From positions 12,039,543-12,103,542 of the forward strand of contig OX457032.1 of the NCBI GenBank assembly GCA_949752745.1: DNA of 64,000 nt, given 5' to 3'. Below, in pieces: positions 1 to 64,000 of the stretch (within the stretch, counting starts at the first letter, position 1; each line of letters opens with the position of its first letter). Origin of the DNA: Protula sp. h YS-2021. Its lineage: Eukaryota; Annelida; Polychaeta; Sabellida; Serpulidae. Under the pieces are notes generated by a model. It saw only the letters and a list, made by a program, of their open reading frames with translations, did not search any database and was not told where the DNA came from. The position numbers and the translations under genes were made by a program.

Positions 1-833
1 AAACAAATGCTATTGGGGCCCTCTATAAGCGTTGGTAAATATATCGACAAAAAATCTTTATTGCCGTTTAATAACATTCATAGATATGGTTAATAGTTTA
101 TCGTCATATACTTAAAGTTGTGATTTGATTTTTTCACGTTCTTGGTGGTTTTATTTAGTCATTGATATAGAATTTAGCGTGAGTATGCTGATAGAGGGGC
201 AGCGTGACACAAATGGCTGACGAACAGAGATTTTTGGGTAAAAATTTCCCAATATTCTATTGTGCTTCCTTTTTCAAGTTGTCAACAAAAAGCCTGAAAA
301 TGAAAAGCGGAATTTTAAACTTTGAATACTCGACAGCGGGTGTTATCCGTATTTGGAAGACACTAATTCAGTAGGCAGCATTTTGCTGGGGATTTCTTTG
401 ACGGACGTTCTGTCATTTTTCGGCAAACATATATTGACCGAAAAGCCGATTCGTTCTTAGACTTTTGTCGTACTCGTACAGTTTTTTCGTTTCGTCCCAA
501 TTCGGTTTTGATAAAGAAATGACGGAAAGAAAAAACGCGAAAATTAACAAGTTGGCTGTTCAAGGGGCTGACCAATCTGTAAAATTCGTCTTTAAAATAT
601 TGCGATGGCTTTTTAAATTCGGAGGTGTGCATGTTACGAAAGAAAATTAGAATTTTGATATTTTTCCCTATCATTTCTTTACAATTTAACCCCAAAAATT
701 GCAGTCGAAACGGCACCTCCACCAGAAAGATGCGAAAGTTGCGCTTATTCTTGGCATCGTATTGGCGAAGCCTTCAGATTAGCCCGTACTTATCTGTTCA
801 TACTCCGTGTACGTTCAGCAGACACCAAGACAG
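1..833. other. AT-rich flank, no gene seen
   Basis: No exon with matching splice sites, no RNA gene and no repeat with defined ends is visible here. Short open frames on both strands near 360-855 have AT-rich, low-complexity composition and resemble no family I recognise. Confidence 0.5.
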
Positions 834-1241
834 CAGGGTTCATAGCGATCTTTGAAATCCTGGAATTCGGCAAAATCATTCAAGGATCATGGAAAATCCT
901 GGAATCTAACAAAAAATCCTTGAACATCCTGGACTTCGGAATTCGTAAATTTTTTTTTGATTTATGAAATATACCTATTTTTCCTGTTTGTGTGATTTAA
1001 AAATATAATGTACACATAGATAATCGAATATTTTGGCTCAGTAGTACAAATAAACGACATTCTTGAATTTAAACTGTTTTTAAAGTTCTTGGGAAAATCC
1101 TTTAGGATCCTGGACTTTCATTTTGAAATATCCTTGAAAATCCTGGAATTTCACCTGCAGATGTCCTTGAAAAGCCTGGAATTTTACCTCCAAATGACCT
1201 TGATCCTGGAATTTGGCGTCTGGTTTTCGCTATGAACCCTG
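834..1241. mobile_element. hAT-like MITE, 408 bp
   Basis: The ends are a perfect 15-bp terminal inverted repeat: CAGGGTTCATAGCGA at 834-848 and its reverse complement at 1227-1241. CAGGGTTC-type ends are typical of hAT transposons. The interior is a degenerate tandem array of a 'CCTTGAAAATCCTGGAATT'-like motif with no coding potential. The flanks (826-833 and 1242-1249) do not give a clean 8-bp target duplication, so the insertion is old or the true ends differ slightly. The class is inferred from the termini only. Confidence 0.6.
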
Positions 1242-2159
1242 GACATGAAAATTTATCAGATGTGCTGGTTTTTAGCAACTTTTACATTTCCAGCCCGTTC
1301 ATTGTCTAACACAGGCGGTTTCACCGCATAGTACTGCAGCTGAAACACAGCACAGTCGAAACTGAATAAGTGGGCGTAGTTACCATTAAATGTACTGAAC
1401 CGCTAAAAAAAAAACAAAAAAACCTTCGCTGGAGAGGAGATAAAATTGGTCACAGTAGATTATGATTGGTGAATGTAAAATGTTAAATTACGACTCTATT
1501 AAATATGCCAAGTGTTTGGCAAGCCTTTGACTCAAATATTCCTTATTTAGCAATACTTGATAAATGAAAATTGATTTCAGCTACAGAAAGTGTTCGATTT
1601 CATTTCACCAATTTCGATATACTATAACCATTCGTTCTCCCCCACTCGTTCTTTAGCAAACTCACAGAGCTGCAAGTTCAGTCATTGCAGATTTGCAAAA
1701 ATATAGCAGTAACGGTAACTACCAGGAACTTCGGCAGGACATCACTGCCTATGCCGGTACCTTGGCCATGTCCCGAAAACAAAATTTGTCCCAAAAATGA
1801 TACGTTTCCCCCCTTGTCCTAACTAGTTGCAGATCACAAGAGCAGATCCTGGTTCGGGAATGTGGGACGACACATAAGTTTCGCTGGACGTTGAATGGCA
1901 TTTCCTTCCATTTTTTTTAAACTGTACTTTTTGTGCATTATTGCAGTAGCGAGAGACTGATTTTGCGGTATACTTAATGTCTGTTTAGAGATGCGGTAGG
2001 ACCTGTCTCCTGAATGCCTTTTGTTCCAGTAGGGAAAAAAAATTAGCGAGAATATGAAATTAAAGTGTTGACCTAAGTTCGGGTACAGCTGCAGAATAGT
2101 AATTGTTGCCTGACGACATTTCAGCAAACGCATTCCTTGTAATACACATCTGAACATGT
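1242..2159. other. Spacer, no feature recognised
   Basis: AT-rich single-copy-looking sequence. I see no exon, RNA gene or element ends. Confidence 0.4.
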
Positions 2160-2168
2160 GTATTAGCG

Positions 2169-3121
2169 GGGTTTGGTCAACTCATCCCAATGCCAACTCA
2201 TCCCAACGCCAACTCATCCCACTTTGGTCAACTCATCCCACTTTTTTCATACCAACTCATCCCACCCTGAAAGTCAACTCATCCCACCAACCAACTCAGC
2301 CCAGTACCGAAAATTTTTATCTCCCCTTCTATGTATTCAATTTTATGAAATCACAGAAGCCACATTGTCGTGTGTTATGTAGTAAATTGCAATTACACTC
2401 ATATCTCGGGTACATAATAATAATAATAATGAGTATTGAGATTTTAAACGATAGCTGAGACAGGGGGAATGCTTTGAAATATTTTAAAAACGATTTTAAA
2501 CAATGATTGAGACAGAGACATTTTTGAAAAATAATTGCACTTGAGCTTAGCCATTCAACCGGACACCACAAAATATACCTTTTCATGTTTTGAATTGCAT
2601 GAGTCATGTTGCCTGGTGGCAAATGGCAATTGAGATTCAAGTACCAAAATATGTGTCATTATGACAAATTCCAATTGCAATCAGAACGGCAGCGATTTAA
2701 TTGGACCCGGAGTAGGATTAACGCAATTTGATTAGCCGATACTTTTGGTTTTACCCGAGTATATCGTTTTGAGTAAGCTTTGACCGATGTTTGCTATTGG
2801 CTATTCTTAACACACCCATATTCATTGAGAAGTTGTTATTCTGATAAGGATTGTGGTGTGTAAAAAGTGATGAGAAGATTGTCACGCGAAGAGACCGAGA
2901 TTATTTAATAAAATTTTGTTTCAGCTTGAAACATTTCTATTATTACTTATCATTTTCGAAGAATGAAAACTTTAAAAAAATAATGTGGGATGAGTTGGTT
3001 GGTGGGATGAGTTGACTTTCAGGGTGGGATGAGTTGGTATGTAAAGTGGGATGAGTTGACTTTCAGGGTGGGATGAGTTGGCCTGGGATGAGTTGGCATT
3101 GGGATGAGTTGACCCAAGACC
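2169..3121. mobile_element. Mutator-like MITE, 953 bp, with 9-bp TSD
   Basis: Both ends carry a long inverted repeat. About 37 bp match nearly perfectly and then continue as tandem CAACTCATCCCA / TGGGATGAGTTG motifs, on the left to about 2305 and on the right from about 2985. The element is flanked by a perfect 9-bp direct repeat, GTATTAGCG, at 2160-2168 and 3122-3130. A 9-bp duplication is the hallmark of Mutator-like (MULE) insertion. The interior (about 2310-2980) is AT-rich with no transposase, so the element is non-autonomous. The perfect duplication suggests a fairly recent insertion. It lies just upstream of the ZNF143-like gene. Confidence 0.8.
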
Positions 3122-3693
3122 GTATTAGCGAAAAGCGAAAATATTTGTTTTGTCAAGCCTAGTAACGAGAAGAGCGAAGATTTTTTTAAACCGAAAGCGA
3201 AAATATCGCAGATGTTTTTAGCTAAATAGCGAAAAGATAGCAAAATTGCCCACGTAAAACGCGAGCAATTTTTCTTGCCTTAAAAGCGAAAAGATCGCAG
3301 ATTTGATAACGTAAGACTTATGGATGATTTATCTATTGGGCAAAACTCAAAATGCTATCACGGAATTTGAAAAGGTAGAAAAAGTTTATAAATTGTCTTT
3401 AAAAACCGAAAAGATTGCTAAACTTAGAACACAGAAGATTCGAGATTTTGGGTGAATTTAAAAATGAATGTTCTATTTCTGACTGGTGCGGCCTTAAAAT
3501 TCGTTTGGTAGTGTGTTATTCCTGGCCAGTGTTTCTTACTAATGTTGACGTGCCGGCTTACAAGCTTCTCTTTATATATTCAGAAGAAGAAACTACCCCT
3601 TTTTTTCAGCAGGATACGAGGAATTTCAAGAGAACTAGCTGCAGCGCATGTTGCCAGTTATTGGGTCTTCTCAGACCCACATGTGACTCATCT

Positions 3694-6600
3694 ATGGAGA
3701 CAACTTCGGCCATATTTTCATCACGGGAACCACCAGATTTCGCTGGCGAGATGGAATTCAATACCGAAGGCCAACTGGAAGATATTGAGCAAGGCACTCT
3801 GTGTATGGATGCAATGTCTTCCGGAGTTACAATGGCAACGGTTACTATTTCTCCTCATGATATCCAGGCAATGACAGGTAAGTTGACTGTCGATTTTCTG
3901 TTGCCAGGGGTTTGCAGAAAGACGAAATTAAAATAGCGCGTACCAGTTTCCCTTCATGTTAGATGAAGCTGACATATAACTATATTCACGAACCGTAAAG
4001 CTTTATATTGTGTTAAAATAAAAAAGGACGCAGTCAATTTATCTAGAACAAAACTGCAATGCTTTTGTCAAGTGATGAGAAAAAAACAACAACAACCACA
4101 AAGGGGCAATGGCTGTTAAAACTACAGCCCGAGGACTTTGCTCTTCTTCCTCTACAGAGAACGGTTCGGCGGCAGTTCGTTATGAAGCGGAGAACTCGCA
4201 GAATCAAGTCATGAGTCTCTTTCTGCAACCTGATGTAAGTGATCTTTTTTTTCTTTCGGCTACGTCAGATTTGAATATAAAGATATTACATAAATTTCTC
4301 TTATATTTAAAATCAAGTTGAAAGAAGAGCTTTGACTTTTAATTCAGCTGTGGAAAATGTGAATTTTTTTCGCGTGTGCTTTGTGAAGGCCAAAACAGTC
4401 TTTATATGGGCATGTAATGGTGTGGACCAGATTACTTAAAATGTGTATACCGGTTTTAAGCAACATAGTAGTAATAACAGTAATAATAGTAATAACAAAT
4501 AGAAAGGTTGTGAGGTTAATGTACACATTCCTTCTAAATGCTGTATATAGCATCGTTCGTTTTGTGAAAATCGTGTATATGTGCTCAACGAACGAATCAA
4601 ATGGACAGTTGTCTGTGGTAATGGTCATAGGTTTAAACAAATCTGATCAATAGGTCAGATTTATTAAGTGTTTAACAAGAAAAAAAAAACAGAATTGCAA
4701 ATATAGATGCAGACCTGAGAAACAGCGAAACACTGAGAAACTCGGTACCCGCTGCAGCCTGAACCCGGGACCTTAAGCTTCCTAAGCGGAAATGTTACTG
4801 GGACCACCTAACTCCCTTGCGTTGCCTACTTGCAAGACGAAGTACACCTTGGGGCCAGCAAAGGGACAGTTCTTCCCGTTTGCTTCGAGCTCCACCCACT
4901 AACCCTACATAACGATTCCGCCCTCCCTTGCAGCATGCTGCTGTTTTTCTTGCCGGACTTTCAGCAGTGTGAGAGGGCGATGAAAACAAATTCAAAAAGT
5001 CCGGTATTTTGTACAGGGAAGCCATTGTATTGTCCCTTCACGGGGGCAAAGCCGGGAGGGGAACACTTTAGTCAGGGTTTCGCTCTGCTGCTGTTCTCCT
5101 TTCTGGTCGTTCAGTAACGGTTTCCCTACACGCAAGTAGGCCACATAAAATGCCAGATTGCTTGATGATGTTGCACCCGAAAAGATACTGAGTGTTGACT
5201 CTCGCTTCTCTGGCAACAGTTCCAATCTCTTACGTCGGTCAGATCGAAGTAGAATAGTAATGAAAGAGCGGATAAAAACGATAATCAGGTGCATAGGTAA
5301 GTGGAAAGGCACTGAAAATTTAATTGGGGGCGATAATCAGGTGCATAGGTAAGTGGAAAGGCACTGAAAATTTAATTGCAGCAAAAGGATGCTTGTAATA
5401 TGAAAGGGAAGTGTTTGTGCACTAATTATAAGGGTTATAAGAGTTATAAAAGAAAGAAAATCATGTAAATTGTTATGCAGACGGCGACGGATTTGCAGCA
5501 CATCACATCGCTGGCGGAACAGCAAGGCATAAGCATCATGCAAGAACCGGTGCAACAGGTACAGTGTCATGAAACTGATCAAATATGCTGTCGTTTTGTA
5601 TGCCTTAAAATTGCCAATTTGGGGGTTAATTCAACCATAAAAAAGAGGGGGAGGGGGGGGGGGGGGGGGAGAAAAAAATACCACTTAAAATGTAATCCAA
5701 ATTAATTATGTGTGGGTTTCGATATTTCTAAAATATGGATAAGAGAAATTTCAACTGAATTTTCGTCGTATTTTCTGCAGTGACTGTTATGTTTAAGATG
5801 GAGGGTGACACAATTAAGGGTGAAGAGGGCAGCATCTCCATCGTGAAACAAGATGGGATGCACGACGCAGGTATGTGTGCCGCGTCATCGTGTGCCGCGC
5901 CATCGTGTGCTGCGTCATCGTGTGCTGCGTCATCGTGTGCCGCGTCATCGTGTGCCGCGTCATCGTGTGCTGCGTCGTCGCGTGCCGCGTCATCGTGTGC
6001 CGCGTCGTCGTGTGCTGCGTCGTCGTGTGCTGCGACATCGTGTGCCGCGTCATTGTGTGCCGCGTCGTCGTGTGCCGCGTCACCGTGTGCCGCGTCACCG
6101 TGTGCCGCGCCATCGTGTGCTGCGCCGTCGTGTGCCGCGTCACCGTGTTCCGCGTCATCGTGTGCTGCGTCACCGTGTTGCGCGTCATCGTGTGCTGCGC
6201 AAGAATAACGATGCTTAAGACATCGAGAAGTCTGTATTTGTTGTGTGTCTATTACTTTTTATGCGACAAACTGGAGGGAAAAAAACAAAATTTTATTAGG
6301 TCTCTTCTTCCAATTTTACCATTTATAAAGTTGTCCAGTTCAAAAAGTCTGACACGGACCGTATAGAACTATGTTGTTTGCTCTCATACAGTGGTATGGC
6401 TCAGCAGGAAAAAAAAAAGATTTTTTTTTAAGTTACGTGTATTCCGAGTTTTCATTACGGGTGCTTGAGCCAGAAAGCAAAGCCAAAGTCTATGATTTCC
6501 GCGACTTTGTTCGTAGGTGAGCTGAGGGAGGATGACGACACAGCGTCACTTCTGGCGAAACTAGAGGCGAATAACCCGAACAGGAACAGCGTCGTACAGC

Positions 6601-9600
6601 TTACCAGCGACGGCAAGGTAAGCTAGTATTTGTTCTCGAGGGCGGGGAGGGGGGAGGGGGTTGGAAGGGCTGATTTTTTCTCTTTAATGTGTGTGTGTGT
6701 GGGGGGGGGGGGGGGGGTTTATCCTAGTAGCTCTCTGTCCTAACATCGTATGTTTGATTACCGTAGTTTAACGTGCGGTACCATACATTTACGTTTTGTA
6801 TTTTTGGTGGTAGATAATAAAAGGCTTGACAATGCAGCGTGTGGCCGGGGTTGAGTGCGCTAATGAGAACAGCGGAAGTTATGCGAAAGCGGGAAGGCCG
6901 TTACAGCAAATAACACTGCCTGATGGTATAACTGCATATGTACAACACATCGGGCAAGCAGGTTTGATTTTCCTTTTTGAACCGTTATACAAAATCAGTG
7001 GTATTAAAAAAACACACACACACACAACAGCGGTGTACAGATCATCGTTACGCGTACGACTTTAACTGTCAACTTCTGGGACGCACTGTGCTTGCAACAA
7101 ACACAACACCCACTCAATTGAACCATAAAAGACGAACTTTGTGTGAGAGATGTGTAATTGTGAAGTACGTCATGTTTGCTGGCAGAGACGATGCAGATGG
7201 TTCGCCTGACCGACGGCACGGTAGCCTACATGGCGGCCGACATGCTCCAACCCGTCACCGCTACGGTCAACCTCAACCTACAGGCTGCAGACCAGAGCCA
7301 GGTTAGTCATATGCGAGTTGTGTCCAGTAAATACGCATAGCTGGCTACCGAGCGCTGAATATGAAGTAGGGTGTTAAAATGTGTTGGAAGCCCAAACCAC
7401 GGGACCTGTAGGTTGTCCATAAAGCTGTGAGCTGACAACTGTAACATGTTCTTAAGGGGAAGGAGGAAACACAGAAGAGGGACTCCACATCAGCTGCTAG
7501 TACTTGGATTAATGAGCTCAACACGGTACGTCTTTTAAAGGAGGCTGATTCAGTCACGTGACATAAATAAGACATTGCAGGAAGGTGGCATGTGGGTCTG
7601 TAGCACATCTGGTGACCATCAGCTGTCAACATCTGTGCCGTGGTGGTTTAAGACATTATGCTTGAAACAAAAAGAATTTTTGGAGTGCTTTATTCATAGT
7701 AGCAGGATTGTTTTCAGGGCTGCAATTGAAATCTCGTTGTCGGGGCTTAGCTTCGACCTCATTCGTTGTTTTTCCGTGGCTCACGTGACGTTGTCTGCGA
7801 CATTTCAGGGTGAAGAGGACTGCGACGAAAGCGGAAGTGAGGGTGTAGCCAGCGCGCAGCCGCACGTGGGGGTGGCAGGGGAGAACGAGCGCACTGTCCA
7901 GGTACCTGGCCATACTCATCCCTCCACCCCCCCCCCCCCCCCCCCTCCCCGCTACATACTGCGCTATTTCTTCCCCCGAAATTCATAGCTTTTAGCTTAA
8001 ATTAGCGCCTGGAAAGTTGTTATTTTTGGACTTTTCTTTCGGGAAGCCAAACTATAAAATGCGTTGCTGCCGTGAATTTAAACTTAAGAATGAAACTTTT
8101 GTTCATGATCAATTTTTGCTGTTTAAAGCTTTTAAAATATTAGGATTTTTAACACCGACGTTTCGATTTTTACTGTTGGAAAAGTCGTAACTGCTAAAAC
8201 TTCGTTAAAAGGTGGAATTTATTTGAACTTGTAAAATACGAAGTGAAAAGTGCAAATGTTGTATTTAAAGGTTTTGAAGATAAGATATGTAGCCATAAAA
8301 GAGGTTTAAAGTAACTAACATCTGCAGCACTAAACATGTGCCGCACAGAATTTTTACATATTTTAGTGGTGCTTCCCCCCCCCCCCCAACCCTCCGTTAC
8401 AAGATAGGAATGGCTATTATATGTACGTGTCTGGCAGTGTCTGTGTCGGGAGGTCAGCGGAAGACGATACGCGTACAGCTGGCGGAAGAGGGCGCGCACA
8501 GTCTGGGCATTGACGAGAAGATCTACAAGTGCCTGTTTGAGGACTGCGGCAAAATCTACACGTCACACCACCACCTCAAGGTACAGCTGGTCGGCTTTGA
8601 AAATCAGTATTTAAGCCAAATTATTGCGTTCACTCTGCGCTTTTTGAATAATGAAAGAAAAAGGTTGTTCGCTCAGTACCTGAATTTCAATGGGTTTGGG
8701 GTATGGCCAGTGGGTGGTGGCTGTTAAAAACAATCCGCCTCGGTTGCTTTATTATTTAGAGCATTGAGACTCTTGTTCCCTGCTCCAGTATCCAGGTAAA
8801 GAAGCTTGTCTAGGGAAAAAAAGCCGTGTATCATTCTTATCAGTTGCGATCGGTTATCGCCAGGTCCATCAGCGATCGCACACCGGGGACCGGCCTTACA
8901 TCTGTGATGACATCACGTGTCAGAAGGCGTTTGCCACGGCGTACGGTCTCAAGAGCCACAAGCGGATCCACACGGGGGAGAAGCCGTACCGGTGCACGGC
9001 CGACGGCTGCCGCAAGGCCTTCAAGACGAGTGGCGACCTGCAGAAACACACGCGCACGCATACAGGTGAGGCGGAAGTCACACAACATGCAGCACCATTC
9101 GATTGCTGTCAAAATAAAGGCCTTTGAGTTAACATCAACCCCCCCCCCCCCACCCACGAATTCGAGATTATAGTACTAAGCCCGAGACTGACAATGAGCG
9201 TTGTGGTGTTTAGGTGAGAAGCCATTTGTTTGTCCGTTCGAGGGCTGCAACAAGCGCTTCACGACATCAAACATCCGTAAAGTTCACATCCGGGTACACA
9301 CAGGCGAGCGTCCGTACCAGTGCCCCGTGACCGAGTGCAGCAAGAAGTTCTCAAGCGCCACCACTACAAGAACCACATCCGCATACACACAGGTACTTGC
9401 CCCGAGACCACATCGGCATACACACAGGTACTTGCCCCGAGACCACATCCGCATACACACAGGTACTTGCCCCGAGACCACGTCCGCATACACACAGGTG
9501 CTTGTCCCAAGACCACATCCACATACACACAGGTACTTGCCCCGAGACCACATCCGCATACATACAGGTACTTGCCCCGAGACCACATCCGCATACACGC

Positions 9601-12600
9601 AGGTACTTGCCCCAGGCCATATCCGCATACACACAGGTACTTGCCCCGAGACCACATCCGCATACACACAGGTATTGCCCCGAGACCACATCGGCATAAA
9701 CACAGGTACTTGCCCCGAGACCACATCCGCATACACGCAGGTACTTGCCCCAAAACCACATCGGCATACACACAGGTACTTGCCCCGAGACCACATCCGC
9801 ATAAACACAGGTACTTGCCTCGAGACCACATCCGCATACACACAGGTACTTTTCACAAGACCACATCCGCATACACACAGGTACTTGCCTCGAGACCACA
9901 TCCGCATACACACAGGTACTTGTCCCAAGACCACATCCGCATACACACAGGTACTGGCCCCGAGACCACATCCGCATACACACAGGTACTTGTCCCAAGA
10001 CCACATCCGCATACACACAGGTACTTGCCCCGAGACCACATCCGCATACACACAGGTACTTGTCCCAAAACCATATCCGCATACACACAAGTATTTGCCC
10101 TGAGACCACATCCGCATACACACAGGTACTTGCCCCAGGCCATATCCGCATACACACAGGTACTTGCCCCAAAACCATATCCGCATATACACAGGTATTT
10201 GCCCTGAGACCGCGTCCGCATACACACAGGTATGCACCCCAAAGTGTAAATAAAGTTTATTGTGTAAGTGTAGGTTGACTGGGCTTAATGCTGACGTATG
10301 TTGGGCAGGTGAGCGTCCGTACGTCTGTACAGTGCCGGGCTTGCGGCAAGCGCTTCACCGAGTACTCGAGTCTCTACAAGCACCACGTGGTTCACACGCA
10401 TAGCAAGCCCTATGTCTGCAGCCACTGCGGCAAGACCTACAGGTAAGCGACATGTCCCGTGTCACCATGACTACCTCCCCGCGTCACCCTGACGTGATCT
10501 GGCCTCGTGACTATGACAACCAGTCTGCGTCACCGTGACGTGATCAGGCCGCCTCACCATGACGACCAAGCCGCGTCACCGCGACGTGATCAGGCCGCGT
10601 CACCATGACGACCAAGCCGCGTCACCGCGACGTGATCAGGCCGCGTCACCTTGACAACCAGGCCGTGACAACGACGCCGCTCAACGCTGTCTGCATTGAA
10701 TTGAGTTCAATCTGTAGCATTTATTGCAAGATCTCCGTATCGTCATGGCTTTCGAGATATTTTTTCTGCTCAACGGTGGTATATGGCATTACAGGCTCTT
10801 TTAATGATTAGGTGTAAATATTACATGGATGTGTTAGAATAAAAAGTACGGTGTTTTTCACGGTTTGGTATACCGGCGTTTGCGCATGCGCACAAAATTT
10901 GTTGCGTGACCCAAGCAGTGTGCTTGTCGGGGCTTCCAGGCAGACGTCGACGTTAGCAATGCACAAGCGACAGGCCCACAACGACGACTCGCCGCTCACC
11001 GACCTCGAGAATCGCCCTGGTCTTACAGCCGGAGCACCCGCCGCCTGACCCGAAGGTCAACTACATGCCTGGTGAGTACCCCCCCCCCCCCTCTCCGTCA
11101 GCCCCCGACCCCAAGGCCAACTACATGCCTGGTGAGTACCCCCGACCCCAAGGCCGACACCATGCCTGGTGAGTACCCCCCTGGCGACCCCAAGACCAAC
11201 ACCATGCCCGGTGAGTACCACCCCCCGACCCAAGGTCAACTACATGCCTGGTGAGTACCCCCCCCCCTCCGTCAGCCCCCGACCCAAGGCCGGCCNNNNN
11301 NNNNNNNNNNNNNNNNNNNNNNNNNNNNNNNNNNNNNNNNNNNNNNNNNNNNNNNNNNNNNNNNNNNNNNNNNNNNNNNNNNNNNNNNNNNNNNNNNNNN
11401 NNNNNNNNNNNNNNNNNNNNNNNNNNNNNNNNNNNNNNNNNNNNNNNNNNNNNNNNNNNNNNNNNNNNNNNNNNNNNNNNNNNNNNNNNNNNNNNGGCCA
11501 ACTACATGCCTGGTGAGTACCCCCCCCCCCCCCCCCTCCGTCAGCCCCCGACACAAGGCCAACTACATGCCTGGTGAGTACCACCCCCCCGACCCCAAGG
11601 TCAACTACATGTCTGGTGAGTATCCCCCCCCCCCCCCCCGCGACCCCAAGTCCAACACTATGCCCAGTGAGTACCCCCCCCCCCCCCTCCTCGGGCCCTA
11701 AGGCTAACTACATGCCCGGTAAGTACCCCCCCCCCCCTTCCCCGGCCCCAAGGCCAGCTGCGTGCCTGGTGAGTAGGCTACCCGTCTCCTCGACCCCAAG
11801 GGCCAACATGCCGCGTCACTCGTGCATACTAAAAAATTTAACGCAGGCAGTTTCATCCAGTTTCATGGTGGTGACCTTAGATCTGATTCGTCAAACGAGA
11901 AAAGTAAGGTGTTGCGATGATGTGTAGCTAAGTGGAACTAAGATGTTCAAAGTTTGTTTATGTATAGTTTGAATTAAAAAAAATACCCTAAGCTGAATGT
12001 TTCCACAAATTTGAAATAAATATATTGCAAGTTTACACTAATGATTGCTTTTCTTTTATTCGCCCTAGAATCGGAAATTGGAGAAGGTGCTTTAGTCATT
12101 AATACAAGCGAAGCTCAGACGTCACAGAACACAGAGGACCTCTTCCGGCTTAGACGTGAGTGGTTGTCTGTTTGTATTCTACAGTATTGATTGTATTCTA
12201 CTGAAAGAGGGAACATTTCAATGTGTAAAAGGCATCTTAATGTGTTTGTTCAGCACGTTGTTAAGATGTTTCGTGCCGACATCACGTGTTCCGTGCCGAG
12301 ACCACGTGTTTCGTGCCGAGACCACGTGTTTCGTGCCGAGACCACGTGTTCCGTGCCGAGACCACGTGTTCCGTGCCGAGACCATGTGTTCCGTGCCGAG
12401 ACCACGTGTTTCGTGCCGAGACCACGTGTTCCGTGCCGAGACCACGTGTTCCATGCCGAGACCACGTGTTTCGTGCTGAGACCACGTGTTTCGTGCCGAG
12501 ACCACGTGTTCCGTGCCGAGACCATGTGTTCCGTGCCGAGACCACGTGTTTCGTGCCGAGACCACGTGTTCCGTGCCGAGACCACGTGTTCCATGCCGAG

Positions 12601-14820
12601 ACCACGTGTTTCGTGCTGAGACCACGTGTTCCGTGCCGAGACCTCTTGTTCCGTGCCGAGACCACGTGTTCCGTGCCGAGACCACGTGTTTCGTGCCGAG
12701 ACCATGTGTTCCGTGCCGAGACCACTTGTTTCGTGCCGAGACCACGTGTTTCGTGCCGAGGCCACGTGTTCCGTGCCGATACCATGTGTTCCGTGCCGAG
12801 ACCACGTGTTCCGTGCCGAGACCACGTGTTCCGTGCCGAGACCACGTGTTCCGTGCCGAGACCACGTGTTCCATGCCGAGACCACGTGTTTCGTGCTGAG
12901 ACCACGTGTTTCGTGCCGAGACCTCTTGTTCCGTGCCTTGACCACGTGTTCCGTGCCTAGACCACGTGTTCCGTGCTGAGACCACGTGTTCCGTGCCGAG
13001 ACCACGTGTTTCGTGCCGAGACCACGTGTTCCGTGCCGAGACCACGTGTTTCGTGCTGAGTCCTCTTGGTCCGTGCCGAGACCACGTGTTCCGCGCCTAG
13101 ACCACGTGTTCCGTGCCTAGACCACGTGTTTCGTGCCGAGACCACGTGTTTCGTGCCGGGACCACGTGTTTCGTGCCGGGACCACGTGTTCCGTGCCGGG
13201 ACCGCGTGTTTCGTGCCGAGACCACGTGTTTGGTGCAGAGACCACGTCTTTCGTACCGAGACCACGTGTTCCGTGCTGAGACCACGTGTTCCGTGCCGAG
13301 ACCACGTGTTCCGTGCTGAGACCACGTGTTTCGTGCCTGGACCACGTATTCCGTGCCGAGACCACGTGTTCCGTGCCGACACCACATGTTCCGTGCCTAG
13401 TCCACGTGTTCCGTGCCGACACCACGTGTTCCGTGCCTAGACCACGTGTTTCAGATACGCATGCTTCATCTGTGTAATGACGTGTCATTGAAATAAACAG
13501 GCGAGGTTTTAAAGACTTAGCTAATATTTCTTATAAACAGAGTGAGTACACGGAAAGTGTGCCGCATGAGCCTCGAGTACCTATGGAAGCGAGTACTCTC
13601 AGTACTGTCAGTGCAAGTACCGCAGAGAGCCAGGACAGCAAGCCGAATATCAGTATTGTGGTGCCGGCAGGCCACGCCGGTACTGACGTCTCCAGCCAGC
13701 GTCTCTTCATCATCACCGACCCGTCACAAACACAAGCCGTTCTACAGGTAACACAAGCCGTTCTATAGGTAACACAAGCCGTTCTACACGTAATACAAAC
13801 CGTTCTATAGGTAACACAAGCCCTTCTACAGGTAACACAAGCCGTTCTATAGGTAACACAAGCCGTTCTATAGGTAACACAAGCCGTTCTACAGGTAACA
13901 CATGCCGTTCTATAGGTAACACAAGCCCTTCTACAGGTAACACAAGCCGTTCTATAGGTAACACAAGCCGTTCTATAGGTAACACAAGCCGTTCTACAGG
14001 TAACACATGCCGTTCTATAGGTAACACAAGTCGTTCTACACGTAACACAAGCCGCTCTATAGGTAACACAAGCCGTTCTACACGTAACACAAGCCGTTCT
14101 ATAGGTAACACAAGCCCTTCTACAGGTAACACAAGCCGTTCTATAGGTAACACAAGCCGCTCTATAGGTAACACAAGCCGTTCTACACGTAACACAAGCC
14201 GTTCTATAGGTAACACAAGCCCTTCTACAGGTAACACAAGCCGTTCTATAGGTAACACAAGCCGTTCTATAGGTAACACAAGCCGTTCTACAGGTAACAC
14301 ATGCCGTCTATAGGTAACACAAGCCGTTCTACAGGTAAACCACTCGACAGTCACACAGGCGCTCTGTCAAACAGGGCAAGGTTCAGTAGAGATTTTACTT
14401 GAAATTTTAGCCGTTTGTCTTTAGGCAGCTTCTGTTACAGTCACCTTATTTGTTTTTCTTTCGCAAAATAACATGATAGACATTAGATGTAGTGCATTCC
14501 TTGTTCTGCATGTGTCATATTTTGGCGACCTTTTCTATGTATTTGAATTTTAAATCGAAGGGTAAAACTTGGGAAGATTTTTGTAATGTCAACGCGGAAT
14601 GACGTCAGAATACAATGCAGTGTTTGGTTTGCAAGATGAACAAAAAAAGAATATGTGGTGATGACGTCACAGTTTATCTTGTGTGTTTACGTTACAGCAA
14701 ATCGCCGGTCAACGGGTGGATCTGCGGGAGGTAGGAGTTGAGAACGTCACAACGCCACAGACTGCTAGGCAACCGGCCGCTACGACAAGCCTACACTGCA
14801 AATCAGAACCGTTCCAATAG
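3694..14820 (+). CDS. ZNF143: ZNF143/ZNF76 (Staf)-type C2H2 zinc-finger transcription activator
   Basis: Sequence-specific nuclear activator. In vertebrates this family binds snRNA, selenocysteine-tRNA and many Pol II promoters and supports promoter looping. Proposed exons: 3694-3877, 4128-4234, 5481-5558, 5798-5870, 6517-6617, 6814-6961, 7186-7301, 7457-7525, 7809-7901, 8458-8580, 8864-9065, 9214-9392, 10309-10442, 10940-11071, 12069-12155, 13521-13747, 14698-14820. Intron phases agree throughout, and after correcting three indels the total is 2175 nt, about 724 residues; from memory human ZNF143 is about 640. The N-terminal part has the family's acidic activation repeats ([21 protein letters not shown]). 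Seven C2H2 fingers follow, from [19 protein letters not shown] to [19 protein letters not shown], with TGEKP linkers. Single-base indels sit near 9363 (-1), 10341 (+1) and 11015 (+1). The fingers are certain. Exons 4128-4234, 5798-5870 and 7457-7525 and the start of exon 13521 rest on splice phase alone. Confidence 0.93.
5874..6199 (+). repeat. 15-bp minisatellite at a ZNF143 5' splice site
   Basis: About 22 copies of GTGTGCCGCGTCATC begin within 4 bp of the donor (GCAG|GTATGT) that ends the exon at 5870. The unit length is a multiple of three, so the array is open in several frames on both strands. Those open frames are repeat artefacts. Confidence 0.9.
9363..9363 (+). other. ZNF143: Single-base deletion in zinc finger 5
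   Basis: Finger 5 reads [16 protein letters not shown] and should continue [10 protein letters not shown] as in the family. Restoring one base in the run ACCACTAC at 9360-9367 recovers exactly that. As assembled, the frame changes and both zinc-binding histidines are lost. It may be an assembly or consensus error next to the 35-bp array, or a real change. Confidence 0.8.
9371..10231 (+). repeat. 35-bp minisatellite made of exon tail plus splice donor
   Basis: About 25 copies of a 35-bp unit. Each contains the last bases of the ZNF143 exon that ends at 9392 (CACATCCGCATACACACAG, encoding HIRIHT) followed by intron start GTACTTGCCCCGAGAC. Each unit therefore carries a copy of a GT donor in its native context. 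Because 35 is not a multiple of three, the reading frame rotates every unit. All frames are largely stop-free, which gives spurious ORFs of 270-317 codons on both strands. Confidence 0.95.
10341..10342 (+). other. ZNF143: Single-base insertion in zinc finger 6
   Basis: The exon starting at 10309 encodes [10 protein letters not shown] and then reads TTGCGGC where TGCGGC would give the expected [18 protein letters not shown]. Removing one T restores canonical finger 6. In the assembled sequence this +1 compensates the -1 at 9363, so the frame downstream is correct without any correction. Confidence 0.8.
10456..10672 (+). repeat. Approx. 46-bp minisatellite just inside a ZNF143 intron
   Basis: About four to five imperfect copies built from GCGTCACCGCGACGTGATCA and CCGCGTCACCATGACGACCA. 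The array begins about 14 bp after the donor AG|GTAAGC of the exon ending at 10442. It contains several TGACG/CGTCA half-sites, probably by repeat composition. Confidence 0.8.
11015..11016 (+). other. ZNF143: Single-base frame break in post-finger exon
   Basis: The exon from 10940 reads [15 protein letters not shown] and runs in that frame to a TGA at 11046-11048. The phase needed to join the exon at 12069 is one base different (reading [17 protein letters not shown]). One extra base in the CGCCCTGG run around 11015 explains both. The alternative is true termination at 11048. Confidence 0.6.
11055..11781 (+). repeat. Approx. 55-bp minisatellite of exon tail plus GTGAGT donor
   Basis: Repeated units contain CCAACTACATGCCTG followed by GTGAGTAC, the exact junction of the ZNF143 exon ending at 11071. 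After the junction come a C-homopolymer and CCGTCAGCCCCCGACCCCAA. Unit length varies with the C run. The array contains the window's only assembly gap, so its real length is unknown. Confidence 0.9.
11296..11495. other. Assembly gap, 200 N
   Basis: Exactly 200 unspecified bases, inside the exon-junction minisatellite and its C-homopolymers. The round length suggests a placeholder of unknown true size. Confidence 0.99.
12271..13452 (+). repeat. 20-bp minisatellite with CACGTG in most units
   Basis: About 59 units of ACCACGTGTTCCGTGCCGAG lie in the ZNF143 intron between the exons at 12155 and 13521, starting about 115 bp after the donor. Most units contain a CACGTG palindrome (the E-box core) and two further CpGs. 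The unit is about two helical turns, so the CACGTG sites lie on one face of the helix. Open frames here on both strands are artefacts. Confidence 0.95.
13730..14338 (+). repeat. 21-bp minisatellite of exon tail plus splice donor
   Basis: About 29 copies of ACACAAGCCGTTCTACAG|GTA, with TATAG and TACACG variants. The first copy is the end of the ZNF143 exon at 13747 (QTQAVLQ) with its donor, and later copies reproduce the same exon/GTAAC junction. Confidence 0.95.
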
Positions 14821-15326
14821 CTGTGACAGGAAGGGGAGAGGGAGGGGTCACGGGCGGGAGGGTGGGGGGAGGGGGGGAATAGGGTTAATATTAGAACCCC
14901 GGGGAGTGCTGTGGCGGGCGGGTTGCATGCTGCGATAAAATTCTATTATTTCCGGGACATGGCAGAGAACGGGCTTCCCCCACAAAGGCCTGTCCAGTGT
15001 GTGACTGGAGAACGACTGGGGTGTGTCAGTGTGTTGTTTTGAATCACGCGAAACTGCACAATTCATTTAAATAAGTCTTAGGTAATTTAATTCATTTAAT
15101 GAATAGACTCAAAATAAGTACGTAACTAAGGAAAAGCATAAAATAAATAAAATAGCGAGGAGTGCAAAAGAAATCGTGTTCTCGAACGTTCTGATTATGG
15201 TAAAAAAAATCACCGTCAAATTACTGAATATTGTTTAAGACACTGGAACTGGAAGTTAAGTGCCTGTATTGCAATTGTTTTGGTGGGAATTGTTAAGTGT
15301 GTGGGAGGGCGCAACAGTGATGTATT
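14821..15326. other. ZNF143 3' flank
   Basis: Downstream of the proposed stop (TAG 14818-14820). A G-rich tract occurs at about 14835-14880, and overlapping AATAAA motifs in an A-rich stretch near 15141-15152 may serve polyadenylation. I see nothing else. Confidence 0.4.
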
Positions 15327-16889
15327 TATCCCCCGTGAAACGGAGGGATATAGGTTTGAGATTGTCCGTCCGTCCGTCCGTCCCCTCTTCAAGCTAAGGA
15401 CTTTGTGGACACCACTTCTATATCAACGAAGCATAATTCAGCTTTCATATTTCATACAGGCAAAATATAGGGTATAAAGATGTGCAACGTCAAGGTTTCA
15501 GTTTGATCGAAGCAAAATTGACAAATTGACAGGCTTTTGAAAATCGTCGAAAATAGACATATGTGCACATGTATAGGACTTTGTGGACACCACTTCTATA
15601 TCAACGAAGCATAATTCAGCTTTCATATTTCATACAGGCAAAATATAGGGTATAAAGATGTGCAACGTCAAGGTTTCAGTTTGATCGAAGCAAAATTGAC
15701 AAATTGACAGGCATTTGAAAATCGTCGAAAATAGACATATGTGCACATGTATAGGACTTTGTGGACACCACTTCTATATCAACGAAGCATAATTCAGCTT
15801 TCATATTTCATACAGGCAAAATATAGGGTATAAAGATGTGCAACGTCAAGGTTTCAGTTTGATCGAAGCAAAATTGACAAATTGACAGGCTTTTGAAAAT
15901 CGTCGAAAATAGACATATGTGCACATGTATGAACTTTGTGGACACCACTTCTATATCAACGAAGCATAATTCAGCTTTCATATTTCATACAGGCAAAATA
16001 TAGGGTATAAAGATGTGCAACGTCAAGGTTTCAGTTTGATCGAAGCAAAATTGACAAATTGACAGGCTTTTGAAAATCGTCGAAAATAGACATATGTGCA
16101 CATGTATAGGACTTTGTGGACACCCACTTCTATATCAACGAAGCATAATTCAGCTTTCATATTTCATACAGGCAAAATATAGGGTATAAAGATGTGCAAC
16201 GTTAAGGTTTCAGTTTGATCGAAGCAAAATTGACAAATTGACAGGCTTTTGAAAATCGTCGAAAATAGACATATGTGCACATGTATAGGACTTTGTGGAC
16301 ACCACTTCTATATCAACGAAGCATAATTCAGCTTTCATATTTCATACAGGCAAAATATAGGGTATAAAGATGTGCAACGTCAAGGTTTCAGTTTGATGGA
16401 AGCAAAATTGACAAATTGACAGGCTTTTGAAAATCGTCGAAAATAGACATATGTGCACATGTATAGGACTTTGTGGACACCACTTCTATATCAACGAAGC
16501 ATAATTCAGCTTTCATATTTCATATAGGCAAAATATAGGGTATAAAGATGTGCAACGTTAAGGTTTCAGTTTGATCGAAGCAAAATTGACAAATTGACAG
16601 GCTTTTGAAAATCGTTGAAAATAGACATATGTGCACATGTATAGGACTTTGTGGACACCACTTCTATATCAACGAAGCATAATTCAGCTTTCATATTTCA
16701 TATAGGCAACATATAGGGTATAAAGATGTGCAACGTCAAGGTTTCAGTTTGATCGAAGCAAAATTGACAAAATGACAGGCTTTTAAAAATCGTCATAAAT
16801 CGACATATATGCAAACGGAGTGGACTTCAAGGAAGGGTGTCCAGCTTAGATATTGCATAGGGGTAATATTTAGGGTTTCACGGGGGATA
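15327..16889. mobile_element. Pearl/Helentron-like element with 178-bp tandem core
   Basis: Short inverted ends TATCCCCCGTGAAAC (15327-15341) and GTTTCACGGGGGATA (16875-16889) enclose a CCGTCCGTCCGTCC microsatellite at about 15366-15383 and about eight near-identical 178-bp repeats (15395-16830) that start at ACTTTGTGGACACCACTTC. Inverted ends, an ACGG/CCGT tetranucleotide run and long core repeats are the published layout of bivalve 'pearl' elements, now linked to Helentrons. No coding sequence is present. The copies are nearly identical, so the array was amplified or homogenised recently. Confidence 0.7.
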
Positions 16890-17009
16890 TTGCTGCTCTC
16901 TGACAGCATCTAGTTTCTGAAATAAACCATTGTGTTGTAGTTTTGTTCATTGCTTTTGGTATTTCTACGAAGTGCTGCTTCTCTGGCACGTCTCGGCGTT
17001 TCTTATTAT

Positions 17010-17447
17010 ATGTCTCCCCCTATGGGAGACATATAGCATTTGGTGCGTCCGTCTGTCCGTCCGCAGTGAGTTCTTATGAAATTAATGAGTCGATTTTTCT
17101 CAAAACAAACATACATATTGGGGTACATGTCTAGATGATGCCGTTTATTTTTTTTCGTTTCTTCAAAAATTCTATTTTTGGCAAATTTTTGAACACAGGG
17201 GGGGGGGGGGGGGGTTTCGTGCATTTTTTTTCACTTTGGCAGGCTATGTCTCCGAAACAGTTTCTTGGATTAGGCTGAAACGGGGCAAGAACAACACATA
17301 TAGTGCAAATGTTTACTGCGAAGTTTTTCTTCATTTCCGCTGAAAATGTATTTTTGGCTAATTATCCAATTTTTTGGGCTCGCCAATGTTGTAACTTTTA
17401 AGCAAGGAATTTTTTTCCATGTGACTGATTTGTGGCGGGGGAGACAT
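17010..17447. mobile_element. Second short pearl-like element, 438 bp
   Basis: The termini ATGTCTCCCCC (17010-17020) and GGGGGAGACAT (17437-17447) are perfect inverted repeats. Just inside the left end lies a CCGTCTGTCCGTCCG tetranucleotide run. The layout matches the element at 15327-16889 but lacks a tandem core and has different end sequences. A G homopolymer sits at about 17200-17214. Confidence 0.6.
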
Positions 17448-18480
17448 CCGTTTTTGTTTTAACAAAAACATTGACCAGTCTAGTTTAATTTTTCGTAAGC
17501 TTTTAGGCTTTGCATTTTAAAAAAAGCAAATAAAAAAAGAGAAAATAAACATCCGACTAACCACATAGTGTATGAAAAATAGGTAAAATATGTATACAAG
17601 AAATACACACTACTTTGCGTCACATTACTTCTTTCCTAACATTTGTGTAAGTTGAAAATATTTTAAGTAGAATAGGGTGGGTCAAGACGCCCATGCGGGG
17701 TTAAAGGCAGGCACCTTTTACATCAAGAAAGACATCACCAAACGCATCAGCTGACAGCATTCCAATACTCGTGGTGTGACTTGAGACATGTTCAAAGGTG
17801 CATTACCACAAAAATTGGTCAAATGCGAGAAATTGAAGTAATCCAAAATACCCCCAATCTCGAAAAATCTTATCTCACTTCAGCGTAGTTTTAACACGAA
17901 GATTACCTAAAATGAATATCCTAGTTTGCTATCCGCCCACTCCCCTCCTCCCCCTCCCTTCTCCGGACACTTAAAAAAACGAAAAAAAAAAAACAAAAAA
18001 AACAAATCAAGAAAAAAAAAGTATTTTGGTCATCGAAATTTTCGACGAGAAAGTGTTCGGTCCGGTCATGTCTAATTTTTTTGGCGGAAAATAAAAGATG
18101 GCCGGTAGGGTCAAAATTTCTAAGAATTGAGATGACCAACAAAACTTGTTTGCTTTCTGGCCTTAGAATACCTCGCTGGGTCAATCACGAGCTAGTTCAG
18201 CATTTCAAGGGAGAGTATCTCATATTGAATTTATCTAATTTAGCCCCTTTTCGCAGAGCTCAAAAAAAAAAAAAAAAAAAGGTAACACGCAATCGCTCTT
18301 TCGTGTAACTGGGATTATTCTTCTGCAGTGCTTCTCCAAGACTGATGTTATTTTAATGATGAAATCCTGGAGCAACCAAAAAGATCGTTTCACCAAGGAA
18401 CGATCAACCAAAAAGACTGGAATTTTTGCCCACGATGTGGACAAAATCGGTCATTGTAATGAATAGGAACAGCTCATTAG
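17448..18480. other. Spacer, no feature recognised
   Basis: AT-rich sequence with several A homopolymers (about 17973-18019 and 18262-18281). No exon or defined element is seen. Confidence 0.4.
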
Positions 18481-18700
18481 TCACAGATGGAACAAAACTG
18501 GGGGAAGGGGGCACTCACGTACCAACTGGTTACTAGTCACAGAAGGGAAACACCAGCTGAAGATAGTATAAACCGGGAAGAGGGGGGGGGGGGGGTGGGC
18601 ATTCACGTATGCCAAGTGGTTACTAGTCACAGAATGGAAACACCAGCTGAAGATTAGTACGAACTGGAAAGAGGAGGGGGGGGGGGGGGGGCATTCACGG
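18481..18700. repeat. Approx. 93-bp imperfect tandem repeat with G-runs
   Basis: Two to three copies of ACTGGTTACTAGTCACAGA...AACACCAGCTGAAGAT, each followed by a run of 10-16 G and CATTCACG. The G-runs could form G-quadruplexes and are likely assembly-sensitive. Confidence 0.7.
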
Positions 18701-19209
18701 ACCGCGTCTGGCCTCATATTTACTGGTTTACTGGTCGTTCTGGCTGTTTTGGGCACGCATGCTAATATATACCATACCAAGTGCTGCCCTCTCCCCCCTC
18801 CTTTTTCTGACCCGGGGCGTTGGGGGGGGGGGGAATTGACATTTTGATATAATTGGATTTATATTTTGGGTTCTCACCAATTGTTTTGAATTTATATTAA
18901 GATTTATAAATTTGGATACATTTGGGTGGGGGCATCTAAATGTCGTAGCGGAGTCGAATACTAATATAAAAAAATTTATTAAATAAATGAAAAAAAAAAA
19001 AAAAAATAAGTAAAACAAATGGCCTTTCCGAGCATAAAACCGAAAAAAATCCGGCACGTAAAAAGAAATAGATCCGCTTCGTGTAAAAAAAAACTGGAAA
19101 AAAATTGGAAGGAAATATTGCCACAGTAAAACACAAAAAGTGCCGAAATTAGCCTTCCTGAAGACTTATTCGTCGTATACCCGCATTTTTAGTCCACAGC
19201 GATACAGCG

Positions 19210-19212
<3 letters not shown>

Positions 19213-19301
<89 letters not shown>

Positions 19302-19314
19302 TCTCTCTCTCTCT
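19213..19314. repeat. (CT)n microsatellite, about 100 bp
   Basis: Almost pure CT dinucleotide run about 310 bp upstream of the TSSK start codon. A CCT interruption lies near 19297. Confidence 0.98.
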
Positions 19315-19623
19315 TGTGACTTATTCAACTTCTGATTTTTTTGGTTTTGTTTGTTTGTAACAATTATGCTGACGACACATTGGCGAAAAAAAATCGATTG
19401 TTACATTTCGTCACAATAATGAACTACGTCACAAACGTTTGTCTAAAAGCTGCTTGCCATAGATACAAACGGTGGATGCCAGCAGAAGTTAAAATACCAC
19501 TACAAAATCAAATAAATGATGTGTTGTCTCTTTAAACATTTCATTTTCAAACCATTTGTATGGATATAAATTCTACATCACAAATGACAACAAAGTTTCG
19601 ATCTTTGGTGCTGTATTTTTACT

Positions 19624-23971
<4,348 letters not shown>

Positions 23972-25629
23972 TTAACCCTATGGGTTATCGTTCGAGCTTA
24001 TCTTTCGAGTTTTCACGTCCTGTTTGTTTGTAAACAGTTTCTTTCACCGAAGTCTTTCCTGGCATTTCTGCAGTCACCAACATATAAGGCCCTAAGTCAT
24101 TGTCACTTATTCCCCTTTCTTATCGCATATATTAATGAAGAACGTTAAAGAGACTTATCATTTATTAAACAGCTGCTTGTATCACGGGATACCTCACAAT
24201 ACTCTTCGAATAGGTAGCGCCTGGGGGGAGTGGAGAGTAGAGTTCTAAATTTTAAACCAGTGAATCTTACTATAGGGTGGGGCATTAACAGCTGAAACGC
24301 TTTCACATTCATATTTTCAATTTTGTGTAGGTGCATTGAACTTTAACACACGGGATACTTTTTGTCGGGAAAGGTGTGGGAATGAGGGCAGACGAAATAT
24401 TTTGGGTTATTAATTTTTTCTGTCATAGACATGGAACTGAAATAGCGAGTATTTTAGACACGTTATTTCCTCATGCATTGAATAATTTTTATTATGTAAC
24501 TTAACAAAATCTGGCCTCCGTTTCTAGTCTGTGGCACAGACTATTAACTGGGATCTCTGTGTGTATTACTGCTTTATAAGTCAAATTTATAAGTGTGTGT
24601 TTGTGTCGATGTATGTTTGTATCTTTTTTTTTTCTTCTTTTTTGTCACATCGCTGCATAACAACTTGTGGACTGATTATTTTACTTCGTTTCTGAATGAA
24701 AAAAAGTTGGAAGTAACTGTGCAAGTTTGGCACCTGCTGTTTTGTAATACCCTTTCTTTGATCAAATTATTATTTTTTTGAATTTACTATTTTTACTATC
24801 CATTTTAAATATCAAGACCACTGTTATGTAAATTACATGAAAAACGGAAAACAATATTTTTGTAGCTATGGATCGTTTTGTACTGTATTCTCAATAAATG
24901 GTATGCTTCATGCAATCTGTCAAGCTTCTTGAGTTTATTATTGATCATACTGACAATTAAACCACAGGAACAGGAACCACAGGAACAGGAACAGTATATT
25001 ACAGCACACATAATCCGTCTATCATCAAAACGTACGAAAACGTATTACACACACCGAAATTAATTTAATTAATTATCTAATTCTACAAATGAATAAAAAA
25101 ATTAACTTGTCAACTTAATATATTTACCACACCTTCGAAAACACATGTAAAATAAAATGCAGGAAAAATATACAAAAAAAAAAAAACCGAGAATTTATAT
25201 GAAACAATAAACATCGTTGAAATTTTAGTACTTATCAGTTCTCTTTACAATTCATTTTCCTGCAAAACCTTCTTGATGAAACGTAAGGCCACGCCGACTT
25301 GAATACATGAATTTCGTGCGGCATCTTGCCCTGCCTCTGTAGCGCATATTATGTATCGATGACAATGTAATACGGAGACCTGACAAAAAAGGCGAATGTC
25401 GAATCACGACTGGAAAATGCGTATTTTATATAAAAATCAATCCAATATAAACATACAAAGAACAACTACAGAAATCGCATAACAACAGAGAATTCATTTC
25501 TTTGAACTGATCCAATCGTCCTTCTCTTAGAATGAACACTATAATTGGATGTAAATCGAAGAAAGAATCAGAGTTCAATGGACAATGTTCTATCACTAAA
25601 GGACGTGCGGGTTGCGTCTGACTTTTGTC
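23972..25629. other. TSSK 3' region and convergent intergenic spacer
   Basis: The space between the convergent TSSK (+) and DUF1295 (-) genes. Apart from the TSSK polyadenylation hexamer at 24893 I see no feature. Composition is AT-rich. Confidence 0.5.
24893..24898 (+). promoter_or_regulatory. Candidate TSSK polyadenylation signal AATAAA
   Basis: AATAAA about 920 bp after the TSSK stop, followed within 35 bp by a T-rich stretch. It is plausible but unproven. Confidence 0.4.
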
Positions 25630-25635
25630 TTTATT
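25630..25635 (-). promoter_or_regulatory. Candidate polyadenylation signal of the DUF1295 gene
   Basis: AATAAA on the minus strand (TTTATT on plus) about 32 bp beyond the stop codon at 25667. This implies a very short 3' UTR. Confidence 0.5.
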
Positions 25636-25666
25636 ACAGGGCTGCCATTCTCCCCCGTTGCCATGG

Positions 25667-28600
25667 CTACCAGATGAACGGCACGAGCACGGCCGTGTCC
25701 TTGACGTAGCGGAGGTAGGCGGGGTCACTGCCCCAGCGCTTCATGCCCGCCCTCTCCAGCAGCGGCACGCCGCTGACACGTGTCAGCAGCAGAAAGGTGA
25801 AGGCCGGCGACACGGCGGCCACGTGCTCCCAGCCACGCAGCACGTGACAGGAAGCGATGTATATCCCCAGCCACAGCACGATCTCGCCCAGGTAGTTAGG
25901 GTGGCGAGACAGCGACCACAGACCCGTTGTTATGAACTTCCCCTGTTAAAACAATTTTGATCCTAACATGTACACATGAAGAGTTTTAATAAAGTGCCTT
26001 GAATTATCAACCTTAGCCCATGATTTTTTTTAACGGTAAACATCCAGGGCCTCATCGCTTAGGTTTGCTGCGTATACAGATACTCAAGCCGTTACTGCTC
26101 TTTTTGCTCTTCTTTACTCATCTATAAATCACATCACGCTCACACTTTCACTGAACTACCACACACCGCGTTATCCGGATTCTTCCTGAACTGACTCTTC
26201 TGATAGTCCGCCAGCGCCTCGAGCAGGAAGCCCGCCGCCCACAGAGTCCAGCCCAAGTAGTCAACACTAGTCAGCGCCTTGTCCTCCTTCTTCTGGTTCA
26301 CGAGGAGCACGGGGAGCAGCGTCAGGAACACCCACAGCCCTACGTCACAGACGCAAGAGTTCAAGGTGAAAAGGCTCGCGCAACGTTTATCCTGGTCTTT
26401 TCGCCAATTCTGGGCGCTTTCACAACTGACTGCTTATCATACATTTTTAAAAGGTTTTGTTTACTATGTGAAAACCATCCAAATCGCTGATTCACAAATT
26501 TTACCGAGTTGAACTAACACACAGAGATGGAAACTAACGTCACTTCAAATTCTGGATGATGACAATAACAAAATGGCGCGCATAATCGTAAATGAAAACA
26601 TTCGAAGAAACCAGTTATCGCAGACAGAAAATTCGCTCTTTTCTCGTTGCGTGACGTCACGGGGGATGTATACCGAGGGGGGGGGGGGGGGGGTCGAGCA
26701 CGTTGGCATGTGTGGTTTACCTTGCACCGTCCAGAAAATAAAGAATCTTGAGGGATTGCCTCTGACAGCGTCGAATCTACGATCACCTCCTTCAGCCAGA
26801 ACTCTCGTGAACAAATACAGACCAAGCCTGTAAAATACAAGCCGCATGCATTAAAATCGCTCTTATGAGCACGGTGAACTCGTTGTAATTCAAGCTGTAT
26901 CACATTACATGTTTACATTAGTGACTAGTTTAGGAACATCTCAACAAGTGTAAACTACACACAAAAGTACATTTATATTTAGAATGCAAAGTTTTCTTCA
27001 TTTTTTTTTTGCCAATCTTTGCTTTTTGGAATCCTGTAAGGGGCGAAAGCGCTTTAGGTCAGCCAGAGACCCTAAAGGTTGTCGACCCCGATGGGCGGTG
27101 AATTTTTTCGGATATTATTTACATTTATTACAGTTTTGTTTCGTAAAGGTTATTATAATGATGACTTTCAGTTGTTGTAATATTTATTTAGAGGTTTCAT
27201 ATAGTTGTTTTTACATACCATTATTTTGAAACAATACACCTATACATTAAAGACGGTTTTCTGGGATTTTTTTTCTTTTTCACTGTACACATGTGCAAAC
27301 ATGTCCGACCGACAAGTTTTTACGGTTTTCGGCCCGACGGGCGCACAAGTTTTTTTACCTAAAGCGCTTTCACTGCTTGTAAGTGACGAATTACAATAAC
27401 TATTGCTTTTATGAGATAGACAACTAAAAACTCCCCAAAAATGTACCTCAGAGCCCAAACCATCACCATGCCAGATTGTACTTTCTGCCTTTTGAAATAT
27501 GTATTTCCCCACTGTAAGCTCTTGTACGCCAAAAGCGCGAACGTTCCCGATCCTTGAAATTTGAAATTACACAACATGAAAGTACTATATTTTATCAGGA
27601 AAATCAACGGGCGTTTAATCTTTTCAATTTTTTTCACTCAAAAAAAATCAAAGTTTTAGTTGTTTTATAATTGCAAAAATAAGTCAGTCATCACATAGAG
27701 TATTAATAAATCTCTGAGCCAGGGGTGCTTTCCGGCATCATGTAAAACAGCAATAGTGAAGCCACAACTTAAAAAATCAACCTTAGATATCGTCCTAAAA
27801 ATTATAGACCGGTTTCCAATCTAAGTTACATAAGCAAATTGACTGAAATATCGGTTTGTATCCAAAATATCGGACTATATGAAGGACAATAACTTAGGCG
27901 AGCAGCTTCAATCAGCGCACAAGTCAAACCACAGAAAATCACAGGGACCGCAATACTGTGGTTATTCGATCAGCTGCTACACCACCTCAACAACGGTAAC
28001 ACTGCTTTTGACATGACTTGACTTTTCGGCTGCGTTCGACACAGTAGACCACACAATTCTCCCGGAACGCCTAAACGTTACTCAAGGAATAAGGGATCAC
28101 CACTTGCAATGGTTTGCATCATATCTGCAGCATCGCTCGATGCAGGTGTCGGTCAATGGTGAATACTCACACACGGCGATCTTGACTGTGTCGCTACCTC
28201 AAGGTTTCCGGCTCGGTCCTCGATTGTATAGTGACTATACACAGCCAACAGGGTCAGTTAATTCGTCAACTAACGCTACTATTCCACGGATATGGGAATC
28301 ACATGCAGCTGCTAAAAGCCATATCAAACATGTCGGACGTATAACCTGCCATTGAACACCTTGCAAAAAGCATAAAGTCTATAGGGAAATGGATGCACGA
28401 CAATAAGCTTAAGCGAAACCCCCCCCCCCCAAAAAAAAAAAAAAAACAGAGTTTATGGTAATATCTAACCGACGCAATGCCAAGATATTTGCAGTAGAGT
28501 CCCTTGCCCCACAGGAGGAAGAAATACCAACGAGCTTAACTGCGCGAAATCTTTGAGTAACGACAGACTCAGCTCTTCAAATGGATAGTCACATTGCCAA

Positions 28601-31348
28601 CGTTTGCAGAGTCTCTTACTTCTACATCAGTTGGATATGGAAAATCCGGACGTACATGTCAAACAACATCGCAAAAACACTCCTCCATTCATTCGTTCTC
28701 AGTCGTCTTGACTACTGCAACTCTATTCTTGTAGGCTCACCAGGAGCAAAGTTGCAAAAAGTTATGAACGCTACGACACGTTTAATAACAGGTCAGTCAA
28801 AACGTGACCACATAACTGAATCCTTGAAAGGGCTGCACTGACTACCGGTAAAGGAAAGAGCAGAATACAAGATTCTGACAATAACATACAAGGCACTGAA
28901 TGGGTTAGCGCCATCCTATTTGTCAGATCTATTGGCGCCGTACAATCCGGAAAAGCCCCTGAGATCATTGGATTAACTGTTGCCTCAGGTCCCACGAAGC
29001 ACAATAACTATGGATACCGGTCATTTAGGTGCATTGCACCAAACAGATGGAATACAATTCCTTATGATGTAAGAAACACAGGAAGTTATTAGCGGTTCAA
29101 AAAAGCTTTGAAGACTTGTTAATTTTGCAAAACATTTAATGTATAAACTGATAGTAAATAGATTGATGAAATTTGTAACACTGCTTAGTGCACCATAAAT
29201 TGCACGCTGGCTACGGGTCTATGTCCACGGTTATGGTGTACTCTCCAGCGATTTTCAAAAATAGATTACAATCGAGTCATGTTAAGTACCTTAATGTCAT
29301 TAGTCAATATTTTTATTTTAGTCAGTATTACCACTAGTATTTATTCTCATTTTAAAACGAATGTTCTGATAAGCATTTTAGTTATTGATCAACTACAAGT
29401 GTTTCATATTGTGTTTGCGCTTATAGGCATCGCAACATAAGCGCCATATAAATACCCACATAATAATAACAATAATAATGATAAATAAATAGTTTATTAT
29501 GTGTACTGCTTGTATGGTGGTTACTGTCCCAAAAGTTAAAAAAAGTTCAGGATGCCTGAACCTAAAGGAGGCCTGCTTGTATATGCTAACGCCTTTTACT
29601 GACGTCACAAGCCGAGTGTAAGAAAAAATGAGTTTTAAAATTTTTTACAGAAAAATTGTAGCAACAAATATCAAAAACATGCATTGTTTCATTTACTAAT
29701 TACTACTTATATATTTTTTTGAAGTACATACATTAATTAAACTTAATACTGCTGAAGATCATCATTGGAAACGACAGTAAATTGTAAACAAATACAAACA
29801 TGCAAGTTGAAAATTTACATTCTGAAAACCTTAGTGGAAAACTCGAAGGAAAATTAAAACTGTTAAATCGACAGCATTTAGACCTAATGTTTGAATGCAA
29901 AAAGGGTAAGGCCATTCATTTATTTAGCACTGAACCCGAACCATGTGGCCCTACTGCCAGGGTTGGCACATTTAACACATAGGTGGTTTAAACACGTGTT
30001 TTACACCGGTTTAAACTGTCATGTCATAAATAGGTTTAACACCGTCAGTCGGTGTTAAACTGTGTGAAAACCCAAAATATAAAAAAGAAGTGTCATTTTC
30101 TCCGTTTTGGGGGCGGATGCATGTACGCTTATCTATTTATTTACTCTCAAGTCACTGTGCAATCAATGCTCCTAGCGGACGCATTGCCAGTACACTATTT
30201 TGCCCCAAGTTGCAGGTATTAGCACACTCAAAAAACAAACACAGGACTGGCTCAGGCGCAAACGCCTTTTAATTCGGAGCTTATCTAACTTGGTTTTGTA
30301 AATAACTGCCGGAGTTACAGGCTGCCGAATGTTAATACCCTACTACTCGGGGCATGTAGTACACAGTATACCCCATCAAAGTCCGCCTTAGAGCATGTAC
30401 TACAAAGCATAATCCATCAGTGTCAGTTACTGTCAAAACAGTCACAAGGCGAGAGACGTTAATGATTGCGGATGCCTGTAATATTTGGATAAGTTTACTC
30501 GAAAATCCTGCCATCGAACGCATATTTTCGAACTTTGGTGCAATTCACTCGAAAATTCGAAATAGATTGGGTAAAGAACGGGCTTCAAAACTGGTGTTTT
30601 GCTACAGAATGTTACGTGGGAAAAAAAGAAATTGACTATTAGTTGGTTGTTGTAGTTGCTTGTGCGAGTTACTGTGGACAAATTGACATATTTTACGTTG
30701 GATGTAGATCAGTAAAGTTACGGGAATAAACGCCACCAAATTTTGATTTTCTTAGTTTTAGACAGTTTATGACGGTTTAAACCCGTTAACACGTGTTTTA
30801 ACGCGAGTTTTACACCACGTCATGTCATAAATGTCTTTATGACGGTGTAAAAGCCAACTCTGCCTACTGCTAACTTAACACGGTACGTACAAGGCAAGGA
30901 ACATTCAAATTGACCAGCACATCGTAATTGGCTATTTTACAAACTCGTCTGTTGGCTGATGAAAATTATCATGACCCATAATAAGAATGTAATAGTGAAT
31001 GGCATGGCTTAAAGTTTGGAAATAACATGGTACAACCGCCACAAACGCTGTTGTCGCATTAAAAGAACACATTTTCAGTTTTGCCAATTATGATGTGCTG
31101 TTCAATTTCATGTTTCTCTCCTTGTAGTATCTTCACTCTAAGACTACACCATGTCGCCAAGTAAGAGTACCCCCAAAAATCAACACATATACAAGCACTG
31201 GAAAGGGTCCAAAAAAAGTAACAAATTGTTGTGTTTTACCTGCTAAATCATAGAACTTCTCTGTCTTCAGCGCAGCGGCAATCAGAAACAAACTCCACTG
31301 CAAGCCGAAGTCAACTGCTAAACTTTTCGCCACAATACCACCCATCAT
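25667..31348 (-). CDS. DUF1295 / steroid-reductase-superfamily membrane protein
   Basis: Exons (minus): 31348-31240, 27552-27447, 26827-26721, 26339-26167, 25942-25667. Phases 1, 2, 1, 0 agree and give 771 nt, 256 residues, the usual family length. It starts MMGGIVAKSLAVDFGLQWSL and is strongly hydrophobic, with about six to seven membrane segments. Family hallmarks are EGGDRRFDAVRGNPSRFF and WTVQGLW, LDYLGW-like DYLGWTLWAAGFLLEA, FRKNPDN and LSRHPNYLGE, the last being the NADPH-binding C-terminal motif shared with 5-alpha-reductases and sterol reductases. It is most likely an ER or organelle membrane oxidoreductase; the substrate is not known for this branch and I assign none. It converges with the TSSK gene. 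Intron 1 (27553-31239) is enlarged by a LINE remnant and an hAT element. Confidence 0.95.
27720..29487 (+). mobile_element. L2/CR1-type LINE remnant (reverse transcriptase)
   Basis: Frame-broken reverse transcriptase in order: NYRPVSNLSYISKL (near 27800), AAFDTVDHTILPERLN (near 28040), WFASYLQHRSMQVSVNGEYS, then SLPQGFRLGPRLYSDYT (near 28190), and the C-terminal block LLHSFVLSRLDYCNSILVGS to ITYKALNGLAPSYLSDLLAP (28680-28940). The 3' end GCGCCATATAAATACCCAC followed by an (ATA)n-type tail at 29460-29487 is typical of L2/CR1 LINEs. Many stops and shifts show it is dead. It lies antisense in intron 1 of the DUF1295 gene. Confidence 0.85.
29958..30862 (+). mobile_element. hAT transposon fragment with perfect 8-bp TSD
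   Basis: Ends CAGGGTTGGCACATTTAACAC (left) and its imperfect reverse complement CAGAGTTGGCTTTTACAC (right). They are flanked by the identical 8-bp duplication CCTACTGC at 29950-29957 and 30863-30870, the hAT signature. An internal frame (30420-30635, +) keeps the hAT C-terminal dimerisation motif, including IWISLLENPAIERIFSNFG and KIRNRLGKERASKLV. The catalytic part of the transposase is missing, so this 905-bp copy is internally deleted and cannot move itself. Confidence 0.9.
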
Positions 31349-32754
31349 TCAGCTCTGAAAAGTGTACGAGTAAATGCAAAGAAAAAAAAACAACACAAAA
31401 ACAAACAAAAATAAGCAAACACACAAGAAACTACCCTTTTGAAAGTTCACAGCATTTTTATCAAATACTGCACATGAATTAACCACCATCTTCCACGGCA
31501 TCACTCCATTTTATGGAATTCTCGAGGTTATGAAAGATCAATGGTTCACTTTTTTAGCAGTCCTCCTATTTTGTTTGTTTTGTCTGAGTTACCCTTATAA
31601 TTGTACCAGCTACATACACCACAGGACCAAAGTATACCTAATTGGTACATCTACTGAAATTAATCAGTAAATAATTCTTTCGACCAACTGATCCGTTATT
31701 TGAACCTTGATGTCTGGTTATGTAAGAGGCGCTGAGCATTAACCACCCATTATCGCCCGTAATTAATCAAACTTTATTTATTTGTTCTCCATTTGTTGCT
31801 TCGAAAAACCTGTAGACACAAATTGACAACACAACTAAGAGACTGATAGAACATGACATGCTTTAAATCAATAAGAATTTAACGTTTTTCCCACAACTGG
31901 CCACCGCTACTTTTGTGATTAGCCTGCTGTAAGCATCAGGGACAGTCAGGCAATCAGTCAATATCGGTTACGGGTAATTTACAGCGAGATTCTTTTTGAC
32001 AGATTTTCTCAAAAATTTTATCTTGAGGGCTTTCCTCATGTTTAGCACTTGCTTTTCACGGAGTCGGCTCTGTAAACAGCAGAGTTTAATTTTCACCGTC
32101 CTCTTTCCCTTCTCCCAGCAACAAGATATTGTAGGGTCGTTTGGCAATCAGTTGAATCCGGAGTGGTGAGCTCGCCTCTCCAATGTGGTCGATACTGTAG
32201 ACACTTTTCCTGGAAGGGTTGCAACCACTCTCTCTATCTGTGTCGGTCTTGCAAGCGTTGGCGCATTGCTGTGACTTGACACAGTGCCGAGTAGTGGATA
32301 CGTTTGCTACTGATTCTGATATGGGTATCGGGCTGGTCACGAACATTGGCGTACCCGTAGCGGGTACGTCATCTCGACACTTGTCGGGTCGCTGCATACT
32401 CGACAGCGTAAATACATCGTTATTATTTCACTGTGTGAGGTTTGTCCTTGTTTGACAAGGTATATTAGGTTCTTGTACCAGTTTTGTGTGTGAAATACTG
32501 AGAATTCTCGTTATGTCGTCGACACAGATACGATCATGTGATCAAGCATGTGTCGATGTCGGGATGTGTTTTGTCTTAATGATCTGACGGGCAACAGCAG
32601 TTGCTATTGCAGACTTACACATCTAGCACCGATGTTCCACATACGAGATGCACGGCATGTCTACGTGGCTGGACATATGCGTTTATACTCTTCAAATCGC
32701 TGCAACCAGCGTGAACTCTTGGAGGATTCACTCTGTCTCCTTTCTATTACAGGA

Positions 32755-32846
<92 letters not shown>

Positions 32847-34280
32847 GAGCTGGCTCACATACTGGCGAAAAACCCAAACGGTCAAAGAGTGAGAAGTCAT
32901 CGACGTTGTAACCAGTTATGTACCAACACTAAGAAGACTAAACTCAAACCGAAGCCAGTTTCTCTGGCTGCAGCTACGTTGTTGTTGGCAAGGATTTACC
33001 TGGTTTACCGCTGTCAAGTAGACGTCACGTCGGCGATCCCGACACGGATTGTGAGATCGACACCCGCCATAAATTTTATTCAGTCTGTGCTGTCGACGTC
33101 GCTGTTGTCGTATTCTTTACATAGTGATTTAACAATTAAAACGAACACGAATGTACAGGAAGTTATTACTCCTGATGTAACTATTCCTTCGAGCACCGAG
33201 TCCCACATCGCGTTAGCAGTGCAACAAACTTTGCAGAGGCAATGCATCCATGCATTTAAGACTTACCTCAGCTGAAGAGGTTCGTCATAAGCTTGAATAC
33301 GTTGCATATGCCTCCGATGAAGAGCTTAAGAACTTCGTGAATTCGCGTTCTTGCGTCAATTACGCCTCGCTTACATTGCATATTAATACCGTTCCTCTAG
33401 TCACTATAACCAGGGAACCGGAGCCGCCAATGTTGGTGCAACCGCATTCTCTGTCATTGCTGCCCCATTCAGAACGGAGGCGAAGAAGAACGGAGGGAAT
33501 TGAGCGAGCCTGAATTTCCCCCAGAGGCATCTCGTAATGAACATCAGCTGTCGATGCCGACGTCAGTTACTACACAGGCACCACCACAGCCGCCGCCGCC
33601 TCATTCTTTGCAAGTACCGTCAATTGCCACACCGATGACAGATGCCTATCAGGCTTAGCCACGCGTCATATCCCCGGAGCACTACAGACCACTTCGTCCA
33701 CTAGCCACTCCCACCCCCACCAGGCGTGGACTACGCGAAGGAAGGGGGAGGGGGTGGGTAAGTGAGAGGATGTGTGTGCCACAAATTCTACGTCAACTGA
33801 TTATCCGTTTAGAGACAGCATAACGTTTAAAGCAGACATTTCTTCGGCGTCACTTACGACGTCAAAGCCACAGATGACAAGGCTTTGAGTAAACATTTTG
33901 TAGGTCTATCCACGGCACCTTGTGTAACGAATGCGTGGCAGGCAAGGATGGATTTTGCTGAAGTATGGTAGTCTGCGGCAACCTCATCGGGAATATTGCC
34001 ACTCAAATTCTCGGTTGTTTCAACTCAACATTTGGTGTGCAAGTTTTCCTTCATGTAGAATAAGATTTTGGTCGCAGAGCGTACTTCAGAGGATAAAGAC
34101 AGTCCATAATTCACAAATAAGGTCTGTTTGTCGCATTGGTGGCTTTTCAAATGCGTCGAGATAGCCATGAATTCTGTGGTGACCACGGCCGTAACAGTTG
34201 CCAACTTCTTTTTTCATTTTTGAGGTCGGAAAGGTTTCAGTTAAGTCGATCAGGAAAATGATGGTTTGCAAGACTAAATA
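31349..34280. other. Gene-poor block with possible decayed retroelement sequence
   Basis: Open stretches on the plus strand at about 32219-32455, 32889-33275 and 33250-33513 have higher GC than their surroundings and lead towards the tyrosine-recombinase fragment at 34283. They may be the remains of its upstream genes, but I recognise no motif in them. The rest holds nothing I can support. Confidence 0.3.
32757..32849. repeat. (GA)n microsatellite, about 90 bp
   Basis: Nearly pure GA run with a GGGA interruption near 32834. Confidence 0.98.
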
Positions 34281-34282
34281 AG

Positions 34283-34626
34283 TCAAGCCAATGGCTCATG
34301 GGAGGCGGTGGTCCTAAAACCACTACTGTCTTTTATGGGCAAGACGCATATTGAGTCCAAGGGCTTAGGTACAGTTAAGCAAATTTTGATACCAGCCTTG
34401 CTGGGAGTGAAATCACGTTACAGTGTTACAGCGGAGTCTGTTTATATCATTCATACATAGCATTACAGTAGAACTTTCTAAAGCATCTATATCTAACTAC
34501 ACAAAGCGGATCTTTCTGTTAGCATTTGACGATATTTTGAAAGAAGGTGATCATATAATGCAAAAGAAATTGTCAGTTAAGGTCTACAAGGTCAAACATG
34601 TAGGTACAGTCTTTGCACAGTTCTAG
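34283..34626 (+). pseudogene. Tyrosine-recombinase fragment (DIRS/Ngaro-like)
   Basis: Broken plus-strand coding remnant. One frame reads VVLKPLLSFMGKTHI followed by QILIPALLGVKS. A second, one shift later (34423-34626), reads RSLFISFIHSITVELSKASI. These match in order the beta-strand block and following segment of DIRS/Ngaro-type tyrosine recombinases ('LxPxxxFLxKT...IPAL' and 'LFISF...IS..TI'). A stop and a frameshift separate them. The parallel with the minus-strand fragment at 46088 supports the call. Catalytic residues are not all present. Confidence 0.5.
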
Positions 34627-36448
34627 TAGTATCACTGTGATTTGGATCGAATTGGCTGTTTGACTATAAAACACGTTTATTGAACATAATTGGCTAGCAT
34701 ATACAACCTTACTTAAAATTATTTGCATAGCCTTGGCCCGTCTGTTGCTGCTAAATCAGTGACTAATAATAATCCTTCTTCTTGCAGGACTTCTCAGCAA
34801 TCCGGTGTGAAGAAGGACTTTAAAAAAAGGTGGCCCATAGACTTTGTCTCAGCCGTCGGACGGCTAGTCGCTGCGTCGACATAGTGTAACTTTTCCCTTC
34901 ACGTGACTGGCCTTGTGTCGACTCGGCACAGTCGCGTTTTGTACCAGTCGCGTCTTGTACACACTTCCGTTTTGCACATGGTACAACACGGCACTGGAGG
35001 GTCTTCACAGACTGTTAAGCCGTATCTGGATTGCTATGTTGTATTTCGCCCCTTTTGTGCAACAACAAATTATGAGCTCGTATCAGTCTGTCTGTATTTG
35101 TTAGAGCATTCAGTGTTGTTGTTAGCAATGAGCAGCCCGTGGAGACACTCCACTTGACCACGTTGTTGTTTTGAAATGGGAAGCTATCTATGAGATCCCG
35201 CTGGATTTAAAGATTTCATCGTCTTTATTTCTTTTATTTCTGCCTTTTCGGTGCAATTTCTTGTAGACAGTTTTTTTGTTAAACATTTCGTATGCATTCG
35301 ATGCTAAGTTCCAACTGCCGATTCAAGTCTACTATAGTAGGGCTTCTTAGCTTGCAAACCGATATTTTCCAAGTTAAAAATGAAGTATTTAATTTTCTAA
35401 TGCTTATTACATTAATAAGATATTTTGTAGACGTAGAAGCCATAACTTGAGTTGTATCCGCCCACCTCTCCGTCAATCCTGATCAAGGTAAGTTCAATCA
35501 GGTCACTGACGCTGCACTGACGCTGATTGATCGATTGGTTGACAACGCATGGCAAACACAGCAACAGATGAAAGCGTTCTGCATATACATATGCCTAGAA
35601 ATTCTTATTACAGATCTGTTAATGTTAACACACTGGAAAACTCATGATGTCTTCTGCGAGATATTTTACAAATAAAAATGAGTATTAAGAAATTAAATGC
35701 TTCAGGTAACTGTGATCTAATCTTTCATTAATTTTTTATCTCTAATTTAATCTTTCATTAAACGGCTTATATGAGTTTTTATATGCACTATACCCACAAA
35801 GAATAGGTCAACTGTGAAATCAGATACCTCGCGAAATTTGACCACTGCTCGTCTAAAGCTCCACGCAAACTCTCTTTTTCGGAATTACGCGAAAGAAATT
35901 CATCATGTGTCAACTGCTTGAAAAATATATATGAATATGTAATATTACATTAACTTGTTGTTTATCATGTTTGCAGGCTAGATGTTAAAATAGGATATGA
36001 TTAATCTGTTGCAGAGCATTTGGTACTTTTGCTGGCCGGTTACAAATTTGCAAGGGAACAATCATATGAAGGAACAACTCCGCGGGTGCCTTTGAACAAT
36101 GTTGGATCAGCGTCACGTTTTCTTTTAATCCTCGTTTTACTTCTCATCCATAAAGGGTGTGCTAGATCGCGAGATGCACAAGACCATGGACCAGAGTTTG
36201 TAGTATCATAGGCAATTTTTAACTTTTTATTTAGTCACGCCATATTACCGGTATGTTTTTTTTTAATTTTGCAAATAGAAGGTAGTAACTACGGGGTCAT
36301 AAATTTGGGCAGTCAATGTCTTGCATTGTTAAAGAAAAAATAAAGATAGGACATAATTTAATTATTCACACATGATATCAACTGTTGAGCACCAAACACT
36401 GACGTCACTTGCATCTGAGGCAATTGATGTTGCTCCCAGTACTAAGAT
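34627..36448. other. AT-rich spacer
   Basis: No firm gene. A possible terminal exon at 36015-36211 is discussed in the findings. An exon-like stretch with strong GTAAGT at about 35431-35487 has stops in every frame. Confidence 0.3.
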
Positions 36449-36632
36449 GGGGTAACGGTTAACTTAGTTGGTTAGAGCGTTGGTTTGGTAATTCGAAGGC
36501 CCCGTGTTCGATTCCATCTCGGATTGTTGTTCGCTCCAATTGCCTTAGCTAAGCAAATGCGGTGGGTTAAATCACCTATCACGGAATTCAAAATTAACGT
36601 CCACAGAGGCTATCGACCATCCCTTTAAAAAT
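36449..36632 (+). mobile_element. tRNA-derived SINE, copy 1
   Basis: A tRNA-like head (A-box-like AACTTAGTTGGTTAGAGCG; B box GTTCGATTCC at about 36506) is followed by a non-tRNA body TTCGCTCCAATTGCCTTAGC...ATTCAAAATTA...ACCATCCCTTTAAAA. A second copy with the same body is at 52785-52976. The head no longer folds as a functional tRNA. Confidence 0.8.
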
Positions 36633-37339
36633 ATTACATCAGGTATGCACATTATTTCGCCTGCATTTATGTATTTTCTTTGGTACTTTTGAAGTAATTC
36701 TTTGTATTTTATTTCAGAATTTTCCTTGCTCATCGAAGAACCGGCTTTGATGTCAAAGGTTTTCCCAACAAGTGTGGCGTTACCGTGAAAATAGTTTCAA
36801 TATAAGAAATTACTCGTGTTTTATAATAACGAGGGTTCAGTACTGTGCTTAGCCTGTTTCCGTAGTAGCCATCTTTTCTGAAGTCGCAGCACCAGAAGAG
36901 GAGACAAGTTCCAGATTGTTAAATGGTTCTGAATTTCTTTAGACCTCACGTCGGCTGCATGCACACACTTTCTTTTCTTTCGTGCTTGGACTAAGGGCTA
37001 GCCTATTATCAAAACATTCGCGAGATTCAGGTGTCAACGCTAAAAAGTAAAATCACATTCTTTCCTCTCTTTGGGGAGGAAAGGTCATAGCTTGAAACCA
37101 TAGGTGTATGCTCCTGGTGGAAAGCTTTTACGTACCCTTGATTGGAGCAACGTTTTGCAGCCAGCGGTGGTCAGCCCACACTGCTTTCGCCATTTAAACA
37201 AGTAAGTGCATTTTATTCCTTCCCTGGGGTTAACTGTTTTTAACCGGGAGAAGCATGCAGATTCTGTTGCCTCCTTAATTTCTGGTGGGGGAGGGCGGGG
37301 TGCGGTCGGGGGCTAAAGGCTATGTATACATATATATAT

Positions 37340-37372
37340 CTTTGTCTCTTTCTCTCTGTCTTCCCCTCTCTC

Positions 37373-37446
<74 letters not shown>
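37340..37446. repeat. (CT)n / (CTGT)n compound microsatellite
   Basis: CT-rich, then CTGT tetranucleotides (37376-37405), then a pure CT run. Confidence 0.97.
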
Positions 37447-37599
37447 AGGAATAATAGATTACCATTGTATGGATTCCGGCTCTGAGGAAGTGGGTGGGGG
37501 GGGGGGGGGGTTCTGTACTCTAATATAACAATGGACTTTACATCCTGCTTACCTTGCTATAGTAGTTAGTGCTTTAGGTAAAGCAGCAGGGGCAAGTGG

Positions 37600-37935
37600 A
37601 TGTGGATGTCACTACATGAAGGGTATACTCCCGAGGGAACCACTCACGTACCAGCTGGTAACCATGCCTGTCCAAGACATTTAAAACGACTCCTTAACGT
37701 GGAATGTTGATTTTGAAATAAAACCCCCTTTTTAACCAAAAGTTCCGAATCAACCACCTTTTTGTGGGAAAGCTTAATGAGGGAGTACTTAATGAAAATT
37801 ATCCATTTTTAACATAATTGGCACTCCGCGCAGAGCACGTCTGGGGTCAAAATAAACCCCTTTTCTCCGCTTTTTTCCCGTGTTTGGACAATCATGGTAA
37901 CACCTTTCATACCACATCCCCGGGGTATACTTTCA
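37600..37935 (+). repeat. Dispersed 'CTCCGCG' repeat family, copy 1
   Basis: Shares an ordered set of blocks with 44700-45005, 52480-52765, 53050-53320 and, inverted, 54180-54420. The blocks are CATGCCTGTCCAAGAC-like, a poly-C/T 'CCCCTTTTT AACCAA' block, GGCACTCCGCGC, CGTCTGGGGTCAAAAT and CATGGTAACACCTTTCATACC. No ends or coding potential are obvious. Confidence 0.65.
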
Positions 37936-39585
37936 TAATACTTATGCCTCGAGAGCAACGGCCTCATTTGGCGACTGACTGAGATAACATTTCTCTCTGA
38001 AGGGGGAGGAATAATTTAATCACATGACTTTGCACCCTATTTTTGTTCGGGTAATTGCATCAGCAAACAACTGCCGTCAGTATATGTTAGGGTTTACGGT
38101 TCTTGTCCTAGACCACCACCCTCATCTATAACTCTCCTACACGCTTCTTTCACCAGATATCTCTGTAACAGAAGGCAACACCTTCTTCACCAGTTGATCC
38201 TTTTGGCAGTTGACAAAAGCGAGACAACAGGGAGCAGGTGCCATTTGTCGCTCAATCAACCACTGGCCTTTAAGGGGGATGTTGATCAATTTATTCGAAA
38301 TGCACTCCAATGGTAGAGCTGCATCGGGAGAAATCTCAGTTCTTCTGCTTGTAAAAGAAACATGGATCTCAACGAGCATTACATTTATGCCTCGATAGGC
38401 AACAGCAGTGACCATCGATCGTGTTACATCGTGCTGAAGTCGTTCTAATACAGTATTGCATTTCACATTGAGTCCCAGTCCTACTGAGCTCTGCAGCAAG
38501 GGTAAAAGATGTGATGAGTTATCCGATCACTGCAACTTCCTCCGGTGATACCAAAGTATCACGCACACACAAGGACTACTCAACCGACGAATAACTGAGT
38601 GTCATAAAAGATAAATATTTAACACTTGACAAGCCTTTGGCTGGCAAGGGTTATATGAATTTGTGCGAGCAGCCGTTCGACCTTTTTTTTTTTACTTCTT
38701 GACAGTTTTCCGATTTTTTGTGTCTTTTTCTTCTCTGACACTATGGGCTCTAGGAAGATGAAACTTACGACTTATGAAGAGCTTGATCTGAACGTGTGCA
38801 TGTCACTTTTTATTTTCGTCTTCGATTGTTAAAACACCATGTGAAAAGAGTGTAATGCGGAGCATTTAATGCACATCACAGAACACAGTTGCTGAGCTTT
38901 GTGCAAGCTCTCATTGCGTAAATAGATAACACGGAGTATACCTGTTTAGTCAATAAAACCTGAAGTCAACAAAAACCACACACTATTCGGCTTGTAAGAC
39001 GTATTCAAGCTGTCTTGTTTGCAATGTATTATTCAAGAAATAACCCATTGAAGGAAGTAATTTTGTGTTTTAATTTTTGCCAAATGTTTAACATTTCGAT
39101 AGCAAAATGAGGCTCTAGTTATTAGTTGAGAGGGTATTTGCTCCCGCAAGAATTGTTGGAACCTTCCTAGTTAAATTCCTAGTTTTTATTGCTACCTTAG
39201 TCAGCTGTTCAAAGAGATAATATTTAGGAATTATTCGGTGATGCAGTCATACGTAATACTTTTAGCTGATGGGAGTTAAACTTTTTAATTTTATGTCACA
39301 TCATATACCTTATTGTTTGGAGGTTGAACATTTATTATTGTTTCAGTTCCAATATCGAAGATTTGAATGATCGTGGTCTGCGAATTATTGAGTATTTTAG
39401 TCACACTTTGGATGAAAGCTTTTGAAAGTCTTGAACACTTTCTTGCTTTAATTCCAGAGCTTAACTTTTTTCATAACCAAATGTGAATCGACTAACATCC
39501 TAAAATAAAAACAGGAAACTAAAGCTTTATTAAATACTTATTATCTTTTCAATTAAATGGCAATCTTCTGCTTCCCTTGATATAG

Positions 39586-39708
39586 AACACGTACCCCCTG
39601 GTCTTTTAATTTTGCCAGAAGTGACCAAAAATATCAGGATTAAGGTAGAAGAAAACGTGACAACTGAAAATTACGCTTTGTTGTCTTACAAATACAACAA
39701 CTTTTTGG
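39586..39708 (+). CDS. Possible orphan coding exon (phase 1-1)
   Basis: A 123-bp stop-free stretch lies between a good acceptor (TGCTTCCCTTGATATAG) and the donor TTGG|GTAAGC. It encodes 40 complete codons, beginning HVPPGLLILPEVTKNIRIKV, in an otherwise AT-rich, stop-rich region. The symmetric 1-1 phase is typical of extracellular-domain exons. I do not recognise the family, and no partner exon is identified, so it may be chance or a relic. Confidence 0.25.
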
Positions 39709-42357
39709 GTAAGCGTAAGCGTTTAGTCACGTACTGATGGATATATATGCATAATCTTAACAACAGAAGAGGAACAAGTGGGAACAAATAGGAATGTTGC
39801 TTGGAAATATAAATTGAACAAAGATTTTAGAATTAAGCAAATTGTATATACTTATTGAAGTACGCTACAGTTTGACAATGCAATTTTCATGCATATTTCA
39901 CAATAAACCGGAAAAGAGTTTGTTCATAAAGCCCTTTAAATATGACAGAATACGCAAGTCATCGCATGTCAGTAAAACGATTGTAACTGTTATATCTGAG
40001 CTAGAAAATGGGCACGCCTGCATTTTTGTGACACTTCAAGTCAATCGGCAGTTATAGCAACAATACAAAACCAAATACCCATGACCCAATGGAGATAGGC
40101 TTGTATTTCAAAGAAGAAAGTATAAGTCTTTGTCACTGCCAGAATTTGGTAAGAAATGTCTGTTGTTTCTCCTTGGATACCATATGTAGATGGAAGTTGT
40201 ATTAAAAATACTGCACTTCGTTCTTTTTCCATTATACTTAAAAAATTAGCACACTTGATTGTTATGTACATCTACAAGTTTCACTTATGAATTAAATATT
40301 AAATTTCCAAGATACACCACAGAACAGTCCTTGTAAGATTGCCTTAGTGTGAACCATGGACACTTTGTACCACGTTCGCTTTTATAAGAAAATATTCAAA
40401 TCAAAGAATATAGCACGTTGAATATAAGTTTTTAATTACACACTTAAATACAAAGACTCACAATATTATAATACATGTGGGCGCTAAGCTAAGTGCGGTT
40501 ATATGCTTTTAGTTATAGCGTAAAATAATGTCAAGTGTAATTTAGGCTCCTTAAATCCGTGTCGACTTGACTACAAAGCAAATACTATCAAAACATTGTA
40601 AAGTAGGATATTTGGTTTGAAAACGTTTCTGTAAGGCCAGCAGTCTGTCTGGACTTTTTCGTTTTCTTGGTTTTTATGTTCTCTCTAAACAGTATGCAGT
40701 TAAATAGAACTACCAACACTCAGAACAACTGTGTAAAGTTAAAAATAAAGAAAAGAGCTTAATATCTCATATAATTATTTGCCCTTCACAACAAAAATAA
40801 CTAATCCATGTTTCCAGTATGGTCTTGGCAGGAAGTCTTTTTCATTTTTCACTGTATCAAAGTCAAGAAAAACAAAGTCCATATTTTTGTGAAAGTTTAA
40901 TTGACAACCAAGCTATGTCCTTTCCTCTGATGCGATTTACGTAACAGGCTGCAGGTTTCAAACATATAGCGTGTACTAACAGCAATAATAATAAACCATA
41001 AAAATGCAGTGAAACAAATAACAGATTCAACAGCGCCTTATAGCTGCTTGTTTCATAATCTGTTTTACAAACTAAAATTTTAGCTCCTCCATGTTGATTA
41101 TTATTATTTGTTATTATTAAATTCAAAAATTAAATTTTGTTGGGATCATTATGTACCAGGAGTGTTTTTGCACTGGTTCTCCTATTGATCGAACCCTTCT
41201 GAAAAAGCACATCTAAACCTATCATCGTTGAGGTTGGAGTATGCAATATAACTGATTGCTTATTTAAACACTTAATTGCTTATTTAAACACTTCCGAAAT
41301 GTTGTCACAGTAAGAATAACATAGAAATCAATTTATTGTATGTGCAATGTGCAAAAGCACTTCTAGAACTGGTTAAATTTTAAAAAAGAAGGTTTAGAAA
41401 TAATCACAACTTTTTAAATACTGTGTATAGTTGGCATATTAGTGTAACAATCACGTTTACCTTGTTTACAAGTTATAAATAGTTTTTCATGTTGCATCTA
41501 GAAAATTTAAGCGTGAAACATACAAAATATCTCCTGAACTTGGATTTCTTTTCGATTGAGCACAACATAAGCCAGATTCATATTCTACTTAGAGAAAATA
41601 GATTCGGATTATTGCGTAACTCAAGTGTACAAAGCTTCTTTTCAAAGCGAGGGTTTTTTTTACCAGACTTTTAATTCCTGCATTCTACATCCTATGAAGC
41701 ACTGTTTCACCGTAAGATTTTGATTAACATCTCAGAACTCTTCTCGGACTAAAATGTTAAAAATGATCATCCTTCAGAAAATTCTGTTTCTTTGTTGTAG
41801 ACATGGCGTACAGATTGTACATTGATTTTTGAAATAATATTTCATATTGCCAACAATATCTTGACAGATATTCACGAATTAGTTTATAATACGAATAATA
41901 CGAATACGAATTTCGTCAATCAGGCATGAATTCTTAACACAAGAAAATTTTCCTTAAAGTAGGAAGTAAAGGTAAAAATAGCTCAACTGGCTTGCTCGAG
42001 ATTTTTTAAGTTTAGAAAGAGGTCACTGGCTACGGCCATTATAGTGGCACACAAAGATACTCGGATCCGGTGAAAAAATTGGATTGGATCCCTAGAAAAG
42101 GATATTTTGCCAATGAATGCATTACATTTGCAATTCATTTCTCATCAAACTTGTTAAATTAAATATTTCACCAGCGCTTGGAGATGCTCTTAAAAGGACA
42201 AAATTATGCATGGAGAGACGCAAAGTGAAATAATGCGAAATATTCATAAAAGAAAATAATAATATTAAAACATTAATACCAAGACGAAAATATTTCTTTG
42301 TCAGTCAGCACAATCTTTGAAAATAAAAATACGTGCGACGTAGCAAATAATCACGTC
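39709..42357. other. AT-rich spacer
   Basis: No supported gene, RNA or element ends. Short ORFs here have AT-driven composition. Confidence 0.4.
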
Positions 42358-43461
42358 CTAATGAATATACTGGTGTAGCATACGAGCTATCACTATGGAG
42401 ATTGTGATGATGACGTAATTATGTGCCAAACTATCCACACCGGAATCTGTCGTTGTCTCCATGTCACCAAGAGAGATCTCCTCACCTCCATCGTCTGTAG
42501 TAGCAGCTGGTAGCAACAAAGTACATATAGCTGCATTTTAACTTTGTTGTTTGCTAAGGACGTGTTATTGTTGTTTCTAGCATGAGACAAAATTCAATAT
42601 TTTCAAAATATTCAAGAATGTTACAAAATTTAATGCCGTATTTCAAGTATCTTGAGTATGGTTTTGCCGGATTTGTTTTCGCTCAAACAATTTTAGTTAA
42701 TCCTTAAATTAATCAGCGATTTTCGCACTTTCACAATACAAGTAGACTTTTACTAAAACATTGCCACAAGTAAAATACCAAAATGTGAAAATAGCTTTTT
42801 GTTATTTACTTTTCTTTTCCAAGTGCTATTTGTTAGCTTAAAAAACAAAACAACTGATTATCTCAACAAAAATCGATTTGAATACGGTGTATATCTTAAT
42901 CATTTTTTAGATTTCTTTTCCCACTGCATAAATCTTTCGTCAAAAAATAATATGTGACAATTTTAGTTTTGCCGACCAGTTTCCTAAAATTACATAAGGT
43001 CTTATCTGCTCAGTGTTTGTGTAAGAGATTATGGATGAGGAGTATTGCATTGCTGTATCTGTCTAAGCCATTCATTACGCATTATTTGAAAACATCGCAT
43101 TATTTAAAAAACCATTTTACGTTTGTTAAGCGTTTATAATGTCCAGTAAAAAATTTCCGCATAGAACAAATTGTTCGTATTAGTTTGAGAATTGCTTTAC
43201 TTTCAAGTGAATATTTTATCTTCTTAGCTTTATTTATTTTATCTTCTCTTAATTTTTTTATTGAATTTAATTGTCCATCCGAGAACACTGCATTTGAAGC
43301 ATTAAATAATTTAATCATTGCTTCGAACGGTAACTGATTATTTTATTTTACCCTCTTACCCGTTCAACCATAGGTAGAGCCCATTTGATATAAACAGGAG
43401 AAAACTTACAAAACGCAAGAGCGACGCAGAAACAGAATACTAGAGCCACCGGCAGTCTCAT
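42358..43461 (-). CDS. Candidate two-exon gene for a 66-residue GPI-like surface peptide
   Basis: Exon 1 (43461-43410, minus) encodes MRLPVALVFCFCVALAF, a textbook signal peptide, and ends at a consensus donor T|GTAAGT in phase 1. Exon 2 (42506-42358) starts after TTTGTTGCTACCAG in the matching phase and runs to a TAG. The joined peptide is a signal sequence with a plausible ALAFSA cleavage site, then an acidic, Thr-rich segment (TTDDGGEEISLGDMETTTDS). It ends in a hydrophobic tail, NYVIITISIVIARMLHQYIH, like a GPI-attachment signal or short membrane anchor. The intron is 903 bp. The layout recalls minimal GPI peptides such as CD52 in design, not in sequence. No homologue is known to me, and extra exons in the intron cannot be excluded. 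Confidence 0.4.
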
Positions 43462-44699
43462 AATTGCTGTTGGATGGTGAACTTAAATAGTAGAACCTGT
43501 TTCCTGATGTAGCTATCTAGAAAATTCAAGATACAGGAATTATTGTGCCGTGTGTATGATGCTGGGTTTTCGACAAATCCAGAAAAGCTTCGCCTTTTTA
43601 TCCAACACAAATAGTTATTTATTAGGTTTGAACAAGGATGTTCAGACTTTCTTTATTCATTGTGTTCAGTACTGAGAATTGCGTTTATTTCTAACTATAG
43701 TTTTACTTGATATTTCAGCACTTGCAAATTCCAGTTGAAATAAATTTTATCATAAGCAACGCTTTATAAATAATTTTTCGAACTTAAATTAACTGTAAAA
43801 ACTCCTTATAATTTTAACTAATGTTAATGGAAATTACACTTTAAATGAATTATGAAAATTAATTACCTTGCACTTTGCAAGAATTGTCAGTGTCCAAGAT
43901 TCTCTGTTTGGTAAACTTCAAACTTTAACAGCAATATCGTCTGGTTGAACTTTCATCTGCATACATACTGATATGGATTAAACACTTGACAGGTCTTTCC
44001 TCTTATCGGGAAACACCCAACGTACTTATATATTTTCAAAATTGCAGTTGTGCTATTGTGCTATCAGATGTTTCATATGTCTGAGAAATTCATTCGGTTT
44101 CTAACGACTTCATGTAATGAGTAGTTTTTTTAAAATATTTTGAACACTTTTAAGGATAGTTTGGAATTAAAGTTAGGCAAAGCTGTTACAGTACGGTGAC
44201 ATTCTACATAGGTTGTTTTGTCAATATTGAAAATATGACAGAGGCTGCTGATGGAAAAGTGAATGAATAATATTATTTTCACCACAAGGAAAAGTTAGAA
44301 TTTTACACTGTTATCTGGCTCAGGTAAATGCTGTAATCTTATTCGCATATTCCCAAGTAAATAATTTTCCAAGGTTGACAGGAACCCAAAAGCCAATAGA
44401 TACAATAGATACAATAACACATAACACAAATTAAGTCATGTAGACATTACGGACCCACCAAAAAATGTTGACCGAGATAAACATTTTCTTACTTGTCAAT
44501 AATACTTCATGTTGATTTGAAGTAGGTCAATATCTGCTAATTGTTACTTAACCAGCAATGTCATTACTAGAAAAATATCGATTTTGTATTTATAATGCTA
44601 AAATTTCATTTATGTCTCTTAAAAATTCAAATAACTAATTCAATAAATGATGTGTATTTCCTTACAGGAATTTCCCAGGAAAATAATGAAATGTTTGAT
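43462..44699. other. AT-rich spacer
   Basis: Upstream of the candidate surface-peptide gene. No further feature recognised. Confidence 0.4.
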
Positions 44700-45005
44700 T
44701 ACACCCCGGGGCCACTCATAAACCAATTAGTAATCATACATGCCCATGACTTTTTAAAGCAACCGATAAACACGGAGTGCTAAACTTAAAAAAAACATTT
44801 AAAGAACGGAGTGCACTTTTGACAGAACTAACCCTTCTATGGGAAACACGAAGTACAAAATGAAATTTACCCATAATATTTAACGACATTGGCACTCTGC
44901 GCGGGCTGCGTCCGGCCTCAAAATTACCTTCCTTTCTCGCGTTTTTATTTTATACACGCATGGTAACACATATGATACCTAGTGTCCCTCCCCGAGTATT
45001 ACACA
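44700..45005 (+). repeat. Dispersed 'CTCCGCG' repeat family, copy 2
   Basis: Contains CATGCCCATGACTTTT, AACGGAGTGCAC, GGCACTCTGCGCGGGC, GCGTCCGGCCTCAAAATTACC and CATGGTAACACATATGATACC in the same order as the other copies. Confidence 0.7.
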
Positions 45006-46087
45006 TATTTCGCCTTGCATATATACCTTGTACTTGTTACAAGGTTTACCAGTTAAAAATAGGTTTTACTAGCATTCTATAGCTACTATAGCAAAGATGG
45101 CTAACTTTAAAAACAAATATGCCTAGATTCAGAGATTAAACATTGAATACATCCCAAAAGTAATTACGTCAGTTATACACCTATATTATGGCGGGAAATC
45201 AACACTTTAAGCACAAAAAGAGTTAGCAAGCCACTCAAATTGCGTTTGAGAGTGGCGCTTCGATGAATACAACTTCCACATACTTTCTGGAGACTCTCTG
45301 TACAAATTTGTCTGTGAAACTTTGAAAGTGAAACTGAACTTAGCTTCGCCTGATATAAATTCAAAGCGTTATATCTTGATTTGGGACAGAACTGGGGTAG
45401 GGGCGGGTGAGGTCTGATATTCTGCATCTTGCCTTGATTGGCAATTTGATTACACAACAACCTGACCCGTGCTACAGCCTCGACGATGGCTGCGTTTGCA
45501 TCCCATTTACTGTGGGTGCAATGACCCATCATTGTGTCTTGAGAGTCGCGGTTGTGGGTGTCACACTGGCTTGCACATGGCTAACCAAAGAAATTCATCC
45601 CAATGCCCTATGACGTCACTAAACTTATTTTCAATTCACTATGCCGGTACACCGGCTTAGCACATTTAACTACTGACATGATGAGTCGCTAGCGTCCTAT
45701 GTTTTCTCTCCTATAGACACCCCATTTCAGTCACTGAACACTGAGGTCTGAGGCCATTCATTGCTGATCCTTTGGCGTTGCCTCTGATCCGAGTCCTGCA
45801 ACAAGGATTAGACATTGGCATTCGTGTTTTTAATATCAGCATTTCTACACGACTGATCAGGTAGCAATGAATAGTAATTGGCAAAAATTAGTGACAGAAT
45901 CTCTGATGAAGTCCTGGAAAAATTTAACGAAGCTATTGGGCATCTGCCAGCTCCACTCTTTCGGGATCTGGTCCATTGTGGACCCTGTGGCTGCTTTAAC
46001 TATATCTAGTTATATGAAGCATGGAGGAGATTAGCAGCATTTCCTACTGTAGCTCCCTGGTCGCCTTTGTTACCTTCTTGTTCTTGC
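45006..46087. other. Spacer, possibly decayed element sequence
   Basis: Moderate GC with some open frames (minus, 45173-45532), without recognisable motifs. It may belong to the recombinase element that follows. Confidence 0.3.
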
Positions 46088-46612
46088 TCAATGTGACAAT
46101 AGATACAGAAAGTTCTCGGTGATTTCTCTGTCACTTACCTGTGACTTACTCAGTGCTTTGATGGATATTTCGGAGAATGAGCCTTTACTGTGTGCTATGA
46201 CATGCGTCTTTCCCAGAAAAGCTGCCCTTGGCTTCAAAATAACACGGCCGTGTGCCTCCTCAAACAAGTAGTTTACGTTCAAAGCGTGAATCTCACTCCT
46301 CTTTCCCGTCGCTAAAGCATTGTCTGTGCATTGGAATACATCGCCATGGCAATAATCTAAGACAACCCTCAAATCTCACTGAACTTCATGCGTTCCCAAT
46401 GGGAATTTCCGAATTTTGAAATTTCGTATCAGGTTAGTAAGGCACTCATGACCTGGACCGTATCCCGACACGTTGCGCAGGGTCGCCCCAACGGCGTTTA
46501 GCCCTAAATGGTGCGAACAACTACTTTGTGTACCTCGTATAAATATATAAGAAAGTCTGCTACTGGCGTCGTCATGGCCGCTATTGGATCGAATTGTTTG
46601 AGGAGACACCAC
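46088..46612 (-). pseudogene. Tyrosine-recombinase fragment (DIRS/Ngaro-like)
   Basis: Minus-strand remnant in two frames. Upstream (46612-46376) reads LTNLIRNFKIRKFPLG. Downstream (46372-46088) reads VVLDYCHGDVFQ, ALATGKRSEIHAL, then VILKPRAAFLGKTHV and FSEISIKAL. 'GKRRSEIHAL' followed by 'LxPxxAFLxKT' is the catalytic-arginine region of DIRS/Ngaro-like tyrosine recombinases, and here one residue of the usual RR pair is missing. A stop and a frameshift separate the halves, so it is inactive. GC-rich flanks to about 48000 may be further remains of the element. Confidence 0.6.
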
Positions 46613-48580
46613 CTTTCAAACACTTTCCATGGAGAGTCATGCATCGTCTTGGTAGACCGCCCGTGGATATTTTTCATCCCATTGCAGAGGCAAAATATGG
46701 AAGTCTAGGATCTCCGATTATCCATGGTTGTGATTCCAGTGCATCTGATACAGTCTCCGCCTTTAATTTAATCCGTGTTGCCCATCAACCGTTTGGTTAG
46801 TTGTGGGTACCACGTCGCCGTTTGGTTGTCACGGCCACCAGCACCATGCAAAACTTCGGCTCCCTAAGCATTCTTTCCACAAAACTATCTAAAATCACCA
46901 TTTGTAAGAACGCGTGCAGCATCTCCAGGGCCTATTGGCGGGTGATCGCATCGTTTCCTGTAGTCTCCGGATTCGGATATGACGATAAGACTTTTTCGTC
47001 CGTAAATTTAGCCGTGCCGCAAACAGACCTACGCTTGCCCACACACAAATCTACAGGTGCCCACGCTTTACGGCGTTTGGAGCCAAGGAAAGATCTTGTG
47101 TGATAATGCCCACTCTCCTGGTAGCACCTGTCTTTGTCTTGATGACATATCCGCAAGCACGTTGAGCTGCCAAGCGATGTGGTATGGTAGTAGCGTTATG
47201 CTACTCGACTCGCATTTCCACAGCCACATTTACCTCGTCATCTTCAGTGCTTGAGAGTGTTACTTCTGTACATAGATGACTGATTTTTAACACAGTGATG
47301 TCCTTCCCTTGCAATTCTGCTAGTCATTGGTCTTGACACAACTGCCCTTCAATGTAGACTCTCCCACCCTGCATGTAAAACTGTGGCGTCCCTACCACTT
47401 ACGCTGCTTCCTTGAGCGTGTTCTGCCTGTTGTCCCACCACTCGAGTTCTTCTCTGGCCTCTGGAGTCAGTGTGGTTTGTAGAGTGGAGCGGCAAAGACT
47501 TAACTGTACTGCTTGTGTTGCTAATCTCTGGTAGTGGCGTAAGAACGACCTGCCAAGTTGTACTGTTTTCTATTAGGACTCCAGCCAGCTTTTCTGCTAC
47601 CGGAAAGACAAGCAGCCACCCTGAAGCTCTGCTGCTATCAGCCTTTCTATCTTCTCCAGACCGATCTGTTGTCGAGTCAATCATGTCTTTAGTGAAATTA
47701 AAGTGATCTCCAAGAAATGCGATTACTTGCTTCGCCCACAGCACAGCTGTATCGCCCACAGCTGTGCTGTGGGCGATACAGCACCGTTCTTCACAGCCTG
47801 TGGTACCACAGAGTGATGATGTGGGCCCGTCAACCCTGTGTAAGGCTCCACAACCTATTTCCTACTCGTACAAAAGCGCAGAAATGCGACCACAACTCAG
47901 TGACGTTTCTTGTGTGCTCTACCTTCTATTCTTACAGAAGCGAGGAAAAGCACTCGCAGCGCAATGAGTACAGAGTCTTCTGCTTGTGCTGAAAGCTTTG
48001 TCAATGTTGCAGAAGTTGCGGAAAAGCTGAAATTCGAATTCTGCTGTGGACGTTCTCCCGCACAAATTTATTTATAGCTCTAATTCCTGAACCCTTCGTG
48101 CGTTCTACGATTTGTTAGGCTCAACACAAAATGATGGGAAAGGCCTATCGATGAGTCTTCCCTTCAGAGATCTGTGCTGCTGTTTCAATATTTTAAACCA
48201 TGACCATATAATAACTTGTACAACTTTTCGCTCTAACAGGAACAAGCAGTGGAAAATTATTTCGACACCACATGACAAAACAAACACTGTCCTGTGCAAA
48301 TAAATTATGCCTTTCGGTTCAAGTCGAGTTCCTAGGATGCGCATACACCACTGCAAAAACAACGAGGCTGCTGATCACAGGCTGCGCATCGGTTTTACCC
48401 TTCGACTGCAGTGTAAATCACTAAAGCTACATAACCCTTGACTAATTGTTCTCCTTTTCCTCTGATTAGTTTTTTTATTATAACTGGATCGCATCAGTCA
48501 CGGTTAATTTTTTTACAACAAGATTGTCCATGGAAAACCATGCCAGCTCACAAATGCTGATGTCAGGATCTATGACACAG
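46613..48580. other. Probable decayed element sequence, unassigned
   Basis: Relatively GC-rich, with overlapping open stretches on both strands (for example 47759-47349 minus; 46801-47103 plus) but no recognised domain. It probably includes the upstream part of the recombinase element. Confidence 0.3.
47733..47775. repeat. Perfect 18-bp-stem palindrome
   Basis: CGCCCACAGCACAGCTGT (47733-47750) and its exact reverse complement (47758-47775) are separated by a 7-bp loop, ATCGCCC. The stem halves also overlap direct repeats of ATCGCCCACAGC. This is consistent with a foldback or a template-switch event. Confidence 0.9.
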
Positions 48581-49400
48581 AAGTTAACCTTAAACCAAAT
48601 TTCAGAACAGTAAAGCTGTGTACCTGGCGTCATTTAAGTTTTAGCACAAAACTGGTTTATCGTAAATTTGTCTGTGAATTTTTGGCATATTGCCATAAAA
48701 GTAATGGCCACAATGTAACGGTACAATTTCCGGCTTGCTTTAATCAAAATGTCAATAACACCATATTAATATCTTTGCGTCCATTAGGATCTTGTGGTTT
48801 TCGCAACAATTTCCATTATTTTTGTTAACTGTCAAACAATAACAAAAATAATTGTTCCCTTACATTCAATCAGGAGGAAGAGATATGCAGTTTGGTTTGG
48901 ACCAATAGTTCTCTTAATTTTGATAGGTCGCCAAACACTAGAAAAGCCCAGGAGGTAACAAAGTCTGCTACTTTTAACCAACATTTCAAGACAGTAAGAG
49001 CATTTTCCTGGCGTCAGTTAAGATTGTACTACATCTATTCGGCAAGTTTAAGCCAATCAAAAAAGTAATAGCCATGTACCTGCTACCTTTGCTTAAAATT
49101 GTAAGGAGTAAGGTTATTTTCCTTAAGTCATTTGAGATTCTACAAAAAGAATTTGGGCTTTTAAATTTATATTTCCACAATTATTTTCCAAATCACCAAA
49201 ACAATAACAACCAGGTAAATCCCAATGATCGCTATCTTTATCTAAAATTTCAAGACATGAAGACTATTTCTCTGGTGTCATTTGGGATCTTACTGAAAAA
49301 AATTCTTTGCCAATATTTTTGCCCATTTTTTCGCATCACCAGCAAAAGTAATAGCCAGATGGACATATACATCACGGTATCCCGACAATTCATCTAGCGA
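48580..49400. repeat. Degenerate approx. 100-150-bp tandem/dispersed repeat
   Basis: Recurring blocks 'ATTTCAAGACAGTAAGAGC...TTTTCCTGGCGTCA' and 'AAAAGTAATAGCCA' appear three to four times and again at about 51290-51620. Copies are well diverged. The 'AATAGCC(A/T)GGTG' block also occurs in the 21426/60141 family, which suggests common ancestry. Confidence 0.5.
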
Positions 49401-49689
49401 CAATTGATCTAGCGACAATTTGTGTAAATGAGATGGGTACGATAATTCATCTAAAATTTTGTTCAACACTGGATTTTTTCTAATTTCGCAAAATTTTATT
49501 TCATAACTCATCTACAGTTTTATGTCATGCATTAAATGTAACTGAATGAATTCGAGGGCGGGCACGGGAAGGGGTCCAGATGGACGTGGCTGCAATCACA
49601 CATTACAGTTCTTGAGCTCAACTCATCTCAAGTTCGATAAATTATCTACAATTTTGTGACAATCACACATTACAGTTCTTGATTTTCCC

Positions 49690-50562
49690 TGTTGATTGTC
49701 TTCTACCGGATGTTGTGGCCGATCCCGCGAAGATAGTCTTCAGTGGACTTTTCGCCATCGGCGCGCTGGCGACACAGGGTGCGTAGACGTGCTTGTAGCT
49801 CTTGGTATTCCCTGCGAACACGCTTTGCTGGTGGAATTCCAATGGCATCCTGCGCAACCACGGTTCCGACTGCACAATCGTCTTTCAGGGCTGTAATTAG
49901 CGTCCAGACTGACAGGAGGGTAAATCCTACCAAGTGCGTGAACCCGTCGTTCCAATCCTCCAGCTGATTGTTTGTCCGCGCTTCGTTGTTCAATGTTGTT
50001 TGGTACACGTTCCACAGCCGCGGTGGAAATCGCGGAGGGATGCGGCGGACGCTGGTTTTGACCGCCGGGACGTTGACCATTCGCGCGGCGAAAAGTGCCT
50101 TCCACGTAAGTTTCTGGAAAACATTGCAGCAGGTTCTCTGCGCCATCGGGTGCATTTGCGCGCAAAAAGTTCAGACCAACTTGAGCGTCGTCCTCTGGAA
50201 GAAACGCGAGTTCCTCTAGCATACCACAAAATAACTTGAAGTCTTCGCTTGCTCTGTACGTCGCCACGAGACCGAGTTCTTGAATTTTTCGCCATGGTAG
50301 AAACATCCCCTCACGGAAACTTCTGGCCTGAACACGTCCTCGATTGTTCGGATCACTGCTTGCTCAAAGTAACAATGGATGGCCCTTGGGTCTGGAAAAA
50401 GGTCCATACTCTCGCGCTTATCCAAAATGGCCCAGAACAACGCACAATAGGCTTGCTCTCCATCAAGACATACACTGTAGCGATTGTAGAATTTCCCAAA
50501 GGTACCTTGATAACATAGAGCTGCAGGAAGCCACGGCTCGCTATTGCTAAATTACCGTCCAT
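49690..50562 (-). pseudogene. MULE-type (FLYWCH-associated) transposase pseudogene
   Basis: Minus-strand coding remnant spread over shifted frames. In order: WFMDGNLAIASRGFLQLYVI (first catalytic Asp of the DDE set, near 50560-50505), then AYCALFWAILDKRES and AIHCYFEQAVIRTIEDVF (50460-50340), then LGLVATYRASEDFKLFCGML (50280-50220), and finally PPRLWNVYQTTLNNEARTNN plus LEDWNDGFTHLVGF (50020-49900). The last block matches the conserved 'R(T)NNxxEGWHxxF' C-terminal motif of MULE transposases. At least two frameshifts break it. GC is much higher than its neighbours, as expected for an inserted element. Termini were not found. Confidence 0.75.
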
Positions 50563-52479
50563 AAACCACGCTGAACTGAAGGCGAGTTTGCACAGACCAA
50601 TCGGCGAGCCAGTAGTCTGGAGTTTGATCCCTGGCCGTTGTCAAAAACCAGGAACTGTTCTGGATTCTCGCCAACCGTTTAGGCCCATTCGCCATCGACC
50701 ACAAGATCGTCGAGATGATCCGGCATACGAGGCGCATTCTTCGACGGCTGTCGCTGAACCAAACGCTTGAGCGTGTTCTCCTTCCCCATCAAGACCCGCG
50801 CTGCCTCTCCGACTTCTGTGCGTCTGGTGTTAATGATGTGCCCAGGATTTCCATGTGGCACGACTTACTAAGAGGAATTAAGCTCCTCCGGAGTAATTAG
50901 AGATTTAAGGGCACACTTCGGCATTGAGGAATTAAGCTCCTCTGGAGCACTTGGGAGATTTAAGCGCACAGGTAGGCATTTAACTCCATAGTGCTGACAC
51001 CCATTGGCATGAAAGGATTAATCTTTTTTGATCAGGGGAAGGCTTAATTGATATTCTTTTGATATTGTTCTTTGACCGTGGCCCGTCAAACTTTTTCATT
51101 TCACTTCTAAAAATAATTGTTGCGGATAAGTATTGTCAAGAGAAGAAAGTAACAGAGTAAAATAAAATTTAGCTGAATTAGAAAAATTCATGTTTATATG
51201 CAATTCAGAAGATACACCACTACTTTCATCAAAATCTGAGGATAATATTTCCGCCAATTTTAGTGCCAAAGACTGCTATCATTAACTAACATTAACTAAA
51301 AATTAAAAGGCTCTTTCTCTGGTGTGAGTTAAGATTTTACTGAAAATTTTTGGGTTTTGCGTCATCACTTCCGTCAATTCTTGGTAATTATAATCTTTCC
51401 TTTGTTTATTTTGTTTATTGATACATGGTCTAGACTTGGTGTTGAAAGATGCTTGTGAGGTTGCCATAATCAGTAATCCTGTTGTCTAATGGGTAAACAA
51501 TATGTTATAATTGTTAAGACCTTGTTATCTTCTATTGGTGTTTGTTACTCCCTTGGTTTCGGCAAATATTTCCGTCATTTTTTTTCAATCGCCAGAAAAG
51601 AAATATCCAGGTGGGCACTTATGCTCCCTACCTTTCACCAAAATTTTAGAACGTTTCCGTTAAAACCCATTTGGGGAGGGGGGGGGGAGCATACGCTTCA
51701 AAGAAAACTCCCATATGCACACAAACGTGCAACGACTGCTGTAGCTCCTGCTTCTAGAAGCTGGGGCTGAAAAGCTTCAATCTTGCAGGCGTAAGGATGA
51801 AAAGGTGACATCTGAGGAGTAAACGGGTGAGCCACCTGTGAGGGGAGCACAAGGCAGCTAGTGAAATTCTTTTAAGAATCGGTGCTCCATCACCAAGTTC
51901 AGGAACGTCCAATTCTATGCAGTTACTGGGGAGAAAAAGATATGGATCATACTTGTCTAACGTCGGTGAGATCAAACAGCAGCTATAAGTCATTGGCGAG
52001 AATTAAAAAGTTTAATATATATCGGACCGCAATTTTGGGATTGGATTAAGATGCTAAATGTCAAATCGTTTCCCAGTATTGTGAGATATGTGATTGATTT
52101 TGGATTGGGGGTTAGGGTTAGACTTCACACTGAATTCAGCGTACGTTTGATAAAGTTGTGTGTATTTCAACCTTTAATGTTTTGCATAACACAAAAACAC
52201 CAAGGAAGTTTACATACCCTTTTCAACCTCTGTTCAAGTGCCAGACAGACCATTTTAATGAAGTTACTTAAAATAAACACACTTTGATTTTCAGCTGGCA
52301 CGAAATATGTTGATTTAATATATAATCGTTGACATAGCTTTTAGTATTCTACTCTCGGCTTTCTCGAATGAAGTGGAGAAGGTGCCTTTAGTTTTCATTA
52401 AATCTTTTAAAAGCCCTTTAACGAGGATAACTGTACGGAATCAGCACTGCCGTATCAAGCCACTCCTAAATGCTTCAGG
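50563..52479. other. Spacer with diverged repeat fragments
   Basis: An imperfect short duplication (AGGAATTAAGCTCCTC) lies at 50871-50942, and relatives of the 48580 repeat at about 51290-51620. No gene seen. Confidence 0.4.
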
Positions 52480-52765
52480 GGTCACTAACATACAAACCAG
52501 TTAACATGCATGTCCATGATTTTAAAAAAAATGGCCTATAAACTCGGAGCACCAAGTTTGAAAAATATCCCCTTTTAGCCAAATGCGGGCACCTTGACAA
52601 GTTTCTCCCATAAAAGCGGAGTGTCTAGTGCATAATTTTTCTACCGCAGCTTTTGTTCGATGCGAAAACACCCTTTCACCAAATAAAAATTAATCCTTGA
52701 TATCAATAATTGTCTAAAAAGTATGAAAATGGCATTCCATACCAAATTACATATTTATGGGGGTG
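52480..52765 (+). repeat. Dispersed 'CTCCGCG' repeat family, copy 3
   Basis: Contains CATGCATGTCCATGATTTTA, ACTCGGAGCACCAAGTTTG and GGCATTCCATACCAAATTAC blocks. It is followed directly by the SINE at 52785. Confidence 0.6.
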
Positions 52766-52784
52766 ACGGTTGTTTGGACTGTTA

Positions 52785-52976
52785 ACCGACGGTTAGCTCA
52801 GTCGGTAGAGCGTTGGTCCTGTAATCCTATGGTCCCTGGTTCGAATCTGGCCAGGGATGGAAAGCGGGGGATTTACCTTCGCTCAAATTGTCTCAGCTAA
52901 ACGACTGCACAGGATTATTCACCACCACAGTATTCAAAATTAGCACAAATGAGTCTTCCGGCCATCCCTTTAAAAA
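52785..52976 (+). mobile_element. tRNA-derived SINE, copy 2
   Basis: The head has near-consensus Pol III boxes (A: TTAGCTCAGTCGGTAGAGC; B: GGTTCGAATCT) and could derive from tRNA-Thr. The body GCTCAAATTGTCTCAGCTAA...TATTCAAAATTAGCAC...GGCCATCCCTTTAAAA matches the copy at 36449. The acceptor stem does not pair, so it is not a working tRNA gene. Intact boxes mean it may still be transcribed. Confidence 0.85.
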
Positions 52977-53049
52977 AAAATGACACATTTATGAGTGTAG
53001 GTGCAGCCGGAAGATATGCCAAATCCTAGACTGAAGACCAGACACACTG

Positions 53050-53320
53050 AAACCGAGAAGAGCTAGTGCGTAATTTTTCTACCGCAGCTTTTGTTCGATG
53101 CGAAATGAAGTTCTGAAAGAGTTATCCGTTTTGTGGAAAACGCGGAAGAAATAAAAATTACCACCCACTTTTTAAAACACGAAACTGGCCCTCCGCGTCT
53201 GGCCCCAAAATTACCACCACCCCTTTCCCCACTATTTTGTGGACGTGGATGGTAACACATGTGCCACCATGTGCCCCCCCCCCCACAACCCCCGACATTA
53301 CACTCAGACTTTTCACTTGT
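53050..53320 (+). repeat. Dispersed 'CTCCGCG' repeat family, copy 4
   Basis: Contains GGCCCTCCGCGTCTGGCCCC, AAAATTACC and GGATGGTAACACATGTGCC. It begins with AATTTTTCTACCGCAGCTTT, an exact duplicate of 52635 onwards. Confidence 0.7.
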
Positions 53321-53839
53321 TTGATTAACCGATTTATTCTATGGTTAGAATAAAATTGCTAAGGGTTATGAGATGCTTACTGAATTAAGTAGTGCTGTAA
53401 ATTTGTTATCTTTGTCATAAAATTGTGAAGTGTTGTGCCCACAATCAGGATTTGCGGACTCTTGTGAGATAAACCCTTTAAGTTCTAGATTATACAGCCC
53501 CCTCTTTCAAAATATCGATATATAAGGCAGCATGTCTATCGGTCATCTTAGTTTTAAGTCCAAGCATCACAGATCAAGAAATTCTGTTTTATTTTTCATC
53601 AACATTGCCAAATTTTAATGTCACATACAGAATTTTTTTGGCATTTTTTTTATTGTTGTTTATCAAGGTCAGGATCAAGGTTACTAAGTGACAGTCAGCG
53701 CATTGCGTGAAACATTTTTTTTTTTAACATTTGGTCTGGAAGGGCCCTCAAATTCGGGTCTGTGATAAAAGTATCATTCAGATAGTCTGTTTTAACACCA
53801 AACAATATTTTTGAGAAAACATTAGTTGCTTTTCAAGTG
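53321..53839. other. AT-rich spacer
   Basis: No feature seen. Confidence 0.4.
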
Positions 53840-53985
53840 CTTGACCACTATAACTAATGGTGCCCACTTGTCCGTTGACCACTGACTAGTGGCCACTTAC
53901 CCGATGACCATTTTGACTTGTGGCCACTTGTCCGGTGACCACTATGACTAGTGGCCACTTGTCCGGTGGCCAGTTATCCTACAAC
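53840..53985. repeat. Approx. 40-bp tandem repeat
   Basis: About four imperfect copies of ACTTGTCCGGTGACCACTAT followed by GACTAGTGGCC. Confidence 0.8.
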
Positions 53986-54179
53986 CGTTAACATACACAG
54001 TAACTTGTGAGTCATGATACATTCGAAGGATAACCTGCCCGGGTAAGCGGAACCAGCATCCCACGAGGCCAACTGGAATAAGCATGTTTATCATGCGTCT
54101 CCAAAAAAAAAAAAATAAATAAAAAATAAAAAATAAAAAAAACATATAAAAAAAAATAGAAAGGGAGATTTTGAGCCCA

Positions 54180-54420
54180 GCTGCGGTAAGTGCGGAGTGC
54201 CAATTTTGGTTAAAAGGTGGTAATTTTCATTCAGTACTCCGCGTTTCCCTAAAAAAACGGGGACTCTTTCAAAACTGTACTCCGCACTTGGTTAAAAAAA
54301 TGGCAGTCGTTTTGAAATATCATGGACACGCACAGTAATCAGTGGGCACAGGAGAGCGCCCTCCCCCCCCCCCGAAAAAAACTGCTATATTTATTTAACT
54401 AGGCTATCATGCGTGTCCAC
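54180..54420 (-). repeat. Dispersed 'CTCCGCG' repeat family, copy 5 (inverted)
   Basis: The reverse complement carries the same block order: GTGTCCATGATATTTCAAAA, a GGAGTACAG block and GGCACTCCGCAC. Confidence 0.6.
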
Positions 54421-54614
54421 TTGAAATACCCCCAGTTACACAAAACGCTGACAACCAGGTAAATTTCGACCCTTGAATGGGTCGTTTTAAATTTAGTAAT
54501 AAAATACGCCTTTTCACCAAATCATATATTTATGAGTACAGGCGGGGTCAGAACGCACGTTACTGCAATCATTGAAAAACTAGACAGGCACTGACATGGA
54601 GACGTGCCAGTGCA

Positions 54615-55190
54615 CGATTGACACCCCCTTCCTCCCTCTCTCCCTCCCCCTCCACTCCTTCCTCCCCCTCTACCTCCCCCTCCGCCCCCTTCCTCCCACC
54701 CCTCTCCCTCCCTCCACCCCTTCCTCCCCCTCCCTCCTCCGCCCCCTTCCTCCCACCCCTCTCCCTCCCTCCTCCATCCCCTTCCTCCCACCTTTCTTCC
54801 TCCCTCCTCCACCCCTTCCCCCCACCCCTCTCCCTCCCTCCTCCATCCCTCTCCCTCCCTCCTCCACCCCTCTCCCTCCCTCCACCCCTTCCTCCCCCTC
54901 TCTCCCTCCCTCCTCCGCCCCTCCCTCCACCCCTTCCTCCCACCCTCTCCCTCCCTCCTCCATCCCCTTCCTCCCTCCCTCCCACCCCTCTCCCTCCCTC
55001 CTCCATCCCTCCTCCACCCCCTTCCGCCCACCCCTCTCCATCCCTCCACCCCTTCCTTCCACCCTCTCCCTCCCTCCTCCATCCCCTTCCTCCCACCTTT
55101 CTCCCTCCCTCCCACCCCTCTCCCTCCCTCCTCCATCCCTCCTCCACCCCCTTCCGCCCACTCCTCTCCCTCCCCCCCCCCCCCACCCCT
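54615..55190. repeat. Homopyrimidine minisatellite, about 575 bp
   Basis: Plus strand almost entirely C and T with scattered A (CTCCCTCCCTCCTCCACCCC, CTTCCTCCCACCCCTCTCC). The strand asymmetry is extreme. Mirror-symmetric stretches could form triplex (H-DNA). All six frames are largely open, giving spurious 170-224-codon ORFs. Confidence 0.95.
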
Positions 55191-55194
55191 GCTG

Positions 55195-56100
55195 CAACAT
55201 GGTGTCCCAGTGCAGAAGGAGGCAGGATTGTCAGATTTCGAGATGGTTACAATGATATAAAACTCCTCATTTATGGACTCCGAATTAGCTGATAGCTTCT
55301 GTATGTAATCATCTCAAAACTTTTATCAAAGATGCTATTTTTGTACTATTTGTGAAATGTTTGAACTTAGTATTGAATTAAATAATACTGAATTCAGACC
55401 TCAATTTGTTCGGCTTGGATACGCCATCGAAACGTAACAATTTAAAACGGATTTTTCTGCTCTATGGACCTCAAAAATGAGACCGCATTTTCAAACAGAT
55501 CGTAATCTCTAAGATTTAGTTCGACAATACTCCTCGTACAGATCTGTAGCTCTTGCTCAAAAACATAACACGACAAACTATTGTAATTTTTTTATTTATT
55601 CTAAAAATATATTGTATAAGGTATTGAACTAGACAAACACGTAACGTGTAAAATTCTAAAAATGATTATGATATAATATAAGATATAAAATTTTAAAAAA
55701 ATAAAGCGAAAATTTGTTCCTTACACTGATTTGAAAATGTAACCATTCAATAAAATAAATGCCCTCTTTAACTTTATGTCTATACACAAAAATCCTGCAT
55801 AACAGCCTCCACCGAGGAAAAATGACGTTAACAATTAGTCTGGATGCTCTACCATCTGTAACCTAACCGATGACTTAAACCGTAGAAAATCTGGCACATA
55901 TAAATACATGACATAACGTACTCACGTGATAATACAATAATATATTTCTAACCTACACCAGTCGTATTTTAATAGCAATCAATTTATGTTTGTATAGCAG
56001 TGATAGGAAAAATGACTGATAAAACATATTTATGAATAAACAAAATACACTTTCCAAATGTGTGAACAAACCTATAATTCACATTGTCTACTGTCCGTAG
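55195..56100. other. SLC49A4 3' flank
   Basis: AT-rich, with no gene or element ends seen. Confidence 0.4.
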
Positions 56101-56228
56101 CCTATGGTATTTTATTGTATGGTATGGTATATTGTGGTAAGGTATTGTATGGTATAGTATGGTATGGTGCGGTATGGTGTGGTATAACATAGTATGGTAT
56201 GCTATGGTGTGGTATGGTATGGTATGCA
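56101..56228. repeat. (GGTAT)n degenerate pentanucleotide repeat
   Basis: About 24 copies of GGTAT with substitutions, beyond the SLC49A4 stop codon. Confidence 0.9.
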
Positions 56229-56368
56229 CGCTACTGTATGCACGACAAAACAATGACAAGTCTCCGTATTCTTCAGTACCCTCTGTTCACTATGTATTTT
56301 AAGTTGAATAGTTTCATTTGGTATTTCGATTAAAAATCACAGAATTTGGTCCATAATTTGCTGACAGT

Positions 56369-59300
56369 TCAGTTGATCACATCCACTTTATCTTCGCCAT
56401 TAACAATTAAAATCTCGGCATCGACCTTGAGACGATTGTAGCTCTCCTTGAAACACAGCAACAGCGGCACACACAATATCAGCGACCCAAACAGGCACCA
56501 GCTCATCCAGGCTACACCTGTGGCGCCAACACAACACATGGGTTATGTAGGCCAAAATAATAAACACCAGAGGAACCGCCGGGCGTGAAAAGTGTGGTGG
56601 TTTCTTCAGTAACAACTGGGAGCGAGAGGTTAGGGAGTCAGAGAAGGGAGTGGAGGAGATAAATAGGAGGGGCAGCGATGTAGGTTAGGGAGTCAGAGAG
56701 GGTGAGTGGAGGAGCTAAATAGTGGGGGGGGGGGGGGGGGGGAGGGGGGGGAGGGCGAGGGGAGCGAGAGAGGTTAGGGAGTCAGGGAGGGTGAGTGGAG
56801 GAGGGAAATAGTCGGGGGGGGGCGAAAGAGGTTAGGGAGTCAGAGAGGGTGAGTGCAGGAGGGAAAATAGCATCAATGACGAAATGCTGCTTTAAACACG
56901 ACATTTAACAATTACATGACTATACTTAGTGATATTTAACCTGTACCGTATAAACAAAGCATCGTACCTATGTTTGGTATCACAAACACACAGAGGAATA
57001 TGATTGGTCCAACGTTATACATGATTGTTAACACGCTAGTTGTAACAATCTCGCTGATTGGATAATTGGTCTCGGCTGCCATTTCAAAATACAATGGCGT
57101 GGGCCCGTTGTTACACACTCCAAGGACGATCACAGACGCGTACAGCTGGTCTACAACACAACACATAAGCTGGTCTACAACACAACACATAAGCTGGTCT
57201 GCAAGACAAGACAAAAGCTGGTCTACAAGACAAAACAAAAACTGATCAAAAAGACAACACAAAAGCTATTCAAAACAACACAAAAGCTGGTCTACAAGAC
57301 AACACAAAAGCTGGTAAAAAAGACAACCCAAAAGCTGGTCTACAAGACAACACAACAGCTGGTCTACAAGACAACCCAAAAGCTGGTCTACAAGACAACA
57401 CAAAAGCTGGTCTGCAAGACAACACAAAAGCTGGTAAAAAGACAACACAAAAACTGGTCTGCAAGACAACACAAAAGCTGGTAAAAAGACAACCCAAAAG
57501 CTGGTCTACAAGACAACACAACAGCTGGCCTACAAGACAACCCAAAAGCTGGTAAAAAGACAACACAAAAACTGATCAAAAAGACAACACAAAAGCTATT
57601 CAAAACTACAACACAAAAGCTGGTCTACAAGACAACACAAAAGCTGGTAAAAAGACAACACAAAAACTGGTCTGCAAGACAACACAAAAGCTGGTAAAAA
57701 GACAACCCAAAAGCTGGTCTACAAGACAACACAACAGCTGGCCTACAAGACAACCCAAAAGCTGGTAAAAAGACAACACAAAAACTGATCAAAAAGACAA
57801 CACAAAAGCTATTCAAAACTACAACACAAAAGCTGGTCTACAAGACAACACAAAAGCTGGTCTAAAAGACAACACAAAATGTCACAAAAGTTTGGTTTTG
57901 GTTTATACCTGACGTCTCTATTTATGTGGAGGGCGTTGGGGTGGGAGGTGGGGGGATGTAAAAGCGGCCGACATACCGTGTTCCGGGGAGGCTAAGGGTT
58001 AAATAACTGAACCCCTCCCCCTCTCAACTAAAATTACCCATACCTCACGCACTTCTATAATGTATAGTAACGTCATACTCACAGGCAGAGCATGGAATGT
58101 AATGCTGTAATGTTCACACTGACATGTACAGTATAAATGTAATACTGTAATGTGTGGCACTGTCCATATTCACGTGTAAAGTACGTAATGCTGTAACGCA
58201 TAGAACAGTTCACACTCACATGTAGAGTATGGAATGTACCGCTGTAACGTATGGCACAGTTCACACTCACGTGCACAGTATGGAATGTAATGCTGTAACG
58301 TATGGCACAGTTCACACTCACGTGCACAGTATGGAATGTAATGCTGTAACGTATGGCGCAGTTCACACTCACATGTAGAGTATGGAATGTACTGCTGAGA
58401 TGCGAGTATGAACCAGTAGGAGCTGAAGACGCACCCACACTGCAGCACCACTGATATCACTTTCATCTTCCCCGACACCAAGTCCGCCAACCTGCCAACA
58501 ATAATAGAACTACAACAGTCTCAGTACTATACATTGTTGCCTACTCACTCCACCTCAAGATGTGCTCAGAAGCCGCTATAATCACGCCAGACCCATCACT
58601 GCAATACCATTCAAGAGCTACAGCAATTACAAGGAAAATACCAGACAGCCAATGAAAGTGCGCCTTACCTTCCGCACAAAACCGACGCGAAGCAACCAAT
58701 CATGACACCGGAAAATCCGAGCCAACCAGCTTGTACCTGCGGGAGACAAAAGCACACACCGGTGACTTAACCTGCCTCTGCTCGATTCACACCCAGGAAG
58801 TATTTATTTTTGGAAATTATCTGTGCTGTTTTTTTTTACGTAACTCAATATCGATAACATACAACAATTGTGCATTTAATGATTATGACTGCGGCTATAA
58901 AATGACACAAAGGCCTTGTCTGCCAGATTAGTCCATGTCACATTTATACGGGTACGATCAGAGCCGCATTCCCTTTGTGGTACAATACTTATGAGCAGCA
59001 CCTAGCAAACCGGTGTTCTTCCCTTACGTTCGGCACCTTACGTCAAAGTTACCTTAAGATCACACACGGAGAAAAGCCGACAAGTAATCCCCGACCACCT
59101 TACCTCAGACACTCCAGGCTTCAGCAACACATCCAACAAACCCGACCACACGCCGTAAATGCCCACAAGCACTCCCCAACCACCTTACCTCAGACACTCC
59201 AGGCTCCAGCAACACATCCAACAAACCCGACCACACGCCGTAAATGCCCACAAGCACTCCCCAACCACCTTACATCAGACACTCCAGGCTTCAGCAACAC

Positions 59301-62300
59301 ATCCAACAAACCCGACCACACGCCGTAAATGCCCACAAGCACTCCCCGACCACCTTACCTCAGACACTCCAGGCTCCAGCAACACATCCAACAAACCCGA
59401 CCACACGCCGTAAATGCCCACAAGCACTCCCCAACCACCTTACATCAGACACTCCAGGCTTCAGCAACACATCCAACAAACCCGACCACACGCCGTAAAT
59501 GCCCACAAGCACTCCCCGACCACCTTACCTCAGACACTCCAGGCTCCAGCAACACATCCAACAAACCCGACCACACGCCGTAAATGCCCACAAGCACTCC
59601 CCGACCACCTTACCTCAGACACTCCAGGCTTCAGCAACACATCCAACAAACCCGACCACACGCCGTAAATGCCCGCAAGAACTCCCCGACCACCTTACCT
59701 CAGACACTCCAGGCTTCAGCAACACATCCAACAAACCCGACCACACGCCGTAAATGCCCGCAAGAACTCCCCGACCACCTTACCTCAGACACTCCAGGCT
59801 TCAGCAACACATCCAACAAACCCGACCACACGCCGTAAATGCCCGCAAGAACTCCCCGACCACCTTACCTCAGACACTCCAGGCTCCAGCAACACATCCA
59901 ACGAACCCGACCACACGCCGTAAATGCCCACAAGAACCCCCCGACCACCTTACCTCAGACACTCCAGGCTTCAGCAACACATCCAACAAACCCGACCACA
60001 CGCCGTAAATGCCGGTAGATATCGTTGCCGCCAAACACAGTAACCAGAAATTTAAATGCTTCTTTCTGTACAAAATTGCACAATATTGTTCTCAATATGA
60101 CTGTTACATATATGTATTAACAAGCATGTCCAAGGACATGACCCAGCCGAGTTACCAAACAAGGAAAGAGAGAAAAACTTTGAAACGAATACTGTTAGGC
60201 CAAAAAAATGAAGTACGTAAAATGCATTTAATTCGAATTTGGAAGCTACCTGAAAAGGGATGTTAGAGAGGTTTTCTTTTGACGATTCACGTATTTACCG
60301 ACATTTACACAACTTCACAAAATTTCTAAAATTCCACAATATCGGCATTTTTTGTCATTTGCGAAAAAAAGCAAAGTCCAGGTGGAGAAGCACCTAAGAA
60401 ACTTTCGATTAAAATTTTATAACTATTTGAAAAAGACTGAGAGAAATGAATGGTTTGACAATTGAGTTATTTATTACCATTTCTTCCAGTTTTTGCCAAA
60501 CTTCAAAGTTCCGCCATTCCGGCAGTTTTTGGCGAACCGCGAAAAAAATGATAGCCTGGTAGGAGAACCCCTGGGGAACATCCCTGCGTAACATCTAAAC
60601 GATTGGAGTAAAACTATAGGAGGAGTAGCATTTTAAAAATGGGTCAAAACGGGTACAAAAAGTGCCGCCATTTTGTCAGTTTTTTCGTCAATCGTCAAAA
60701 AAAATAATAGCCAGGTGCAGGACCACCCAGGGAACATTCTTGCGTAATATCAAAACGATTGGAACAAAACTGTAGGAGCAGAAGCATTTTAAAGAAAAAG
60801 TTTAACATACGCACATACATTCAAGCTCCCTATGACTAACCCAGACCGACAAAGTCGGCTGGGTTAAAAACTAAATAAATACATAAAACAATTGTTTAAG
60901 CCACCGCCACTGTTATAGTGTGGCATATGCAGCCTTCCCAAGTAGAACGCCTCAAATTAATGGAAAAGCAACAGTATTGAAGAAATATGACCGTGGAAAT
61001 TGATCTAAGCTTCAAACCGTAGCACTAACTTCAGCAATTGCTGCACCCCTTTGAACACATTCAGCTTTGGCAAGGACGCCGAGCGACTGGGGGGACTTGG
61101 TGGCTTGGAAGGAAAGTAGGTCAAAACGGTGCAGAAAACTAGAACGACAGCGGCGCACTCTCCCAGGCGGACATAGCGTATCTGTCTACGCATTTCGTCA
61201 ACATCTGCACGAGAAAATCCAAAGTCAAAAGATGTCGTTATTCACGTTGTTTTCTACCGTGATTGCAAGCAAAATGCACTGCACTTCGTTGAAATTTCTA
61301 ACAAAACAGAGCCGTAGCTTTTTAATAAGAAAAATCTTATGTTTTAATGTTTAATTGTATCTCTTCTTACTTGTTCCAATTTTCATCGTTTATTTTTGCC
61401 GACAGAAATTCACGTCAAAATCAGGAAGCTTAAAATGATGACTTACTTATGTACTGCTTGAAATGATGGCTTATTTATGTACTGCTTAAAATGGTGGCTT
61501 ACTTATGTACTGCTTAAAATGGTGGCTTACTTATGTACTGCTTAAAATGGTGGCTTACTTATGTACTGCTTGAAATGATGGCTTGCTAATGTACTGCTTA
61601 AAATGATGACTTACTTATGTACTGCTTCTCCTCTGAATAGCTGCTCACCCATGGTTATGGTTACAAACAAACAACATTTGAACCAATCAGAACGCATAGC
61701 ACAACTCTTCACCACTTAACATAGGTTACTCCCAGGCCTCGCTCTTTTCATCTGAAGTGCCCTCCCGTAACCCAATGCTTATCCCATGTAGTAACAACTT
61801 GCCCCCAAGCGAAAATTGCCCCTCCCCCCTCCCCACACACACGCGACACTGTAAGCAAATAGCGGTTACTGGGAGAACTCGCGCATAAAACACATGCCGC
61901 ATATCTGATGACGCAACTGTGGAATCAATCAGACCATATCTTTCAAAAATGTACGAGGGCATTACCAGGCGTTACGACCGCATACTGGTTTGTATCTGTT
62001 TGCAAATACACATACGTGCCAAGTGTGAAAATATCATTTTAAATGCCGAACAATTGCTTGTGTAGAAACTGAATATAACCATATATCAAATAGAAGAATA
62101 ACGTTAGAGAAGAAGAATTCTAAATACAAAAAGTATAGGAGAAAATTCTGCAAAAAAAGACATATTTTCACCTGTTTAGTGTGACATTTTCTTTTGGAGG
62201 ATCGATGAATGACGGACCTGAAAAAGTCACATAACTTGACCTTTAAACTCGAAAAGTGATGGTTTCCGAAAATATTCATATTAACAACATATGCTCAAAC

Positions 62301-62507
62301 ATATACTCTGAAACACGTCAAAGAGCTTGGGACCAAAATGAAGAGGTCTTCTCTATAACATCTTTATTGCACGATATCCCGCACTCATCATCCTCATCGT
62401 GCACCCCTCCCCCTCCCCTCCGCCCCCTCTATTCCTTCTCTCTTTCATTCACGCCTCCGACCCAGTGTGTTACAGCTCACAAAACATACCATTGCAGTGC
62501 ACAGAAG

Positions 62508-62542
<35 letters not shown>

Positions 62543-64000
62543 GCCCAAATATAAATAAAACGCGAACCAATAACAAAACTTAGCGCCGGCCCAATGATCC
62601 CGGACATCATAGCGACAGCGGTAGCCGTAGACCGTTCTTGCGGTGGGAACCACAAAGTGGATACGACGGGTCCCGAAGCAAAGCACACTGGTCCAGCCAG
62701 TCCCAACAGAAAGTTCGCAAAATTGTTTAACCTGAAAAAAAAACAAACCTACATTTTGAGCCAGGGACTGTGCGGACCTGTGCAGAACGACGTTTAGGCC
62801 TCAAATTAAGTAGTTATCGGTTTATCTGTATCGAAAAAGACAGAAGAGGTGAGTGGTTTCGCTGATATATTTTAGGTATTTCGTTTAAAATCAACATCCT
62901 TTCCCTCCCATCCCCCATCAGTTTGCATTCTGGAATATAATGGATGCAATAATTCTCAAAAACATCAATGAATTAAACTTTGTCACTATTTGATGTATTT
63001 TTACCACTATTTTTTTTTGTTTAACTATTTTAATTCAAATTAAGATGAAAAAATACCAAAGGTCCTTGAGTACTGACGCACGATGTGTACGGATCTGCAA
63101 AATCATTCTGCAATACTTCCACTGATTTTTTCCCTGGCTTTTCTTATCTTTCTTTCTTTCGTACTATTTTTTCTTTTTTTCATTTATTTATGTTTTGTAA
63201 ATTTTCAGCTGTGTTAACGCCGCGAAACGGATATTTTGGCAACCTCTCTCTCCCCCACCTCCCACCCCTAACCTATAAACAAACGTGAAATACATAGCTA
63301 CCAGGACGTAAGGGGCGGGGTCATACTGATGCACCGCAGACACGCGGCACCAAGTGTCAACAACACGGACGCTATCATGGACACGCGCAGCCCTGGAACA
63401 ACAAGTCACGTGGCCGTCGCCATGACAACACTGTCTCTTTCTGCTACGAAATAGATACAAATATTATTTAACTATTGTTTCGCGAAACACAGTGTGTTTA
63501 ATTTTAAGATAATATATGAAAAATATGAAAAAGAAAATAGTGCTAAAATAGTCCTGATAAATAGCAATCAAAAACTGCTAAATTTGCTATTTCTATAATA
63601 AAGGCCAGGAGTGCCACTTTTCGACCTGATTAAATTATATTAGCAGATATTGACTTATTTTGAGTTATATGAAATATTATGAACTAGCAAAAGAAAAACG
63701 TTGACCATGACATCGGCATTTTCGTAACTGGTTAATAATATCTTCATGCTGACTCAAAATAAGTCAACAGATTAATAGACATGTATATCATTAGATAAAA
63801 TAAGTCATTATATGCTTTGTTACGTGAGTTATCCTGTGTTTGGATTGTAAAGATTTGTCGGTTTTTCCTTCCTATCAACACTGAAAATTGACTTGTGGAA
63901 TCGACCAATCAGATTAAAGCATTTACCAAGTCACGTAACAATGATGAAAAGTTACCTTTTGTATCCATCAGGTACGCAAAGGGAAACATGAAGACTATGT
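56369..64000 (-). CDS. SLC49A4: SLC49A4/DIRC2-type MFS transporter, 5' part outside window
   Basis: Major-facilitator transporter of the FLVCR-related SLC49 family. The vertebrate orthologue is an electrogenic lysosomal membrane protein, reported to export pyridoxine with protons. Exons (minus): 64000(partial)-63956, 63392-63302, 62731-62568, 61204-61030, 60065-59954, 58736-58669, 58491-58373, 57150-56968, 56511-56369. All eight junctions agree in phase and encode 365 visible residues; about 110 N-terminal ones lie beyond the window. Matches to the family in order: MFPFAYLMDTKGLRVSMIAS, NNFANFLLGLAGPVCFASGP, LWFPPQERSTATAVAMMSGI, TYFPSKPPSPPS, GVWSGLLDVLLKPGVSE, VQAGWLGFSG, PLYFEMAAETNYPISE, WMSWCLFGSL and CFKESYNRL near the C-terminus. 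The luminal loop after SFVI appears shorter than in vertebrates. The donor at 62568 (G|GTTCGC) is weak. Minisatellites occupy both ends of the 58372-57151 intron and the start of the 59953-58737 intron. Confidence 0.94.
56620..56870. repeat. Imperfect repeat in the last SLC49A4 intron
   Basis: Four copies of AGGTTAGGGAGTCAGAGAGG followed by GTGAGTGGAGGA and a G-run (one of about 18 G near 56726). Confidence 0.85.
57148..57878 (-). repeat. 24-bp minisatellite built on a 3' splice site
   Basis: On the minus strand the unit TTGTGTTGTCTTGTAGACCA plus GCTT contains the acceptor and first exon bases (TTGTAG|ACCAGCT) of the SLC49A4 exon starting at 57150. About 30 units. A higher-order duplication of about 220 bp is visible (about 57397-57612 versus 57617-57832). 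Confidence 0.92.
57879..58081. other. Unique intron segment between two minisatellites
   Basis: About 200 bp of non-repeated intron sequence separate the acceptor-side and donor-side arrays. No exon signals. Confidence 0.6.
58082..58393 (-). repeat. 51-bp minisatellite of exon tail plus donor
   Basis: Five to six copies. On the minus strand each reads CATTCCATACTCTACAT|GTGAGTGTGAACTG, which is the end of the SLC49A4 exon at 58373 (YIPYST) with its consensus donor. Later copies often read TGCAC|GTGAGT. Units of 51 bp keep the reading frame. Confidence 0.92.
59075..60012 (-). repeat. 85-bp minisatellite duplicating 60 bp of exon plus donor
   Basis: Eleven near-identical units. On the minus strand each carries about 60 bp of the SLC49A4 exon (encoding GIYGVWSGLLDVLLKPGVSE), the donor GAG|GTAAGG and about 25 bp of intron. 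The outermost unit is the functional exon end at 59954. Copies differ at only a few positions, mainly CTCC/TTCC and CACAAG/CGCAAG. Confidence 0.96.
60141..60864 (+). mobile_element. Approx. 725-bp interspersed element, copy 2 (SLC49A4 intron)
   Basis: Same ends (ACCCAGCCGA / TCGGCTGGGT) and interior order as 21426-22176, with the terminal hairpin ACCCAGACCGAC aaa GTCGGCTGGGT. It is antisense to the host gene. Differences from copy 1 are scattered substitutions and small indels. Confidence 0.7.
61432..61628. repeat. 28-bp tandem repeat
   Basis: Seven copies of AAAATGGTGGCTTACTTATG followed by TACTGCTT, in an SLC49A4 intron. This array does not touch a splice site. Confidence 0.95.

Follow-up and report, generated by a model that had tools for sequence, protein, structure and literature searches.

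Mirages, minisatellites that lie across exon-intron borders, were reportedly first described in the founding amphioxus Adh paper. In amphioxus their copy number differs from one haplotype to another and also in somatic cells. Passages of PMC3087553 and PMC3902484 list them in Adh3, the globins BflGb6 and BflGb9, PGBD5 and troponin C, with retinol dehydrogenase and presenilin cited as two further amphioxus loci, and give units of 10–72 and 150–160 bp, located at 5′ or 3′ borders and of gene-specific length. According to the relevant passages of PMC3087553, regular splicing seems undisturbed by mirages, judging from Adh3 data and globin RT-PCR, and mirages have been modelled as a possible source of new introns. 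No mirage outside amphioxus is named among the literature matches listed in our search, which covered few subscription papers.

The window (the whole 64-kb stretch of DNA analyzed here) contains arrays of this type in two genes (Table 1). The parallel with amphioxus mirages drawn in the original prediction is right in kind, the passages cited above (PMC3087553, PMC3902484) describing the same pattern. As in amphioxus, tandem units span the border, here at five of the 32 donors and one of the 32 acceptors; arrays occur at 5′ as well as 3′ borders, with site-specific unit lengths (21–85 bp across the border); and many copies keep AG or GT, the latter being retained in 81/81 recognized donor copies of the five donor arrays and the former in 18/28 acceptor copies.

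Table 1. Arrays and their host genes in the window, with predicted exon borders.
Feature	Unit (bp)	Copies	Positions	Strand	Location	Relation to junction	Copies with GT or AG	Basis
Donor array	35	25	9372..10232	+	ZNF143 intron 12	starts 21 bp inside exon 12 (end 9392)	GT 25/25	TRF and listed copies
Donor array	irregular, 37-60 (TRF rows 37-79)	at least 10	11049..11775	+	ZNF143 intron 14	starts about 23 bp inside exon 14 (end 11071)	GT 10/10 found	several TRF rows
Donor array	21	28 (TRF 29.1)	13729..14338	+	ZNF143 intron 16	starts 19 bp inside exon 16 (end 13747)	GT 28/28	
Near-donor array	15		5875..6199	+	ZNF143 intron 4	begins 4 bp into intron (exon end 5870)		TRF
Near-donor array	46/24		10457..10665	+	ZNF143 intron 13	begins 14 bp into intron (exon end 10442)		TRF
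Donor array	85	11	59072..60013	-	SLC49A4 intron 6	starts 60 bp inside exon 6 (end 59954)	GT 11/11	TRF
Donor array	51	6-7	58112..58397	-	SLC49A4 intron 8	starts 25 bp inside exon 8 (end 58373)	GT in 7 copies	TRF
Acceptor array	24	28 excised junction copies; TRF gives 31.0	57144..57879	-	SLC49A4 intron 8	extends 7 bp into exon 9 (start 57150)	AG 18/28	
Minisatellite off junctions	20		12267..13450	+	ZNF143 intron 15	111 bp from donor, 90 bp from acceptor		
Array off junctions	52	2	5279..5378	+	ZNF143 intron 2			TRF
Array off junctions	28		61428..61627	-	SLC49A4 intron 4			TRF
ZNF143/ZNF76-like gene			3611..14818	+	17 exons modelled, GT/AG borders; C2H2 fingers			
SLC49A4/DIRC2-like transporter gene			56372..64000	-	10 exons modelled; 5′ part outside window			

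The SLC49A4-like product carries an MFS_1 domain (E 1.5e-21), and its matches are named solute carrier family 49 member 4. For the ZNF143-like product, a few matches carry the name zinc finger protein 143 or 76, and the protein search gave no placement, the list being swamped mostly by other zinc-finger proteins. Exon models were drawn by eye, guided by reading frame and GT/AG and with the arrays known beforehand, all splice sites being predicted in this way, and comprise 32 introns in the window, including three of a TSSK and four of a DUF1295 gene. Arrays were called with TRF, and most unit lengths and copy numbers are taken from its rows. The models reproduce all eight junctions on which the original prediction was built, and its five arrays of exon tail plus GT, one acceptor array and two near-donor arrays were all recovered by TRF. 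No tRNA gene was found in the window and no Rfam match reached the gathering threshold; of 121 inverted repeats in 3500–15000, almost all of the 25 longest pair poly-G with poly-C.

DUF1295 is 60% identical to its counterparts in two Branchiostoma species, 63–67% to those of Capitella, Lottia and Amphiura, and 57% to that of the annelid Owenia. In the SLC49A4 tree, built from 23 of 41 matches, the window sequence groups with the annelid Capitella (support 100/100). An AU test on DUF1295 only, whose tree used 44 of at least 120 matches, rejected neither the grouping with Branchiostoma (p 0.148) nor that with Capitella (p 0.189). Judging from the DUF1295 identities and the SLC49A4 tree, the host is not Branchiostoma; therefore "another lineage" for mirage-like arrays, suggested earlier as a condition for a broader process, is likely. 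The host probably lies outside chordates and is likely an annelid rather than an amphioxus.

The donor units consist of the last 19–60 bp of the exon, the GT and the beginning of the intron, standing 6–28 times at five donors, while the acceptor unit comprises the intron end and 7 bp of the exon. The 35-bp array occupies 840 of the 916 bp of its intron, leaving only 76 bp of unique sequence. The irregular array is interrupted by an assembly gap (200 N at 11296–11495), across which it was merged by hand, with TRF rows covering 11102–11775 and the start at 11049 taken from the exon copy. The two near-donor arrays do not span the border and thus differ from the definition of a mirage; no copy of the exon tail (donor echo) was found in them by the junction scan. 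Intron 8 of SLC49A4 is occupied at both ends, by a donor and an acceptor array, and the higher-order period of 213 bp detected by TRF in the latter points to block exchange. Each junction-bearing intron also contains 76–359 bp of non-array sequence, both arrays of SLC49A4 intron 8 subtracted, and the introns thus seem older than the arrays.

Mis-assembly could have generated such arrays or their copy numbers: one of them contains the 200 N, and apparent frame breaks in ZNF143 exons 12–14 and SLC49A4 exon 6 all adjoin arrays. Against this, the copies are not identical (in three arrays, adjacent copies share on average 87%, 91%, and 97% of positions), there are several unit lengths and a higher-order structure, and the same type of array has been published from amphioxus, where, according to the part of PMC3087553 concerned, one draft was aberrant and the trace data still contained the mirage. 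An artefact is hardly credible here.

The arrays were originally described as having different unit lengths and unrelated sequences. The lengths do differ between sites (21, 35, 37–60, 51, and 85 bp at donors, 24 bp at the acceptor). That the sequences are unrelated holds only in part. The two near-donor arrays have a common motif, GCCGCGTCAYCG, with 20 matches in the window at no more than one mismatch, all inside these two arrays, with 0.11 expected. In comparisons of 55 pairs of units on both strands, three of the ten best of 110 exceeded all 100 shuffles each, about one being expected by chance, and a single origin for all units was rejected. Apart from the near-donor pair, these comparisons matched the 35-bp unit of ZNF143 intron 12 with the 20-bp unit of intron 15, and the unit of intron 16 with that of intron 2; only the near-donor pair is backed by a second test, the motif.

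The link between arrays and splice junctions was assessed by two approaches. In a TRF-independent scan of all 32 introns, with eight shuffles per junction as background, five donors are trailed by tandem copies of their own junction (scores 27–34 versus shuffle maxima of 8–12) and one acceptor is preceded by a strong copy (25 versus 13); the acceptor of SLC49A4 intron 5 has a weak one (12 versus 8), outside any TRF array. The placement test was applied to 11 intronic minisatellites, leaving out TRF rows of period <10, rows beyond the modelled introns and a poly-G tract (56724–56764). Seven lie across a donor or ≤15 bp from it (expected 1.0–1.5; P 9e-6 to 8e-5), five cross a donor (expected 0.7–1.0; P 0.0003–0.001) and eight are at either junction (expected 2.0–3.0; P 8e-5 to 9e-4), these being small numbers from a window chosen because of the feature. 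No P exceeds 0.0034 when the poly-G tract is counted as a twelfth array or when single arrays are removed. A seed model, in which the two arrays of SLC49A4 intron 8 count as independent, gives a donor P of 6e-5, or 1e-4 to 3e-4 with doubtful arrays added or removed.

Ordinary minisatellites may have fallen on borders by chance, without any true preference, in a window picked for this very feature. The number of arrays is low, two of the eight junction arrays have a motif in common, and in such short introns two to three junction placements of 11 are expected anyway. The seed-model probabilities and the close copies of their own exon tails at five donors argue against chance, which we regard as unlikely. 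Position at the junction, previously proposed as the factor shared by the arrays, is upheld as a placement excess inside this window, which is also the scope of the statement, rather than genome-wide. The TSSK and DUF1295 genes are free of arrays, as originally noted, and the contrast with the other two genes (0/7 versus 10/25 introns; Fisher p 0.07) is not significant, so that an effect of the host gene was rejected.

The excess at donors over uniform placement, and the seven donor-side arrays versus one acceptor-side array, would be consistent with a mutational process specific to the border, in which an R-loop, nick or template switch seeds the duplications. However, the imbalance would also be expected from selection, because acceptor copies upstream of the true one would compete more harmfully. 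Across the eight junction arrays, GC skew on the sense strand varies between -0.42 and +0.57 and takes both signs; the arrays thus do not share a G-rich non-template strand or any common R-loop signature, and such a signature was rejected. Array-bearing donors are unremarkable in the length of their exons and in the GC content of the exon tails. For the seven arrays at or near donors, slight differences were seen in junction GC (p 0.03) and donor consensus (p 0.04), uncorrected over eight tests, with no difference for the five that overlap donors. With skew of mixed sign and ordinary exon features, nothing in this window speaks for the R-loops, nicking or template switching put forward in the original prediction, and a border-specific process seems rather doubtful.

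The search for donor copies gave 83 matches, of which two, found at the loosest cut-off, lack GT and were recognized by eye as lying inside the 51-bp unit, not as copies. The preservation of GT in all the others could indicate that the arrays are functional, the repeated donors or acceptors tuning splicing or yielding extra protein repeats. In the 51-bp array the read-through is open over three extra units, and in Caenorhabditis elegans intronic CeRep25B minisatellites are linked to multiple splicing decisions, according to a passage of PMC4039745. Invariant columns are, however, common in the arrays (16/35, 13/21, and 76/85 in three of them), GT is not exceptional among them, and selection on it was rejected. 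Moreover, AG is missing in 10/28 acceptor copies and most read-through frames are closed or shifted: an open in-frame extension is obtained at 0/27 downstream donors of the 21-bp array, where a stop is reached at codon 7, 0/10 of the 85-bp array, 7/24 of the 35-bp array, 3/5 of the 51-bp array and 1/9 of the irregular array, in which the frame past the N gap is uncertain. Differences in the exon-derived parts have no third-codon-position bias in the divergence set described below, so they do not look like the result of selection on the encoded protein, which was rejected for the copies. We find a functional role very improbable.

The arrays are best interpreted as mirage-type minisatellites that probably persist because their outermost copy would remain functional in splicing while further copies fall into the intron. 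An initial tandem duplication across the exon-intron border would be nearly neutral, because the upstream copy of a donor, or the downstream copy of an acceptor, still ends or starts the exon. Surplus copies would then be free to multiply, whether by unequal exchange or by slippage during replication. Of the copies in an array, the first donor or the last acceptor is predicted to be spliced. For donors this is expected because a switch to a downstream copy would often break the protein; the site itself gives no reason for choosing the first one, true donors being no closer to the donor consensus than their own copies. The survival of border-spanning duplications accounts for arrays being allowed, not by itself for their excess; from tolerance alone one would expect borders not to be shunned, but no excess either.

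Selection on the protein would keep the true exon copy as an unchanging member of the array, and this would account for the greater uniformity of exon-derived than of intron-derived parts. Off-consensus bases make up 4.3% of the former versus 10.5% of the latter in the 35-bp array (21 copies), 1.2% versus 4.8% in the 85-bp array (10 copies) and 5.3% versus 19.2% in the 51-bp array (3 copies), and 5.3% versus 0 in the 21-bp array, which has just two intron-derived columns. Intronic copies of unequal length were dropped from this set (3/24, 0/10, 2/5, and 1/27, respectively), and the set does not include the irregular array. A CMH test across the columns of these four arrays gives p 6e-4 (1e-3 minus homopolymer columns, 2e-3 minus CpG too), a hint that the array is anchored by its exon copy. 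Two observations speak against this idea: in the 51-bp array the exon copy departs from the copy consensus at four exon-part columns, and in the 21-bp array at one column, where most intronic copies have an in-frame stop. Divergence has no gradient with distance from the exon (Spearman p 0.25–1 for the five donor arrays, 0.26 for the acceptor array), and thus there is no sign of new copies being born at the exon; expansion polarity from the exon was rejected.

In a broader and more tentative view, which may possibly hold, splice borders would be genome-wide birth sites of minisatellites in spiralians and amphioxus, through an ancient or convergent process by which the ends of exons become arrays that copy themselves. 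The exon would be the master copy, kept constant by selection, and the arrays would enlarge introns and provide ready AG/GT pairs from which new introns and micro-exons could form. If present outside cephalochordates at such density, border copying would be a general route of intron growth and not an amphioxus oddity. The arrays may also be a source of new introns, and, with as many as 28 near-identical donors lined up, they offer natural experiments on how a splice site is chosen.

Several other systems resemble these arrays in part. In human segmental duplications, as described in passages of PMC2812944, minisatellite copies at a border may form new introns; the repeats there lie within exons of recent paralogs, whereas in this window it is a pre-existing donor that is carried into an intron already present. 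Intron gain by tandem genomic duplication in a potato RdRp gene, reported in the relevant part of PMC4974935, likewise ties tandem duplication to splice sites, while the introns of this window seem to be pre-existing, given their non-array sequence. Among annelids, earthworm metallothionein genes carry intronic minisatellites, and duplications of the fourth exon are absent from the transcript; in the passages of PMC12783039 concerned, the monomers are about 180 bp, are located in the first intron and are not described as border copies. Amphioxus mirages are the nearest counterparts, from which the present case differs in its host, probably no chordate, and in that six border-spanning arrays, of up to 28 copies, are found in two genes of one 64-kb window from a single assembly, with both ends of one intron occupied.

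The exon models place four animal genes, with 32 introns in all, in the window (see table). Exon borders were set by eye from reading frame, homology and GT/AG signals, with the finding already known; certainty is lower for some borders close to apparent frame breaks and for the first intron of DUF1295. The apparent single-base frame breaks were seen in array-adjoining exons, and none across the four TSSK exons; beside repeats, they perhaps reflect poorly polished sequence rather than pseudogenes.

Eleven minisatellites were found within modelled introns by TRF, the rows of which were merged by us, with periods of at least 10 kept and one poly-G tract put aside. Six of them cross an exon-intron border: five donor arrays, consisting of tandem copies of exon tail plus GT donor, and one acceptor array of intron end plus exon head. 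A TRF-independent scan, searching for echoes of each donor and acceptor in its own intron, recovered the identical five donors and one acceptor among all 32 introns; a further, weak echo was that of the acceptor of SLC49A4 intron 5. The originally predicted array and junction coordinates are correct. The ZNF143 intron 14 array is interrupted by an assembly gap of exactly 200 N, so that the copies counted there are a minimum.

Minisatellites and other features of the window
Feature	Position	Strand	Remarks
ZNF143/ZNF76-like gene		+	17 exons modelled
TSSK-like kinase		+	4 exons
DUF1295 steroid-reductase-like gene		-	5 exons
SLC49A4/DIRC2-like transporter, 3' part		-	10 exons
Donor arrays crossing border	ZNF143 introns 12, 14, 16	+	35-bp, irregular, 21-bp units
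Donor arrays crossing border	SLC49A4 introns 6, 8	-	85-bp, 51-bp units
51-bp unit copies	58112-58397	-	SLC49A4 intron 8
Acceptor array crossing border	SLC49A4 intron 8	-	
Near-donor array	5875-6199	+	begins 4 bp inside ZNF143 intron 4
Near-donor array	10457-10665	+	begins 14 bp inside ZNF143 intron 13
Interior arrays	starts 5279, 12267, 61428		not at junction
Assembly gap	11296-11495		ZNF143 intron 14 array
Tandem repeat (TRF)	15397-16813		178-bp unit x8, nearly identical (98%), shortly downstream of ZNF143-like gene
Exons with frame breaks	9214-9392, 10309-10442, 10940-11071, 60065-59954		
tRNA-like sequences	36441-36510, 52787-52860		by eye

Placement was compared with three null models: the whole array placed in the intron that carries it, one seed unit placed in that intron with the array taken out, and one seed placed across the pooled introns. 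A donor is crossed or lies at most 15 bp away in 7/11 arrays (expected 1.5, 1.4 and 1.0; P 8e-5, 6e-5 and 9e-6, respectively) and is crossed in 5/11 (expected 1.0, 1.0 and 0.7; P 0.001, 0.001 and 0.0003); with so small a sample, and in a window selected for having the feature, this excess gives a lead to be tested genome-wide rather than proof. Seed-model P stayed at or below 0.0034 in every variant (poly-G tract added; one motif-sharing array or ZNF143 intron 12 removed). Arrays are indeed absent from TSSK and DUF1295, yet not significantly so. The unit sequences, originally predicted to be unrelated, are not so throughout: the two near-donor arrays have GCCGCGTCAYCG in common, with 20 matches at up to one mismatch, all within these two (0.11 expected).

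Donor units comprise 19-60 bp of exon plus the intron start; in the four arrays with a regular unit, the intron part measures 2-26 bp. GT directly follows the exon-derived part in 81/81 recognised copies (25, 10 and 28 in ZNF143 introns 12, 14 and 16; 11 and 7 in SLC49A4 introns 6 and 8), two further loose matches being judged non-copies. AG is present in 18/28 copies cut out of the acceptor array, which has a higher-order period of 213 bp. The first donor matches the donor consensus no better than its copies. Open in-frame downstream donors number 7/24, 1/9 and 0/27 in ZNF143 introns 12, 14 (the array with the N gap) and 16, and 0/10 and 3/5 in SLC49A4 introns 6 and 8; judging from the reading frame, downstream donor use would often close or shift it. 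By eye, the 51-bp unit holds acceptor-like TTACAG and a GTGAGT donor flanking 25 bp of former exon, and several copies look like potential micro-exons. The tRNA-like sequences may be SINEs; neither position gave a match in ARAGORN or Rfam searches run with default settings.

In the three arrays having a substantial intron-derived part, off-consensus bases are rarer in the exon-derived part: 4.3% vs 10.5% in the 35-bp array (21 intronic copies), 1.2% vs 4.8% in the 85-bp array (10) and 5.3% vs 19.2% in the 51-bp array (3), with CMH p 6e-4 over the columns of four arrays (these three and the 21-bp array), or 1e-3 once homopolymer columns are excluded. No third-codon-position bias was found among copies, which therefore do not behave like a translated stretch. 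One simple reading would have the exon's own copy join in exchange within the array, with selection on that copy pulling exon-derived columns back toward uniformity. This reading stays conditional because divergence was not found to rise or fall with distance from the exon and the exon copy differs from the array consensus at four exon columns in the 51-bp array and one in the 21-bp array. The R-loop mechanism also proposed in the original prediction gains no support from strand composition.

For the DUF1295 protein, identity to Branchiostoma belcheri (coverage 77%) and to B. lanceolatum (coverage 98%) is 60%, against 63% to Capitella and Lottia and 67% to Amphiura, with the remaining animals lower, including the annelid Owenia (57%); such values indicate that the window is not Branchiostoma, while identity alone names no phylum. 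The SLC49A4 tree joins the window with Capitella teleta and three environmental proteins (support 100/100), and the 41 matches listed, many of them without names, include none labelled as a Branchiostoma protein. The DUF1295 tree places the window weakly beside two further proteins and molluscs, and the AU test on this one short protein rejected neither grouping with Branchiostoma (p 0.148) nor with Capitella (p 0.189). Protein comparison thus points to a most likely spiralian, probably annelid host; another cephalochordate genus is unlikely.

Amphioxus mirages, as described in PMC3087553 and PMC3902484, are tandem border copies in Adh3, globin, PGBD5 and troponin C genes, with units of 10 to 160 bp, many copies keeping AG/GT, splicing apparently undisturbed and length varying by haplotype and somatically. 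Human minisatellites at exon-intron boundaries may give rise to new introns (PMC2812944). The phenomenon itself is already known; new here are its lineage and its striking density: within 64 kb, two genes carry six arrays that span a border, and one intron has such an array at each end. The window arrays resemble amphioxus mirages in their tandem border copies but differ in a probably non-chordate host, and are a probable non-chordate member of this known kind.
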